Below, piece by piece: positions 1 through 45,130 of a stretch of 45,130 bases of DNA. The stretch comes from a virus. The stretch is from positions 1 to 45,130 of IMG/VR virus record IMGVR_UViG_3300035670_000398, one strand, 5' to 3'. The position numbers and the translations under genes are program-made. A model generated the notes under the pieces. The model did not search any database. It was not told the origin of the DNA and was given only the letters and a program-made list of their open reading frames with translations. The stretch's first letter is position 1, and each line of letters begins with the position of its first letter.

Positions 1-183
1 CTTTCATCCGCTCCGAGCGGCGGGAAAGGCGGGAAACTAGTTAGGGTTATCCAACGGCATCGCCGGACTAATGCGGAGCGTTCACGGCTTGCCAAGTTGC
101 GCTGCAATCGCATTGCACGAGCCACAGCTAAGTTGGGGTTTAATCCAATCCATGTTACTGCTAATTACTTGGCGACTAAGTAA
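1..183 (+). CDS. C-terminal end of an unidentified basic protein (partial)
   Basis: Frame 1 is open from the first base to a TAA at 181-183, giving 60 residues without a start, so the gene begins outside the window. The peptide is strongly basic, rich in Arg and Lys with Gly near the front, as in nucleic-acid-binding tails. It is followed 18 bases later by a strong terminator, which supports a real gene end. I do not recognise the family. If the window ends are joined, a stop codon lies only three codons upstream with no ATG, GTG or TTG between, so the gene is not completed by the right end. Confidence 0.6.
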   Translation, partial: LSSAPSGGKGGKLVRVIQRHRRTNAERSRLAKLRCNRIARATAKLGFNPIHVTANYLATK

Positions 184-200
184 CTAGTAACTCTACTCTA

Positions 201-236
201 AACCCCTATGGTATAACTTACCATAGGGGTTTTTTA
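201..236 (+). terminator. Rho-independent terminator
   Basis: A 13-bp perfect stem (201-213 with 219-231) encloses the 5-base loop TAACT. A run of six T follows at 230-235. It ends transcription of the gene finishing at 183 and insulates the terminase leader. Confidence 0.92.
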
Positions 237-320
237 TTGCCATCCTATATTCCATATAACTTCTACTTCTATCTTTACCCCTTGGGGTTTTGGTTTGTTG
301 GCTGTTCGCATTCATGTTAT

Positions 321-349
321 TTGACCCCCTATATATGCTTTTGTATATA
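321..349 (+). promoter_or_regulatory. Candidate sigma-70 promoter in the terminase leader
   Basis: TTGACC (321-326) is spaced 17 bases from TATATA (344-349), each one base from the bacterial -35 and -10 consensus. It lies in very AT-rich DNA between the terminator and terS. In such DNA a TATATA is easily found by chance, so this rests mainly on the -35 box and the exact spacing. Confidence 0.45.
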
Positions 350-719
350 AATGTATAGATATATGTATATATATGGTATATAAAATATCTTAGACTAAGA
401 AAAAAAAAGTAGAAAAAACTTAAGTAGAGAAGATAGCAGTAGAGATAACTAAAGAGATATAAATATAGCTAACTATAGCTAACCAAAAACAATAGTCTAG
501 CAATCCACAACACTAAAGTTAAGAGAGCCAGAGGCTAGGTATACTAAATGCACACCGCAAACACACAATACCACTATGCAATCCTAGATACCTACCCTAT
601 ACCCCCTCGATCCTTCTACTTGCCGAAGGCAGATACGCTCTTACAAAATAGCCATCTGCGATGTCCGACACTGCGTGATAAGGGTAGAGTTAACTATAGT
701 GTAGTAGGCTAGTTGAGAG
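350..719. other. Long non-coding leader, AT- and purine-rich
   Basis: No convincing gene is seen between the terminator and terS. The first part is a TATA-rich stretch followed by an A-run and purine-rich DNA. The second part holds an inverted repeat, GCAGAT (about 629) with ATCTGC (about 653). It may be a leader RNA, an origin-like AT-rich region or a binding site for terminase or the activator; the sequence does not decide. Confidence 0.5.
464..483. repeat. Tandem 10-mer, two copies
   Basis: TATAGCTAAC occurs twice back to back at 464-473 and 474-483. A related TAACTATAG occurs again near 690. The function is unknown; it could be a protein-binding site in the leader. Confidence 0.6.
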
Positions 720-735
720 TGGCACGAGAGATGCT
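720..735 (+). promoter_or_regulatory. Sigma-54 (-24/-12) promoter P1, upstream of terS
   Basis: The sequence TGGCACGAGAGATGCT fits the RpoN consensus TGGCACG-N4-TTGC at every fixed position except one (A for T at the first base of the -12 box). The GG (721-722) and GC (733-734) are exactly 12 bases apart, as required. Transcription would start near 746, about 90 bases before terS. A short dyad (736-754: ATGTAGTA, loop GCT, TACTATGT, with two G-T pairs) follows directly. Confidence 0.82.
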
Positions 736-750
736 ATGTAGTAGCTTACT

Positions 751-822
751 ATGTTAAAAGATATAATCGAACAAGCACCATTAAGTAAGACGGGGGAAGT
801 GGGGATCAAATGGAAAAGATAA
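751..822 (+). CDS. Possible 23-residue leader peptide
   Basis: An ATG at 751 opens a 23-codon frame ending TAA at 820-822, just downstream of the predicted P1 start and 12 bases before terS. There is no clear ribosome binding site. It could be a leader peptide or chance. Confidence 0.22.
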   Translation: MLKDIIEQAPLSKTGEVGIKWKR

Positions 823-834
823 CTACGAAAGTAG

Positions 835-1242
835 ATGCCTGACATCAATCAACAAATAGTAGTTGCCTACGAGGAAGCAGGGTTAACTCCAGAAGAGATC
901 GCAGCCGATCTAGAGATGGAATTAACCGCGGTCAAACTAGCTTTAGCCCAGTCCAGTGCAACCTATCGTAAGGCAATAGGAAAGGAGACAGAAGATATCT
1001 CCGATAACGAAGTTATCGAGATGAAGGAGATTATAAAGGGTATTGCTCGCACACAGCAGTTTGATAATCCAGGTGTAGCATTAAAGGCAGCTACATGGGT
1101 TTATAACGAAAAGAAGGGGCGCAATGACTTACAAGTAATGAGAGACAATCAAGTAAACGTAGTTATTTTCAATGAACGTCTTTCTAGGGCACGTGAACGA
1201 ATGTTAGAGATGAAGAAGGAAGCTAAGCTGATTGAAGTTTGA
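835..1242 (+). CDS. terS: Terminase small subunit (putative)
   Basis: This 135-residue helical protein lies directly before the large terminase. Its N-terminal 45 residues look like a helix-turn-helix (AGLTPEEIAADLEMELTAVK, about 15-34), the usual DNA-recognition region of small terminases, followed by a helical oligomerisation region and a basic, Met-rich tail. It would bind the packaging site and regulate the large subunit. A stop codon precedes ATG 835 in frame, so the start is fixed, although the ribosome binding site is weak. The stop overlaps the terL start by 11 bases. The assignment rests on position, size and the HTH pattern. Confidence 0.72.
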   Translation: MPDINQQIVVAYEEAGLTPEEIAADLEMELTAVKLALAQSSATYRKAIGKETEDISDNEVIEMKEIIKGIARTQQFDNPGVALKAATWVYNEKKGRNDLQVMRDNQVNVVIFNERLSRARERMLEMKKEAKLIEV

Positions 1243-2734
1243 TTTCACAACGCCCTTTGAGTTTGTTACCCTTTATGATGAGCATCTACTCTCAGGTAGA
1301 GCATCGCTTCATGGTTGGCAAATAGAAACTCTAGAGAAACTCGGTCAGGTGAAACCTAGCGAGGCGGTGCCTTATCGTTTAGCAATGGTAGCTGCAAATG
1401 GTAGTGGGAAAGACAAGTATATAGTCGCACCATTTTGCTTATGGTTCCTATTAAGTAAACTTAACTCAAGAGTGATAGTAACATCAGCCTCCGCACAACA
1501 GTTAGACTCACAAACCGAGAATTACATCCGTAGATTAGCTCAACACTTTAATAAGGAGCATGGTGAAGAAATCATTAGAGTCGTCAAGCGATACATATCA
1601 TGTCCGCTCACTGGCAGTGAGATACGATTGTTTGCCACAGATGAAGCTGGAAAAGCGGAAGGTTATCATCCACTGGAGCCAGGAGCAGAGATGGCCATTG
1701 TCTGTGGCGAGGCTAAGTCCATCGCGGAAGATATCTATGAAGCCCTGGGAACATGTAGTGGATTTAATTACTGGATAGATATCTCAACGCCAGGTGTGCC
1801 ACTAGGGACATTCTATCGAATGGCAACTGAAGGTGCAAAGCATGGAGTAGATTTCAAAAGAGTAACATCATATGATTGTGCACATATAAGTAGAGAGACA
1901 ATCGAGTTCGATAAGTTCCGCTATGGGGAGAACTCACCAAGGTTTCGCAGTAAGCACTTAGCCTTATTTACTTCCCTTGATGGTGCATACATTCTAACAA
2001 GAGAGATAATTGATAAATACATAGGTAATGTATCCGAGCGTAGAGATGGTATCAAAAGGGCCGGCTTAGACTTTGGCGCAGGCGGCGATGAAACAGTTTT
2101 ATCTGTCTGGGATGGCAACACACAAATAGCCTCAGATGGTTATACCAATGAAGATACAGAAGCAACTGTCCGCTGGGTTATACAGAAAATCAAAGAATAT
2201 TCCCTCGACCCAGGTCGCATATTCGCCGATGATGGTGGTGTCGGACGTGGAATGATATTCAGCTTGCGCGATAAAGGATATGATGTCAATAGATGTTTAG
2301 CCCAGTCGCCGGCAATAGATAAGAGAGACTTTCTCAATAGGGGTGCAGAGCTGTGGTGGAGCTTTGCAAGATGCTATGAAGCAGGGATGTTAAAAATATT
2401 ACCAAACAAAGTACTTATTGAACAGCTCTCTACACGCAAATATAAGCAACCTTCTGGTGGCAAGATAAGATTAATATCGAAGAAGGAAATGAAAGCCGAA
2501 GGCTTGCCATCACCAGACCATGCTGATGCTGCCATTTTAGCCCATACGGGACGCGGATTAGAGTCCTATATGGAACTGCCTAGGGATAATGGTAAAGTAA
2601 CTGTATCTGCTATGTCGACTAAAGATATAGAAGCAGAACTTGAGAGGCGACGTTACGGCGGAGGACGAAGTGATTTAGTAGTAAAAGCAATAACAAATCC
2701 AGCTTTGCTGGTAAGGAGGTTACATGAGCGATAG
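1232..2734 (+). CDS. terL: Terminase large subunit (packaging ATPase/nuclease)
   Basis: This 500-residue protein has the two-domain layout of large terminases. The Walker A loop is AANGSGKD (about 54-61). The RNase H-like nuclease acidic residues are in LDFGAGGDE (about 280), ADDGG (about 332) and PDHADAA (about 429). It powers DNA translocation into the prohead at the portal and cuts the concatemer. The start is a TTG at 1232, because a stop codon lies immediately upstream in frame and the first ATG would remove the N terminus. It overlaps terS by 11 bases and the portal gene by 11 bases, implying translational coupling. Confidence 0.93.
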   Translation: MKFDFTTPFEFVTLYDEHLLSGRASLHGWQIETLEKLGQVKPSEAVPYRLAMVAANGSGKDKYIVAPFCLWFLLSKLNSRVIVTSASAQQLDSQTENYIRRLAQHFNKEHGEEIIRVVKRYISCPLTGSEIRLFATDEAGKAEGYHPLEPGAEMAIVCGEAKSIAEDIYEALGTCSGFNYWIDISTPGVPLGTFYRMATEGAKHGVDFKRVTSYDCAHISRETIEFDKFRYGENSPRFRSKHLALFTSLDGAYILTREIIDKYIGNVSERRDGIKRAGLDFGAGGDETVLSVWDGNTQIASDGYTNEDTEATVRWVIQKIKEYSLDPGRIFADDGGVGRGMIFSLRDKGYDVNRCLAQSPAIDKRDFLNRGAELWWSFARCYEAGMLKILPNKVLIEQLSTRKYKQPSGGKIRLISKKEMKAEGLPSPDHADAAILAHTGRGLESYMELPRDNGKVTVSAMSTKDIEAELERRRYGGGRSDLVVKAITNPALLVRRLHER

Positions 2735-4460
2735 ATTATTCAACTATGCAACAGCTAGTGAGAAAATCCGAACACTAATCAATAATTGGACAGAGGCACG
2801 TAGTGACGCTGAACAGCGACGTGAAGCAAGAGACTTGGATGTTGAGGTAGAGGAATTACAGCGTCAAGGGAAATTAAAGAGTGATGAAACACTAATACCT
2901 ATTCGTGTAATTGATAGTAATATTAAACGAGAAAAGCCCGCCTATCTAGCCTTCATAACTCAAGCGAAACGAGTTGCCATCTTCAAGCCAGTCAAAGATA
3001 AAACAATCTCTGTAGTAGAACTAGAGAAAGCTTTCTCCGAAGGGATGCAGTATTCAGGATGGGAGATACCTTTCTTCAAGGTTATTGATGGCGGACAACT
3101 TCATGGATGGGATGCTATAGAAGTCGAATATGATGAAACTAAACCATTAAACGTTGGTATTGATCACGTTGGCAATGATAACCTTCTATTCCCAAGAAAG
3201 GCACGTAAGCTGGAAAGCTGTGAAAGAATAGCGAGAAGGTATGAGTTATCAGCATATCAGTTGCGTGAGTTTGTCAAGGATTATGGCTTTAGCCTTGAGC
3301 AAGTAGATAAGATCATTGGCGACTGTCAAGATGAGGAAAAGCTCTTTGAGATATATAAAGTCTATTTCAAGTCAGACAAACTAGTTTATATCTCATGGTA
3401 CAGTAAAGATGGTTCCGACTGGATTAAGCCGCCTGAGCCGTTATGGTTAGGAAGAATGACGAAAGAGCAAGTTTTATCTACGAAGTTGGTGGAACAGCCA
3501 GTGATAGATACGTCTACTGGGTTGTCTACTGTGACGCAGGTAGAGGTTCCCTTTAATGAAACAGTAGAAAAGAAGGTCTATGAATCCTCCTATCCTATTA
3601 AACTCTATACCTACGATATCACTGAGCAGCCAGAAGTAACTAAGCAGAAAGGTCGTGCTTTCATTGACTCACCACGACAAGAGGCGCAAACAGCTATCTG
3701 GTCCTCTTTCGTTAATGGTGTTGTTCGTGCGTCAAATGTCTATGGTTCCCCGGCGACTCCAGGGGATAACGGCAGTTTGAAACAGATAGAGCTTAAACTC
3801 GAACATGGTAAGTTTTATAACAATCCTATTAACTTCTGGCATACTGACTATCCTCCTATTCAAGTAATTGACGCTGCCAACCGATTAGATGTAAAGAATC
3901 AAGAGGAAACTGGCCAAACGGCTTACAGCGTGCTAACTCGGAAAGATACCGAGAAAACTGCTACTGAACTTAACATGGCAGAGAAGCAGAGTCAACTTCT
4001 CTCTAGCGTACAAGTTACCTTGCTGGCGACTTTCGTCCGCGATGTCTATAGTTATGTATGGTTGTTGGTTCAGAACTATGCACTTAATGGACAAGTTCAG
4101 TTAGGATTAGTTTCTCCTGAGGTTATAGGCGCACTCTATGACTTAGCCGCCGCCGGTTCTGTCGATGTAGTGGAACGAGCCGAGAAAATGAATCAACGGA
4201 TGCAAATGTGGGCGACTATTTCTAATACTCCATTGGCCACCGACTTCTTGGTTGATATTCTTCGTGAGACATTCCCTACGGATATTCACCGCTATGAGGA
4301 AGTTCTACGGAAGGGAGATCCAAAGGCTGTTGCATTACGCACTATATTGCAATTAGTGCAGAGTGTAGCTATAGATGAGAATGGACAAACTCGCCCTGAG
4401 TTTAAACCATATCAAGAACAACTCGCACAAGTAGTTGAGCAAATTGGAAGTCTTATATGA
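2724..4460 (+). CDS. Portal protein (head-tail connector)
   Basis: This 578-residue protein follows terL and precedes the scaffold, the usual portal position and size. The C-terminal half contains the mixed helical region seen in podovirus-type portals, including the YSVLTRKDTEKTATE stretch and a long helix around LLATFVRDVYSYVWLLVQ. It forms the ring through which DNA enters and leaves. A perfect AAGGAGGT ribosome binding site lies just before ATG 2724, inside the end of terL. The stop overlaps the next start (ATGA). Confidence 0.88.
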   Translation: MSDRLFNYATASEKIRTLINNWTEARSDAEQRREARDLDVEVEELQRQGKLKSDETLIPIRVIDSNIKREKPAYLAFITQAKRVAIFKPVKDKTISVVELEKAFSEGMQYSGWEIPFFKVIDGGQLHGWDAIEVEYDETKPLNVGIDHVGNDNLLFPRKARKLESCERIARRYELSAYQLREFVKDYGFSLEQVDKIIGDCQDEEKLFEIYKVYFKSDKLVYISWYSKDGSDWIKPPEPLWLGRMTKEQVLSTKLVEQPVIDTSTGLSTVTQVEVPFNETVEKKVYESSYPIKLYTYDITEQPEVTKQKGRAFIDSPRQEAQTAIWSSFVNGVVRASNVYGSPATPGDNGSLKQIELKLEHGKFYNNPINFWHTDYPPIQVIDAANRLDVKNQEETGQTAYSVLTRKDTEKTATELNMAEKQSQLLSSVQVTLLATFVRDVYSYVWLLVQNYALNGQVQLGLVSPEVIGALYDLAAAGSVDVVERAEKMNQRMQMWATISNTPLATDFLVDILRETFPTDIHRYEEVLRKGDPKAVALRTILQLVQSVAIDENGQTRPEFKPYQEQLAQVVEQIGSLI

Positions 4461-4705
4461 GTCTAGCAACAATAAGATTGCAGAAAGAAGTTGAGAAGCC
4501 CTTTGATCCTGTTGAGCATAACATGGCTCTATGGAGAGAGCTAGATGAAACAAAGTATTTCGTCTCAGGGTTGCGAAGCATAGTTAGGGAACTACAAGAT
4601 AGGGCTATGGAAATTGGTGGCGAGAAGGCATTAGAACTACTCGCTCAATGTAAGGTAATAAACAAAGTAATAATAACAATAGAAAAAGGAACTAAGTATG
4701 AGTAA
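4457..4705 (+). CDS. Unknown small protein between portal and scaffold
   Basis: This 82-residue, mostly helical, charged protein is coupled by an ATGA overlap to the portal gene and overlaps the scaffold start by 8 bases. It has no signal peptide or membrane segment. The position suggests a role in head assembly, but no family is recognised. Confidence 0.7.
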   Translation: MSLATIRLQKEVEKPFDPVEHNMALWRELDETKYFVSGLRSIVRELQDRAMEIGGEKALELLAQCKVINKVIITIEKGTKYE

Positions 4706-5717
4706 GGTCATCCCGTTGGGAGAAGAAGTGTTGGAAGTTAAAGACGGTGCAGTGGAAGTGCCAGTAGAAACTACAAAGGTAGAGGCTACACAGGAAACGC
4801 CTATAGAGACAAGTCCGGTCGGACCGGGTAGGGAAGAGGTAAAGGAAACTGTAGAGGTAGATGAGGATGTAGTAAGATTGGAGGACTTCCAAAAATCTAA
4901 TGAACCAAAAGCTCCATTGGCTAAAGCTAAAGTTAAGGAAAGGGATCTTGCTGACTTCGAAGAAGCTGACAAACCGCTGTTCCGCCAGATGTCAAACGAG
5001 GCATTTGAAAGGGCAGCGACAATATATCGTGAAAGGAAGCGACTGGCAGCGGACCTAGAAGCGACAAAGAAACAGGTTAGTGAATCTTCTAAATTCCCTA
5101 AGTCTTATGCAGAGCATCCAGAAGCATACGTCTTAGACCCACGTTACAGTGAGAATCTCCAAGTAGTGTCACAGGGACAAGCGGAGCTTGCACACTGGCG
5201 TGAACAATATAAGAAGCTTCGTCAAGGTGAAGATTGGGAGGATTTGGAAGTTAAGGATGGTAAGGTAGTTAAGGTTACTCGTCCGCCTTCCGCCGAAGCC
5301 GAGGCAGATATTCTTGGTTACATAAATAATACCAATCAAGCTATGCAACAAGCTCGCATGGAGATTGGTAACTTGCGTAATAGCTTTAAAGCCTCTCACC
5401 AAAGTGTCGTTGCAAACCTTCGTGAGACAGAGAACAACTTGTTTCCACAATATAAAGACTGGGATAAGACTGTTAAGGAAAACCAGTATGTTGCCACTAT
5501 GGTCAACGCTTTGGCGGAAAGGGGACTAAGTTCCAATATCCTAGCTCCCACAGTAGCGAAGCTTTATGCCGCTTTGATGCAGGTCATAAAGACAAAGCCG
5601 TCAGTTGAAAAGCCTAAGATGCCAAACTCCGCTGCTATCGTTGACGGTGCTGGTGCTACAGTTGACGATGGTGATAAGGTATCTATGGCGGAGTTCGACA
5701 AATACCTAAAACGTTAG
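4698..5717 (+). CDS. Scaffolding protein (putative)
   Basis: This 339-residue protein directly precedes the capsid gene. The first 70 residues are very acidic and Val/Glu/Pro-rich, and the middle is long charged helix (about 100-270) likely to form coiled coil. The C terminus ends in a short basic tail (KYLKR). These are standard features of scaffolds, whose basic C terminus binds capsid subunits and which leave the mature head. No protease signature is seen. Confidence 0.8.
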   Translation: MSKVIPLGEEVLEVKDGAVEVPVETTKVEATQETPIETSPVGPGREEVKETVEVDEDVVRLEDFQKSNEPKAPLAKAKVKERDLADFEEADKPLFRQMSNEAFERAATIYRERKRLAADLEATKKQVSESSKFPKSYAEHPEAYVLDPRYSENLQVVSQGQAELAHWREQYKKLRQGEDWEDLEVKDGKVVKVTRPPSAEAEADILGYINNTNQAMQQARMEIGNLRNSFKASHQSVVANLRETENNLFPQYKDWDKTVKENQYVATMVNALAERGLSSNILAPTVAKLYAALMQVIKTKPSVEKPKMPNSAAIVDGAGATVDDGDKVSMAEFDKYLKR

Positions 5718-5729
5718 CCTAGCAAGGCT

Positions 5730-5745
5730 TGGCATGGAATATGCT
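5730..5745 (+). promoter_or_regulatory. Sigma-54 (-24/-12) promoter P2, upstream of the capsid gene
   Basis: The sequence TGGCATGGAATATGCT has GG at 5731-5732 and GC at 5743-5744, the exact 12-base RpoN spacing. It closely resembles P1 and P4 (TGGCAYG, purine-rich spacer, ATGCT). It sits in the only sizeable gap of the head operon, 13 bases after the scaffold stop, and would start transcription near 5756, giving the capsid gene its own mRNA. Confidence 0.82.
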
Positions 5746-5777
5746 CTTACCTTACTTGCTACTTCAAGGTAAGGGCA
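5742..5777 (+). promoter_or_regulatory. Dyad overlapping the P2 -12 element; capsid 5' leader hairpins
   Basis: TGCTCTTACCTT (5742-5753) pairs with AAGGTAAGGGCA (5766-5777) over 12 bp with one G-T pair and a 12-base loop. The left arm begins at the TGC of the -12 box. No T-run follows, so it is not a classical terminator; an operator or an mRNA-end structure is more likely. Two smaller hairpins (GCGT/ACGC near 5798; CACC-GCAA-GGTG near 5812) lie further along. Confidence 0.7.
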
Positions 5778-5852
5778 TACCAATAATGCTTCTAAAGCGT
5801 AGGGCAACGCAACACCGCAAGGTGAAACTTAACATTGTAGATTGTATTTAGT

Positions 5853-7136
5853 ATGCCTAATCAAATTGATCTACCAGCATGTGCAAGTCTGTGGACCGAA
5901 CAGGACCGCACTTTGTATAACAAGCTGGATTTTTACTTGGCTAAAACCCAGGTAGATTACTTCAAACGGTACAATCGTTGGCAGAAGGTTCTCTCTCCTA
6001 TTAAATGGAGTGCTAACCAAGGGCCGACGATGAAAGGTGTCCGAAAGGTTCGTCCGCCGATCCTTCGTGGACAGTTTCTCCCTAACGCTATTGACTCCCT
6101 TTCTAAGAAGGATGTCATTGAAGTTCGGGAAACGAGCGAGCAAGTCAAGGTGTATAAGCATCGCTTCGAGTCACAACTGATGCAGTTCCTTCCGTCCTTC
6201 CAGGACTTTATGAACGATCACGTTGATAAGACTAACGAAGGGATTGTTGAGCTTATCGCTGCGAATGTCGACATCTTCTATCGCACAGCTATCTTCCACG
6301 GATCTCCGAATGTGTGGATTGCTGGCAAGAAAGGTGGCACTGCTGAGTTGACTGGTATGCAATGGTGGCAGTCTCCTACTATTGCTTTGTCTAAGACGGC
6401 TGCTGAACTTAAAGCAAATCTGTTGCTTGTCGGTAGTAATCTTAGCCTTAAGCAAATCAGTAAGGCTGCATCAACTATGGAGTTGGACCTTGGTGTTACT
6501 CCTTACAGCGGTGGCGAACTGGCTGATGGCACTGATGGTAAAGCGTTGACTGGTAAGTATCTTCTTATCACTTCTAGTGAAGTGTGGAATAACTTCCCAT
6601 TTGATAGCTTCCTCCAGGAGAATCGTCAGATTGACTTGAACATCGTTACTCAAGGTTTTACTGGCTCCCTTTGGGGTCGTATTACTGCTATGTTCGAGCG
6701 GTTCCCTATGCGTCTGGATGCTAATGGTAACGTTGTGGCTCCTGAGACTGTAGTTATGGATGCTAATTCGTACGCTAATGGCGATACGGTTATGAATCCT
6801 GACTATGTTAATGCGCCGTTCGAGGTTGCGTTCCTGTGTGGGGCTGAAGGATGGAAGTCTATCCAAGTTGGTCCTCCGCCTAAGGACTTCGCGTCTGGTG
6901 AGATGTCTATGAAGGCATTTCGCGCACTTGACTGGAATGGTAAAGTGCAAAAGACGAAGGATGTTATGGTCAACTGTCTCAATGAAGCTGGTGCTGTTGT
7001 GCAGGATCTTAACAAATACGGTGAATACTTGCAGTTGATCTCTCAGATTGCTATGGGTATTCTTCCTATTCAACGTAAGAACATCGTTCCCATCATCTTC
7101 GCTCGGCAGCGTGTTGGTGCGAGCGTTAACGCTTAA
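5853..7136 (+). CDS. Major capsid protein
   Basis: This 427-residue protein follows the scaffold and has its own promoter and structured leader, as expected for the most abundant virion protein. Its codon use shifts towards GGT, GCT and CGT compared with the neighbouring genes, a sign of high expression. It presumably has the HK97 fold; the subfamily is not recognised. There is no clear ribosome binding site within 15 bases of ATG 5853, which is odd for such a gene, while the next gene has a good one (AAGGAG). Confidence 0.87.
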   Translation: MPNQIDLPACASLWTEQDRTLYNKLDFYLAKTQVDYFKRYNRWQKVLSPIKWSANQGPTMKGVRKVRPPILRGQFLPNAIDSLSKKDVIEVRETSEQVKVYKHRFESQLMQFLPSFQDFMNDHVDKTNEGIVELIAANVDIFYRTAIFHGSPNVWIAGKKGGTAELTGMQWWQSPTIALSKTAAELKANLLLVGSNLSLKQISKAASTMELDLGVTPYSGGELADGTDGKALTGKYLLITSSEVWNNFPFDSFLQENRQIDLNIVTQGFTGSLWGRITAMFERFPMRLDANGNVVAPETVVMDANSYANGDTVMNPDYVNAPFEVAFLCGAEGWKSIQVGPPPKDFASGEMSMKAFRALDWNGKVQKTKDVMVNCLNEAGAVVQDLNKYGEYLQLISQIAMGILPIQRKNIVPIIFARQRVGASVNA

Positions 7137-7148
7137 GGAGATACGACT

Positions 7149-7634
7149 ATGAAGAAACTTCTTGTTCTATTGGCCCTTAGTGCAATTACTGGTTATAGTG
7201 CTACTTTGAGTTTCGTCTCTGGTAGTGTTACTAATAAGTCGTTGCTTACTTCGGGGATTGGTATTCATGCGCTGACGTTGGCGAATACTTCCACTAACAC
7301 TATCCAGGTGTTCTTGGTTGATACGCCTACGGCTTTTCACACTAATGTTGTTGGTGCTTACACAAACTATACGTTGTGGGCTACCAACTTCACTAATACT
7401 GTGATTGCATCGTCTGGAGTTACCAACAGTTACATCTACACTAACGTGATGCGTTCACTGACTAACACTGTCGCAGCCGCTATGTATAATTACACTGTTG
7501 TTGGCTCGTTTGCGATTCCGGCTGGTGAAACCCTATACGTTCCATATGCTGCTCCGTTGAACACTTACTTCGGTTTGTGTGTAACGAATAGCGATGCGTG
7601 TACGTACACTATTAACTATTCCCCTCAGAAATAA
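7149..7634 (+). CDS. Secreted Thr/Asn-rich protein with signal peptide, behind the capsid gene
   Basis: This 161-residue protein starts with a classical Sec signal (MKKLLVLLALSAITGYSA, cleavage near residue 18). The rest is Thr-, Asn- and Tyr-rich with repeated TNT/TNY motifs and beta character. It lies 12 bases after the capsid stop with a good AAGGAG site, so it should be expressed with the capsid. A decoration or surface protein would fit the position, but the signal peptide argues for export to the envelope. The function is unknown. Confidence 0.75.
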   Translation: MKKLLVLLALSAITGYSATLSFVSGSVTNKSLLTSGIGIHALTLANTSTNTIQVFLVDTPTAFHTNVVGAYTNYTLWATNFTNTVIASSGVTNSYIYTNVMRSLTNTVAAAMYNYTVVGSFAIPAGETLYVPYAAPLNTYFGLCVTNSDACTYTINYSPQK

Positions 7635-7645
7635 GGGGATGACCA

Positions 7646-7683
7646 GGGGAAGCAAGCTGTAAGAGATTATGGCTTGCTTCCCC
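7646..7683 (+). terminator. Strong hairpin after the capsid unit (terminator or attenuator)
   Basis: GGGGAAGCAAGC (7646-7657) and GCTTGCTTCCCC (7672-7683) form a perfect 12-bp stem with a 14-base loop, 12 bases after the stop at 7634. The following AAATCACTTTT is only a weak U-tract. It may partly end or process the abundant capsid mRNA and lower expression of the genes beyond. Confidence 0.7.
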
Positions 7684-7694
7684 AAATCACTTTT

Positions 7695-8048
7695 ATGAAT
7701 CAATCTATTATTGTTCGCTGCCCCACTCATCAAATTTTTACTTCTGGTGGATTAACTGGTGGCTTTCGTATTTGTCCTACTGATTGTAATGTTCGCGGCA
7801 TCTTTGGTTATATCACTTCTGCCAACGATACATTCATTCAACTCTTTGATAAATCTACAGAACCTGTCACTGGTGATATTCCTTTAATGGTATGGGTAGC
7901 TAGAGCAGGGGATAATTTCTTTTGTCAAATTCCGCCAGATGGGTTGCCATTTGTCTATGGACCTTGGCTTAAGTTTAGTTCTACTGCCAATGTGCTGACT
8001 CCACAAGATGTGACTGCTGTCGTTAGTGGAACTATTATCCGCCCGTGA
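7695..8048 (+). CDS. Unknown 117-residue virion-region protein
   Basis: I chose ATG 7695, because the longer TTG start at 7674 lies inside the hairpin arm. The protein is beta-rich with three Cys in the first half (IIVRCPTHQ, FRICPTDCNVRG) and no signal peptide, unlike its neighbours. It overlaps the next gene by GTGA. It may be a small head or tail component. The ribosome binding site is poor, perhaps because the upstream hairpin sets expression. Confidence 0.65.
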   Translation: MNQSIIVRCPTHQIFTSGGLTGGFRICPTDCNVRGIFGYITSANDTFIQLFDKSTEPVTGDIPLMVWVARAGDNFFCQIPPDGLPFVYGPWLKFSSTANVLTPQDVTAVVSGTIIRP

Positions 8049-8896
8049 AGTTAAGTGCCATCATAATGTTAGCGGCGACTACGTGCTATTGTGCTATTAA
8101 CACAGGCACAGTTAGGCCGATGTCCACTATTGTTAATGGCACAAACACTGCGGCTGTTACTAACGGAGCTTTGCATTTAGAAGATCGGTTTCTTGCAATA
8201 GCTAAGGGGGAGGTTCAGGATCATTCACTAATGTTAAAGTTCGGTCGCAATCCTGATATTGATCTTACGGTTAAAGAGACTGTTTGGGAAGGTGGCGGAC
8301 TTTATACTTTTGATACGAATGTGGTAACACTTGAAATTCTCTCAAGCGATACTAATGATGTATCAACAGGCGCTGGTGCTAGAACAATGACTGTAATAGG
8401 GTTAGGGGATAATTATACTAACAAGACTGAAACAGTTTCATTAGATGGCACATCGGCAGTAGCTTTGTCAGGAAATTGGATGCGTGTGCATCGTTGTTCG
8501 ATTGCTACGGCAGGAGTTAATGGTACTAATTTTGGGACTATTACTATTAGATTGTCAAGTGGTGGTGCTACTAGGCTTGTTGTAACACCACAAAATGGCC
8601 AAACATTAATGGCTGTTTATACTATTCCTGCTGGTTATTCTGGTTATATGCAGAGCTATTATGCCAGTGCAAATGCTCAAACGGCTGCATATATTGACAT
8701 ACAATTACTTACCAGATCATCGACTGGTGTTATTAACTTGAAGCATCAACAAGCAATCATTAGTTCATATACTATGCATACGTTTTCGAGTCCGTTTAAA
8801 ATTACTGAGAAAGCAGATGTCTGGATTGACGCAACAAGTTCTGCAAACAACACAGATGTTTGTGCTGGCTTTGATATTATACTCATTAAGAATTGA
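8045..8896 (+). CDS. Secreted beta-rich protein with signal peptide
   Basis: This 283-residue protein starts at GTG 8045, overlapping the previous stop. Residues 1-17 (MKLSAIIMLAATTCYCA) form a Sec signal peptide. The mature part is Thr/Ser/Gly-rich and beta-structured, resembling a fibre or surface jelly-roll domain; residues around 180-280 look like one compact domain. It is the second of a series of exported proteins between capsid and tail genes. No catalytic motif is seen. Confidence 0.7.
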   Translation: MKLSAIIMLAATTCYCAINTGTVRPMSTIVNGTNTAAVTNGALHLEDRFLAIAKGEVQDHSLMLKFGRNPDIDLTVKETVWEGGGLYTFDTNVVTLEILSSDTNDVSTGAGARTMTVIGLGDNYTNKTETVSLDGTSAVALSGNWMRVHRCSIATAGVNGTNFGTITIRLSSGGATRLVVTPQNGQTLMAVYTIPAGYSGYMQSYYASANAQTAAYIDIQLLTRSSTGVINLKHQQAIISSYTMHTFSSPFKITEKADVWIDATSSANNTDVCAGFDIILIKN

Positions 8897-8899
8897 GAT

Positions 8900-9502
8900 A
8901 TGAAAAAACTTGGAATACTTTTAGCAATAGTTGCGCTACTCTCAGTAGCCGCAGTCAATACTGGAGTTCCGTACTCTGCTAACCTACGCAACTGGGGCGG
9001 GGTGAGTACGAATCTAGTTGTTTACCAAGGTGGCTATGGCACTAACATCAACATTCAAGGAACCTTGTCTGCGCAGTATGTTGTAGTTGATAATATTCTT
9101 GAGAGTAGAGTGTTAGGTTTAAATTCTGGTGGTAGTTTGACTAATACAGATTTAACTATTCAAGAAGCCTCCAGACAAGCTGGAACTCCTAGTGCTATTA
9201 CACTAGATGGAACTAATGCTCCTATTGACTTTAGTAGGCCAATTTTGCAAACTTTGTCTGCCACTAGTGATGTTGGCTTCTATTTCACTAATGCTCCATC
9301 AGGCAATTACACCGAGGCGTCTATCGAACTTCTTGTTACTGCTAGCGGTGGGGCAAGGGAGGTGTGGTTCCCATCGCCGTGGGTTTGTTACTCAACTAAT
9401 GCTGGTGCTGCTGTTAGTGTAGGTAGTGGTAAAAATGCGATCATCGCCCTTAGCTATAAAGGAACGAACGTGCATTATGCGATTGCGCTTCAAACAAACT
9501 AA
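8900..9502 (+). CDS. Secreted fibre-like protein with signal peptide
   Basis: This 200-residue protein begins with a Sec signal (MKKLGILLAIVALLSVAAVN). The mature protein is rich in Asn, Thr, Ser and Gly and ends with a beta domain. It starts 4 bases after the previous stop, and its end overlaps the next gene by 26 bases. Both this protein and the one before start their mature part with a V/I-NTG motif (INTGTVRP, VNTGVPYS), suggesting relatedness. The function is unknown. Confidence 0.7.
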   Translation: MKKLGILLAIVALLSVAAVNTGVPYSANLRNWGGVSTNLVVYQGGYGTNINIQGTLSAQYVVVDNILESRVLGLNSGGSLTNTDLTIQEASRQAGTPSAITLDGTNAPIDFSRPILQTLSATSDVGFYFTNAPSGNYTEASIELLVTASGGAREVWFPSPWVCYSTNAGAAVSVGSGKNAIIALSYKGTNVHYAIALQTN

Positions 9503-10259
9503 CGACGGAGCGTGGATAATTGCGACGGTGCTGCTGGCTTTTGTTCTGGTTAGCGCGCTGTCGGCCTTTAGCTTCCGTAGTCCCGCTTTTGTCGGCAGCC
9601 TTCGAAGACCGACGGCTGCCTCACCAGCCTATGACACCAACTTGATCTACACAAATCTGATTGCCTGGTGGAAGATGGATGAGGCAAGCGGGGTGCGGAG
9701 CAATTACGTCAATCCCGGCACTTACGATCTGACGGAAGTTGGAACCGTAACTACCACTAATGGCATCGTTTATACTACGTCATGTTACATGGAAAGAACT
9801 GATGGGGTCTATTTAACGACCGCCCTAACTGAGACAAACGCAACATGGACTTATGCTTACTGGTTTGTTAAGGGGGTTGATGATGCCGACTGGGAGATAT
9901 TTGCTAAAAACCGAACGGGTTGGTATTGTGGGATATATCCAGGAGGGGCAGTTCATTTTGATATTGAAGCGACAACTTATGCAAGGGTAGATGCATCCCC
10001 AATTCCATCACCTGGAACAACTAATCTTGTAGTGTTCGGTTATGACAGTACCAACATTTGGATTTCATTGAACGGCGCAGCGGCGGTTGAGACTGCAAGC
10101 ACCGATTTTGTTCCTTCAACTGCGCTGATAATTGGAAGCGAAGGCGGGCTATTGTCTGGCCACAATGCCGGGCCAGTAGGCTACTGGGAAAGAAGGCTAA
10201 CCGCAGATGATATTACCTTTCTCTGGGGAGACGGATTGGGAGTGAAGATATTGCCATGA
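9477..10259 (+). CDS. LamG-like (concanavalin fold) protein with N-terminal membrane anchor
   Basis: I place the start at ATG 9477 (MRLRFKQTNDGAW); the longer frame overlaps the previous gene heavily. A hydrophobic segment (about 13-30, WIIATVLLAFVLVSALSAF) follows a basic N terminus and could be an anchor or uncleaved signal. Residues about 55-255 show the LamG/jelly-roll pattern: IAWWKMDEASG at the start and GPVGYWERRLTADDI at the end. Such domains bind sugars. The DNA here is more GC-rich than the flanks, suggesting transfer with the next gene. Confidence 0.72.
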   Translation: MRLRFKQTNDGAWIIATVLLAFVLVSALSAFSFRSPAFVGSLRRPTAASPAYDTNLIYTNLIAWWKMDEASGVRSNYVNPGTYDLTEVGTVTTTNGIVYTTSCYMERTDGVYLTTALTETNATWTYAYWFVKGVDDADWEIFAKNRTGWYCGIYPGGAVHFDIEATTYARVDASPIPSPGTTNLVVFGYDSTNIWISLNGAAAVETASTDFVPSTALIIGSEGGLLSGHNAGPVGYWERRLTADDITFLWGDGLGVKILP

Positions 10260-10897
10260 TCCCAACTGACAATTTCAAAGACGGCTTAATTTACGCTATC
10301 GGAAGGAAGCTTCGTGTGCGTGGAATAGATGCTTGCCAGGATTTCGCTTTGAAGCTTGGCCGCAAACTTGAGCCAAAGTCTGCGGTAAATATTGGGGCAG
10401 GAGATACTACGCGATGGGACTTTGCCGAGCGCGAGGGGAGTCACTGTAGCCCCTGCGCTGATTACAACACCGCTATGCTTCCTTTCGCCGACAACTCTTT
10501 TGAGCTTGTGGTCAACGAGCAGGTTATTGAACATCTTCACAACACGACGTGGTTTATTCAAGAGCTTTTCCGAATCACCAAGCCCGGCGGGCATCTGCTA
10601 ATCGCTACCGAGAATCTTGTCAGTATTCCGAACCGAATAATGGTGCTGCTTGGGTTCGCGCCTTTCTCAACTCAATCGGTTTGCGGGAGGTTCATTGGTG
10701 GATTCAAGAGGGGCTTGGTAAATAATTTCCACGACATCCCCAAAAATCATCCATGTTTTGCGGGTGTAAAAGGCCATGTCCGCGTAATGACTACCAGGCA
10801 GGTGCGCGAGCTATTAGAGTCTGCCGGTTGGATCGTGCTGGATAAATGGGGCTTTTGCCTTGACCATTATATTCTGTTCCACTGCATAAAGCCATGA
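10256..10897 (+). CDS. Class I SAM-dependent methyltransferase
   Basis: This 213-residue protein has motif I NIGAGDT (45-51), the PFADNSFELVVNEQVIEHL stretch, and the late-strand motif ELFRITKPGGHLLIATEN, all typical of the small-molecule or glycan methyltransferase group (Methyltransf_11/23-like) rather than DNA methylases, as no NPPY or PC motif is seen. The substrate is unknown; a sugar or lipid group on the cell surface or virion fibre would fit its place behind a LamG protein. It is joined to both neighbours by ATGA-type overlaps. GC content looks higher than in the flanks. Confidence 0.85.
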   Translation: MIPTDNFKDGLIYAIGRKLRVRGIDACQDFALKLGRKLEPKSAVNIGAGDTTRWDFAEREGSHCSPCADYNTAMLPFADNSFELVVNEQVIEHLHNTTWFIQELFRITKPGGHLLIATENLVSIPNRIMVLLGFAPFSTQSVCGRFIGGFKRGLVNNFHDIPKNHPCFAGVKGHVRVMTTRQVRELLESAGWIVLDKWGFCLDHYILFHCIKP

Positions 10898-11133
10898 GCG
10901 ATGATCCAACCCAAATTAAGTTACCCTGGCAAGCAATGGCGATATATTACCTAGTGCTTGTTATAGTTGGTACGTTAGTAGTCTTTGGTGCTATCCGTGT
11001 TTGTGAGACTTTATTTGTAGATGTTCCATCAGGTAGAATTGTTATACTTGGGCCTTCTGGGTGTGTAACTTGTGATAAAGTTCGTGAGGGACTTGAGTCG
11101 GATTGTGGAGTGCCACACCAATTTCATCAATGA
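10894..11133 (+). CDS. Small membrane protein with CxxC thioredoxin-like tail
   Basis: This 79-residue protein has one membrane helix (about 14-36) and then GPSGCVTCDKVREGL, which resembles the CxxC active site of glutaredoxin/thioredoxin-fold proteins but is cut short soon after. It could be a truncated redox protein or a small holin-like factor. It overlaps both neighbours by ATGA. Confidence 0.6.
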   Translation: MSDDPTQIKLPWQAMAIYYLVLVIVGTLVVFGAIRVCETLFVDVPSGRIVILGPSGCVTCDKVREGLESDCGVPHQFHQ

Positions 11134-11243
11134 AAATCCCTTGGCTCATCAAAGCGGCGTTTTGGTTCTTGGTCATCTGGGGCATGGTGGTCCCCTACTA
11201 TATGGCCAAAGCTGCTATAATGTTGATGTTTTATGACTGCTGA
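11130..11243 (+). CDS. 37-residue hydrophobic membrane peptide
   Basis: ATG 11130 overlaps the previous stop (ATGA), and the 37-codon frame ends TGA 11241-11243, overlapping the next start by 11 bases. Nearly all of it is one or two hydrophobic segments (AAFWFLVIWGMVVPYYMAKA, then AIMLMF) after a basic N terminus. Tight coupling on both sides supports it as a real gene. A holin or lysis accessory role is possible. Confidence 0.6.
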   Translation: MKIPWLIKAAFWFLVIWGMVVPYYMAKAAIMLMFYDC

Positions 11244-11535
11244 AATTACGAATTTAGTTAGCATTGTCCTGCTTTCCGTAGCTTCACAGCAAGTTGTGAA
11301 GGATGGCAAATACGCCAAGATGAAAGAAGCAGAAGTAAGCAAAGGAATAACCCGTAGGGTTGATCATTATCAAGGTCCAAAAGGAAATGGATACTTAGTT
11401 ACTTTAACAGTAGTTACTCCAACTAACACTTTAAAACGTACTGTTTCAGTTGGTCCTAATCAATGGATGACTACAGATTGGAGAGTTGTGAAACCTTTAG
11501 TTATAACAAACAAGGTAGTGAAACCCATTAAATAG
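11233..11535 (+). CDS. Unknown protein with hydrophobic N terminus
   Basis: This 100-residue protein has a weakly hydrophobic start (about 5-18), a charged middle and a beta-rich C-terminal half (YLVTLTVVTPTNTLKRTVSV). The Thr/Asn-rich style matches the secreted proteins upstream. It overlaps the 37-residue peptide gene by 11 bases. No family is recognised. Confidence 0.55.
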   Translation: MTAEITNLVSIVLLSVASQQVVKDGKYAKMKEAEVSKGITRRVDHYQGPKGNGYLVTLTVVTPTNTLKRTVSVGPNQWMTTDWRVVKPLVITNKVVKPIK

Positions 11536-11538
11536 AAA

Positions 11539-11790
11539 ATGAGTATAGATATGGTGCATTACATAGTTGGTCCAATACTAGGGAGCATGGCAGCATTGGT
11601 TCTAGATGGCACAGCAATGGTTCCTTTGGGTGCTGCTGCTGGTGTAGTGCTGACCATCATAGCTATGACTCGCAAGTTTACCAAGATGGAAGATGCGATT
11701 GAGCAGATGCAAAATGACATTTGTGAGATGAAAGTAATAATTAAATCTAGGGCTTATAATAGTCCTGGGAATAAGGAGAACCAAGAATGA
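11539..11790 (+). CDS. Small membrane protein with coiled-coil tail
   Basis: This 83-residue protein has two hydrophobic stretches (about 7-22 and 26-45, rich in Gly and Ala) followed by a coiled-coil-like region (KMEDAIEQMQNDICEMKVII). Such proteins often sit beside holins in phage lysis regions. It overlaps the next start by ATGA. Confidence 0.6.
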   Translation: MSIDMVHYIVGPILGSMAALVLDGTAMVPLGAAAGVVLTIIAMTRKFTKMEDAIEQMQNDICEMKVIIKSRAYNSPGNKENQE

Positions 11791-11984
11791 AAAGTTGGAG
11801 AACTACAGCGAGTGGAGTTGCGGCTATCTTAGCAGCCATTTGTGCTGCTGCTCAACTCTTGTTGGACAACAATCCTAATACTAATCCTGATTGGACGTCT
11901 ACGATGGCTGCAATCATGGCTGGTGTTGGGTTAATTACTGCACGAGACAATAAAGTTTCGAGCGAAGATGTAGGTGTAAAATGA
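11787..11984 (+). CDS. Holin-like two-segment membrane protein (putative)
   Basis: This 65-residue protein reads MKSWRTTASGVAAILAAICA, then a DNNPNTNPDW turn, then an MAAIMAGVGLITARDNKV segment. A short Ala/Gly-rich two-helix layout with a PDW turn and ARDN-V end is common in small phage membrane proteins annotated as holins. No endolysin is recognised in the window, so the lysis role is tentative. Confidence 0.6.
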   Translation: MKSWRTTASGVAAILAAICAAAQLLLDNNPNTNPDWTSTMAAIMAGVGLITARDNKVSSEDVGVK

Positions 11985-12310
11985 AAAAACTATTGGTCAT
12001 TCCATTGTTGTTGGTAGGTTGTGCAAGCTTCTCTACGAAGCAAACAGATTATAGTTATGAGTACGACGCTGCGAAAGGTAAGAGTTACCCGGTCCGTAAG
12101 ATCTATACGAAAGCAACGGCCCGTACGTTCTTCGAGGGCAAGTCGCAACTCGCGCAATTCAAGGCAAGTCAAACCGATAAAACTCAATCCGCCACAGTAG
12201 GTACGTTGTCTCAAGAGACTACTGCTACAAATCTAATTCCTATTGTTGAAGCAGTAGCCGAAGGAGTTGTTAAAGGTTTAGGTAAAACTGTTATCCCTGT
12301 TGTACCATGA
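11981..12310 (+). CDS. Phage lipoprotein
   Basis: This 109-residue protein starts MKKLLVIPLLLVGCAS with a clear lipobox (LVGC, Cys 14), so it should be lipid-anchored after signal peptidase II cleavage. The rest is polar and Thr/Lys-rich with a small hydrophobic end. Next to a holin-like gene it could be an outer-membrane spanin partner (Rz1-like), but it lacks the proline-rich composition of classic Rz1. It overlaps the next small gene by ATGA. Confidence 0.68.
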   Translation: MKKLLVIPLLLVGCASFSTKQTDYSYEYDAAKGKSYPVRKIYTKATARTFFEGKSQLAQFKASQTDKTQSATVGTLSQETTATNLIPIVEAVAEGVVKGLGKTVIPVVP

Positions 12311-12441
12311 AAGTAAAATGTAAAATCAAAGTGAAGAGCATCCACAACCCTATTGTGGAAGTTACGACAGCTCAGATTAAACCCGAAGTTAAATCTGCTC
12401 CACCAAAAGATAAGTCTACTAAGCCTAAGGCTACCACATGA
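12307..12441 (+). CDS. 44-residue basic Lys/Pro-rich protein
   Basis: ATG 12307 overlaps the lipoprotein stop and TGA 12439-12441 overlaps the next start, both as ATGA junctions, which strongly suggests a translated gene. The product is very basic, with Lys in the first ten residues and a KPEVKSAPPKDKSTKPK tail. The function is unknown. Confidence 0.6.
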   Translation: MKVKCKIKVKSIHNPIVEVTTAQIKPEVKSAPPKDKSTKPKATT

Positions 12442-13634
12442 GTGTTGATTGGACAACTATCGAACCAGCTACTCCGTTCAGCTTGCGTAGGGGGAAATTC
12501 ACAGTTCCTGCATCTACGCTTACTACGGAGTGGTTGGGGGCTAGCGAAGTTGTTGCACAATGGGACTTCGCCGCCAGTAAGAACTTTATAGTGAATACCA
12601 TACCAGCTAAACCTACTGGCTATGTTCTTTGTATTCGCTTTAGAGTTGATGATGTTGTCTATCGCTATCGTTTGTGGGATAATGATAATTTAGTCCTCAA
12701 TGCTGAGAAGTATAATGGGCAGATTATCAAGAAGAATTTCTCTATAGAAGTGTGGTCAGTAGCAGGGAGTACTGCTTTCAGCGTAGCTGCACAGGATCTT
12801 ATTTCTGGTATTTCTGTGATCCCTACTGACTATCGTGACTATAGTAACTATGCTGATGCCACAGCAGTTGAAGCTACGCCTGTGTTAATTGGTGATGTTG
12901 TTAGTGACTATGAAGCGTTGCCAGTTGCTTCACCTAGTGAACACTATCGTCCAGATGGGATGGACACTCTTGCTTTACAGAGCTGGGTGTCGCAATTAGC
13001 AGCAGATCGAATGGTTGATTTTGATGCTGCAACTTCTGTTGATGTAGCTACACATAATGGTGCTCAGTTTAAAGTTGTTAATACTAATCTCAAGACTGGT
13101 ACTGGTAGTTATTTAGCTTATGTGAATACAGATCATGTATTCGTTGTTGCTAAAGCAGTTGGCGGATTCGCTCTTAATACTACTAAGCTCTTCGAACTGT
13201 ATGACGGTGCTGCGACTTATCTTAATATAGTTAAGACTGGTGCAAAGAAGTTCACATTTACTTGGGAAACTGTTTCTCATGAGTTAGTACATACTGGCAA
13301 TGATACTGATTATGTAATTCTTGAAGCCTATAAGTCAGTAAATGTACCGGCTCTTGAAATGACTTATACATTTAAGCTACTCGATGTTCGTGGAGTTGAG
13401 CTTGATACTTATACTGAAACAGTATCACTTGGTTCTGTAACATCGGCTGATTGTCAAGTAAACTTAAATGGAGTTGATCTTACTTCTTTGCATATTGCTG
13501 AGATCATTGGATTTGCTGATCAGTTATCTGTTGCTAATAGAGATTTGATGCTAGATTATTTTACTAGGGTTTATGGTAATCCTAGGTTTGCAATTCCGTT
13601 AGTGTTTAATACAGCAGGAGGAAATAATACATGA
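12438..13634 (+). CDS. Tail or fibre protein with LamG-like C-terminal domain
   Basis: This 398-residue protein without a signal peptide has an N-terminal beta-rich region (1-150), a short linker with SPSEHYRPDGMDTL, and a C-terminal LamG/concanavalin-like domain (about 190-390) ending in the typical HIAEIIGFADQLSVANRD motif. Such domains recognise carbohydrates, so a receptor-binding or fibre role is likely. It overlaps the 44-residue gene and the following fibre gene by ATGA. Confidence 0.7.
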   Translation: MSVDWTTIEPATPFSLRRGKFTVPASTLTTEWLGASEVVAQWDFAASKNFIVNTIPAKPTGYVLCIRFRVDDVVYRYRLWDNDNLVLNAEKYNGQIIKKNFSIEVWSVAGSTAFSVAAQDLISGISVIPTDYRDYSNYADATAVEATPVLIGDVVSDYEALPVASPSEHYRPDGMDTLALQSWVSQLAADRMVDFDAATSVDVATHNGAQFKVVNTNLKTGTGSYLAYVNTDHVFVVAKAVGGFALNTTKLFELYDGAATYLNIVKTGAKKFTFTWETVSHELVHTGNDTDYVILEAYKSVNVPALEMTYTFKLLDVRGVELDTYTETVSLGSVTSADCQVNLNGVDLTSLHIAEIIGFADQLSVANRDLMLDYFTRVYGNPRFAIPLVFNTAGGNNT

Positions 13635-14857
13635 AAAAACTCGTATATATAATGTCGTTGGTTAGTGGCTTCGCCGCTAGTAACTATGAATTTACAAAGG
13701 GTATTGATCTAACTGGTCGAACTAATGTAAGCACCAGTCAACTTAATCAGTTGATTGACAACGCCAAGACTGCGGCTAACCGTGGGTTGGTGTTGACTAC
13801 TAACAATACACCAGATACTACGACATACCCTTACTTTACTAACTACGTCTGGCGAGATATATCTACTGATCCGCCGACAATGAAGTTCTATTCGACGGCA
13901 GGGTGGGTAAGCGCAGCCATTGCACCTGGAAGTGTTATTACAGCTAGTATTGCGGCGGGTGCAGTGACTAGTACCAGTATTACCAATGGTGGAGTGGCCA
14001 CTGTTGACTTGGCTGATAATGCTGTTACCACAATTAAGCTGGCTGATGATGCAGTTAACCTAGCTAAGATGGGTAATGCGTCCGTTGGTCGTGATGAACT
14101 TATTGCTGGTGCAGTTGATGCTACCAAGATTACAAATGGCACGATAACTGGATTGCAAATTGCTGCTGGTTCTATTAGTAATCTGCACTTTGTTGCTAAT
14201 ACTATCAATAGTAATAGTGTAGTTATCCAAGGTTTGCACGCGACTAACATTGCTAATGGAACTATTGATAGTAATCAGCTTAAGGTAGCGGGTATAGCTG
14301 TTACTAATATTGCTGCGGGGGCAAGTGGAACAGTACTTGTTTCACAAGGCAGTTCTGCACCAAGTTGGGAGACTAATCATATTCTTCAAATAGTTACTAC
14401 TAACACCCTTGCTGTTGTTACTAATGGAGCATTTACTGGAATTGCCTATGGTGCTTCTCCTGGTAATGCTGTTAATACATTTGATACTACTTTAGTGGCC
14501 ACAATTACGACTAAGAGTGCCTCAAGTAAGCTTAAAATGGATTATACAGTAAATTGCGGAGTTGCTTTTTCTGCTGCCATTTGTGGATTTGCATTGGCTA
14601 TCTATGATGCAGATACGCCTGTCTACATTACTGTTCAACAGCCTTACGATAATAATGTCAGCTCTCAGCAGTTTTGTATGTCTGGAACTTTTATTATGGA
14701 CTCTCCTGGCGCAGCTTCAACAAAGAACTATAATGTCAGAGTGTTTCCAGTTACTGCTAATGCTCTTGGTATGAGTATTAATGGTAAGTATGATAGTACA
14801 GCTTTGTTTGGTGGTAATAAAGTGAGGTCGTCATTTTCTATCACGGAGATTCGGTAA
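13631..14857 (+). CDS. Repeat-type tail fibre protein with signal-like N terminus
   Basis: This 408-residue protein begins with a signal-like MKKLVYIMSLVSGFAAS. Residues about 95-235 are a row of imperfect 10-11-residue repeats of the type AAGAVT-x-x-KIANGxI, as in phage fibre shafts that form triple beta-helices. The C-terminal 130 residues look like a compact beta-sandwich tip. A Sec-type N terminus on a virion fibre is unusual and is shared with neighbours. It lies one base before the tail adaptor gene. Confidence 0.75.
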   Translation: MKKLVYIMSLVSGFAASNYEFTKGIDLTGRTNVSTSQLNQLIDNAKTAANRGLVLTTNNTPDTTTYPYFTNYVWRDISTDPPTMKFYSTAGWVSAAIAPGSVITASIAAGAVTSTSITNGGVATVDLADNAVTTIKLADDAVNLAKMGNASVGRDELIAGAVDATKITNGTITGLQIAAGSISNLHFVANTINSNSVVIQGLHATNIANGTIDSNQLKVAGIAVTNIAAGASGTVLVSQGSSAPSWETNHILQIVTTNTLAVVTNGAFTGIAYGASPGNAVNTFDTTLVATITTKSASSKLKMDYTVNCGVAFSAAICGFALAIYDADTPVYITVQQPYDNNVSSQQFCMSGTFIMDSPGAASTKNYNVRVFPVTANALGMSINGKYDSTALFGGNKVRSSFSITEIR

Positions 14858-14858
14858 T

Positions 14859-15830
14859 ATGCCACTCAAAGACATTAAAGCAAAAGTTGCCGCTGATGTG
14901 GGGATAAAGTTATCCTCAACGGCAGAGGATGCTTTCTTGCTTGACAAGATAAATCAAGCGGCGAAGGAACTCTATACCAAGCATGACCTAGTGGGTTCGA
15001 TGCGTGAACAACTGTTCCAACTCTCCGCAACAACTCAACAACTATCGTTACCTTATTATATTGACACTATTCGTGCGGTGAGGGACTATGAGACTCGCTT
15101 GCCAATCGAACGAGTAGATATGTTGCCTCGCTACCAAACAGAGGGCAGTAGAGCTAAAGAAGGTGGATTACCTTGGCGTATTAAAGCAGAAAAATATCCG
15201 CTTAAAGCCAACATTGGGTCTGATGGTCCGCTGACATTTACACTTAAGTCCGCTGCTACGGTGACCTTCAATATAGTCGTAATTGGTGCAACGTCTGCTG
15301 CTAGCAGGGTGCAAGAGATTGTGAACGTGGCAGCAGGGGCGCTTGCAGTTACCACTACTAATAACTTCTTGGCGGATGGTGTGGAAAGGATCTTTAAATC
15401 TTCTACTACCGATAGTGATATTGTTGTAACTGATATTGATGGAAAAGAAGTGGCGGATATTCCCAATAGTGAACTCTATCCATCTTATACTATCGTTCAA
15501 GTTTTAGATCAAGATTACACAAGGGGTCAAACTCAACTGGTAGAGGTACTCTATAAAACTCGTTTCACACCATTTAAAAATGACTATGATTCATTCCCTT
15601 GTGGCGATGTCTATGATGATGCAATCTATTACTTGACACTTGGTATTATCCATGGTGGCAAAAATGGTGATGAATGGAAGGCTAAAGCTCAAATGGCCTA
15701 TGCAAGAGCTGAACAACTGGTTATCGAAGTCGCTAAATCTAAGCAAGCCACGTTAACTCTCCGAATGGATTTTGGAACTTCAAGATTCTCTACCATGTGG
15801 AATAAAGATTTCTTACGCCGATGTCACTAA
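14859..15830 (+). CDS. Head-tail adaptor / tail tubular protein A-like
   Basis: This 323-residue protein has an N-terminal helical region (DKINQAAKELYTKHDLVGSM, then LPYYIDTIRAVRDY) and a C-terminal helix-rich end, the pattern of podovirus adaptor proteins (T7 gp11-like), with a beta domain inserted at about 105-210. It precedes the nozzle-like gene, as in podovirus genomes. The assignment is based on pattern and order. Confidence 0.65.
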   Translation: MPLKDIKAKVAADVGIKLSSTAEDAFLLDKINQAAKELYTKHDLVGSMREQLFQLSATTQQLSLPYYIDTIRAVRDYETRLPIERVDMLPRYQTEGSRAKEGGLPWRIKAEKYPLKANIGSDGPLTFTLKSAATVTFNIVVIGATSAASRVQEIVNVAAGALAVTTTNNFLADGVERIFKSSTTDSDIVVTDIDGKEVADIPNSELYPSYTIVQVLDQDYTRGQTQLVEVLYKTRFTPFKNDYDSFPCGDVYDDAIYYLTLGIIHGGKNGDEWKAKAQMAYARAEQLVIEVAKSKQATLTLRMDFGTSRFSTMWNKDFLRRCH

Positions 15831-17725
15831 TAAGTTATGTTCAAGCTGGATTCGTTGGAATGAATCAGGGAGTAGATAGTTCTCTACTCCCTGATGGTGA
15901 ATTAGCACTATTAGTAAATGGCCGCCTTCGAGATCATATTGTCGAACCAGTGGCATTGCCACAACTGTTAGACCTAGCTGATCAGGGTGTAACACCTGGG
16001 AAGATACAAGGCATCTATGCGGCGGCCTTTTACTTAGTTCTATTTGTAGATGGTAAAGCTTACTTTCGTAACTTCAATGTCGCCAATAGTAAGTTTACGC
16101 AGATAGCTGGCTTTCAACTTAACCCATTGGCGGATATAATCTACGCGGAGTTAGTTCCTGAGAGTTATAAGAACTATGCTCGTGTGTCATCGGATGGCCA
16201 AGCTAGTGGAACTATCTCCCTTACTGCTACACAAGCTGCTAGTCCGCAATGTCTAGTATGCCAAGATGGAACTTCACAACCATGGATAATCTTGTCAGAC
16301 GGTACTGCAAGAGTAAGTAAGACCTATGCTGAGTGGGCGATTGATAATCGTGAATATGTTCCGGTGGGCTTACAAATGCTATATTCTGATGGAATATTGT
16401 ATATTGTTTCTCCTGATGGCCGCCGTATATATCACTCTGTTACTGGCCGTCCACTTGATTTTGCTGTTGTTGTGGATACTGCAGCAAATAAAGCAGGAGA
16501 CGCAGAACAAGTCGCACATCGTGTAGATTTTGAAGCTGTATCTGCCATTAGACCTATCTCATCGGCGGAAAGTGGCTTTCTTTGTTGTACAGAACGGGCT
16601 AGCTATATAGTTAAGCCACGAAGGAATGACTTATTCTTTGGCGAGCCTACGTTTAGTAATCAATCTGTCTTACCTGTCGGTGCGAAGAATCAGTTTTCTG
16701 TAATTGATATCTTAGGTGATACTGCAATTATTGATTTTTCTGGCATTAAGTCATTCAATGCAGTGTTGCAAACGTCAAATGAAGGTAAGAACTCTGTATT
16801 TTCGTCCGCGATTAACAGAATGTTTAAGGGCATTACACAAGTTGCGCCTTGTTGTGCTCATTTTGATAACTATGCACTCTTTTCCGTAAAGACTACCTAT
16901 GGTGATGTGATTGTTGTCTATGATACCATCACACAGAAGTTTGTTTCTATAGATCAACTCACACTATCAGGTTCTATTGTTCAATTTGCCGAAGTTAAGA
17001 CTACGCTGACGCGTAAGTTGTTCGCTAGGTTGAGTGACAATACTGTCTATGAGTTATACTCCGAAGATACAACCACTCGCGAGCTATGCCAAGTCTATCT
17101 TGGTGACTTTACTTCTAAACAACCAAAGGTAGAATTGAAGCCTAACAGTGTTAAGTTAGTATTCCTTAACGTAAGAGATTCAGGCACGGTTTATGCTACT
17201 CCTTTTACTGATAACAAGCGTGGAGCTACACTCTTAGAGGATATTATTGCTGACACTTACGTTGAGACAAGTCCGCTGCCGATTCCATTTGGTATTGGAA
17301 CTAAGGATACGTCGAAGTCTCCACTATTTACATTCACTGATATCTCAGAGTGTTGGAAGTTTGGAGTTTTAGTAGCATGGTCCTTTAGGGCTGACTTAAG
17401 TTTCTCTCTTGTTGATGTTGAGAAGGTCGATCTTGACAATTCAACTGAACAAGCTGCCAAAGAATGGAAATATAATAGCCAAGATAGACCTAGGATCACT
17501 CTTGTTACACCAACTACAACTATTGTTAATGGAATGGTAGGAATACATGGGACTGGACTTTCGAAAGTTACTGGGGTTTATCTTGATAATGATCCTGTTG
17601 CCAGTTATACTATCAATAACGATAGCCTTATATTTTTTAAAGTTACTGTAGCTGGAACGTACAAAGTCAAAGTTGGAACTGCTGATGGATTTAGTTATGC
17701 TCCTACAGATTTAGTGGTTACATGA
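15821..17725 (+). CDS. Tail nozzle / tail tubular protein B-like
   Basis: This 634-residue protein starts with the nozzle-type motif QAGFVGMNQGVDSSLLPDGE, and its body is a series of beta repeats consistent with a beta-propeller (about 60-470). It ends with an Ig-like domain (about 550-634). It likely forms the distal tail tube of a podovirus. It overlaps both neighbours by a few bases. Confidence 0.72.
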   Translation: MSLISYVQAGFVGMNQGVDSSLLPDGELALLVNGRLRDHIVEPVALPQLLDLADQGVTPGKIQGIYAAAFYLVLFVDGKAYFRNFNVANSKFTQIAGFQLNPLADIIYAELVPESYKNYARVSSDGQASGTISLTATQAASPQCLVCQDGTSQPWIILSDGTARVSKTYAEWAIDNREYVPVGLQMLYSDGILYIVSPDGRRIYHSVTGRPLDFAVVVDTAANKAGDAEQVAHRVDFEAVSAIRPISSAESGFLCCTERASYIVKPRRNDLFFGEPTFSNQSVLPVGAKNQFSVIDILGDTAIIDFSGIKSFNAVLQTSNEGKNSVFSSAINRMFKGITQVAPCCAHFDNYALFSVKTTYGDVIVVYDTITQKFVSIDQLTLSGSIVQFAEVKTTLTRKLFARLSDNTVYELYSEDTTTRELCQVYLGDFTSKQPKVELKPNSVKLVFLNVRDSGTVYATPFTDNKRGATLLEDIIADTYVETSPLPIPFGIGTKDTSKSPLFTFTDISECWKFGVLVAWSFRADLSFSLVDVEKVDLDNSTEQAAKEWKYNSQDRPRITLVTPTTTIVNGMVGIHGTGLSKVTGVYLDNDPVASYTINNDSLIFFKVTVAGTYKVKVGTADGFSYAPTDLVVT

Positions 17726-18102
17726 AAACGCCGCATGACATTACTGAATATATCTGGAATCACAAGGAACGTAGCAAGTTATTTCCAAAATGGACACATG
17801 AGCAAATTGCTCAAAGAGTTCTTGAAGCTTCGCAGCGAACTGGGATTAGTTGGTCAGTCAATCTACAGGGTGAAGTTGATGGTGTAGTAATAGTTGAGCC
17901 TAAAGCTAATAACGAACTCTATGTTGATGTAGTTCTTATTGACCATCATCAAGCTTTATGGGGATTTTTGAAAAAATACTATGACTACTATCCAGATTGG
18001 ACAATAGTTGCACGGCGTAAGGGTGAGATGGTTAAATACAAAAATACACGAAGATTTATTAAGTCACTATGGAAAAGTACATTAAGATTGCGAAAGAAAT
18101 AG
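17722..18102 (+). CDS. GNAT-like small internal virion protein (putative)
   Basis: This 126-residue protein (VDGVVIVEPKANNELYVDVV followed by a WGFLKKYYDYYPDW helix) resembles the short acetyltransferase-fold proteins at this place in T7-like genomes (T7 gp13 position). No acetyl-CoA binding loop is evident, so it may be structural. It ends in a very basic tail and overlaps the next gene by 34 bases. Confidence 0.5.
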   Translation: MKTPHDITEYIWNHKERSKLFPKWTHEQIAQRVLEASQRTGISWSVNLQGEVDGVVIVEPKANNELYVDVVLIDHHQALWGFLKKYYDYYPDWTIVARRKGEMVKYKNTRRFIKSLWKSTLRLRKK

Positions 18103-19265
18103 TAGAACGCTATAAGCAGTTCTATACTCCGTCTGGTCGTCCTGTTTACTGTGGACCTGATCCGCCCGCACCTACGCCACAAGAGTCAACTGCCGCGATG
18201 CTTGAGGCATATACTAAAGGCATGCCTGGTTATATGGAAGCCACGCGTGCGGAGTTGTTGCCTACTGCTTTAAGTTCTCTTACTGCTGCGAAAGAAGTAG
18301 CTCCAGGTTACGCTGAGTTGCAACGTCAAATCTACGAGCAAAATATGCCTGCTCTAAATGAGCTAGGTCGTGAGGAAGCTAAGAAGAACATAGCCGCTCA
18401 AGCTGAGGCTGATGCTTCTGTAATGCGTGGTAGTGGACTAGATCTCATTAAAGCAGTTGACGAGGCGAATAGGACTATTGATCCTGAGTTCTATGCCACT
18501 AGAGCTAAGATGGCAAAAGGACTTGATGAGATGATGTCTGGCGGATTAACCGCAGGTGAAGAAGAAGCAATGCAGCGTTCGCTAAATCGTCAACAGCTAG
18601 ATTCTGGTATAGTAGTTCCAACTAATCTTAACACTGCTAAGCAAGCTGCACAATTTGGCGGTGCAGCTAGGGATCGTTTAGGACAAGCCTTGGCTCAAGC
18701 TACACAAGCGTTGCCTGCTATGCGTACTGGTATGGATACACTTCAAACTGCTGCTGGTCGTAAGTCTGTTGCTAACGAAGGTAAAGAAGGTTTCATGGGA
18801 GTTAACCAAGAGGGCTATGGTAATCAGACATTTGGTATGGGTCAAGGATTAATTAGCGAAGCAGGACAGAATAACAGATCAGCTAATGAAATACAAGCAG
18901 CCAGGGGTAATCTATTTAAAGACAATTTATATGCTACGGCTGGCTCTAACATAGGCGGTGAAGGTATTAATAACTGCTGCTTTATCTTACTTGAATCATA
19001 TCATGGAACTTTACCTTGGTATGTTAGAAAATGTCGTGACTATTATTATCATCAAGATAGTAGGATATGCATTGGTTATGTTAGAATGGCTAAGGTTCTA
19101 GTGCCACTAATGAGAATGTCTACTACAGTTCGTAAACTTGTTTGGCATTTGATGGTTAATCCTATTAGTAACTATGGCAAGTTCCTTGTTGGTATTGGTG
19201 AATATAAAGGTCACTTTGCTAAACGAGTGTGGTTCAATATTTGGAAATTGATTGGAGGACTTTAA
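18069..19265 (+). CDS. Internal virion protein with conserved Cys-Cys C-terminal domain
   Basis: This 398-residue protein has a Pro-rich start (GPDPPAPTPQE), an Ala/Glu/Gln-rich helical body (about 40-300) as in ejected internal proteins, and a compositionally distinct C-terminal domain (about 305-398). That domain begins NNCCFILLESYHGTLPW, continues with aromatic and basic residues, and is far more hydrophobic and basic than the body. It may be a chaperone-like or membrane-active unit. It is the first of three large internal protein genes. Confidence 0.65.
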   Translation: MEKYIKIAKEIVERYKQFYTPSGRPVYCGPDPPAPTPQESTAAMLEAYTKGMPGYMEATRAELLPTALSSLTAAKEVAPGYAELQRQIYEQNMPALNELGREEAKKNIAAQAEADASVMRGSGLDLIKAVDEANRTIDPEFYATRAKMAKGLDEMMSGGLTAGEEEAMQRSLNRQQLDSGIVVPTNLNTAKQAAQFGGAARDRLGQALAQATQALPAMRTGMDTLQTAAGRKSVANEGKEGFMGVNQEGYGNQTFGMGQGLISEAGQNNRSANEIQAARGNLFKDNLYATAGSNIGGEGINNCCFILLESYHGTLPWYVRKCRDYYYHQDSRICIGYVRMAKVLVPLMRMSTTVRKLVWHLMVNPISNYGKFLVGIGEYKGHFAKRVWFNIWKLIGGL

Positions 19266-19266
19266 T

Positions 19267-20547
19267 ATGGCTGAACAATATAATAAGTTTAAGCGTCCTG
19301 TTAAATCTGGTGGTGGAGGCGGTGGCGGGGGGATGCTAAAGAACCTTCTTGGTGGATTGATTACTGGAACCTCTACTGAATTTGGTGGCGAGGCTGTTGC
19401 TGCTAATCCAGAATTTGATCCTAATGTTGAAGGTAGTAAGCCATTTAGTCCTAGAAAGAATGCGTTTAATCGTAATCTCGCCGGACAAGCTGATATAGCC
19501 AATACTGAATACATAATTGGTAAAAATAATTTAGCAGCCCAGAACAAGTTTGAACTTGATAAGCTCTCTAAGCAAGATGAATTTCTGCGAAATAGAGAGA
19601 ATGATAGATTCAGCAATAATTTGGCTATTACGCAACAGGAGGCTGCGAATGAGCTTGGTAAAATGGAGATAGCTAGACAAAATGCTATTGCTGCTGGAGA
19701 TCAAGACTTGGCTAATAAGATAGCTTATGAGCAGAACAAGGTTAAATTGGCATTAGACCAGAAAACCAGTGAACTTAAAATTGAGGCTGACGCTAAACGT
19801 GCCAAAGATGCCTATGATGAATCTACTGTTGCAGCTGCACTAGCTCAGCTAGATGGTGTTCCTATTGGCGATAAGCTTAACGAAGTTAAACTTCTTAAAG
19901 CATATTATGGAACTACAGTACCAACAGAAGGCATACGAACTGTTTTGCAGAAGTACGATGCTGCTAATGCTGGAATTGATTTAACTAGGTCAAGTGCCCT
20001 AGGTAATCAAGCGACTGCTAATTTAACAACCGAACAAGCTAGAGGTCTACGAGACTTGAATGACAGGTATGCTGGGCAGCCTAGATTCGGTCCTGATGGT
20101 AAAATACTTTATAGTGGTGTTGGTGATGCTGCTCGAATACTTACACAGGCTCCAACTGTAGGTAAGGAGATTCTTAATGGACCTGACGGGAAACCTATCT
20201 CTACAAAGGATATTAATTTAGGTAATAGGGAAACAGTTCTTAATATTCCTCTTTCGGACGAAGAGAAGCTTAATAGACTTTTAGCTAATGAGGCCGATAA
20301 ACCAAAGGAGAAGCCAGGAACTAAACCTAATGCAAATGTTCCATATTCAGAAATAAAAAACGAACTTAAAGCTGGACGACTTTTAGGCAAATCTCCTGCT
20401 GAACCTGCCTATTCAGCTGAGGCAGAGAAAGCTAAAGAAGTTATAGCCAAGAGAAAGAAATACGTATTAGATAATCAACAAGGATGGAGTAGATGGTTTC
20501 CTGATGAGCCTTATTTGAAAACTCCTGAGACTGGAAGGTGGCGATAA
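19267..20547 (+). CDS. Internal virion protein, coiled-coil-rich
   Basis: I place the start at ATG 19267, which has a GGAGG site 8 bases upstream; the TTG at 19252 lies on that site. A run of eight Gly follows residue 15. The body (about 85-190) is charged helix likely to form coiled coil, and the C terminus is Lys/Pro-rich. Position and composition fit a protein ejected into the host with the next gene product. Confidence 0.65.
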   Translation: MAEQYNKFKRPVKSGGGGGGGGMLKNLLGGLITGTSTEFGGEAVAANPEFDPNVEGSKPFSPRKNAFNRNLAGQADIANTEYIIGKNNLAAQNKFELDKLSKQDEFLRNRENDRFSNNLAITQQEAANELGKMEIARQNAIAAGDQDLANKIAYEQNKVKLALDQKTSELKIEADAKRAKDAYDESTVAAALAQLDGVPIGDKLNEVKLLKAYYGTTVPTEGIRTVLQKYDAANAGIDLTRSSALGNQATANLTTEQARGLRDLNDRYAGQPRFGPDGKILYSGVGDAARILTQAPTVGKEILNGPDGKPISTKDINLGNRETVLNIPLSDEEKLNRLLANEADKPKEKPGTKPNANVPYSEIKNELKAGRLLGKSPAEPAYSAEAEKAKEVIAKRKKYVLDNQQGWSRWFPDEPYLKTPETGRWR

Positions 20548-20549
20548 TT

Positions 20550-23500
20550 ATGGGCCAGCTAATTGAAGATGCTCTGCGTTCGCGTGGCTATGATCCTGCT
20601 CAATGGGATATAGATGACAATGGCAACGTAATTAAGAAAGCTCCGGCACAGCCTACCACGAACGAATCTCCAGACCATTATGGTCAATTGGAGAAGCAGA
20701 CTGGTGTCTTTGAAGCTTTTGCTCGTGGTGCAGCAGAAGCAGTAATTCCAACTGGTGTTGGTATGGCTGCTGGCGGAGCTATTGGTAAAGCTGGTTTAGC
20801 CAAAGCCCATCCAGTCGCCGCAATATTAGCTCCATTGGCAGGTGGCATAGCTGCCTCTATGGGAACTGCTGCGGTACAAAATCAGGTTTTAGGTAAAGTG
20901 GCACCAGAGTTTCGCAAGCGAAGTGAGCAAGCTTATACTGAGCATCCAGTGGCAACAGCCCTAGGTTCGTTTGCTGGTGCTGGTCCTTATATGTCCATGA
21001 GGAACTCCGCCAAAGTCTTAGGGGAAGCAGGGAAAGGTTTAGCTAGGATTCGTGAATTTGGTGGTAAAGTAACAAGTTCGGAAGCTAATGCTCTTTTAAA
21101 TGTTGGACTTGGTAGTGCAGTTCAAGGCGGCATGGAAGGTGTCCGGCAAATTCAAGAGGGTGATCTTGACCTTGGAATGTTAGCATTAAATCTAGCAGGC
21201 GGTGCTGCTATTAACGAGCCTCGCAAATGGACTAAAATAATGGGGCTATCCCCTACTGATTTCAATGATCCTACTCGTAGAGCGCATTGGAAAGGTGGCG
21301 AAATTGCTACTGGTGGTAAATCTGTTGATGTAGATCCAAGTGTAATTGCCGAAGAAAAGGCTGCTGCTAAAATTGTGGCGGATAAAGTAGAAGCCGAAGG
21401 CAAGGCAAAAGAGGTTGCTAGAGAGGAATATCTTAATAAAGTAGTTATCCCTGAGAAAGAACAGCGTCTCCAGGAGCTTGCCCACCTAACTGAAATCTCT
21501 CGTGATCCTTACGAAGTTCGGCAAGCGAGATTAGAGATAACGGAGTTGCAGAAGCAAATAGGTGCGCTACGTGGAGAGTTTCCTGTAAAGGATATTATTG
21601 ATCCCTCATTAGGTAGTAAGGCTAGACAGAAGATTGAAAGTCAGGCTGCCAAACTTGAACGCGAGAACGCAGAGCGTCTAAAAGGTCTTACTAAAGGAAC
21701 TGATTTTGAAATTACTACTGAAAAACCAGTAGACGAAACTGCTAAGCTCACTGAGGAAGTGGGTTTAGACTTAGCTATTGCTACTCCAGAAGTCCGCGCC
21801 GAAGCTGTCACTAAAGCCAGAGAGAGTCTTTACTCATTGCTTGCCCAACGCTATATGGCAGTAGAAAGTGGTGACAATGTTGCTGTTGAGAAGCTAACTG
21901 GTGATATTAATAGAGCGAAGAAAGTCATTGAGAACTTTGGAGAGAAGAAGCCCACAGCTAACGCTATCCAACCACAACGTGTTGCTGATGTTGAAGCTGC
22001 CTTTAAAGCTGATGAACAAGCTAGACAGGAAGCGAAGGCCAAGGAGTCTCTTGATGTAGCTAATAAAGTCGCCGAAGAAATGGAACGGCGCGAACGCGAC
22101 TTCAACCTACTTGCCGCCGAACAAGAGGCAACTAAGCAGCGCGTAGCTGCCGAACAAGCTAAAGCCCATAGTGATGCATTGCAGAAGGATTGGGATGCTA
22201 AGATAGCTGCACGGAAGGCAGAGAGGATTGCTAACGAGCAACGTATCGCTGCGGAGCAGAAAGCACAGCAAGAAGCAATTAAGAATAGTGAAGATTTCGC
22301 TGCGCTTAACGCCAAGATTGACGCGGACGTAAAGATGAAACTCGCTAAGGAGGCTGCTGACTATGATGCCTATGTTGCCAACAAAGGTGAGGTAAAACCT
22401 CCGGTTAAAGTTGAAGAGGCTTTGTCTCCGGAGCCTATTGGTGATGTGGCTGCTAGTCGAAAGCTTTATGAAGAAGGTCAGAAGAAGATTGAAGCTGAGA
22501 AAGCAGAACAAGATCGTATTGCCAAAGAAGAAGAACGTATTGCTAGGGAAGAAGCAGAAGCTGCTAAGCCTGAGAACCGCCTAAAGGTAATTGATGAATC
22601 ACTGGCGGAAGTTACTGCACAACGTAAAGCTATTGCTTCTAAAGCTGCTGTTGATAAGAAAGCTTTAGCAGAATATAAGAGGCTTACTGCTGAGATAAAT
22701 GAGCTTAAGACTGCAAGAAAGGATGTAGAGGGGGAGCTAACTGAGAAACCTATTGGACAGAAACCTGTTGAGAAGTCCCCTACTCAAAAGAACCTTGAGA
22801 CTCTTGCAGAAGTTAAAAAAGATATAAAGCTAGTAGAAGATGATACTAAATATCAAGAAGGCAAGCTTTATGGAGTTCCTGAGCTTGATACAATGCACGA
22901 AGCACAGCTTGCCAAAGCAGGTAAGCCCCGTGAACAGTTTGTTAAATGGGTAAAGGATTCTCTTGCTAAGATTCGCGGTGTAGAGATTCGTGCAGTTAGA
23001 AAGGTTATAGGTTCTAAGGGTCAAGAAGTCTATGGTAAATCCGCTGGTAACAAGGCAGAAGTGTCAGTTGAGAAAGGTGAAGTAGATACTTGGATACACG
23101 AGACATTTCATCCGTTCCTCGAATCATTACTCAATTCAACCAGTAAGACTGATAGGACGTACGCAGAACGTATGTTAAAGCAGCTTGCTGACACTAAAGA
23201 GTTTGGCGAATATTGGAAAGCTGCTCACGGAGTGGAACTCCCTAAGGAATTTACTCCTATACAAGATGGCGTAGCCCATCCAATGCTTGATGAATTTATC
23301 ACGCAATTAGTTGGTGATCGTGGAGTTGAGAAGATATTTCTAGAGAAAGATGGACTTCGTAAGTCGTGGCGTGACTTTTGGTCACACATGAAAACTCGTC
23401 TGTCAACTGGTAGTAGGGAGGATATCTCTAGGGTGTTTACTAATATGCTATTCAATAAGCCTTTGGATAGTGATATAGTATATAGGGGACGAGAGGCTAC

Positions 23501-26500
23501 GCTAGTTACGCCTAGTGGTGAGAAGGAACAGGGTGAAAAGTCCTTCGATCAAATGCGTAAAGCCGCAGGGATGACTGATGAAGAACTAAAAGCTACAAAT
23601 GAAAAGGTTGCTAATCGCAACGAAGAGTTGTCAAAGACAGGGTATAAGGTTGCTCGTTATGGTAAGGATGGGAAAGTAGAGAGAATAGATGATGTTGGGC
23701 CAGAGGCCAAGTATCAAGGTGATAAGCCAGTTAAAGGTTGGTCTAATGAGCTTGATGAAAAGTACTTAGCTGCAAAGGCTGCTGGAAATGTTGGACAAAT
23801 GGAATGGGCATTAAAGAACGCTTATGCTCAATCCATCTATGCAAAACATCCGCCACAAGACAGGCTTACTGATCCCTCTGTTTATGGTGGTTGGCTAACT
23901 CCAGGTGGTAGAGTTATTACTGTTGATGAAGCTCGTCATGCGAGTGTAATACCTAAAGAGTTTCAATGGCTAGGTAATGCTTATGATAGAATGTTTGGGC
24001 TTGGCTTTGTACGGTTTCAACTAGGTGGTAAAGAAGTCCATCTTGAAGGTAACAAACTATCATGGGGACAGCAGAAAACTATTGATAGGATGAAGCAAGA
24101 TTTTGGCATTGAAGTTGGAAGCCATTTGGAACTTGAGGGTAAACAGCCAGAACTTGAGACCTATGTTAAAGGCGAATTAATCCCACCAGGGCGTAGGACT
24201 ACTTGGGACTTTAAAGGAGTAGACAGACAGGGCGAGGATATGTTTGCTTATACTCCTAAAGGTAAAGATGGGTATAAGTATCAAGGCGACCAAGAATATC
24301 TAAAGTTAGCTCAAGATCCAGAAGGTAATAAAAAAGAACTACAGAGGATGGTAGATGAGGCAGCGAAGAAGTCTGGATATATGATTGGTCCAGTTTGGCA
24401 TTCAACGGACAAAGGAAATTTTAATGTTTTTCAGCAGCAGCCAATTAGCTTTACTGGCGGGGAAGGAACCTTTGGCCATTTTGGATCATTACGGCAAGCA
24501 GAAAAGTTGTTTAAAAATACAAGGGAATTTGCTGATTGGGCCAATAGCCAATTATCATCTACAAAAGAAAATAAAATCAATCCATCCCTTCGCAGCTTCT
24601 ATTTAAAGGCTGATAAAATTCATAGAGTTCAAGATGATCCATCTTGGGCATCCTGGGGATTGCAAGCAGACACAGCAAGAAAGCGCGGATTCGATATGCT
24701 TGTGTACAAAAACAAAGTTGAAGGTAGTGGGGATAGCTATGTTCCACTTAATTCACCTAATCAAATCAAGTCTGCAGACCCCATTACCTATGACGACAAT
24801 GGTAACATAATCCCACTCCCAGAAAGATTCAATACTGAGTCTAATGATATTCGTTATCAAGGCGACCTACCTCCCACTTCTCCTGCTGATTACTATACTC
24901 GTATAGGCTCAGCATGGCTTAAACCTGTCCGCTCAACTATTGATAAGATCGCAGCCAACGGAGATAAAACCCATCAATATGGTGCAGAACGCTTGCGTCG
25001 AATGGGCAATGAAGCTACTCACCTATATGGTCAATATGGTAACAAGCTAATTGAGCAAGTCACCAGACTTATTAAATCCCCCGTCGAGATTGCCAAGGGA
25101 ACTTCGGACAGTGTTGATAAAGTCTATAAGTATATGCAGGAGGAACGAGATAGAGTTCCCCATACTGTAGAACTTGTTGGTGATGAGGTAGATGTTCACG
25201 CGAAGCTTCGTGAGATTATTGTTGCCATGCAACAGGAACAACTTCGCGATGGACCAAATGTTAAATACTTTGATAAAGATAAGAAGGAGTGGATCAATCG
25301 CGCTCCTATTAGTGATCCAATGTATATTATGCACTCACTCGATGATGGAGTGCTAGATATATTGAACAATCGCCGGGGTTCGCAAGAGTTTAAAGACTTA
25401 TATGACGAGTATATAAACTACCACATGGGTAAAGGTCTTACTCGCGATCAAGTTGTTGAACAGTTCCGCAACATCTTCGAGTCTAAGGGTGGTGAAAAAG
25501 GTCTTACGTTCAATGCACTTCGTTTAGCAGAAGGTGCTGGATTGCCTCCTAGTTGGCGGCAGAAGTCCTTCCCCCTAGCTCTACGTCGCTATGCACAGAG
25601 ACACGCTGCGGACTTAGCCTATTATCGCCATATCCAAAAAGACCCGAGGGCACGAACTATCTTCAACGAAATCGATGATGGTAAAACTATTGGCAAAGCT
25701 ACCAACGTTGATGAAGTGGATGGTGAAGCTCTCTATTCTATTCGTGATTCGGATGAAGTTAAGTCTATTTTCCGCCAGATAACACACGATTATCCTTTTA
25801 GCGAAGCTAAACTTAACGCCCTGAATCGCCTTATTAAGTCTGGCATGATGCAGACTGTTACTGGTATTCGTGATGTGATCGCTACTCCGTTTATAGCGAT
25901 GGAGAATTTGAAGCCTACGGAGCTGCCACTAATGTTGGAAGCTGCATTGAAGGTTAAAGAAGGTTACAAGAAGGGTTATGATGAAGGAGTTATCCGCCGT
26001 GGTACTACTGCTTGGCAGGACTTCGGAGAAAGTAACAAGACTCTATTCATTGATAATATCAGCAACCTAATTAATAAGGTTACTGGTCGTGAAGCTCTAG
26101 AACAATTCGCCAGAGCTTACACTATGGAACTTGGGCGGCTAGTTGCCGAGAGTCGTAAGGGGAGTGGTGACACTGAGTTCTTCGACCGTTTTGGTCCTCC
26201 TGACTGGCAAGCTAAAATGGAGGCTAATGCTAACGAAGTGTTAGACTTCGCTGCTGCTAGGTTTGTTGAAGCTAATCAAGGCACTTATGATTATCGTGGG
26301 CTTCCAGCTTATGCACTAGAAGGACAACTTGCTCCATTCCTTTCACTAGCTAAATGGTCAACTGAACGGTTGAATAACTTTGATAAGGCAGTTATACAAG
26401 AAGCTAAGAAAGGCAACCTTCGGCCTTTTGTAATGGCAACTATTGGTGCTGTAATTGGTGGCGAAGCTATTCAAGCAGCAGTTGAATATATCAATGATAA

Positions 26501-27242
26501 GAAGCCAGAGCAACTTACTTGGAGCGAGTTTCTAGGGCTAGGCGGTAAGGATGCTGCTTATCGTTATGCTGCTATTGCGTCCGCATCAGGCTATGCTGGT
26601 ATCCTAGGTGACTTAACCAAGTCAGGATTGGATCTTTATCATGGTACAGAAGCTCGTGGTTTAACATTCCCATTAGTTGATGCGGCGGCTGAAGCCTTTA
26701 CTCGCTTTGGACAAGCTGCTGAGGCTGCGAGGGATGGTGAGAAGGGTATCTATCCTGAGCTTGCACTTAAGTTGATTAATGATAATATCCAACTTAGTCG
26801 CGTCATTTCTAACGCTACTGCTAGTCCTGAGGAAAAGACTCGCAAGGCGGATATGCGAGACTTGCGGCTGTACGAACGGATAGAGGAAAATAAAGTTAGT
26901 AACAAGTTTGGTGAAGCTAACCCCTTCCGTGGTAATATTCAACGGGAGTTTAAACGGGAACTTGAACCTACGAAGATTGTAGAGAAGTTACCAGAAGTAC
27001 TTGCGGAAGCTTTTAAAAGGGCTGGTAATGACCCTTATAAACTAAAGCGTGAGCTTATTAATTTGAAGATGGCCGGACAACGGATAATGCCTTCGATTAG
27101 TGAGTCGCCAATTAGCTTTGCTAGCTACCTACTCTATCTCCGCAAAACTCAAGGTGACGAAGCTGTTGCACAGAAGCTGCAACGATATATCAAGTCTCAA
27201 GTTGCTCAAGACTTGCGGAGTGATATTATACCTTCTATTTAA
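20550..27242 (+). CDS. Giant multidomain (polyvalent) internal virion protein with protease-like and ART-like domains
   Basis: The start is ATG 20550; a GTG at 20538 is possible, but AAGGTGG then lies on it. The product is about 2,230 residues. In order: an Ala/Gly-rich hydrophobic segment (about 65-115, membrane-active?), long charged helices (250-760), an HExxH motif in WIHETFHPFLESLL (His 850, zinc-protease-like), a small domain with VHLEGNKLSWGQQ (1060-1240), an ADP-ribosyltransferase-like domain (WHST, FYLKADKIHRV, LNSPNQIKSADPITYDDNG; about 1270-1430) of the kind described in phage polyvalent proteins, and an 800-residue helical part with hydrophobic stretches. KYQ-type linkers recur at Tyr 768, 1055, 1244 and 1436. 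It probably enters the cell with the DNA. Confidence 0.82.
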   Translation: MGQLIEDALRSRGYDPAQWDIDDNGNVIKKAPAQPTTNESPDHYGQLEKQTGVFEAFARGAAEAVIPTGVGMAAGGAIGKAGLAKAHPVAAILAPLAGGIAASMGTAAVQNQVLGKVAPEFRKRSEQAYTEHPVATALGSFAGAGPYMSMRNSAKVLGEAGKGLARIREFGGKVTSSEANALLNVGLGSAVQGGMEGVRQIQEGDLDLGMLALNLAGGAAINEPRKWTKIMGLSPTDFNDPTRRAHWKGGEIATGGKSVDVDPSVIAEEKAAAKIVADKVEAEGKAKEVAREEYLNKVVIPEKEQRLQELAHLTEISRDPYEVRQARLEITELQKQIGALRGEFPVKDIIDPSLGSKARQKIESQAAKLERENAERLKGLTKGTDFEITTEKPVDETAKLTEEVGLDLAIATPEVRAEAVTKARESLYSLLAQRYMAVESGDNVAVEKLTGDINRAKKVIENFGEKKPTANAIQPQRVADVEAAFKADEQARQEAKAKESLDVANKVAEEMERRERDFNLLAAEQEATKQRVAAEQAKAHSDALQKDWDAKIAARKAERIANEQRIAAEQKAQQEAIKNSEDFAALNAKIDADVKMKLAKEAADYDAYVANKGEVKPPVKVEEALSPEPIGDVAASRKLYEEGQKKIEAEKAEQDRIAKEEERIAREEAEAAKPENRLKVIDESLAEVTAQRKAIASKAAVDKKALAEYKRLTAEINELKTARKDVEGELTEKPIGQKPVEKSPTQKNLETLAEVKKDIKLVEDDTKYQEGKLYGVPELDTMHEAQLAKAGKPREQFVKWVKDSLAKIRGVEIRAVRKVIGSKGQEVYGKSAGNKAEVSVEKGEVDTWIHETFHPFLESLLNSTSKTDRTYAERMLKQLADTKEFGEYWKAAHGVELPKEFTPIQDGVAHPMLDEFITQLVGDRGVEKIFLEKDGLRKSWRDFWSHMKTRLSTGSREDISRVFTNMLFNKPLDSDIVYRGREATLVTPSGEKEQGEKSFDQMRKAAGMTDEELKATNEKVANRNEELSKTGYKVARYGKDGKVERIDDVGPEAKYQGDKPVKGWSNELDEKYLAAKAAGNVGQMEWALKNAYAQSIYAKHPPQDRLTDPSVYGGWLTPGGRVITVDEARHASVIPKEFQWLGNAYDRMFGLGFVRFQLGGKEVHLEGNKLSWGQQKTIDRMKQDFGIEVGSHLELEGKQPELETYVKGELIPPGRRTTWDFKGVDRQGEDMFAYTPKGKDGYKYQGDQEYLKLAQDPEGNKKELQRMVDEAAKKSGYMIGPVWHSTDKGNFNVFQQQPISFTGGEGTFGHFGSLRQAEKLFKNTREFADWANSQLSSTKENKINPSLRSFYLKADKIHRVQDDPSWASWGLQADTARKRGFDMLVYKNKVEGSGDSYVPLNSPNQIKSADPITYDDNGNIIPLPERFNTESNDIRYQGDLPPTSPADYYTRIGSAWLKPVRSTIDKIAANGDKTHQYGAERLRRMGNEATHLYGQYGNKLIEQVTRLIKSPVEIAKGTSDSVDKVYKYMQEERDRVPHTVELVGDEVDVHAKLREIIVAMQQEQLRDGPNVKYFDKDKKEWINRAPISDPMYIMHSLDDGVLDILNNRRGSQEFKDLYDEYINYHMGKGLTRDQVVEQFRNIFESKGGEKGLTFNALRLAEGAGLPPSWRQKSFPLALRRYAQRHAADLAYYRHIQKDPRARTIFNEIDDGKTIGKATNVDEVDGEALYSIRDSDEVKSIFRQITHDYPFSEAKLNALNRLIKSGMMQTVTGIRDVIATPFIAMENLKPTELPLMLEAALKVKEGYKKGYDEGVIRRGTTAWQDFGESNKTLFIDNISNLINKVTGREALEQFARAYTMELGRLVAESRKGSGDTEFFDRFGPPDWQAKMEANANEVLDFAAARFVEANQGTYDYRGLPAYALEGQLAPFLSLAKWSTERLNNFDKAVIQEAKKGNLRPFVMATIGAVIGGEAIQAAVEYINDKKPEQLTWSEFLGLGGKDAAYRYAAIASASGYAGILGDLTKSGLDLYHGTEARGLTFPLVDAAAEAFTRFGQAAEAARDGEKGIYPELALKLINDNIQLSRVISNATASPEEKTRKADMRDLRLYERIEENKVSNKFGEANPFRGNIQREFKRELEPTKIVEKLPEVLAEAFKRAGNDPYKLKRELINLKMAGQRIMPSISESPISFASYLLYLRKTQGDEAVAQKLQRYIKSQVAQDLRSDIIPSI

Positions 27243-27263
27243 TACTCTAAGATATTATACCTT
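27222..27263. repeat. 13-bp direct repeat across the convergent gene junction
   Basis: GATATTATACCTT occurs at 27222-27234, inside the end of the giant gene, and at 27251-27263, inside the end of the opposing gene, 29 bases apart. A small CTAAG/CTTAG hairpin spans 27247-27265. No strong bidirectional terminator is visible where the two long operons meet. Confidence 0.7.
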
Positions 27264-28550
27264 AGTGAGTTTTACAAAGTAAGTTGCTACTGCTCCATCT
27301 GCTTTCATGTCTAGTTGCTTAGTTGTGACTAGCACATCTAAAACTTCTTGTAGTTCCAATTTACTAACTTCTTCTGCAAATTCAAAAAGTAATTCATTGA
27401 GTGTTTTCTTGCCATTCTTTCGCAAGTGGCCGACAATCTTTTGACCAATAGGAGTTAGCTCATTACGAGCCTTAGTCGCCAGAGCCATGTGCATAGTGCG
27501 TTCTGCGGTTTCAAGTAATATCATTGCACAATGAATATCATGCAATGTAATAGTCATATCGAGTGAGTTCGTGAAATGAAGTGCTGCTGCTAACTTCAAG
27601 ATATGCATTTTCTTGCGGCCATAGTAGTAATCTAATTTGTAGTTATGGTTAGTACGATAAGCAGGTAGATGTTGCTTATGCTCATACCAATCTTTCAAAT
27701 AGCCATAAGCAGCAGGCTCAAGTGTCAATGGACCGCAAAGTGTAGAGAGAGCTTTAAGATGATCTAGTATGTTTAGCTTTGCAATCTTCTGATTCTCATC
27801 TAACTCTCCCATTCCAAAGTTATAAAACCTATTCTTCTCTGCCCATACGAATATAGTCCGCGAAGCAAAACCTTCATTCATCATCTCACTACTGAACACT
27901 TTCCGCATGAACTCAGGAGTAGTGCCAGCTAGAAGTGTAACACACATCTTCTTGATTTCATCCTTACCATTGTTGAAGGTAGAATGTTTGAAGTTACCAC
28001 AATCCCATGCGCGAGTTAAAAAGCGAGCTATGTCGATTGTCTCCTTCTGTTCATGAAATAAATCGAATAATTCTTCTAGTACAAAGGCAGAACTACAATG
28101 TCCATAGGGAACAGGCTTGCCATCTATGAATTGCTTTACTGGGAAGTAACTGGCGGCTATATGGTTAGTAAGTGAGCGGAGAGAAGTTGAATCTGGTAAC
28201 GTAGGAAACAGTTGCTTTTCCTCCGCAACTGTAGCTTCTGATAACACTTTAATAAACTCATCTTCTGCTAGTTGAGTTATATTAATATCCATTCCTTTCT
28301 GTCTCTTATGATATTTAAGTAGGTCAGAGACTTGTGTAATTACACGACCTTTACCAATAGCCGGAGGACCAGTTAAGATAACAAATGTATTGCAGTAGCA
28401 ATTAACAGTACCAAATGGATACCAAACCCTACGCTGTAGAGCAGCTGATACGAGGGATATAAGTCCGAAGTCAATGAATATATCTGGCGACTCTACTTCC
28501 TTCATGTAGAGTCTCCATTGTTCAGATATTGTCATTGTAGCTACGCTCAT
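27255..28550 (-). CDS. P-loop ATPase, DUF3987-like (putative replicative helicase)
   Basis: This 431-residue protein has the Walker A motif GPPAIGKG (61-68) after a short beta strand, preceded by an N-terminal region about 60 residues long. A conserved-looking VLEELFDLF segment (Glu pair, Walker B-like) lies near 160. The layout resembles the DUF3987 family of phage and plasmid helicase/primase-like ATPases. No other replicative helicase or primase is recognised, so it may fill that role. It is the last gene of the leftward operon and overlaps the polymerase piece by 4 bases. Confidence 0.62.
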   Translation of the reverse strand: MSVATMTISEQWRLYMKEVESPDIFIDFGLISLVSAALQRRVWYPFGTVNCYCNTFVILTGPPAIGKGRVITQVSDLLKYHKRQKGMDINITQLAEDEFIKVLSEATVAEEKQLFPTLPDSTSLRSLTNHIAASYFPVKQFIDGKPVPYGHCSSAFVLEELFDLFHEQKETIDIARFLTRAWDCGNFKHSTFNNGKDEIKKMCVTLLAGTTPEFMRKVFSSEMMNEGFASRTIFVWAEKNRFYNFGMGELDENQKIAKLNILDHLKALSTLCGPLTLEPAAYGYLKDWYEHKQHLPAYRTNHNYKLDYYYGRKKMHILKLAAALHFTNSLDMTITLHDIHCAMILLETAERTMHMALATKARNELTPIGQKIVGHLRKNGKKTLNELLFEFAEEVSKLELQEVLDVLVTTKQLDMKADGAVATYFVKLTKV

Positions 28551-30409
28551 TTTAATTCTCCCCAGTTAAATCCTATGGCAGTTTCACTACGCATTGTAAA
28601 TTTCTCACCCCGCAGAGTTATTAACTCCTGTTCCATAAATTGCTTAGCCATGCGGCTACATTCACTCTCCTGTCCTATGGGACATTGAAGCAGATAAGAG
28701 TCATGTTTATTATTTAATACGTCCCAAGGTAAATTATTATCTTCGATATAATATTGCATTTCAGTTACTGCAATATTCGTAATTGTACCTACTGTTGATT
28801 GCGGGATAAAAGCATAAGCCTTTTTGAACAAGTCCGGCCCCCATGCACCATGGAACTTACGAGGATAACCTTGCAGGTTGCGGAGAGTTTTAGTCATCCC
28901 TAACTGTTTCTGTATCTCCATGTGCCACTCACGAATTTCAGGGAATAGAGTATGATAAGTAGCAAGGAACTTAGTTGCTTCCTCAATAGAGAGGCGGATT
29001 TGACCTTCGGAATTTTTTAAAACGTTAATAGCAAACTCAGGAGCCTGGATACCGTAATTGGCAGAATTGCCCGTTATTGATATTTTACCATTACGGCGAA
29101 TTAAGAAAGCGCCGCTAGAGACAGTAGGACAATAAACAATTCCTTTATAATGAACTGTGCTGTTTGTATTTCTAACCCTGCCGAACTTTCTGTTGTTTAT
29201 ACCAGCTTTCCAGCAAGTTCCAGACTGTGCTATAGTAGCTTGCCTGCCAATTAAATGGCAAATAGTCTTAACCCATTCTACATTCTCTTTGTACTGAGAA
29301 GTGTAATCCTCTCTTTTATGACAATAAGATTCAGTAAATGAACCATCCCAGTATTTTAATTCATCTATAAAAATAGATAACTCAATCAATGACAGATTAA
29401 GTAACTTGCTTGAGAACCTTTTTTCTCCAGCAGAATTCAATAAAAAATCTGTGTATTTTTCAACTCCCTTTATATAATAATCATGGCAATGGTCATCTAT
29501 CTTTAAGGTCCATGTTAATCCAGGAATTGCTGAAAGTAATTGCTCAAGCCTACCAATTTTTCTAGGTTTAGAGAGTCTGAATCTAATGGCAGATTTATTA
29601 GCTATGTACCCATCTGCCTGTGTAGCAACAATAAATTTAATTTCATCATCGGAAAACATTCTAACATTTTCAACGTACCCTGTATTTGGAATACGGAGTT
29701 CAGCCATTTTAACTAGATCAACAGCTTTCTTTTTATGTATTATATTGTTAGTTTGATATAATACTTGATGGTCAGGAGTAACTAATTGATCTATTTCAGA
29801 ATGATGATAATGAAACATTGTGCCATCATATAACTGATGGTGCCATGCGGATGGAGTCTCAAATGATACACTGAAATTATTCCATATTGCAATCGGCTCA
29901 TTAGGCATAGTGCCAATAGGCACCCATCCATTACGAGTAAGAACTTCTGTCTGTTCATCTACACAATGACACACTTGCTTCGCCATGTAGTAATAACGAC
30001 GGGCAGATGGCCAGTTATCAGAAGCTTTAATAATGGCTTCAATCTCTTTCCACTTAGGGTCAGCTATAAGCTCCTTTGGACCCATAGGAATATATGGGTC
30101 TAAAGCATAACCAAGTTCGGCGGCGAACTGTTCGCGGAATAAGTGCAGTCCTACAAATACATGAGATTTAATGCGATTAAGAAATAAGTCTCGGAACTTA
30201 CCATGACGACAGAGAAAGGCTACTACTAATGCTTCTGCACCAGCTTGATCTACTTGAACAAATATATATCCAGCATCAGGGACATAGATTTTACATATAG
30301 GTTTAGATGGATTTTGGAGGTTGGTTCCCCATATATTAAATATCTTCCTAGATGCTAGGCGGAATGTGTCTGTCTTACCTAGAACCCAGGAGCATGAGTT
30401 TCTAGGCAT
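28547..30409 (-). CDS. DNA polymerase family A, C-terminal (polymerase) fragment with intein
   Basis: This 620-residue product contains the polymerase half: TDTFRLASR and GTNLQNPSK (13-35), motif A FVQVDQAGAEA (Asp 54), motif B split by an intein (MAKQVCH before, SANYGIQ after) and motif C KHDSYLL (Asp 570). The usual motif C Glu is Ser, and the motif A DYSQIE is DQAGAE. Without the 300-residue intein the fragment is 320 residues. The exonuclease half is a separate gene 0.6 kb upstream. It starts at ATG 30409, overlapping the preceding small gene by 8 bases. Confidence 0.88.
   Translation of the reverse strand: MPRNSCSWVLGKTDTFRLASRKIFNIWGTNLQNPSKPICKIYVPDAGYIFVQVDQAGAEALVVAFLCRHGKFRDLFLNRIKSHVFVGLHLFREQFAAELGYALDPYIPMGPKELIADPKWKEIEAIIKASDNWPSARRYYYMAKQVCHCVDEQTEVLTRNGWVPIGTMPNEPIAIWNNFSVSFETPSAWHHQLYDGTMFHYHHSEIDQLVTPDHQVLYQTNNIIHKKKAVDLVKMAELRIPNTGYVENVRMFSDDEIKFIVATQADGYIANKSAIRFRLSKPRKIGRLEQLLSAIPGLTWTLKIDDHCHDYYIKGVEKYTDFLLNSAGEKRFSSKLLNLSLIELSIFIDELKYWDGSFTESYCHKREDYTSQYKENVEWVKTICHLIGRQATIAQSGTCWKAGINNRKFGRVRNTNSTVHYKGIVYCPTVSSGAFLIRRNGKISITGNSANYGIQAPEFAINVLKNSEGQIRLSIEEATKFLATYHTLFPEIREWHMEIQKQLGMTKTLRNLQGYPRKFHGAWGPDLFKKAYAFIPQSTVGTITNIAVTEMQYYIEDNNLPWDVLNNKHDSYLLQCPIGQESECSRMAKQFMEQELITLRGEKFTMRSETAIGFNWGELK
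29066..29965 (-). other. Intein (300 residues) with LAGLIDADG-like insert, in polymerase motif B
   Basis: Residues 149-448 of the polymerase fragment. The N-terminal splice block is CVDEQTEVLTRNGW with Cys 1, and the block B histidine is in LVTPDHQVLYQ. The C-terminal end is ISITGN followed by Ser +1, so the last residue is Asn with Gly instead of the usual His before it. Two motifs, FIVATQADGYI and FIDELKYWDGSF, look like paired LAGLIDADG helices of a homing endonuclease. Removal rebuilds AKQVCH-SANYG, the polymerase O-helix. It is in frame with no stops and so is probably active in splicing. Confidence 0.9.
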
Positions 30410-30593
30410 TGTAATATTCTTTCAATATTAAGTCACCTATTCCATTAATCTCTACGGTGTAAAACTTGCCACGAATCTCGGCAAGTGAGTGTAACTGAGT
30501 CGCCTTCTTAAGTTCCTTAACCTCCACGCTAGTTAGCAACTCAGGGCCGAAGGTTTCAGTTGATCCGTCCTTGTTGTATAGGTTCACTTTCAT
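30402..30593 (-). CDS. Unknown 63-residue protein between polymerase fragments
   Basis: This short protein is mostly beta (VNLYNKDGS, then GKFYTVEINGIGDLILKEYY) with one helix in the middle. It overlaps the polymerase fragment start by 8 bases. The leader (CCAAAATTCAATT before ATG) is AT-rich without a clear ribosome binding site. The function is unknown. Confidence 0.6.
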   Translation of the reverse strand: MKVNLYNKDGSTETFGPELLTSVEVKELKKATQLHSLAEIRGKFYTVEINGIGDLILKEYYNA

Positions 30594-30619
30594 AATTGAA
30601 TTTTGGTTTTTCTATTGTT

Positions 30620-31015
30620 TTACATGATGATATGAGTAATGAGAGTAGGGTCAACATTACTAATAGTTTGATCTTGTGGTTCATACGCAAGTAGTTCAAA
30701 TTTGCCATCTGTTATTGTAGCGAAAACATTCATGGCATGAGTCTCAGTTAATGCTACACCAAAGGCGACTTCTTTCCCTGGAGGTTTATCAGCTATCCTT
30801 GCACACCAAAAAGCAAAGAACGCGAAGTTATCACAATCATTACAGGTGCGGACATAAGTAGAAGCGGAAAGTGCTTTGAGATTAAATTTAAGAACCTTTG
30901 AATAGTTCTGCTCAACTGACTCTCTAGTTGGCAGAGCGTACGCTTCATCCAGAAGGATAATGTTTGCATCTGGGAGTAGTTCGTATAGTTCATTTAACAA
31001 GTCGGAACATCGCAT
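30620..31015 (-). CDS. Transglutaminase/papain-like fold small protein (putative)
   Basis: This 131-residue protein has TYVRTCNDCDNFAFF (Cys 61, Asp 62) and ETHAMN (His 93, Asn 96), then a beta end with EPQDQTISN. The order Cys-Asp, then His-x-x-Asn resembles small phage proteins of the transglutaminase-like cysteine-peptidase fold. It sits between the two halves of the DNA polymerase, and its start overlaps the end of the exonuclease fragment by 22 bases. The role is unknown; peptidase activity is an inference. Confidence 0.55.
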   Translation of the reverse strand: MRCSDLLNELYELLPDANIILLDEAYALPTRESVEQNYSKVLKFNLKALSASTYVRTCNDCDNFAFFAFWCARIADKPPGKEVAFGVALTETHAMNVFATITDGKFELLAYEPQDQTISNVDPTLITHIIM

Positions 31016-32547
31016 ATATCAGCTGCCTTTCTTATTCTAGTTGTTTCAATGGGGTAATCAGTCACTTTGCAAGAGTCACCTTGCCGCCAGGGAATTGCCT
31101 TTAGCGTCCCGCTTTCTTTTTTAAGACGTCTATAGTCTAGGATTATGGGTATCAATGGATGGGAGTTATTAACTGCCAACTTCAATAGAGCTTTCTCATC
31201 AAGAGACGGTGCGCCAGTCGCGGTGCGCTTTAGGACAGGGAATCCCATATCCTCATGAAAGTATTTAACACACTGCTTACTGGAAGTAGGTAAGAAGTCT
31301 CTACCTATTAAGGCTTTACAGATTCGTAGGTATTGAGTCATCCATGCATCATTGTGCGTCATCATCTTATCTATCTTCAAGGGGTCTATTCTCATCCCTT
31401 GAATAGACATTAGTAGATAGGGATAGATAGACTTGTTTACTTGCTCAATAGATGATTGACATCTACGAAGTTCTGCTTGACGTAGTTGTTCATCTTTAAT
31501 GAACTTCATTGTTACTACGTCTTTACCATTATACGCCCAAAGAGCACGTTCTTGTTCTTCATTCTTTGGTTCAAAGACTCCTTCGGACTTATGGTAGGGC
31601 ATTGAGGTATAGAGAGAGACACAGTGTCCCAGGGACTTTTCAATCCCGACATTAATGCGGCTAGCGGCGAGCATTGTGTCATATATATTTCTGCCAAATC
31701 CAACTCCATAGTTAGTTGCAAGAACGAACAAGTCAAACATGGAGTTATGAGCAACGACTGTACATCGCTGACAGGCGATAGAGAGTGCGGCGAAGAACTT
31801 ACAGAGTAACTCTTTATCATAAGCTAGTTCACCGTTATAGCGGTTAATTGGTACTACATATACCGTAGGTAAATATCTTCCGATAGCAAAGCCAATACAA
31901 CTTAACTGACGAAGTCCGTCAGTTTCGATATCTAGAAACAACTCCTCCTTATGTATTGTTGCAGCCAGTAACGAGGTAACTAATTGAATTGGCGGATATA
32001 TCTCGTACTTTGCATACGAGACTTGTTTAGCTATGCTATCGGAATTTGTTAAAAATGCTTTAGCTCTTTTGGTATCTTGTTCGAGCCAGAATCTATAATT
32101 CTTTCTACTTGTTTTTGCTGCCGTGCTTTTCTCGTCGCCATCTTCTTCATCTTCTGACTCAAATTGTACCTCTGGTTTCGTACGAGACTTATGAGACTTT
32201 TCATAGTTCTTAATATCAAAACAATCTTGAGGGAAATAAGATGCAACGTGGACTATGCCATCACGAACGTATGGACAACCACGTTGTTGATCTAGTGAAT
32301 GTTCCAAAGGGATACGAGAGCGCATTGCTTGAGTTCCAAGAAGCAATGCTACTTTAGTATCAGGAAGTAGTGGAGAGATGTCCTCTGCTACGCGAAGGTC
32401 TACGTTACCTTTATTAATAGGTGATAAGTAACGTAAGAACTCTTGACCTGCATAGCCAGAGAGCAATCGTTCAGTATCAAACCTGGAAGGGTTTGACATG
32501 ATGATTGTTAAGCCACTATAACGTAGCTTAGGTTTTTCTCTGAACAT
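30994..32547 (-). CDS. DNA polymerase family A, N-terminal (exonuclease) fragment with UDG-like front domain
   Basis: This 517-residue product. Residues 1-125 look like a degenerate uracil-DNA-glycosylase fold (VALLLGTQAM, then QQRGCPYVRDGIVHVASYFP), as in some phage family A polymerases. The 3'-5' exonuclease follows, with ExoI LFLDIETDG (about 203), ExoII VVAHNSMFDLFVLA and ExoIII YNGKDVVTMKF, all catalytic acids present. The polymerase thumb begins (SSKQCVKYFHEDMGFPVLKR, then DYRRLKKESGTLK) and the protein stops just after a T-x-R-I motif that is repeated at the start of the C-terminal fragment. Both fragments are needed for a whole enzyme. Confidence 0.86.
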   Translation of the reverse strand: MFREKPKLRYSGLTIIMSNPSRFDTERLLSGYAGQEFLRYLSPINKGNVDLRVAEDISPLLPDTKVALLLGTQAMRSRIPLEHSLDQQRGCPYVRDGIVHVASYFPQDCFDIKNYEKSHKSRTKPEVQFESEDEEDGDEKSTAAKTSRKNYRFWLEQDTKRAKAFLTNSDSIAKQVSYAKYEIYPPIQLVTSLLAATIHKEELFLDIETDGLRQLSCIGFAIGRYLPTVYVVPINRYNGELAYDKELLCKFFAALSIACQRCTVVAHNSMFDLFVLATNYGVGFGRNIYDTMLAASRINVGIEKSLGHCVSLYTSMPYHKSEGVFEPKNEEQERALWAYNGKDVVTMKFIKDEQLRQAELRRCQSSIEQVNKSIYPYLLMSIQGMRIDPLKIDKMMTHNDAWMTQYLRICKALIGRDFLPTSSKQCVKYFHEDMGFPVLKRTATGAPSLDEKALLKLAVNNSHPLIPIILDYRRLKKESGTLKAIPWRQGDSCKVTDYPIETTRIRKAADICDVPTC

Positions 32548-32548
32548 A

Positions 32549-32707
32549 TTACTTGTTTAAATGTTCAAGGCATTCAGCAACAAGAGGATAAGTAGCAAGC
32601 TCAGGTGGGTCAACACCCCAAAGGGAGTCAACTAAGGTAATTTTACCTACTTGCTTATCATCTTGGAATAGATGAAACTCAGTGGGGGAAACCTTTCTTA
32701 TAGTCAT
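32549..32707 (-). CDS. 52-residue unknown protein
   Basis: ATG at 32707 overlaps the stop of the upstream membrane protein gene (ATGA), and the TAA at 32549-32551 is one base before the polymerase ATG at 32547. The peptide (MTIRKVSPTEFHLFQDDKQV, then a helical acidic end) is soluble. The tight coupling on both sides supports translation. Confidence 0.6.
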   Translation of the reverse strand: MTIRKVSPTEFHLFQDDKQVGKITLVDSLWGVDPPELATYPLVAECLEHLNK

Positions 32708-32922
32708 ACAAAAACTCCTATAAGTAATCCAACGATAAATCCAACAATGCCAATAACCATATAAGCAACGATGACTTCTGCACCATTCTCCCTTGGCATA
32801 TCTAGCGTTAGTGTTTGTTTCAAGGCGGCTAAGTAACCTTTATGAAAATCATTATCATAATAGGAATCAGTAGCCATCCTATGTTCTAGTTGTTCGACTT
32901 GATCTTCGAGTTGTTGTTTCAT
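32704..32922 (-). CDS. Small membrane protein with coiled coil and C-terminal helix
   Basis: This 72-residue protein has a coiled-coil-like start (MKQQLEDQVEQLEHRM) and one C-terminal membrane helix (about 49-72, VIVAYMVIGIVGFIVGLLIG). The leader before ATG is AT-rich (CCAATTTAATTTT). It may anchor the replication proteins encoded next to the membrane, but this is a guess. Confidence 0.62.
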   Translation of the reverse strand: MKQQLEDQVEQLEHRMATDSYYDNDFHKGYLAALKQTLTLDMPRENGAEVIVAYMVIGIVGFIVGLLIGVFV

Positions 32923-33049
32923 AAAATTAAATTGGGTTCCTACGGATTTCGAATAGGACCAGATGAACCCGTTACTGGTTTATGAGTCACCACAGACTAC
33001 CTATTCATTTGACGCACTCTCGTAGTTTATGCGATAGCCAGGCGGGAGG
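32923..33049 (-). other. Gap with imperfect hairpin
   Basis: This 127-base gap separates the membrane-protein gene from the GC-rich cassette upstream. GGGTT and AACCC (minus strand, about 32934-32970) enclose an inner CCTA/TAGG stem. There is no T-run. It could be the weak end of the cassette transcript or a processing site. Confidence 0.4.
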
Positions 33050-33358
33050 CTATAAAAGTTTATCTTGGCAAACCTTCTCCTGCTTTCCTTGGACTGAGGC
33101 CTTGAGCTTTTCAACTTCTTTACGTCTGTCACACAATTCCAGCACCAACGCCACGCGCATACCAATTTTGTGGTTGTCAAAAGGCACCCTGAAGTCAGTC
33201 AGCACTTCTGACAGCCAGCAAAGTTCGTCTTGAGTCTCGGCCTCCACCCGCGCTAGCTCGGCGGCGGCAGAGTTAATATCAATCCATAACTGCTCATGAT
33301 TACAATTAATTAACGACCCGGTTAGCCATTTTCTAAGTTTTTCAGCGTGTGCGTTCAT
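33050..33358 (-). CDS. Unknown helical protein of a GC-rich cassette
   Basis: This 102-residue protein, starting MNAHAEKLRKWLTG, is helical, Glu/Leu-rich and probably coiled-coil in its second half. Base and codon use (CGC, GCC, CTG) differ from the AT-rich neighbours. Its start lies in the junction AACCGAAATGA, which recurs in this cassette. Confidence 0.6.
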   Translation of the reverse strand: MNAHAEKLRKWLTGSLINCNHEQLWIDINSAAAELARVEAETQDELCWLSEVLTDFRVPFDNHKIGMRVALVLELCDRRKEVEKLKASVQGKQEKVCQDKLL

Positions 33359-33984
33359 TTCGGTTTCTTTCTGTTGACTACATAATCGAACGGCGCGATG
33401 CCGTTTATTGCGTCAAGAAGGATTTGCAACATCGCTGCCCGCGTCATTTCCCCATGAGCACGGCGGTTTGTCCGCCACGGATACGCTACCGCAGGGTCTT
33501 TCGCGAACATTAGTATTTTGGCGAGGGCATCGGGCGTTTGTGGTTTGGCTTTCGTTATGCGGCGAGCAACATTCATCACGGAGGACGTGAAATGCTGGCT
33601 TCGCAAGTGCCGCGCTGCAATAGCAAGGTAGATTTGCTTCGCAATCGGGTCTTCCATCGCCGGTTTAATTTCTGGATGCTCCGCAAAACCGTCAAAGACC
33701 GGAACTTGTCGCGGGTGCCTTGCCGCCTCGTCTTTGCAGGCATCGCAGAACGGGGCGTTGTTGGTCATTTCAAATTGACAGTTGATGCAGTTTCTCATTT
33801 CGGTTCCTTTCAATTCGGTCATTCTCTGGCGTTTAATATCTTCCTCAATCGCGCCAATCTTCATTTCGACCGATGCCTGAATCTCCCCCAGCAGTTCAAT
33901 CGTTTTCTGCTGACTAACGGATGTGTCACCAAACATACGGTCTATGTCTGCCAAAATTTTTTCCAGTAGTTTGTCACTGTTCAT
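33355..33984 (-). CDS. Unknown protein with coiled coil and zinc-ribbon (possible in-frame fusion)
   Basis: I place the start at 33984 (MNSDKLLEKILADIDRM), which has GGAGGAACCGAA just before it; longer frames overlap the upstream gene. Residues 1-60 are helical. CINCQFEMTNNAPFCDAC (residues about 64-81) is a four-Cys zinc ribbon, followed by a helical end. A second initiation-like site, AAGGAACCGAAATGA, precedes an in-frame ATG at 33798, directly before the ribbon, so the gene may be two former genes joined in frame or may have an internal start. Confidence 0.58.
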   Translation of the reverse strand: MNSDKLLEKILADIDRMFGDTSVSQQKTIELLGEIQASVEMKIGAIEEDIKRQRMTELKGTEMRNCINCQFEMTNNAPFCDACKDEAARHPRQVPVFDGFAEHPEIKPAMEDPIAKQIYLAIAARHLRSQHFTSSVMNVARRITKAKPQTPDALAKILMFAKDPAVAYPWRTNRRAHGEMTRAAMLQILLDAINGIAPFDYVVNRKKPK

Positions 33985-34286
33985 TTCGGTTCCTCCCATT
34001 TGCCAAGCGTCCGCAGGAAAGCCTCGGCTCGTTGCCGGGCGGTGGCTATAATGGTAAGCGGCCCTGCAATAGCTTGGAGCGTTAAGAAGTATTGATGCCA
34101 TTTCGCTTGGTTAGGATTTATTGAATTTCCAATACATTTTACTTCCGCTTCATGCATCGCGTTGAGGTCGGTGCAGTAGTTGGGCGGTGTCTGCCCAATA
34201 GGATTATCAGGATGAAAATAACCTTCAGGCAAAGGCTCCCACCCACACGCCTCGGCAATCGCCGCGTTAATCTGAGTATCTTTCAT
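33981..34286 (-). CDS. Unknown cassette protein
   Basis: This 101-residue protein starts MKDTQINAAIAEACGWEPLP; this type of front (IAEACGWE, Asp/Asn/Pro-rich loop, NYCTDLNAMHEAE) occurs in small phage proteins of unknown function found in foreign-looking cassettes. It ends with ATGA coupling to the next gene. GC-rich relative to its surroundings. Confidence 0.62.
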   Translation of the reverse strand: MKDTQINAAIAEACGWEPLPEGYFHPDNPIGQTPPNYCTDLNAMHEAEVKCIGNSINPNQAKWHQYFLTLQAIAGPLTIIATARQRAEAFLRTLGKWEEPK

Positions 34287-34543
34287 AAATTTAAAAAGTA
34301 AATTGGCAGTAATGCTAGTCTTAGCGGGGGCACTTTTATTTACGCTCCGTGATTACCTCACGTTTACTCAGATGAGTTGCCGATAGCCCTGAGTTCTCAA
34401 GCACTTTAACTTTTTATACTGCCAATAAATTTAAAAGTGCGTTTTTCCGACTCTCCGCCAGCGTATTACACGGATGCTACTTTTACACCAACAGAACGCA
34501 CAAAACTGTATAGGATTTGCACCTATTCCTCTGGCCTAATTAC
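34287..34543 (-). other. Intergenic region at the cassette edge with direct and inverted repeats
   Basis: There is no gene in these 257 bases. ATTGGCAGTA (34303-34312) and TACTGCCAAT (34417-34426) are a perfect 10-bp inverted pair about 100 bases apart. Each is flanked by a copy of ATAAATTTAAAA (about 34285 and 34425). On the minus strand, ATAGG-TGCAAAT-CCTAT (about 34508-34525) forms a T-arm-like hairpin. The whole may fold into a structured leader or be the scar of an insertion. Confidence 0.5.
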
Positions 34544-35059
34544 TTAATGAGTCACTTCAATAGTCAACTCAGGGGCTTTCTTAGTAATGTTATCAACGCG
34601 GATACCAAAGGAGACAATGGGATTACCACTCTCGTCCAACATATCCTCTTTGACTACATCACCAGCAGCGTCAATAACTTCCTTCTGCTGCCGACGTTCC
34701 TCAGAGCTAAGGATAGCCTTAGCACCAAGTCCCTTGTAACGCTGAACGTAGTCCTTCATGAACTCACCGTCCTGCTCGTTGATCTCACCAAGCTCAAGCC
34801 CCATCATTTCATGGAACGCTTTGAGCCGACCAATCGCCTTAGCCGTGAGGAAATAGCGATTAGTAGTTTTAAGCCCAGCGATAGCCTTATCGCCAATCTT
34901 CTCAGGAGTAACGATCTCCCAAGTCAATTCGATATAAGGAGTAGCGTTCGCGTTCTGGCTAACCTTAAAGTCAGCTTCGATACAACGGATGCCATAGACA
35001 TCACGCAGAATACGAATACCACCACTTGTCGGAGCTTGTCCTTCAGTTAGGTTTAACAT
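34544..35059 (-). CDS. SSB-like or DUF669-like DNA-binding protein (putative)
   Basis: This 171-residue protein has a beta-rich N-terminal half (YGIRCIEADFKVSQNANATPY, then IELTWEIV), an alpha part (AKAIGRLKAFHEMMGLELGE) and a long C-terminal tail. The pattern matches small phage OB-fold-like proteins next to Sak-type recombination genes. It lies downstream of Sak4 and the P4 promoter. Codon use suggests high expression, as expected for a single-strand binding protein. It may function with the RecB-like nuclease. The fold assignment is tentative. Confidence 0.5.
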   Translation of the reverse strand: MLNLTEGQAPTSGGIRILRDVYGIRCIEADFKVSQNANATPYIELTWEIVTPEKIGDKAIAGLKTTNRYFLTAKAIGRLKAFHEMMGLELGEINEQDGEFMKDYVQRYKGLGAKAILSSEERRQQKEVIDAAGDVVKEDMLDESGNPIVSFGIRVDNITKKAPELTIEVTH

Positions 35060-35087
35060 ATGTGTTGTTTTTGTTGTTTTTGTTTAC

Positions 35088-35105
35088 TCCCTCGTTATGG
35101 AGGGA
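35088..35105 (-). promoter_or_regulatory. Small hairpin in the leader of the SSB-like gene
   Basis: TCCCTC (35088-35093) pairs with GAGGGA (35100-35105) around a 6-base loop, between the coiled-coil gene and the SSB-like gene. On the minus strand an A-rich leader follows rather than U, so it is not a terminator; RNA stability or control of translation is possible. Confidence 0.45.
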
Positions 35106-35109
35106 AAGT

Positions 35110-35481
35110 CTAGTTAGTCTTGCGAAGACATTCTACTTCGTTCTTCAATTCTTGAATAATAAATTTAAGCTCATTGATAGTGTCATCCTTACTATCACAA
35201 TCTTCCTCAAGAGATTTAACATCACGCTTCAAATCACTAATGTCATCTTCAAGAGACTCAACTTCATTGTCTCTTGAATTAACTCCATCTTCATAACCAA
35301 AGTCATATTGAGTTTCATCACCTTTAGACAGGGCTTTACTTACAACACCTTCTATCGCCTTAGCCTCTAGGTTGGTTAGCTTAGTCCAATCAATCAACTT
35401 ATCTGACCGTCCCTCAGCTCTGGCAACAGAGTCATTTATACGTTCGATTAGTTCAGTAGCGTTCATAGTAGCATCTTTCAT
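35110..35481 (-). CDS. Coiled-coil protein downstream of Sak4
   Basis: This 123-residue protein, whose C-terminal half (about 60-120) is a nearly uninterrupted coiled coil (DDISDLKRDVKSLEEDCDSK), overlaps the Sak4 stop as ATGA. An internal ATG at 35466 (MNATELIERIND) is also possible and would start close to the predicted P4 transcript end. The function is unknown. Confidence 0.62.
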   Translation of the reverse strand: MKDATMNATELIERINDSVARAEGRSDKLIDWTKLTNLEAKAIEGVVSKALSKGDETQYDFGYEDGVNSRDNEVESLEDDISDLKRDVKSLEEDCDSKDDTINELKFIIQELKNEVECLRKTN

Positions 35482-35485
35482 GCCA
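35470..35485 (-). promoter_or_regulatory. Sigma-54 (-24/-12) promoter P4, at the Sak4 end
   Basis: Minus strand TGGCATGAAAGATGCT, nearly identical to P1 and P2, with GG at 35484-35483 and GC at 35472-35471 at the required 12-base spacing. It overlaps the Sak4 stop codon and the next start. A transcript would begin near 35459 and serve the SSB-like gene and further genes to the left. Confidence 0.7.
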
Positions 35486-36197
35486 AGTCAAGATAGATTT
35501 GTTTCCAGTCATCAGGCTTGGCTTCTGGATAACTGAAATTAAACGTCTTACCACGCAAGTGTTCTTGTCTTGCGCCACAAGTTACAGTGTCAGTAGTATT
35601 GAAGGTGGACTTCAATATACCTTCTTTATCTCGATAGACATAACCAATCGCGTCCGCGTAGGCGCACACGATAGAGCGAATCTTACCAGTTAAATCTAAG
35701 TCCTTAGCACTAACTTCCTTCCCCTGCTGGTCTATCATTTTATCGCGGATATGACCAACAAGAATTACACAGTCAGCCATTGACTTAATAACTTCAAGAG
35801 CTTCATGAAAAGCAATACGAAGCCACATATAGCCACCACCATTGGGAAGGGAAAGGACGGTGTTGGAAGTAAAGTTCTTTCCTTGCGGAGTATTCTTATA
35901 CAGTTGTGTACCAATCTTTTCACACCATTCCTCCACTTTATCAATAGTGTCAATGGCGACAAAAGGATATGGATGATTGGCCTCTTTAAGCTTTGCTGCG
36001 AGAAGTTTAAGTTCACCATAATTATTGACACTTACCTTTAGTGCTTCGACACTTCGTGAACCATCTTCACAATCAACTATCAAACAACCTGGAAGTTGTG
36101 ATAGCATCGAAGTCTTACCACATTTAGGTGGACCATAGAGAACTAGGGTTCTAGGGTGTCTAGTTAGGGGTTTTATTTTTTGAGTAGGGAGTTCCAT
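35478..36197 (-). CDS. Sak4-like RecA-fold ATPase (recombination)
   Basis: This 239-residue protein has Walker A GPPKCGKT (22-29), then LPGCLIVDCEDGSRSVEAL, and Walker B PFVAIDTIDKVEEW. This is the pattern of phage Sak4/AAA_24 ATPases, which assist single-strand annealing or strand exchange and usually work with an SSB. It lies two genes downstream of the RecB-like nuclease gene and next to the SSB-like gene, which agrees with a small recombination module. It overlaps the preceding gene by 25 bases. Confidence 0.8.
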   Translation of the reverse strand: MELPTQKIKPLTRHPRTLVLYGPPKCGKTSMLSQLPGCLIVDCEDGSRSVEALKVSVNNYGELKLLAAKLKEANHPYPFVAIDTIDKVEEWCEKIGTQLYKNTPQGKNFTSNTVLSLPNGGGYMWLRIAFHEALEVIKSMADCVILVGHIRDKMIDQQGKEVSAKDLDLTGKIRSIVCAYADAIGYVYRDKEGILKSTFNTTDTVTCGARQEHLRGKTFNFSYPEAKPDDWKQIYLDLA

Positions 36198-36451
36198 ATT
36201 TCGTATTGTTTAAGCCAAAATAGGTTAATAGTTAATCGTTGAGTAAGAGATGATATGTCAATATTGCGGAAATCTTCCATCTTTTCTAGACGCTGTTGGT
36301 TAAGTGAATCAATAGCAGTAATAACGAAGTCATTTATGGAAGCTATCATAAGCTTACGCTCAACTTCATTGACGGACACTGCTCGCTTTTCTACTAGAGT
36401 TGTTAGTGCAACTCGTAGCATTTGTAGTTCATGTGGTTCTTCGAATTTCAT
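36173..36451 (-). CDS. Unknown helical protein
   Basis: This 92-residue helical protein begins MKFEEPHELQMLRVALTTLV and ends in a short basic tail. It overlaps both neighbours by over 20 bases. There is no signal, membrane segment or known motif. Confidence 0.55.
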   Translation of the reverse strand: MKFEEPHELQMLRVALTTLVEKRAVSVNEVERKLMIASINDFVITAIDSLNQQRLEKMEDFRNIDISSLTQRLTINLFWLKQYEIWNSLLKK

Positions 36452-36686
36452 TTAGTCTCCTTCCTGCAAAGTCTTGCGCCCAATGGGGAATAGTGTCATC
36501 ATCATTTTCAATAGCGACTAAAGTGTCAGTTAGTTTGTCTACTGTAGATTCTAGCTCCGCTATTTTATCATAGGCCTTGCGGAGGTCTATTAGGGATTCG
36601 TTATAAGTATGAGCTAGATCTTGATGTTCTTGAATCGTATGTAAAAGTGCACAAGTTTCTATATCTAATGTTACAGTTGTCATCAC
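36429..36686 (-). CDS. Unknown coiled-coil protein
   Basis: This 85-residue protein, whose central part (about 15-55) is a heptad-like helix (YNESLIDLRKAYDKIAELES), ends with RRLNEIRRTT. It overlaps the nuclease gene stop by ATGA. No family is recognised. Confidence 0.58.
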   Translation of the reverse strand: MMTTVTLDIETCALLHTIQEHQDLAHTYNESLIDLRKAYDKIAELESTVDKLTDTLVAIENDDDTIPHWAQDFAGRRLNEIRRTT

Positions 36687-37633
36687 GCACCAAACTTTCT
36701 AGGATCATAAGGTTCAGACTTACAGTTGAAGTCAACCCAGTCATGGAATGATTCTTCCCTTGGTGAACTGCAAGCTTGGAAGTATTCACACTTACCGAAG
36801 TGACTGTTGCATACATCATGTACAATCCCATCGGCAGGTGGAACAATACCATCATATAGATTAGATACGTCAAGTAATAGATTCTCTAGCTGATCTACAA
36901 ATGCTTCATTGAATCGTGCAACTTGTTCATCGTTATAGACCATCAAGTCGCCGCGAACATAGTCAGCACCGGAAGTCTTATTGAGAAAGACACCGTTGAT
37001 GAAGCAACCACAACCCTTAAAAGGTTTAAGGTTAGGATACTTGTCCGCGTACAAGTCCATCACCATGCGATAGAACAACATCTGTGGTGACAAGTAATAG
37101 GCAGAGAGATAATCCTCTTTGTTCCACACACTTGTAGTCTTATGATCGCAGAAAGCAGGCTCACCATTAAGTGTACCAAGTGCATCAATAGTACCGACGA
37201 GTAGAACGTGGAATCTATGCGCTAGCGAATGGTCGTTGAACTGGATAGCAAACCTTTGCTCCGTCAACCACTTACCATTGTTGTCTTGCAGCAGCTTGAA
37301 GTTATCGAATTTGTACTTCAATGCATACTGAACACAGACAGAAGATAGGTGATCTGTAGTTCGATAATCTTTCCCTACGCCATCAGGAAACTTAGCCTTA
37401 TGGTGATCTACTGCCAGACTCGTTGCGGCAAAGGGTTCAACCCCAGAGTGGAACGCCGCAGCAAACTTGTGAAATGCGACGCCGTATTCAATCGCACATG
37501 ATGGCTTCTCTTGTCGTTGTCCTAAACCACAGATGGCTTTCATCAGAAGTCGTCGGCGACAAGAGGATAACTTCAATGCACTAGCATCAATCATGATGAT
37601 AGGCAATCCATCAACTAGAAGGTTTGGTTTCAT
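36683..37633 (-). CDS. RecB-like PD-(D/E)XK exonuclease with Fe-S cluster cysteines
   Basis: This 316-residue protein has YGVAFHKF (GxxxH motif), VGTIDALGTLNGEPAFCDHK (Asp and D-x-K of the nuclease core) and QMLFYRMV (QxxxY), the four marks of the RecB/Cas4/AddB nuclease family. Cys 25 near the N terminus and Cys 275, 282 and 288 (CNSHFGKCEYFQAC) match the spacing of a 4Fe-4S cluster that closes the domain. It probably degrades or resects DNA during recombination-dependent replication. It is coupled to both neighbours by ATGA overlaps. Confidence 0.86.
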   Translation of the reverse strand: MKPNLLVDGLPIIMIDASALKLSSCRRRLLMKAICGLGQRQEKPSCAIEYGVAFHKFAAAFHSGVEPFAATSLAVDHHKAKFPDGVGKDYRTTDHLSSVCVQYALKYKFDNFKLLQDNNGKWLTEQRFAIQFNDHSLAHRFHVLLVGTIDALGTLNGEPAFCDHKTTSVWNKEDYLSAYYLSPQMLFYRMVMDLYADKYPNLKPFKGCGCFINGVFLNKTSGADYVRGDLMVYNDEQVARFNEAFVDQLENLLLDVSNLYDGIVPPADGIVHDVCNSHFGKCEYFQACSSPREESFHDWVDFNCKSEPYDPRKFGA

Positions 37634-37851
37634 AAATATTTACTTACATCTACACCGAATTGTTTAGCCATCTCACCGAAAGCAGCAGCGGCAGGATCAA
37701 TAGCAACTTTACGTTTATCTATAGACTTACCTGTTGGTTTCTCTTTAGGTCTACATACTTCAAGGTAACGAGAGAAATAGTTCTCTATCTCCTTATCACT
37801 CATTGCCTGGAGTTTTTCCAGTGATGGAATCCCTAAGTCGTTTAGGTTCAT
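37630..37851 (-). CDS. Unknown 73-residue protein
   Basis: This short, Lys/Glu-rich helical protein (LEKLQAMSDKEIENYFSRYL) with ATGA overlaps on both sides may be an accessory of the nuclease gene that follows. No motif is recognised. Confidence 0.58.
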   Translation of the reverse strand: MNLNDLGIPSLEKLQAMSDKEIENYFSRYLEVCRPKEKPTGKSIDKRKVAIDPAAAAFGEMAKQFGVDVSKYL

Positions 37852-38423
37852 ATCTCCTTCATCACCTTAATCATTGAACTTGTTACAATGTAACGGAAGC
37901 TATCACCATTAGCGCCAAAAGTAGTGGCCAGTAGATCACGAAACTTAAGCTGTAATCCATCACCAAGATTTAAATTACCCCGTAGAAATACATCACCCGC
38001 ACTGGCCGTGCTAAGGAACGTAGCTAAGTCCGCTTCAAGATTGAAGATATCGGAAGATTGAGTTTCCTCATCAAACTTAGGCATACCAATCTCATGCCTA
38101 GATTCCTTGAAGATAATACTAACCCGACCTTGCTCACGTTTAACTGAGCATAGTTTCCTTAGCTCTTTAATCCATGGTTCGTTACCATGATCTATCAACC
38201 AGTTCCAACCCTGTAGGATTTTATTATGTAGAGAGTTGGTAGTCAACATCTTGAAATCTGCACTATTGAATATGGCTGGCTTATGTAAGTCCCTCACCTT
38301 AATCAAGATACCCTTAAGCCATGCGCCATTTGGAGGTGTGTAATATGAGCTATTGCTTCTACGATAAAGCCGCTCGTTTACCTCTGTAGTTTCACCCTTC
38401 TCATTTACCTTTAGAGCATCCAT
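37848..38423 (-). CDS. Unknown replication/recombination-region protein
   Basis: This 191-residue protein (MDALKVNEKGETTEVNERLY, then YTPPNGAWLKGILIKVRDLH) has mixed alpha/beta character and no catalytic motif. It begins the recombination gene row just after a terminator on the same strand, so it is expressed either by read-through or from a promoter I did not find. The ATG lies directly in the T-run of that terminator. Confidence 0.62.
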   Translation of the reverse strand: MDALKVNEKGETTEVNERLYRRSNSSYYTPPNGAWLKGILIKVRDLHKPAIFNSADFKMLTTNSLHNKILQGWNWLIDHGNEPWIKELRKLCSVKREQGRVSIIFKESRHEIGMPKFDEETQSSDIFNLEADLATFLSTASAGDVFLRGNLNLGDGLQLKFRDLLATTFGANGDSFRYIVTSSMIKVMKEI

Positions 38424-38424
38424 A

Positions 38425-38459
38425 TAAATAAAAATCGGGTGAGTATAACCCCCTCACCC
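38425..38459 (-). terminator. Rho-independent terminator after the P3 gene
   Basis: Minus-strand GGGTGAG (38459-38453) pairs with CTCACCC (38443-38437) around a 9-base loop, followed by GATTTTTATTTAT. The stem and T-run are well formed. It makes the 170-residue gene a single-gene transcript from P3 and reduces expression of the recombination genes downstream. Confidence 0.85.
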
Positions 38460-38549
38460 ACGGGTTTCTAGGATTGTTCTATAGTATTAACGTGACGGTG
38501 CAGAGGTTAATCTAAGATATACCCTAGCCTACCAAATAATCCACCAGCC

Positions 38550-39062
38550 TTATTCAGTAGGAGCTTTAGCGAGACGAGATTGCAGCAAGGCAATCTTCTG
38601 GAAGATAGCCATGCCTTCATCGGGCGTAAGCGTACCTTCACGGAACGCAGCCAACGCTGCATTAAGTTCCGCTTCGATCTGCTTGCGAACACCAGGCACT
38701 CGTTCGCCAGGCTTGTACTCAAGGGCTTCCTTTACCGAGAAGATAAGACCCTTGATATCATCATTGACCGTAGCGGCCAATTCCTCAAACGCTTGAGCCT
38801 CAACCTGAGGCGTCACGTTACGAGGCAACTTGTTAGTCTTAACCTTATTAGCAATACGCAACTTAACGATTGCATTGATAAGGCCAGCGGTTTCATCTTT
38901 GCCAAAGAGTTCATCAGCTTGCGCGCCGGACTCAACCGACGGATAAGCATACTTAAGACCCTTGGCTGGCCCATCTTCAAACTGTCCAAGGAGAATCTTA
39001 ATCCCGTTGTCAGTAGTTTTGAGGACGACCACCTGCTCTTGTTCTTTCGTTTGTTCAGCCAT
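38550..39062 (-). CDS. 170-residue protein, single-gene sigma-54 unit (unknown)
   Basis: The product begins MAEQTKEQEQVVVLKTTDNG, has a beta-rich front half and an Ala/Glu-rich helical second half (NDDIKGLIFSVKEALEYKPG). There is no signal or enzyme motif. It lies between a sigma-54 promoter and a terminator, with codon use like the capsid gene, all of which point to heavy expression. An abundant DNA-binding or virion-associated protein is my best guess. Confidence 0.75.
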   Translation of the reverse strand: MAEQTKEQEQVVVLKTTDNGIKILLGQFEDGPAKGLKYAYPSVESGAQADELFGKDETAGLINAIVKLRIANKVKTNKLPRNVTPQVEAQAFEELAATVNDDIKGLIFSVKEALEYKPGERVPGVRKQIEAELNAALAAFREGTLTPDEGMAIFQKIALLQSRLAKAPTE

Positions 39063-39108
39063 ATACTATTGTGTTTTGTTGTTACTGTTTCACCGAGGCA
39101 ACCGCCCC

Positions 39109-39129
39109 TGCGATAGCACAGATATCGCA
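39109..39129 (-). promoter_or_regulatory. Perfect dyad starting at the P3 -12 element
   Basis: Minus-strand TGCGATA, loop TCTGTGC, TATCGCA: a 7-bp perfect inverted repeat. The left arm starts at the TGC of the P3 -12 box, exactly as the P2 dyad does. It covers the predicted start of transcription, so it could be an operator. Confidence 0.7.
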
Positions 39130-39141
39130 AGAACCATGCCA
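39126..39141 (-). promoter_or_regulatory. Sigma-54 (-24/-12) promoter P3, downstream of the activator gene
   Basis: Minus strand TGGCATGGTTCTTGCG, with GG at 39140-39139 and GC at 39128-39127 (12 bases apart). The -12 box TTGC is perfect. The -24 box lies 5 bases after the stop codon of the activator gene. A start near 39115 gives a leader of about 53 bases before ATG 39062. Confidence 0.85.
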
Positions 39142-39146
39142 AACTC

Positions 39147-39998
39147 TTATACCCTAGTCACAATGTTTTCAACCTGATAGCGGCGGACCACTTGTTGAAT
39201 GCTACGAACATTACCCCGAAGTTTGCTAAGACGTAACAGGTCCATCAGCTTAGGAGGTACGACTTCCGTATCCTTAAGACCTAGGATGGATTTCGTTATC
39301 AACTCGACGTCAGCTAATCGTTCACTGAGTGCTGGAATAGTGATACGTCCTGTAGAAATACGATAGTAAAGATCCATACGGAACTTCTTCTCTTCCACAA
39401 GTGTCTCTATGTTCTCATGTGTGGCGGATACAAGCTTAAAGGAAACAGGAACTGTATCAGTAGAACCAACTGGACGCACTACTTTCTCTTGAATAACACG
39501 AAGTAGTTTAGCTTGTACCATGATGGGTAACTCACCAATCTCATCAAGGAATAGAGTTCCATTATGAGCAGCACGAACTAAGCCACCATAGTTCTCACTA
39601 GCACCAGTGAAGCTACCTTTCTTATGTCCGAACAATTCACTCTCCATTAGTGATTCATTCGCCACAAAGCCAGCACAGTTGATAGCTACAAATTTGCCAT
39701 CACGCCTACCATGCAAAGCTTTAGCAATAAGTTCTTTTCCTGTACCAGTTTGTCCAGTGATTAAGACTGGATCTTCTACGTTAGACCATCGGCGGACTAA
39801 GTCCTTCATTACCCCGCACGCAGGGTCTTGTGTGATAAAGTCCCTTAGCCACTTCTCAGTTTCTAGCGAAGCAAGTGTAACTGGCGTAGTCGCATCACGT
39901 CCCAGGATTTGCTGTGCATAGATGTCCATCCCTGATTCCGTTAGGAGTTTCGCAAAGTCCTCTTTGCTCATCAATTTCTCTAGTGTTTCTTTGTCCAT
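39147..39998 (-). CDS. Sigma-54 activator AAA+ protein without receiver or HTH domain
   Basis: This 283-residue protein has Walker A GQTGTGKE (82-89), the sigma-54-contacting loop GSFTGA (128-133; family GAFTGA), Walker B LFLDEI (149-154), the arginine finger FRMDLYYRI (206-214) and sensor II GNVR (262-265). These define bacterial enhancer-binding proteins that melt RpoN promoters using ATP. The first 60 residues match no receiver domain, and the protein ends 18 residues after sensor II, so the usual Fis-type DNA-binding domain is missing. A GAGGAAG site precedes ATG 39998. It is the direct neighbour of promoter P3, and three more such promoters lie in the window. Confidence 0.92.
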   Translation of the reverse strand: MDKETLEKLMSKEDFAKLLTESGMDIYAQQILGRDATTPVTLASLETEKWLRDFITQDPACGVMKDLVRRWSNVEDPVLITGQTGTGKELIAKALHGRRDGKFVAINCAGFVANESLMESELFGHKKGSFTGASENYGGLVRAAHNGTLFLDEIGELPIMVQAKLLRVIQEKVVRPVGSTDTVPVSFKLVSATHENIETLVEEKKFRMDLYYRISTGRITIPALSERLADVELITKSILGLKDTEVVPPKLMDLLRLSKLRGNVRSIQQVVRRYQVENIVTRV

Positions 39999-40054
39999 AG
40001 TATTTAACTTCCTCTACATCGTAACCTAGTTGTTGCAGTTTATCCCAAACTTGT

Positions 40055-41695
40055 TTACACGTCAATAGTGGGTCCGTCGTTTCCACTATCATCCTCGTCA
40101 ATATAAAGACCTTCATCATCACCTTCCTTTAACTCTACCTCCCGAGATAGAATCTCCTTTACTCTTTCGAGTTGTTTTGTATTCGCTCTCACAATATCAC
40201 CAGACCAATTCTCCGAAGGATTGGAAACCAGTTCGCGTAGTGACGCTAGTTTAATTCTAACCTTTGCTTCTACTTGTTCCTCAATAGTACCGGCGTAGAA
40301 CACCCAGGTCTGTGGTGTATCAGACCATGAAGTAATACGGGGCAGGCGACCTGCTGCTTGAAATGTTTCAATAGCTGAGTAAGTTGGAGAGAAGAATCCC
40401 TCACGCTGTCTCATGTGTGGCTCGGCATGGTGCAGAGATAGAGCTACGCCGCCAGCCTTGAAGGTATAAAAACAATAATGAGATTCATCCCGCTGGAACT
40501 TGTCAATCTCCTTTTGCCGTTGCTTCTGTGATTGTGGTCCAAGCTCCAAGCCATCATACTCATCTGGAATATCTGACATACCGCCCCAGATAACAGAAAT
40601 ATCACTACGAGAGATACCCTTAGTGTTGATTAGGTATCCAATAGCTTTACCAATAGTCGCCTTGAAGTTACAAGCACAAGCAGCTGACCGTCCTTCTGCT
40701 ACCGAACTAATCATCATCTCTGCGAGGTCCTCAGACCTACAGAGTTCTGCTGCTTGACGGAACTTTAATATGGCAACCCACAGTTCAGCTATACCACCAG
40801 GAGCTTCACGATCAATCTTAGCTAAGTCATCAAGGAATCTTTCATAGGCTTTCTCGTAGAACTCTTTTTGCTCTGGTGTGCGAAAGTTAATTTTGATAGT
40901 TGTGTTACGAGGATGATACAACTTACGTCCAAGCTTTGCAAAGCTTTTCTGTACATCTTGATAACGAGTTCGATAGATATACTTCCCCATCTTCTCGCGG
41001 AAGTTTGCCATTGATTTGGCAGAATGTTCATGCGGTGCACAGTTAAATGCACAACAACTAGCTGCAAAGCTAGGCCACGTCCGCGATGTCAAGGGTTCTT
41101 CTGACCAACCAAACTTAATCATCACTTGCGTAGCTGTAGCAAATGCTTTATGCTCCGCAATAGTAGTACCAGAGGAAGCAGAACTGAAGATCCATTTACA
41201 TTCTACGCCCCATTGCTTTGCATCTTGAGTATGCAAGTAGTCAATGAGACATTGAAAGATACGAGTCTGTTGTGAGGCTTCACCCTTAAGGGCTTGACAT
41301 TCATCTACGATAATGAGACGAGGGATAACGATTGGTGACCAGTGATAGACAAAAGTCTCAACTCCTTTAAGTATCTCCCACTTACCTTCGATAAAGTTCT
41401 CACCAAAGGACGAGCGGAACTGGTCATAGTTAGTAACTAGTTTAATTACGTTATCGAGTTTAAATTCTTTAATAACTCGTTTAGTTTGCGTAACTGCTGT
41501 TGCCTTAGTGATCCATACAACAGGCCACAGGCGTGGTTGTGCTGTGATATAAGGGAGTAGTTGTTGGACTGCTAGGCAAATAGAATATGTCTTACCAAAC
41601 CCAGGTGGGTCGGTAATCATATAGGCATTACAAGTGCTAAGGGCCGCTGCTATCTTATTGGCGGCTTGCTCCTGAAATTCAATCGCTTGAATCAT
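40055..41695 (-). CDS. DEAH/SNF2-type superfamily 2 helicase
   Basis: This 546-residue protein has motif I DPPGFGKT (29-36), motif II VDECQ (130-134), a motif III-like WIFSSASSGTT, and a C-terminal motif VI-like FQAAGRLPR near 455. The DEAH box is DECQ. Superfamily 2 helicases of this size in phages remodel or unwind branched DNA in replication and recombination. The gene ends 56 bases before the activator gene and begins inside the previous gene by 17 bases, so it belongs to the early operon. Confidence 0.85.
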   Translation of the reverse strand: MIQAIEFQEQAANKIAAALSTCNAYMITDPPGFGKTYSICLAVQQLLPYITAQPRLWPVVWITKATAVTQTKRVIKEFKLDNVIKLVTNYDQFRSSFGENFIEGKWEILKGVETFVYHWSPIVIPRLIIVDECQALKGEASQQTRIFQCLIDYLHTQDAKQWGVECKWIFSSASSGTTIAEHKAFATATQVMIKFGWSEEPLTSRTWPSFAASCCAFNCAPHEHSAKSMANFREKMGKYIYRTRYQDVQKSFAKLGRKLYHPRNTTIKINFRTPEQKEFYEKAYERFLDDLAKIDREAPGGIAELWVAILKFRQAAELCRSEDLAEMMISSVAEGRSAACACNFKATIGKAIGYLINTKGISRSDISVIWGGMSDIPDEYDGLELGPQSQKQRQKEIDKFQRDESHYCFYTFKAGGVALSLHHAEPHMRQREGFFSPTYSAIETFQAAGRLPRITSWSDTPQTWVFYAGTIEEQVEAKVRIKLASLRELVSNPSENWSGDIVRANTKQLERVKEILSREVELKEGDDEGLYIDEDDSGNDGPTIDV

Positions 41696-42005
41696 CTAAT
41701 ACCTTTCCCCAAATGGTTCGAGTAGTACCTGGCTTAACTACTTTAATGAGCCATTGTTTCACTGTACGGATGGTAGAGAAACGACTACTGTCTATAATCA
41801 TGATACGATATTTAACACCATCAGTATCAGGTCCAGCTTCACACTTCCATTTGGATGCACCAGGAAAGTTTCTAGTCCGCAGCTCAACGGTAATATCATC
41901 TGGCAGCTTACCAAGGATGGCTTCTATTGCAGCATGGCATACAGGTGAACTACCTTTACTGTCATGATAGAAAGATTCAGCATCGTTAGTTAATTTCAAT
42001 TTCAT
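41679..42005 (-). CDS. Unknown early protein
   Basis: This 108-residue protein (MKLKLTNDAESFYHDSKGSS) is beta-rich (DDITVELRTRNFPGASKW) with a basic end. It shares 17 bases with the helicase gene and is co-transcribed with it. No family is recognised. Confidence 0.6.
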   Translation of the reverse strand: MKLKLTNDAESFYHDSKGSSPVCHAAIEAILGKLPDDITVELRTRNFPGASKWKCEAGPDTDGVKYRIMIIDSSRFSTIRTVKQWLIKVVKPGTTRTIWGKVLDDSSD

Positions 42006-42011
42006 AGTAAA

Positions 42012-42203
42012 TCATCCTTGTTCTATATGGTTTTTTAACTCAGCCTCCACATCAATTAGATCGTCTTTATTATGATCATTCCAGTTATTAATTAGTTCTC
42101 GACATGCGGCGTCTATTATCACATCCTCAATACTACCGAGAAAAGCGCCACGGATGCCATCAACTAAATCACATAAAGCGGCTTCAAGATTTCCATTATT
42201 CAT
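42012..42203 (-). CDS. Unknown acidic early protein
   Basis: This 63-residue, acidic, helical protein (SIEDVIIDAACRELINNWND) with a helical C terminus is joined by an ATGA overlap to the preceding gene. Small acidic early phage proteins often inhibit host enzymes, but nothing specific is seen here. Confidence 0.55.
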   Translation of the reverse strand: MNNGNLEAALCDLVDGIRGAFLGSIEDVIIDAACRELINNWNDHNKDDLIDVEAELKNHIEQG

Positions 42204-42436
42204 ATAATTTCAATTTCATTTGCGTCCTTTATATCTTCGATATGTGGGGTTATTTTATCAACAGGTAAACCAAGCAGCAAGTTAACGTAGTATGCATCTG
42301 CCAGTTCCACTATCTTAGTTCTATCTAGTTTAACTGGTGGCACTAGCCAAGTCTCAAGACACATACCCACCTGACGTAATCCTTCATCGCAGAGTGGGAA
42401 CTCTATGCCCTCAGAGGTTGTTACTTTATGGAACAT
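42200..42436 (-). CDS. Unknown early protein
   Basis: This 78-residue soluble protein (MFHKVTTSEGIEFPLCDEGL) has two helical stretches and an acidic end. It overlaps both the small membrane peptide gene upstream and the next gene. Confidence 0.55.
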   Translation of the reverse strand: MFHKVTTSEGIEFPLCDEGLRQVGMCLETWLVPPVKLDRTKIVELADAYYVNLLLGLPVDKITPHIEDIKDANEIEII

Positions 42437-42522
42437 AACTTCGTTATAGTTGCGCCGATAATGTATAACGTCACCACTATTAGTAGTGCATTGTCCTTTA
42501 GAATGTTATTGAACTTGTCCAT
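42421..42522 (-). CDS. 33-residue membrane peptide
   Basis: ATG 42522 opens a 33-codon frame ending TAA 42421-42423, covering the gap between two early genes. Residues 13-26 (ALLIVVTLYIIGAT) are a membrane helix flanked by Lys. It overlaps both neighbours by 16-25 bases. Weak evidence, but it explains an otherwise empty gap. Confidence 0.4.
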   Translation of the reverse strand: MDKFNNILKDNALLIVVTLYIIGATITKLCSIK

Positions 42523-42935
42523 AGTGAATCAATCTCCGTGTCGAACATGGCTTCATACTCGTCCTCCAATAGGACACCGAAGGACTGGGCCATAGGTAAG
42601 TTGGTTTTATTTTTACTGATGTCATCCACTAACCTACTTGCCATCTCCAGAGTCATACCGAACTTCGCCTGTATGCCTTGTGCCAGCTTAGCCTTAGCTT
42701 CTTGACGGCGCAACTTGCGGATACGCAAGCCCTCTACTATGGCATTGCGCTTATCTCTACGCTCCTGAGTTACTAGCCAGTCCTTTTGCCAATAGAGATA
42801 GTAGACTTCACCCTCAAGCTCAAGATGAACTTCGTTAAAACTGGTCAACAGTTTTGCATCATCCTTACTGATGGCTGCAAACTCACGATTGCGAATCAAT
42901 AGCTCCGCAAACCTTCGTTCGGTTATTGTTATCAT
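42498..42935 (-). CDS. Unknown early protein, Arg/Lys-rich helical middle
   Basis: The start is ATG 42935 (MITITERRFAELLIRN) with GAGGAGGGAGT just before it; an earlier Met in frame lacks this site. The middle (about 55-95) is Arg/Lys-rich helix (RRDKRNAIVEGLRIRKLRRQ), suggesting nucleic acid binding, and the end is acidic. Confidence 0.6.
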   Translation of the reverse strand: MITITERRFAELLIRNREFAAISKDDAKLLTSFNEVHLELEGEVYYLYWQKDWLVTQERRDKRNAIVEGLRIRKLRRQEAKAKLAQGIQAKFGMTLEMASRLVDDISKNKTNLPMAQSFGVLLEDEYEAMFDTEIDSLWTSSITF

Positions 42936-43269
42936 ACTCCCTCCTCTCGAGTTCTTTAGCAATTAAACTAGCAGCCTTGGCACGAAGCAAATCACCAGCA
43001 CGATCATGGTTAAACCACATACCACGTGAAAATTTACCATTGAAATTCCAAGATGTTGAGATAATATAGAATTCATAAGCCTCACGGATATCATAATTTT
43101 TACTAGTACATCGAAAAGCAAAGCACAATCCAGAGCTAGTAGTTTGTAACTGACTCTTACTACGTTTATCACGTGTAATTTTATACGCGTTAGCTATCCG
43201 CCGCCACTGTTTGGGTGTACCTGGAATGTAGATAGGGTATGGTGACAGGTCTAGGTCTTTGGGTTTCAT
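42883..43269 (-). CDS. Unknown early protein
   Basis: This 128-residue protein (MKPKDLDLSPYPIYIPGTPK), with a positively charged front, two Cys close together (SSGLCFAFRCTS) and a helical end, overlaps the next gene by 53 bases. No recognised domain. Confidence 0.55.
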   Translation of the reverse strand: MKPKDLDLSPYPIYIPGTPKQWRRIANAYKITRDKRSKSQLQTTSSGLCFAFRCTSKNYDIREAYEFYIISTSWNFNGKFSRGMWFNHDRAGDLLRAKAASLIAKELERREYDNNNRTKVCGAIDSQS

Positions 43270-43553
43270 ACAACAACAGCACTCTTTATAGATGTTTCAG
43301 TCTTTATCTCACGAATCTCATACTGGCAAGTTGAAGCAGCTTTCTTATTGGACAACTTTCCATTGAAAATATCCACATACTTAAAGCAAGTACTAAGAAT
43401 ATCAACCACTTGAACTGGCGTGGTGTACATATCCAACTTAATCAAGTCTCCTATCTTGACAGTCGATGATGTATTAAAAGAATATCTTTTCATCGTTTGA
43501 TATTCTCGCTTAGACAGAAGTTTATTTGTATATACTACTAGAATTGTTTTCAT
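43266..43553 (-). CDS. Unknown beta-rich early protein
   Basis: This 95-residue protein (MKTILVVYTNKLLSKREYQT) has several short strands (YSFNTSSTVKIGDLIKLDMY), like a small SH3-type barrel. ATGA overlaps join both neighbours. No specific function. Confidence 0.55.
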   Translation of the reverse strand: MKTILVVYTNKLLSKREYQTMKRYSFNTSSTVKIGDLIKLDMYTTPVQVVDILSTCFKYVDIFNGKLSNKKAASTCQYEIREIKTETSIKSAVVV

Positions 43554-43741
43554 ATTTTATCTCCATAGTTAGCAACTAAGTAAAGATAGAGTCCATCCTC
43601 TTCTGCTTCTCTTTCATCATTACTACTCCACTTCGCACGAAGTTTACATAACAACCTATATCCTCTTGACCATTGACCAGAGTGGTAATGAGCACAGAAG
43701 ATAGCGAGCGTGAAGTAATCTTCTTTACGAATCTTTTTCAT
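43550..43741 (-). CDS. Unknown basic-aromatic early protein
   Basis: This 63-residue protein (MKKIRKEDYFTLAIFCAHYH) is rich in Tyr, Trp and Arg in the middle and acidic near the end. The 76-base gap upstream (43742-43817) holds a GAAAGTGTA/TACACTTTC inverted repeat and a TGGGTG-G-CACCCA palindrome, which may be regulatory. Confidence 0.55.
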   Translation of the reverse strand: MKKIRKEDYFTLAIFCAHYHSGQWSRGYRLLCKLRAKWSSNDEREAEEDGLYLYLVANYGDKI

Positions 43742-43817
43742 AGAAAGTGTAACCCAAGTGGAGTTTTAAACGGTGATCTTATGGGTGGCACCCACCATTC
43801 CGCCATGCTATTAAGCA

Positions 43818-44039
43818 CTACACTTTCCTCAATACCAAAAGATCATTATCATAACTCTTGTCTAACTTATCTCCAAGCTTACCCAAGTGTTTAGGTACAC
43901 AGAAACCTAACTTACCTTCTATTACTTCCACTGGACCAGCTAGTTGCTCTACGTTATTCCTTGCTGTGATTAAATCATCCTCTCGAATGATAGCACCAAT
44001 CCTAACCTTCTTCCAACCGGGGAATTTATTTTGTTTCAT
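43818..44039 (-). CDS. Unknown early protein
   Basis: This 73-residue protein (MKQNKFPGWKKVRIGAIIRE) with alternating strands and charged residues overlaps the previous stop by ATGA. Possibly an SH3-like small domain. No family is recognised. Confidence 0.55.
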   Translation of the reverse strand: MKQNKFPGWKKVRIGAIIREDDLITARNNVEQLAGPVEVIEGKLGFCVPKHLGKLGDKLDKSYDNDLLVLRKV

Positions 44040-44290
44040 ACCATTTCAGTGTAAGCCTCAAGCACAATAGAACCGCCAGGTCCACTGCTCCTGAGATTAG
44101 TTGCGATTTGTAATTGTTCTTTCGTTACCTTATAAACTTTACCGTCAGAAAGATTGGCGGCTTTGCAGGCGTAGTTACTGTTACGTCTAGTCTGACACAA
44201 GACTAACAAAGCTTTGTTGTCAACGCGGATAAGAGAGCCAGGTTTGTAGTTAAGCACACGCACCTTATCTTGTCTGATTATAACTTGCAT
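44036..44290 (-). CDS. Unknown beta-rich early protein
   Basis: This 84-residue protein (MQVIIRQDKVRVLNYKPGSL) has a strand-turn-strand pattern through residue 55 (DNKALLVLCQTRRNSNYACK) and a Gly-rich end. It may be a small nucleic-acid-binding barrel. The leader upstream contains the structured RNA. Confidence 0.55.
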   Translation of the reverse strand: MQVIIRQDKVRVLNYKPGSLIRVDNKALLVLCQTRRNSNYACKAANLSDGKVYKVTKEQLQIATNLRSSGPGGSIVLEAYTEMV

Positions 44291-44335
44291 AATTTATTGT
44301 GGTAGTTTTTGAATAGTTCCCTGCCAAACTACTAT

Positions 44336-44477
44336 AATATAGTGGAAGGATTCGAACCTTCGGTCGGCCCTAGATTACTTGTTATACTCGATCCATTACT
44401 GTCGGGTACTTAACATTTCATCTAGTCCCGAGAATGTTTCCATTCACCACTATGCCATTTGTGGCCAACACTATATT
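44336..44477 (-). ncRNA. Structured RNA with tRNA-like T arm and closing stem
   Basis: The ends pair perfectly over 9 bp (AATATAGTG with CACTATATT). Inside the 3' end is a canonical T arm, GAAGG-TTCGAAT-CCTTC, placed directly before the closing stem as in tRNA. Other hairpins are GAATG-GAAA-CATTC (GNRA loop), GCCA-CAAA-TGGC, and a CTAGAT/ATCTAG pair closing about 45 bases. No normal D arm or 7-base anticodon loop is found, and the length (about 140) is too long for a plain tRNA. It may be a tRNA relic, a tRNA with an insert, or a new small RNA. Confidence 0.5.
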
Positions 44478-44478
44478 A

Positions 44479-45075
44479 TTAATCCTCCGTTGTTCGCTTA
44501 CGTGATTCAATCTTCGCCTGTAGCTCTGCTAATTTGGCGAAGTAGATAGGCAACTTACTCATGTCAATAGGCAGCCCAGTGTCCGGGTCCACCTTATCAA
44601 CCATGACTGCCTTCATGTACGCATCAAGGTTGGCTTTCAACTCCTTGATAGGTGTACGATCTGGGCCTTCGGATTGCAACTTGCAGAATGTCTCATCGTC
44701 AAACTTCTCGAAGTTGTTAGACCTACAGTCACGATCATGCGCTCGGCTACGCGAGCATTGCCGTGCATGAGTATCTGCAACCAAGGCATCGTAGCCTTGG
44801 AATAGCAGCCACTCCGCAAGGTTACTAGAGTTAGGTTCAGCAGGGACATACGCCGGAGCGTTGTCACCTTCACGTTTGATTCGATCCGGCGGCGAGCAGA
44901 CGTAAGTCCATTCGATCTCTGCCTTCCCATCAAGAGCAATAAGCTTCTCAGCCAATTGCTTGATTACATTAGCATCAACCTTACGTTTAACCGTAAGAGG
45001 TTGGCTTGCATTTACAATAGACTGATACTTATATGCAACCTCAGTCTCGGTGGTTGGCGTTGGGGTTTGTTCCAT
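44479..45075 (-). CDS. Unknown early protein (first leftward gene in the window)
   Basis: This 198-residue protein starts MEQTPTPTTETEVAYKYQSI, with a polar front, a charged middle (KRKVDANVIKQLAEKLIALD), a Cys/His/Arg-rich patch (ARQCSRSRAHDRDCRSNNF, about 103-121) and helical end. The patch could bind metal or nucleic acid. No family is recognised. The 55 bases upstream to the window end hold no clear promoter apart from an AT-rich TATAAA near the start codon. Confidence 0.6.
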   Translation of the reverse strand: MEQTPTPTTETEVAYKYQSIVNASQPLTVKRKVDANVIKQLAEKLIALDGKAEIEWTYVCSPPDRIKREGDNAPAYVPAEPNSSNLAEWLLFQGYDALVADTHARQCSRSRAHDRDCRSNNFEKFDDETFCKLQSEGPDRTPIKELKANLDAYMKAVMVDKVDPDTGLPIDMSKLPIYFAKLAELQAKIESRKRTTED

Positions 45076-45130
45076 AGATTATTTATACTGGTAGTTTGTT
45101 TTGATACGACGATACTGATGACCACGGATT

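Follow-up and report, generated by a model that had tools for sequence, protein, structure and literature searches.

Sites and genes in the window

The window, meaning the whole stretch of DNA analysed here, is 45,130 nt long and covers positions 1 to 45,130 of virus record IMGVR_UViG_3300035670_000398. It contains four sites resembling sigma-54 (-24/-12) promoters, P1 to P4, and a gene for a predicted sigma-54 activator (Table 1). Exactly four matches to TGGCAYGNNNNWTGC were found, at 720-734 and 5730-5744 on the plus strand and at 35471-35485 and 39127-39141 on the minus strand. Dinucleotide shuffles of the window (n = 100) gave a mean of 0.08 matches and none reached four. The initial annotation had placed four sites fitting TGGCAYG-N4-WTGC at exactly these positions and had estimated about 0.1 by chance.

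As the TGGCAYGNNNNWTGC pattern was derived from the four sites themselves, an independent test was run with a position-specific scoring matrix (PSSM) built only from 29 intergenic ChIP-supported Salmonella sigma-54 sites (PMC3844500 Table 3). P1-P4 outscored every other site in the window, at 16.5-17.9 bits against 14.8 bits for the next, and lie within the range of the Salmonella sites themselves (14.6-20.4 bits). Window shuffles (n = 500) gave a mean of 0.44 sites of at least 15 bits and none of the 500 gave four. This -24/-12 matrix scan against shuffled sequence had been suggested in the initial annotation as a check, and the sites passed it. In all four the GG and GC elements are exactly spaced, and the sites fit a known sigma-54 matrix.

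P1, P2 and P3 are intergenic and point towards downstream genes. Transcripts are predicted to start at about 745 for P1, with a leader of about 90 nt, and at about 5756 for P2. P3 precedes a 170-aa gene and the replication block. The earlier claim that all four sites lie in gaps or at gene junctions held for these three and failed for P4, which is outside any gap and shares bases with the start codon of ORF 35110-35481; its transcript start would therefore fall inside that ORF. If real, P4 would serve 34544-35059 and the genes after it. Three relatives (G014, G015 and G042) have P4-like sites before their members of this downstream family (F16). P4 was rated uncertain because of the start codon overlap, despite this resemblance. 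P1-P3 are strongly supported as sigma-54 promoters, without transcript data; support for P4 is weaker. Ahead of P1, the noncoding left end contains a strong terminator-like hairpin (200-232, plus strand) with 14 pairs followed by a T run.

Table 1. Promoter-like sites and the genes served by or near them
Feature	Position	Strand	Description
P1	720..735	+	TGGCACGAGAGATGCT; predicted -24/-12 promoter before terS/terL, 17.9 bits, intergenic
Putative small terminase	835..1242	+	First gene after P1; position before terL
Large terminase	1232..2734	+	Homologue L107:9188-10987 matches annotated terminases
P2	5730..5745	+	TGGCATGGAATATGCT; predicted -24/-12 promoter before capsid gene, 16.9 bits, intergenic
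Putative major capsid protein	5853..7136	+	Target of P2; predicted structure match
P4	35470..35485	-	TGGCATGAAAGATGCT; -24/-12-like site, 16.9 bits but coding
Gene of family F39	38550..39062	-	First gene after P3, 170 aa; function unknown
P3	39126..39141	-	TGGCATGGTTCTTGCG; predicted -24/-12 promoter just after activator gene, 16.5 bits, intergenic
Predicted sigma-54 activator	39147..39998	-	283 aa, stand-alone AAA+ domain, PF00158 match
Helicase-like gene	40055..41695	-	Directly upstream of activator; PHROG 62 DNA helicase, E = 5.8e-11

The protein encoded after P2 had no sequence-family match. A first structure model was poor (pLDDT 38). A model from a 37-sequence alignment reached pLDDT 82, and Foldseek gave the phage N4 capsid as its best match (E = 2.7e-10), with other HK97-fold capsids also matching. 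By this model the protein matches a major capsid protein with the HK97 fold. The small terminase and portal identities are inferred from gene position; the putative small terminase had a weak HTH-like Sigma70_r4_2 match below the cut-off. For the large terminase, Terminase_6C was found in one member of the phage family. The F39 gene had no Pfam or PHROGs match, and a site was present upstream in three of the four genomes possessing F39. The helicase family (F02) adjoins or stands near the activator in relatives. The helicase-like gene and the activator are presumed to belong to an early operon running on the minus strand from 45075 down to 39147. The early promoter of the activator was not located, sigma-70-like sites around this operon being no commoner than in shuffles. 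Elsewhere on the minus strand the DNA polymerase is seemingly split over two ORFs (28547-30409 and 30994-32547), which both match PHROG 17 and have small ORFs between them. On the plus strand, 20538-27242 encodes a 2234-aa protein without a PHROGs or Pfam match, which has relatives in some family genomes.

The activator and the phage family

The activator matched Sigma54_activat (PF00158) with E = 1.7e-57 and 194 bits (cut-off 20.2). Walker A (GQTGTGKE), Walker B (TLFLDEIG), sensor II (NVRS) and the loop GSFTGA were identified. No receiver domain and no C-terminal HTH match were found, and only about 21 residues separate sensor II from the end; in 79 of 80 bacterial relatives fetched at least 66 residues follow the AAA+ domain. 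By sequence, FlrA, FleQ, NtrC-type proteins and PspF are among its closest relatives of solved structure. Among PHROGs the best match was PHROG 7998 (E = 1.4e-42, residues 53-278), to which PHROGs gives no function, and there was a weak clamp-loader match (8.4e-07). The A2 to S change in the GAFTGA loop is shared with LevR, a validated activator, and validated activators likewise show the other variants seen in the family (F3Y, G5D and A6S) (PMC3162934). The phage activators stood apart from the bacterial ones in a tree and did not form one clean clade, and several branches were weak. The gene ends 5 nt before P3, as first annotated. No sigma gene had been visible at that stage; for sigma-54 this was borne out, as no sigma-54 domain was found in the window.

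In one relative (G014:11773-12576, minus strand) an in-frame TAG lies inside the activator match, a possible start-site artefact or broken copy. Most activator matches in the phage collection were treated as bacterial, many being short or bacterial records and several annotated as chromosomal genes (glnG, atoC, zraR); only MT121960 was followed. This is the gut phage DP SC_2_H4_2017 (MT121960.1), unrelated-looking, with a distant sigma-54 activator gene at L006:19770-20684. It had no sigma-54 sites and no sigma-54 match, which counts against the interpretation preferred below.

A search with the capsid alignment, blind to the activator, gave 42 loci or contigs belonging to one uncultured phage family. 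Most brought in new contigs, and several were near-identical to one another. The capsid proteins were 26-41% identical to that of the window. Searches with the activator and its alignment gave ten contigs, two of them short fragments. The activator was present in 25 of 34 further records, the nine without it being fragments under 34 kb, and was encoded in 27/27 near-full-length genomes examined. A search of viral contigs with the large terminase of the window alone yielded no relatives. Among isolated phages there was no capsid match and terminases matched only at 22-27% identity. In a host search no capsid homologue was found in 388, 396 and 392 genomes of three phyla, in eight single genomes or in plasmids; these empty answers are weak evidence.

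The motif TGGCAY-N6-TGC was present upstream of the capsid gene in 41 of 42 loci, roughly 120-260 nt before the reading frame. Among the near-full-length genomes a site preceded the capsid gene in 26/27 and the packaging operon in 24/27, and followed the activator gene within 700 nt in 21/27. In none of the genomes (0/27) did a site lie within 330 nt ahead of terL, helicase, primase or the activator. One or more further sites, absent from the window, lay upstream of the activator on its strand in 21 of the 27, a generous count in which up to 16 kb was considered. Positive feedback on the activator is possible in these relatives. Such sites mean that a simple cascade starting with the activator does not hold for every genome, and they also count against the preferred interpretation. 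Five relatives (G026, G028, G037, G038 and G040) have a further site 195-381 nt before F09, between the tail families F08 and F09, which is absent from the window.

Site statistics were obtained for the 27 near-full-length genomes (1.40 Mb) with the Salmonella matrix at a threshold of 15 bits. There were 177 sites compared to 16.1 in dinucleotide shuffles, and 7-30 when the second box was moved by one to three bases. Intergenic sites numbered 141, though noncoding DNA was 12.4% of the total by simple in-house gene calls. Between co-directional genes, 91 intergenic sites pointed with the genes and 1 against; a further 44 were in divergent gaps and none in convergent gaps. Site density was 12.7 per 100 kb compared to 0.7 in nine stretches of other tailed phages. 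Across the family records the forward pattern matched 191 times and the reversed pattern 9 times. Site position, orientation and spacing were conserved, and flanking sequence was not. Upstream of the 141 intergenic sites no fixed-distance element and no 8-mer or anchored composition above shuffles was found, distant enhancers being outside the scope of the analysis. No enhancer is proposed as nothing beyond shuffles was seen there, and the absence of a fixed upstream element fits an activator without a DNA-binding domain.

A proposed switch for middle and late genes

The window phage and about three dozen relatives appear to have their own ATP-driven switch protein and matching sigma-54 promoters before the capsid and other genes. 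For switching on virus assembly, the family appears to rely on a host sigma factor whose normal role is specialised. It is highly probable that sigma-54 (RpoN) controls a regulon of the window phage through an activator that the virus itself encodes; biochemical activity, timing and use of host sigma-54 are inferred, and there are no expression data. Host RNA polymerase with host sigma-54 would bind P1-P3, and possibly P4, as a closed complex that cannot start transcription unaided. Expression would begin with the activator gene, which lies in the presumed early operon. The stand-alone AAA+ protein would oligomerise, hydrolyse ATP, touch sigma-54 through the GSFTGA loop and open the promoters, with P3 leading to the replication block, P1 to packaging and P2 to the capsid and structural genes. 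Without sensory and DNA-binding domains the activator is expected to be constitutively active, so that timing would be set by when it is made. The missing DNA-binding domain also means that it probably acts enhancer-independently, activity on the sigma-54 holoenzyme being an inference. The presence and use of host RpoN are likewise inferred, with no host identified.

The initial annotation had inferred that early expression of the activator sends host RpoN-polymerase to middle and late genes. Judged from sequence, a late or middle switch via host sigma-54 is supported as the best reading of the conserved sites and the activator. Conservation of site position, orientation and spacing across a diverged family and the activator in all near-full-length members speak for it; P4 is uncertain, and timing and activator dependence are only inferred. 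The genes, the sites, their conservation and orientation and their co-occurrence with the activator were directly observed.

The sites could be real sigma-54 promoters fired mainly by host activators sensing the state of the host, the phage AAA+ protein being a booster or acting mainly on host genes. Sigma-54 bacteria usually have several activators (PMC3844500), but the DNA before the sites showed no enhancer-like word or fixed element of the kind that host activators normally need. In some relatives sites also precede the activator, and something must fire these first; however, the activator is in every near-full-length genome and, in 21/27, a site follows its gene within 700 nt. This alternative is considered improbable. 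It is very improbable that the AAA+ protein serves another function, as an ATPase of replication or packaging, and that a different protein binds the repeated motif, which would then not be a promoter. AAA+ proteins are diverse and the clamp-loader match leaves some room for another role, but the strength of the Sigma54_activat match, the retained sigma-54-contacting loop, the fit of the motif to an independent sigma-54 matrix at exact spacing, its direction towards downstream genes and a relative that encodes sigma-54 itself all stand against it. That P1-P4 are chance matches picked after the fact can practically be dismissed: the pattern was fitted to four sites, one of them in coding DNA, but the independent matrix, the shuffles, the spacing and orientation controls and the conserved position in 41/42 capsid loci exclude chance for the set, and only P4 alone could be a chance match.

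The preferred reading, a phage activator working through host sigma-54, has parts of known kinds. Type Ic activators in bacteria include FleT of Rhodobacter sphaeroides, which lacks both domains, and FlgR and CtcC, without a DNA-binding domain (PMC3162934, PMC7175178). The phage protein is similarly an AAA+ protein with a GAFTGA-type loop and no DNA-binding domain, and like FleT it has no sensory domain. The bacterial proteins control cellular genes, whereas this one is phage-encoded and beside phage promoters. Compared to the Salmonella sigma-54 regulon (PMC3844500), the -24/-12 consensus and exact spacing are the same and the score ranges overlap, but the phage sites precede packaging, capsid and replication genes and no enhancer was found.

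To our knowledge, the phage late switches studied so far use a sigma-70-type holoenzyme, replacement sigma factors or phage polymerases. T4 gp55 and SPO1 gp28/gp34 are phage sigma factors which redirect host polymerase in late switches (PMC9429907). The proposed system is alike in that an early phage product would send host RNA polymerase to middle and late promoters. It differs in that the phage would supply an ATP-driven sigma-54 activator, and in one lineage also sigma-54. The initial annotation knew of no phage with this arrangement, and a search of the open-access literature, with most subscription papers and preprints outside its scope, likewise found no precedent for a phage sigma-54 activator or sigma-54 late promoter. 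What would be new is the use of the parts as a phage middle and late switch. If true, a viral AAA+ activator that gates capsid expression through sigma-54 would represent a distinct class of viral transcription control, and infection success would be tied to host RpoN. Capsid promoters of uncultured phages would be predictable from sequence, and compact activators without DNA-binding domains would be available to biochemistry.

A lineage with its own sigma-54

G043 (IMGVR_UViG_3300015360_000006), the full-length member that diverges most, had no canonical site. It encodes a complete sigma-54 of 488 aa among replication genes (L216:2730-4196). The AID (PF00309, 4.5e-13), core-binding (PF04963, 4e-32) and DNA-binding (PF04552, 9.4e-51) domains are in one protein. 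The gene sits between a Sak4-like gene and F16, with phage genes around it. Two other contigs (L248 and L249) have the same gene order and a 95%-identical sigma-54. G043 has TGGCATACTTCCAGCA before the capsid gene and TGGCACGCACATAGCT elsewhere, with a variant -12 element. The related G042 has intergenic TGGCACGCTCCCAGCT and TGGCACGCCCATAGCT and a TGC site before its capsid gene; no sigma-54 gene was seen in its partial contig. These variants suggest that regulation follows the same logic and that the -12 element has shifted, reading by the viral sigma-54 being inferred. We give even chances to a graded viral capture of sigma-54 control, in which most members have the activator only and use host sigma-54, and the G043 lineage adds a complete sigma-54 and drifted -12 sites to give a largely self-contained regulon. 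Such a lineage would be a natural experiment in the evolution of sigma-54 promoter recognition. The -12 variants with AGC for TGC were mostly intergenic and were located at 15749(+) and 25430(+) in G042 (L245-L246) and at 35657(-) and 47177(+) in G043.
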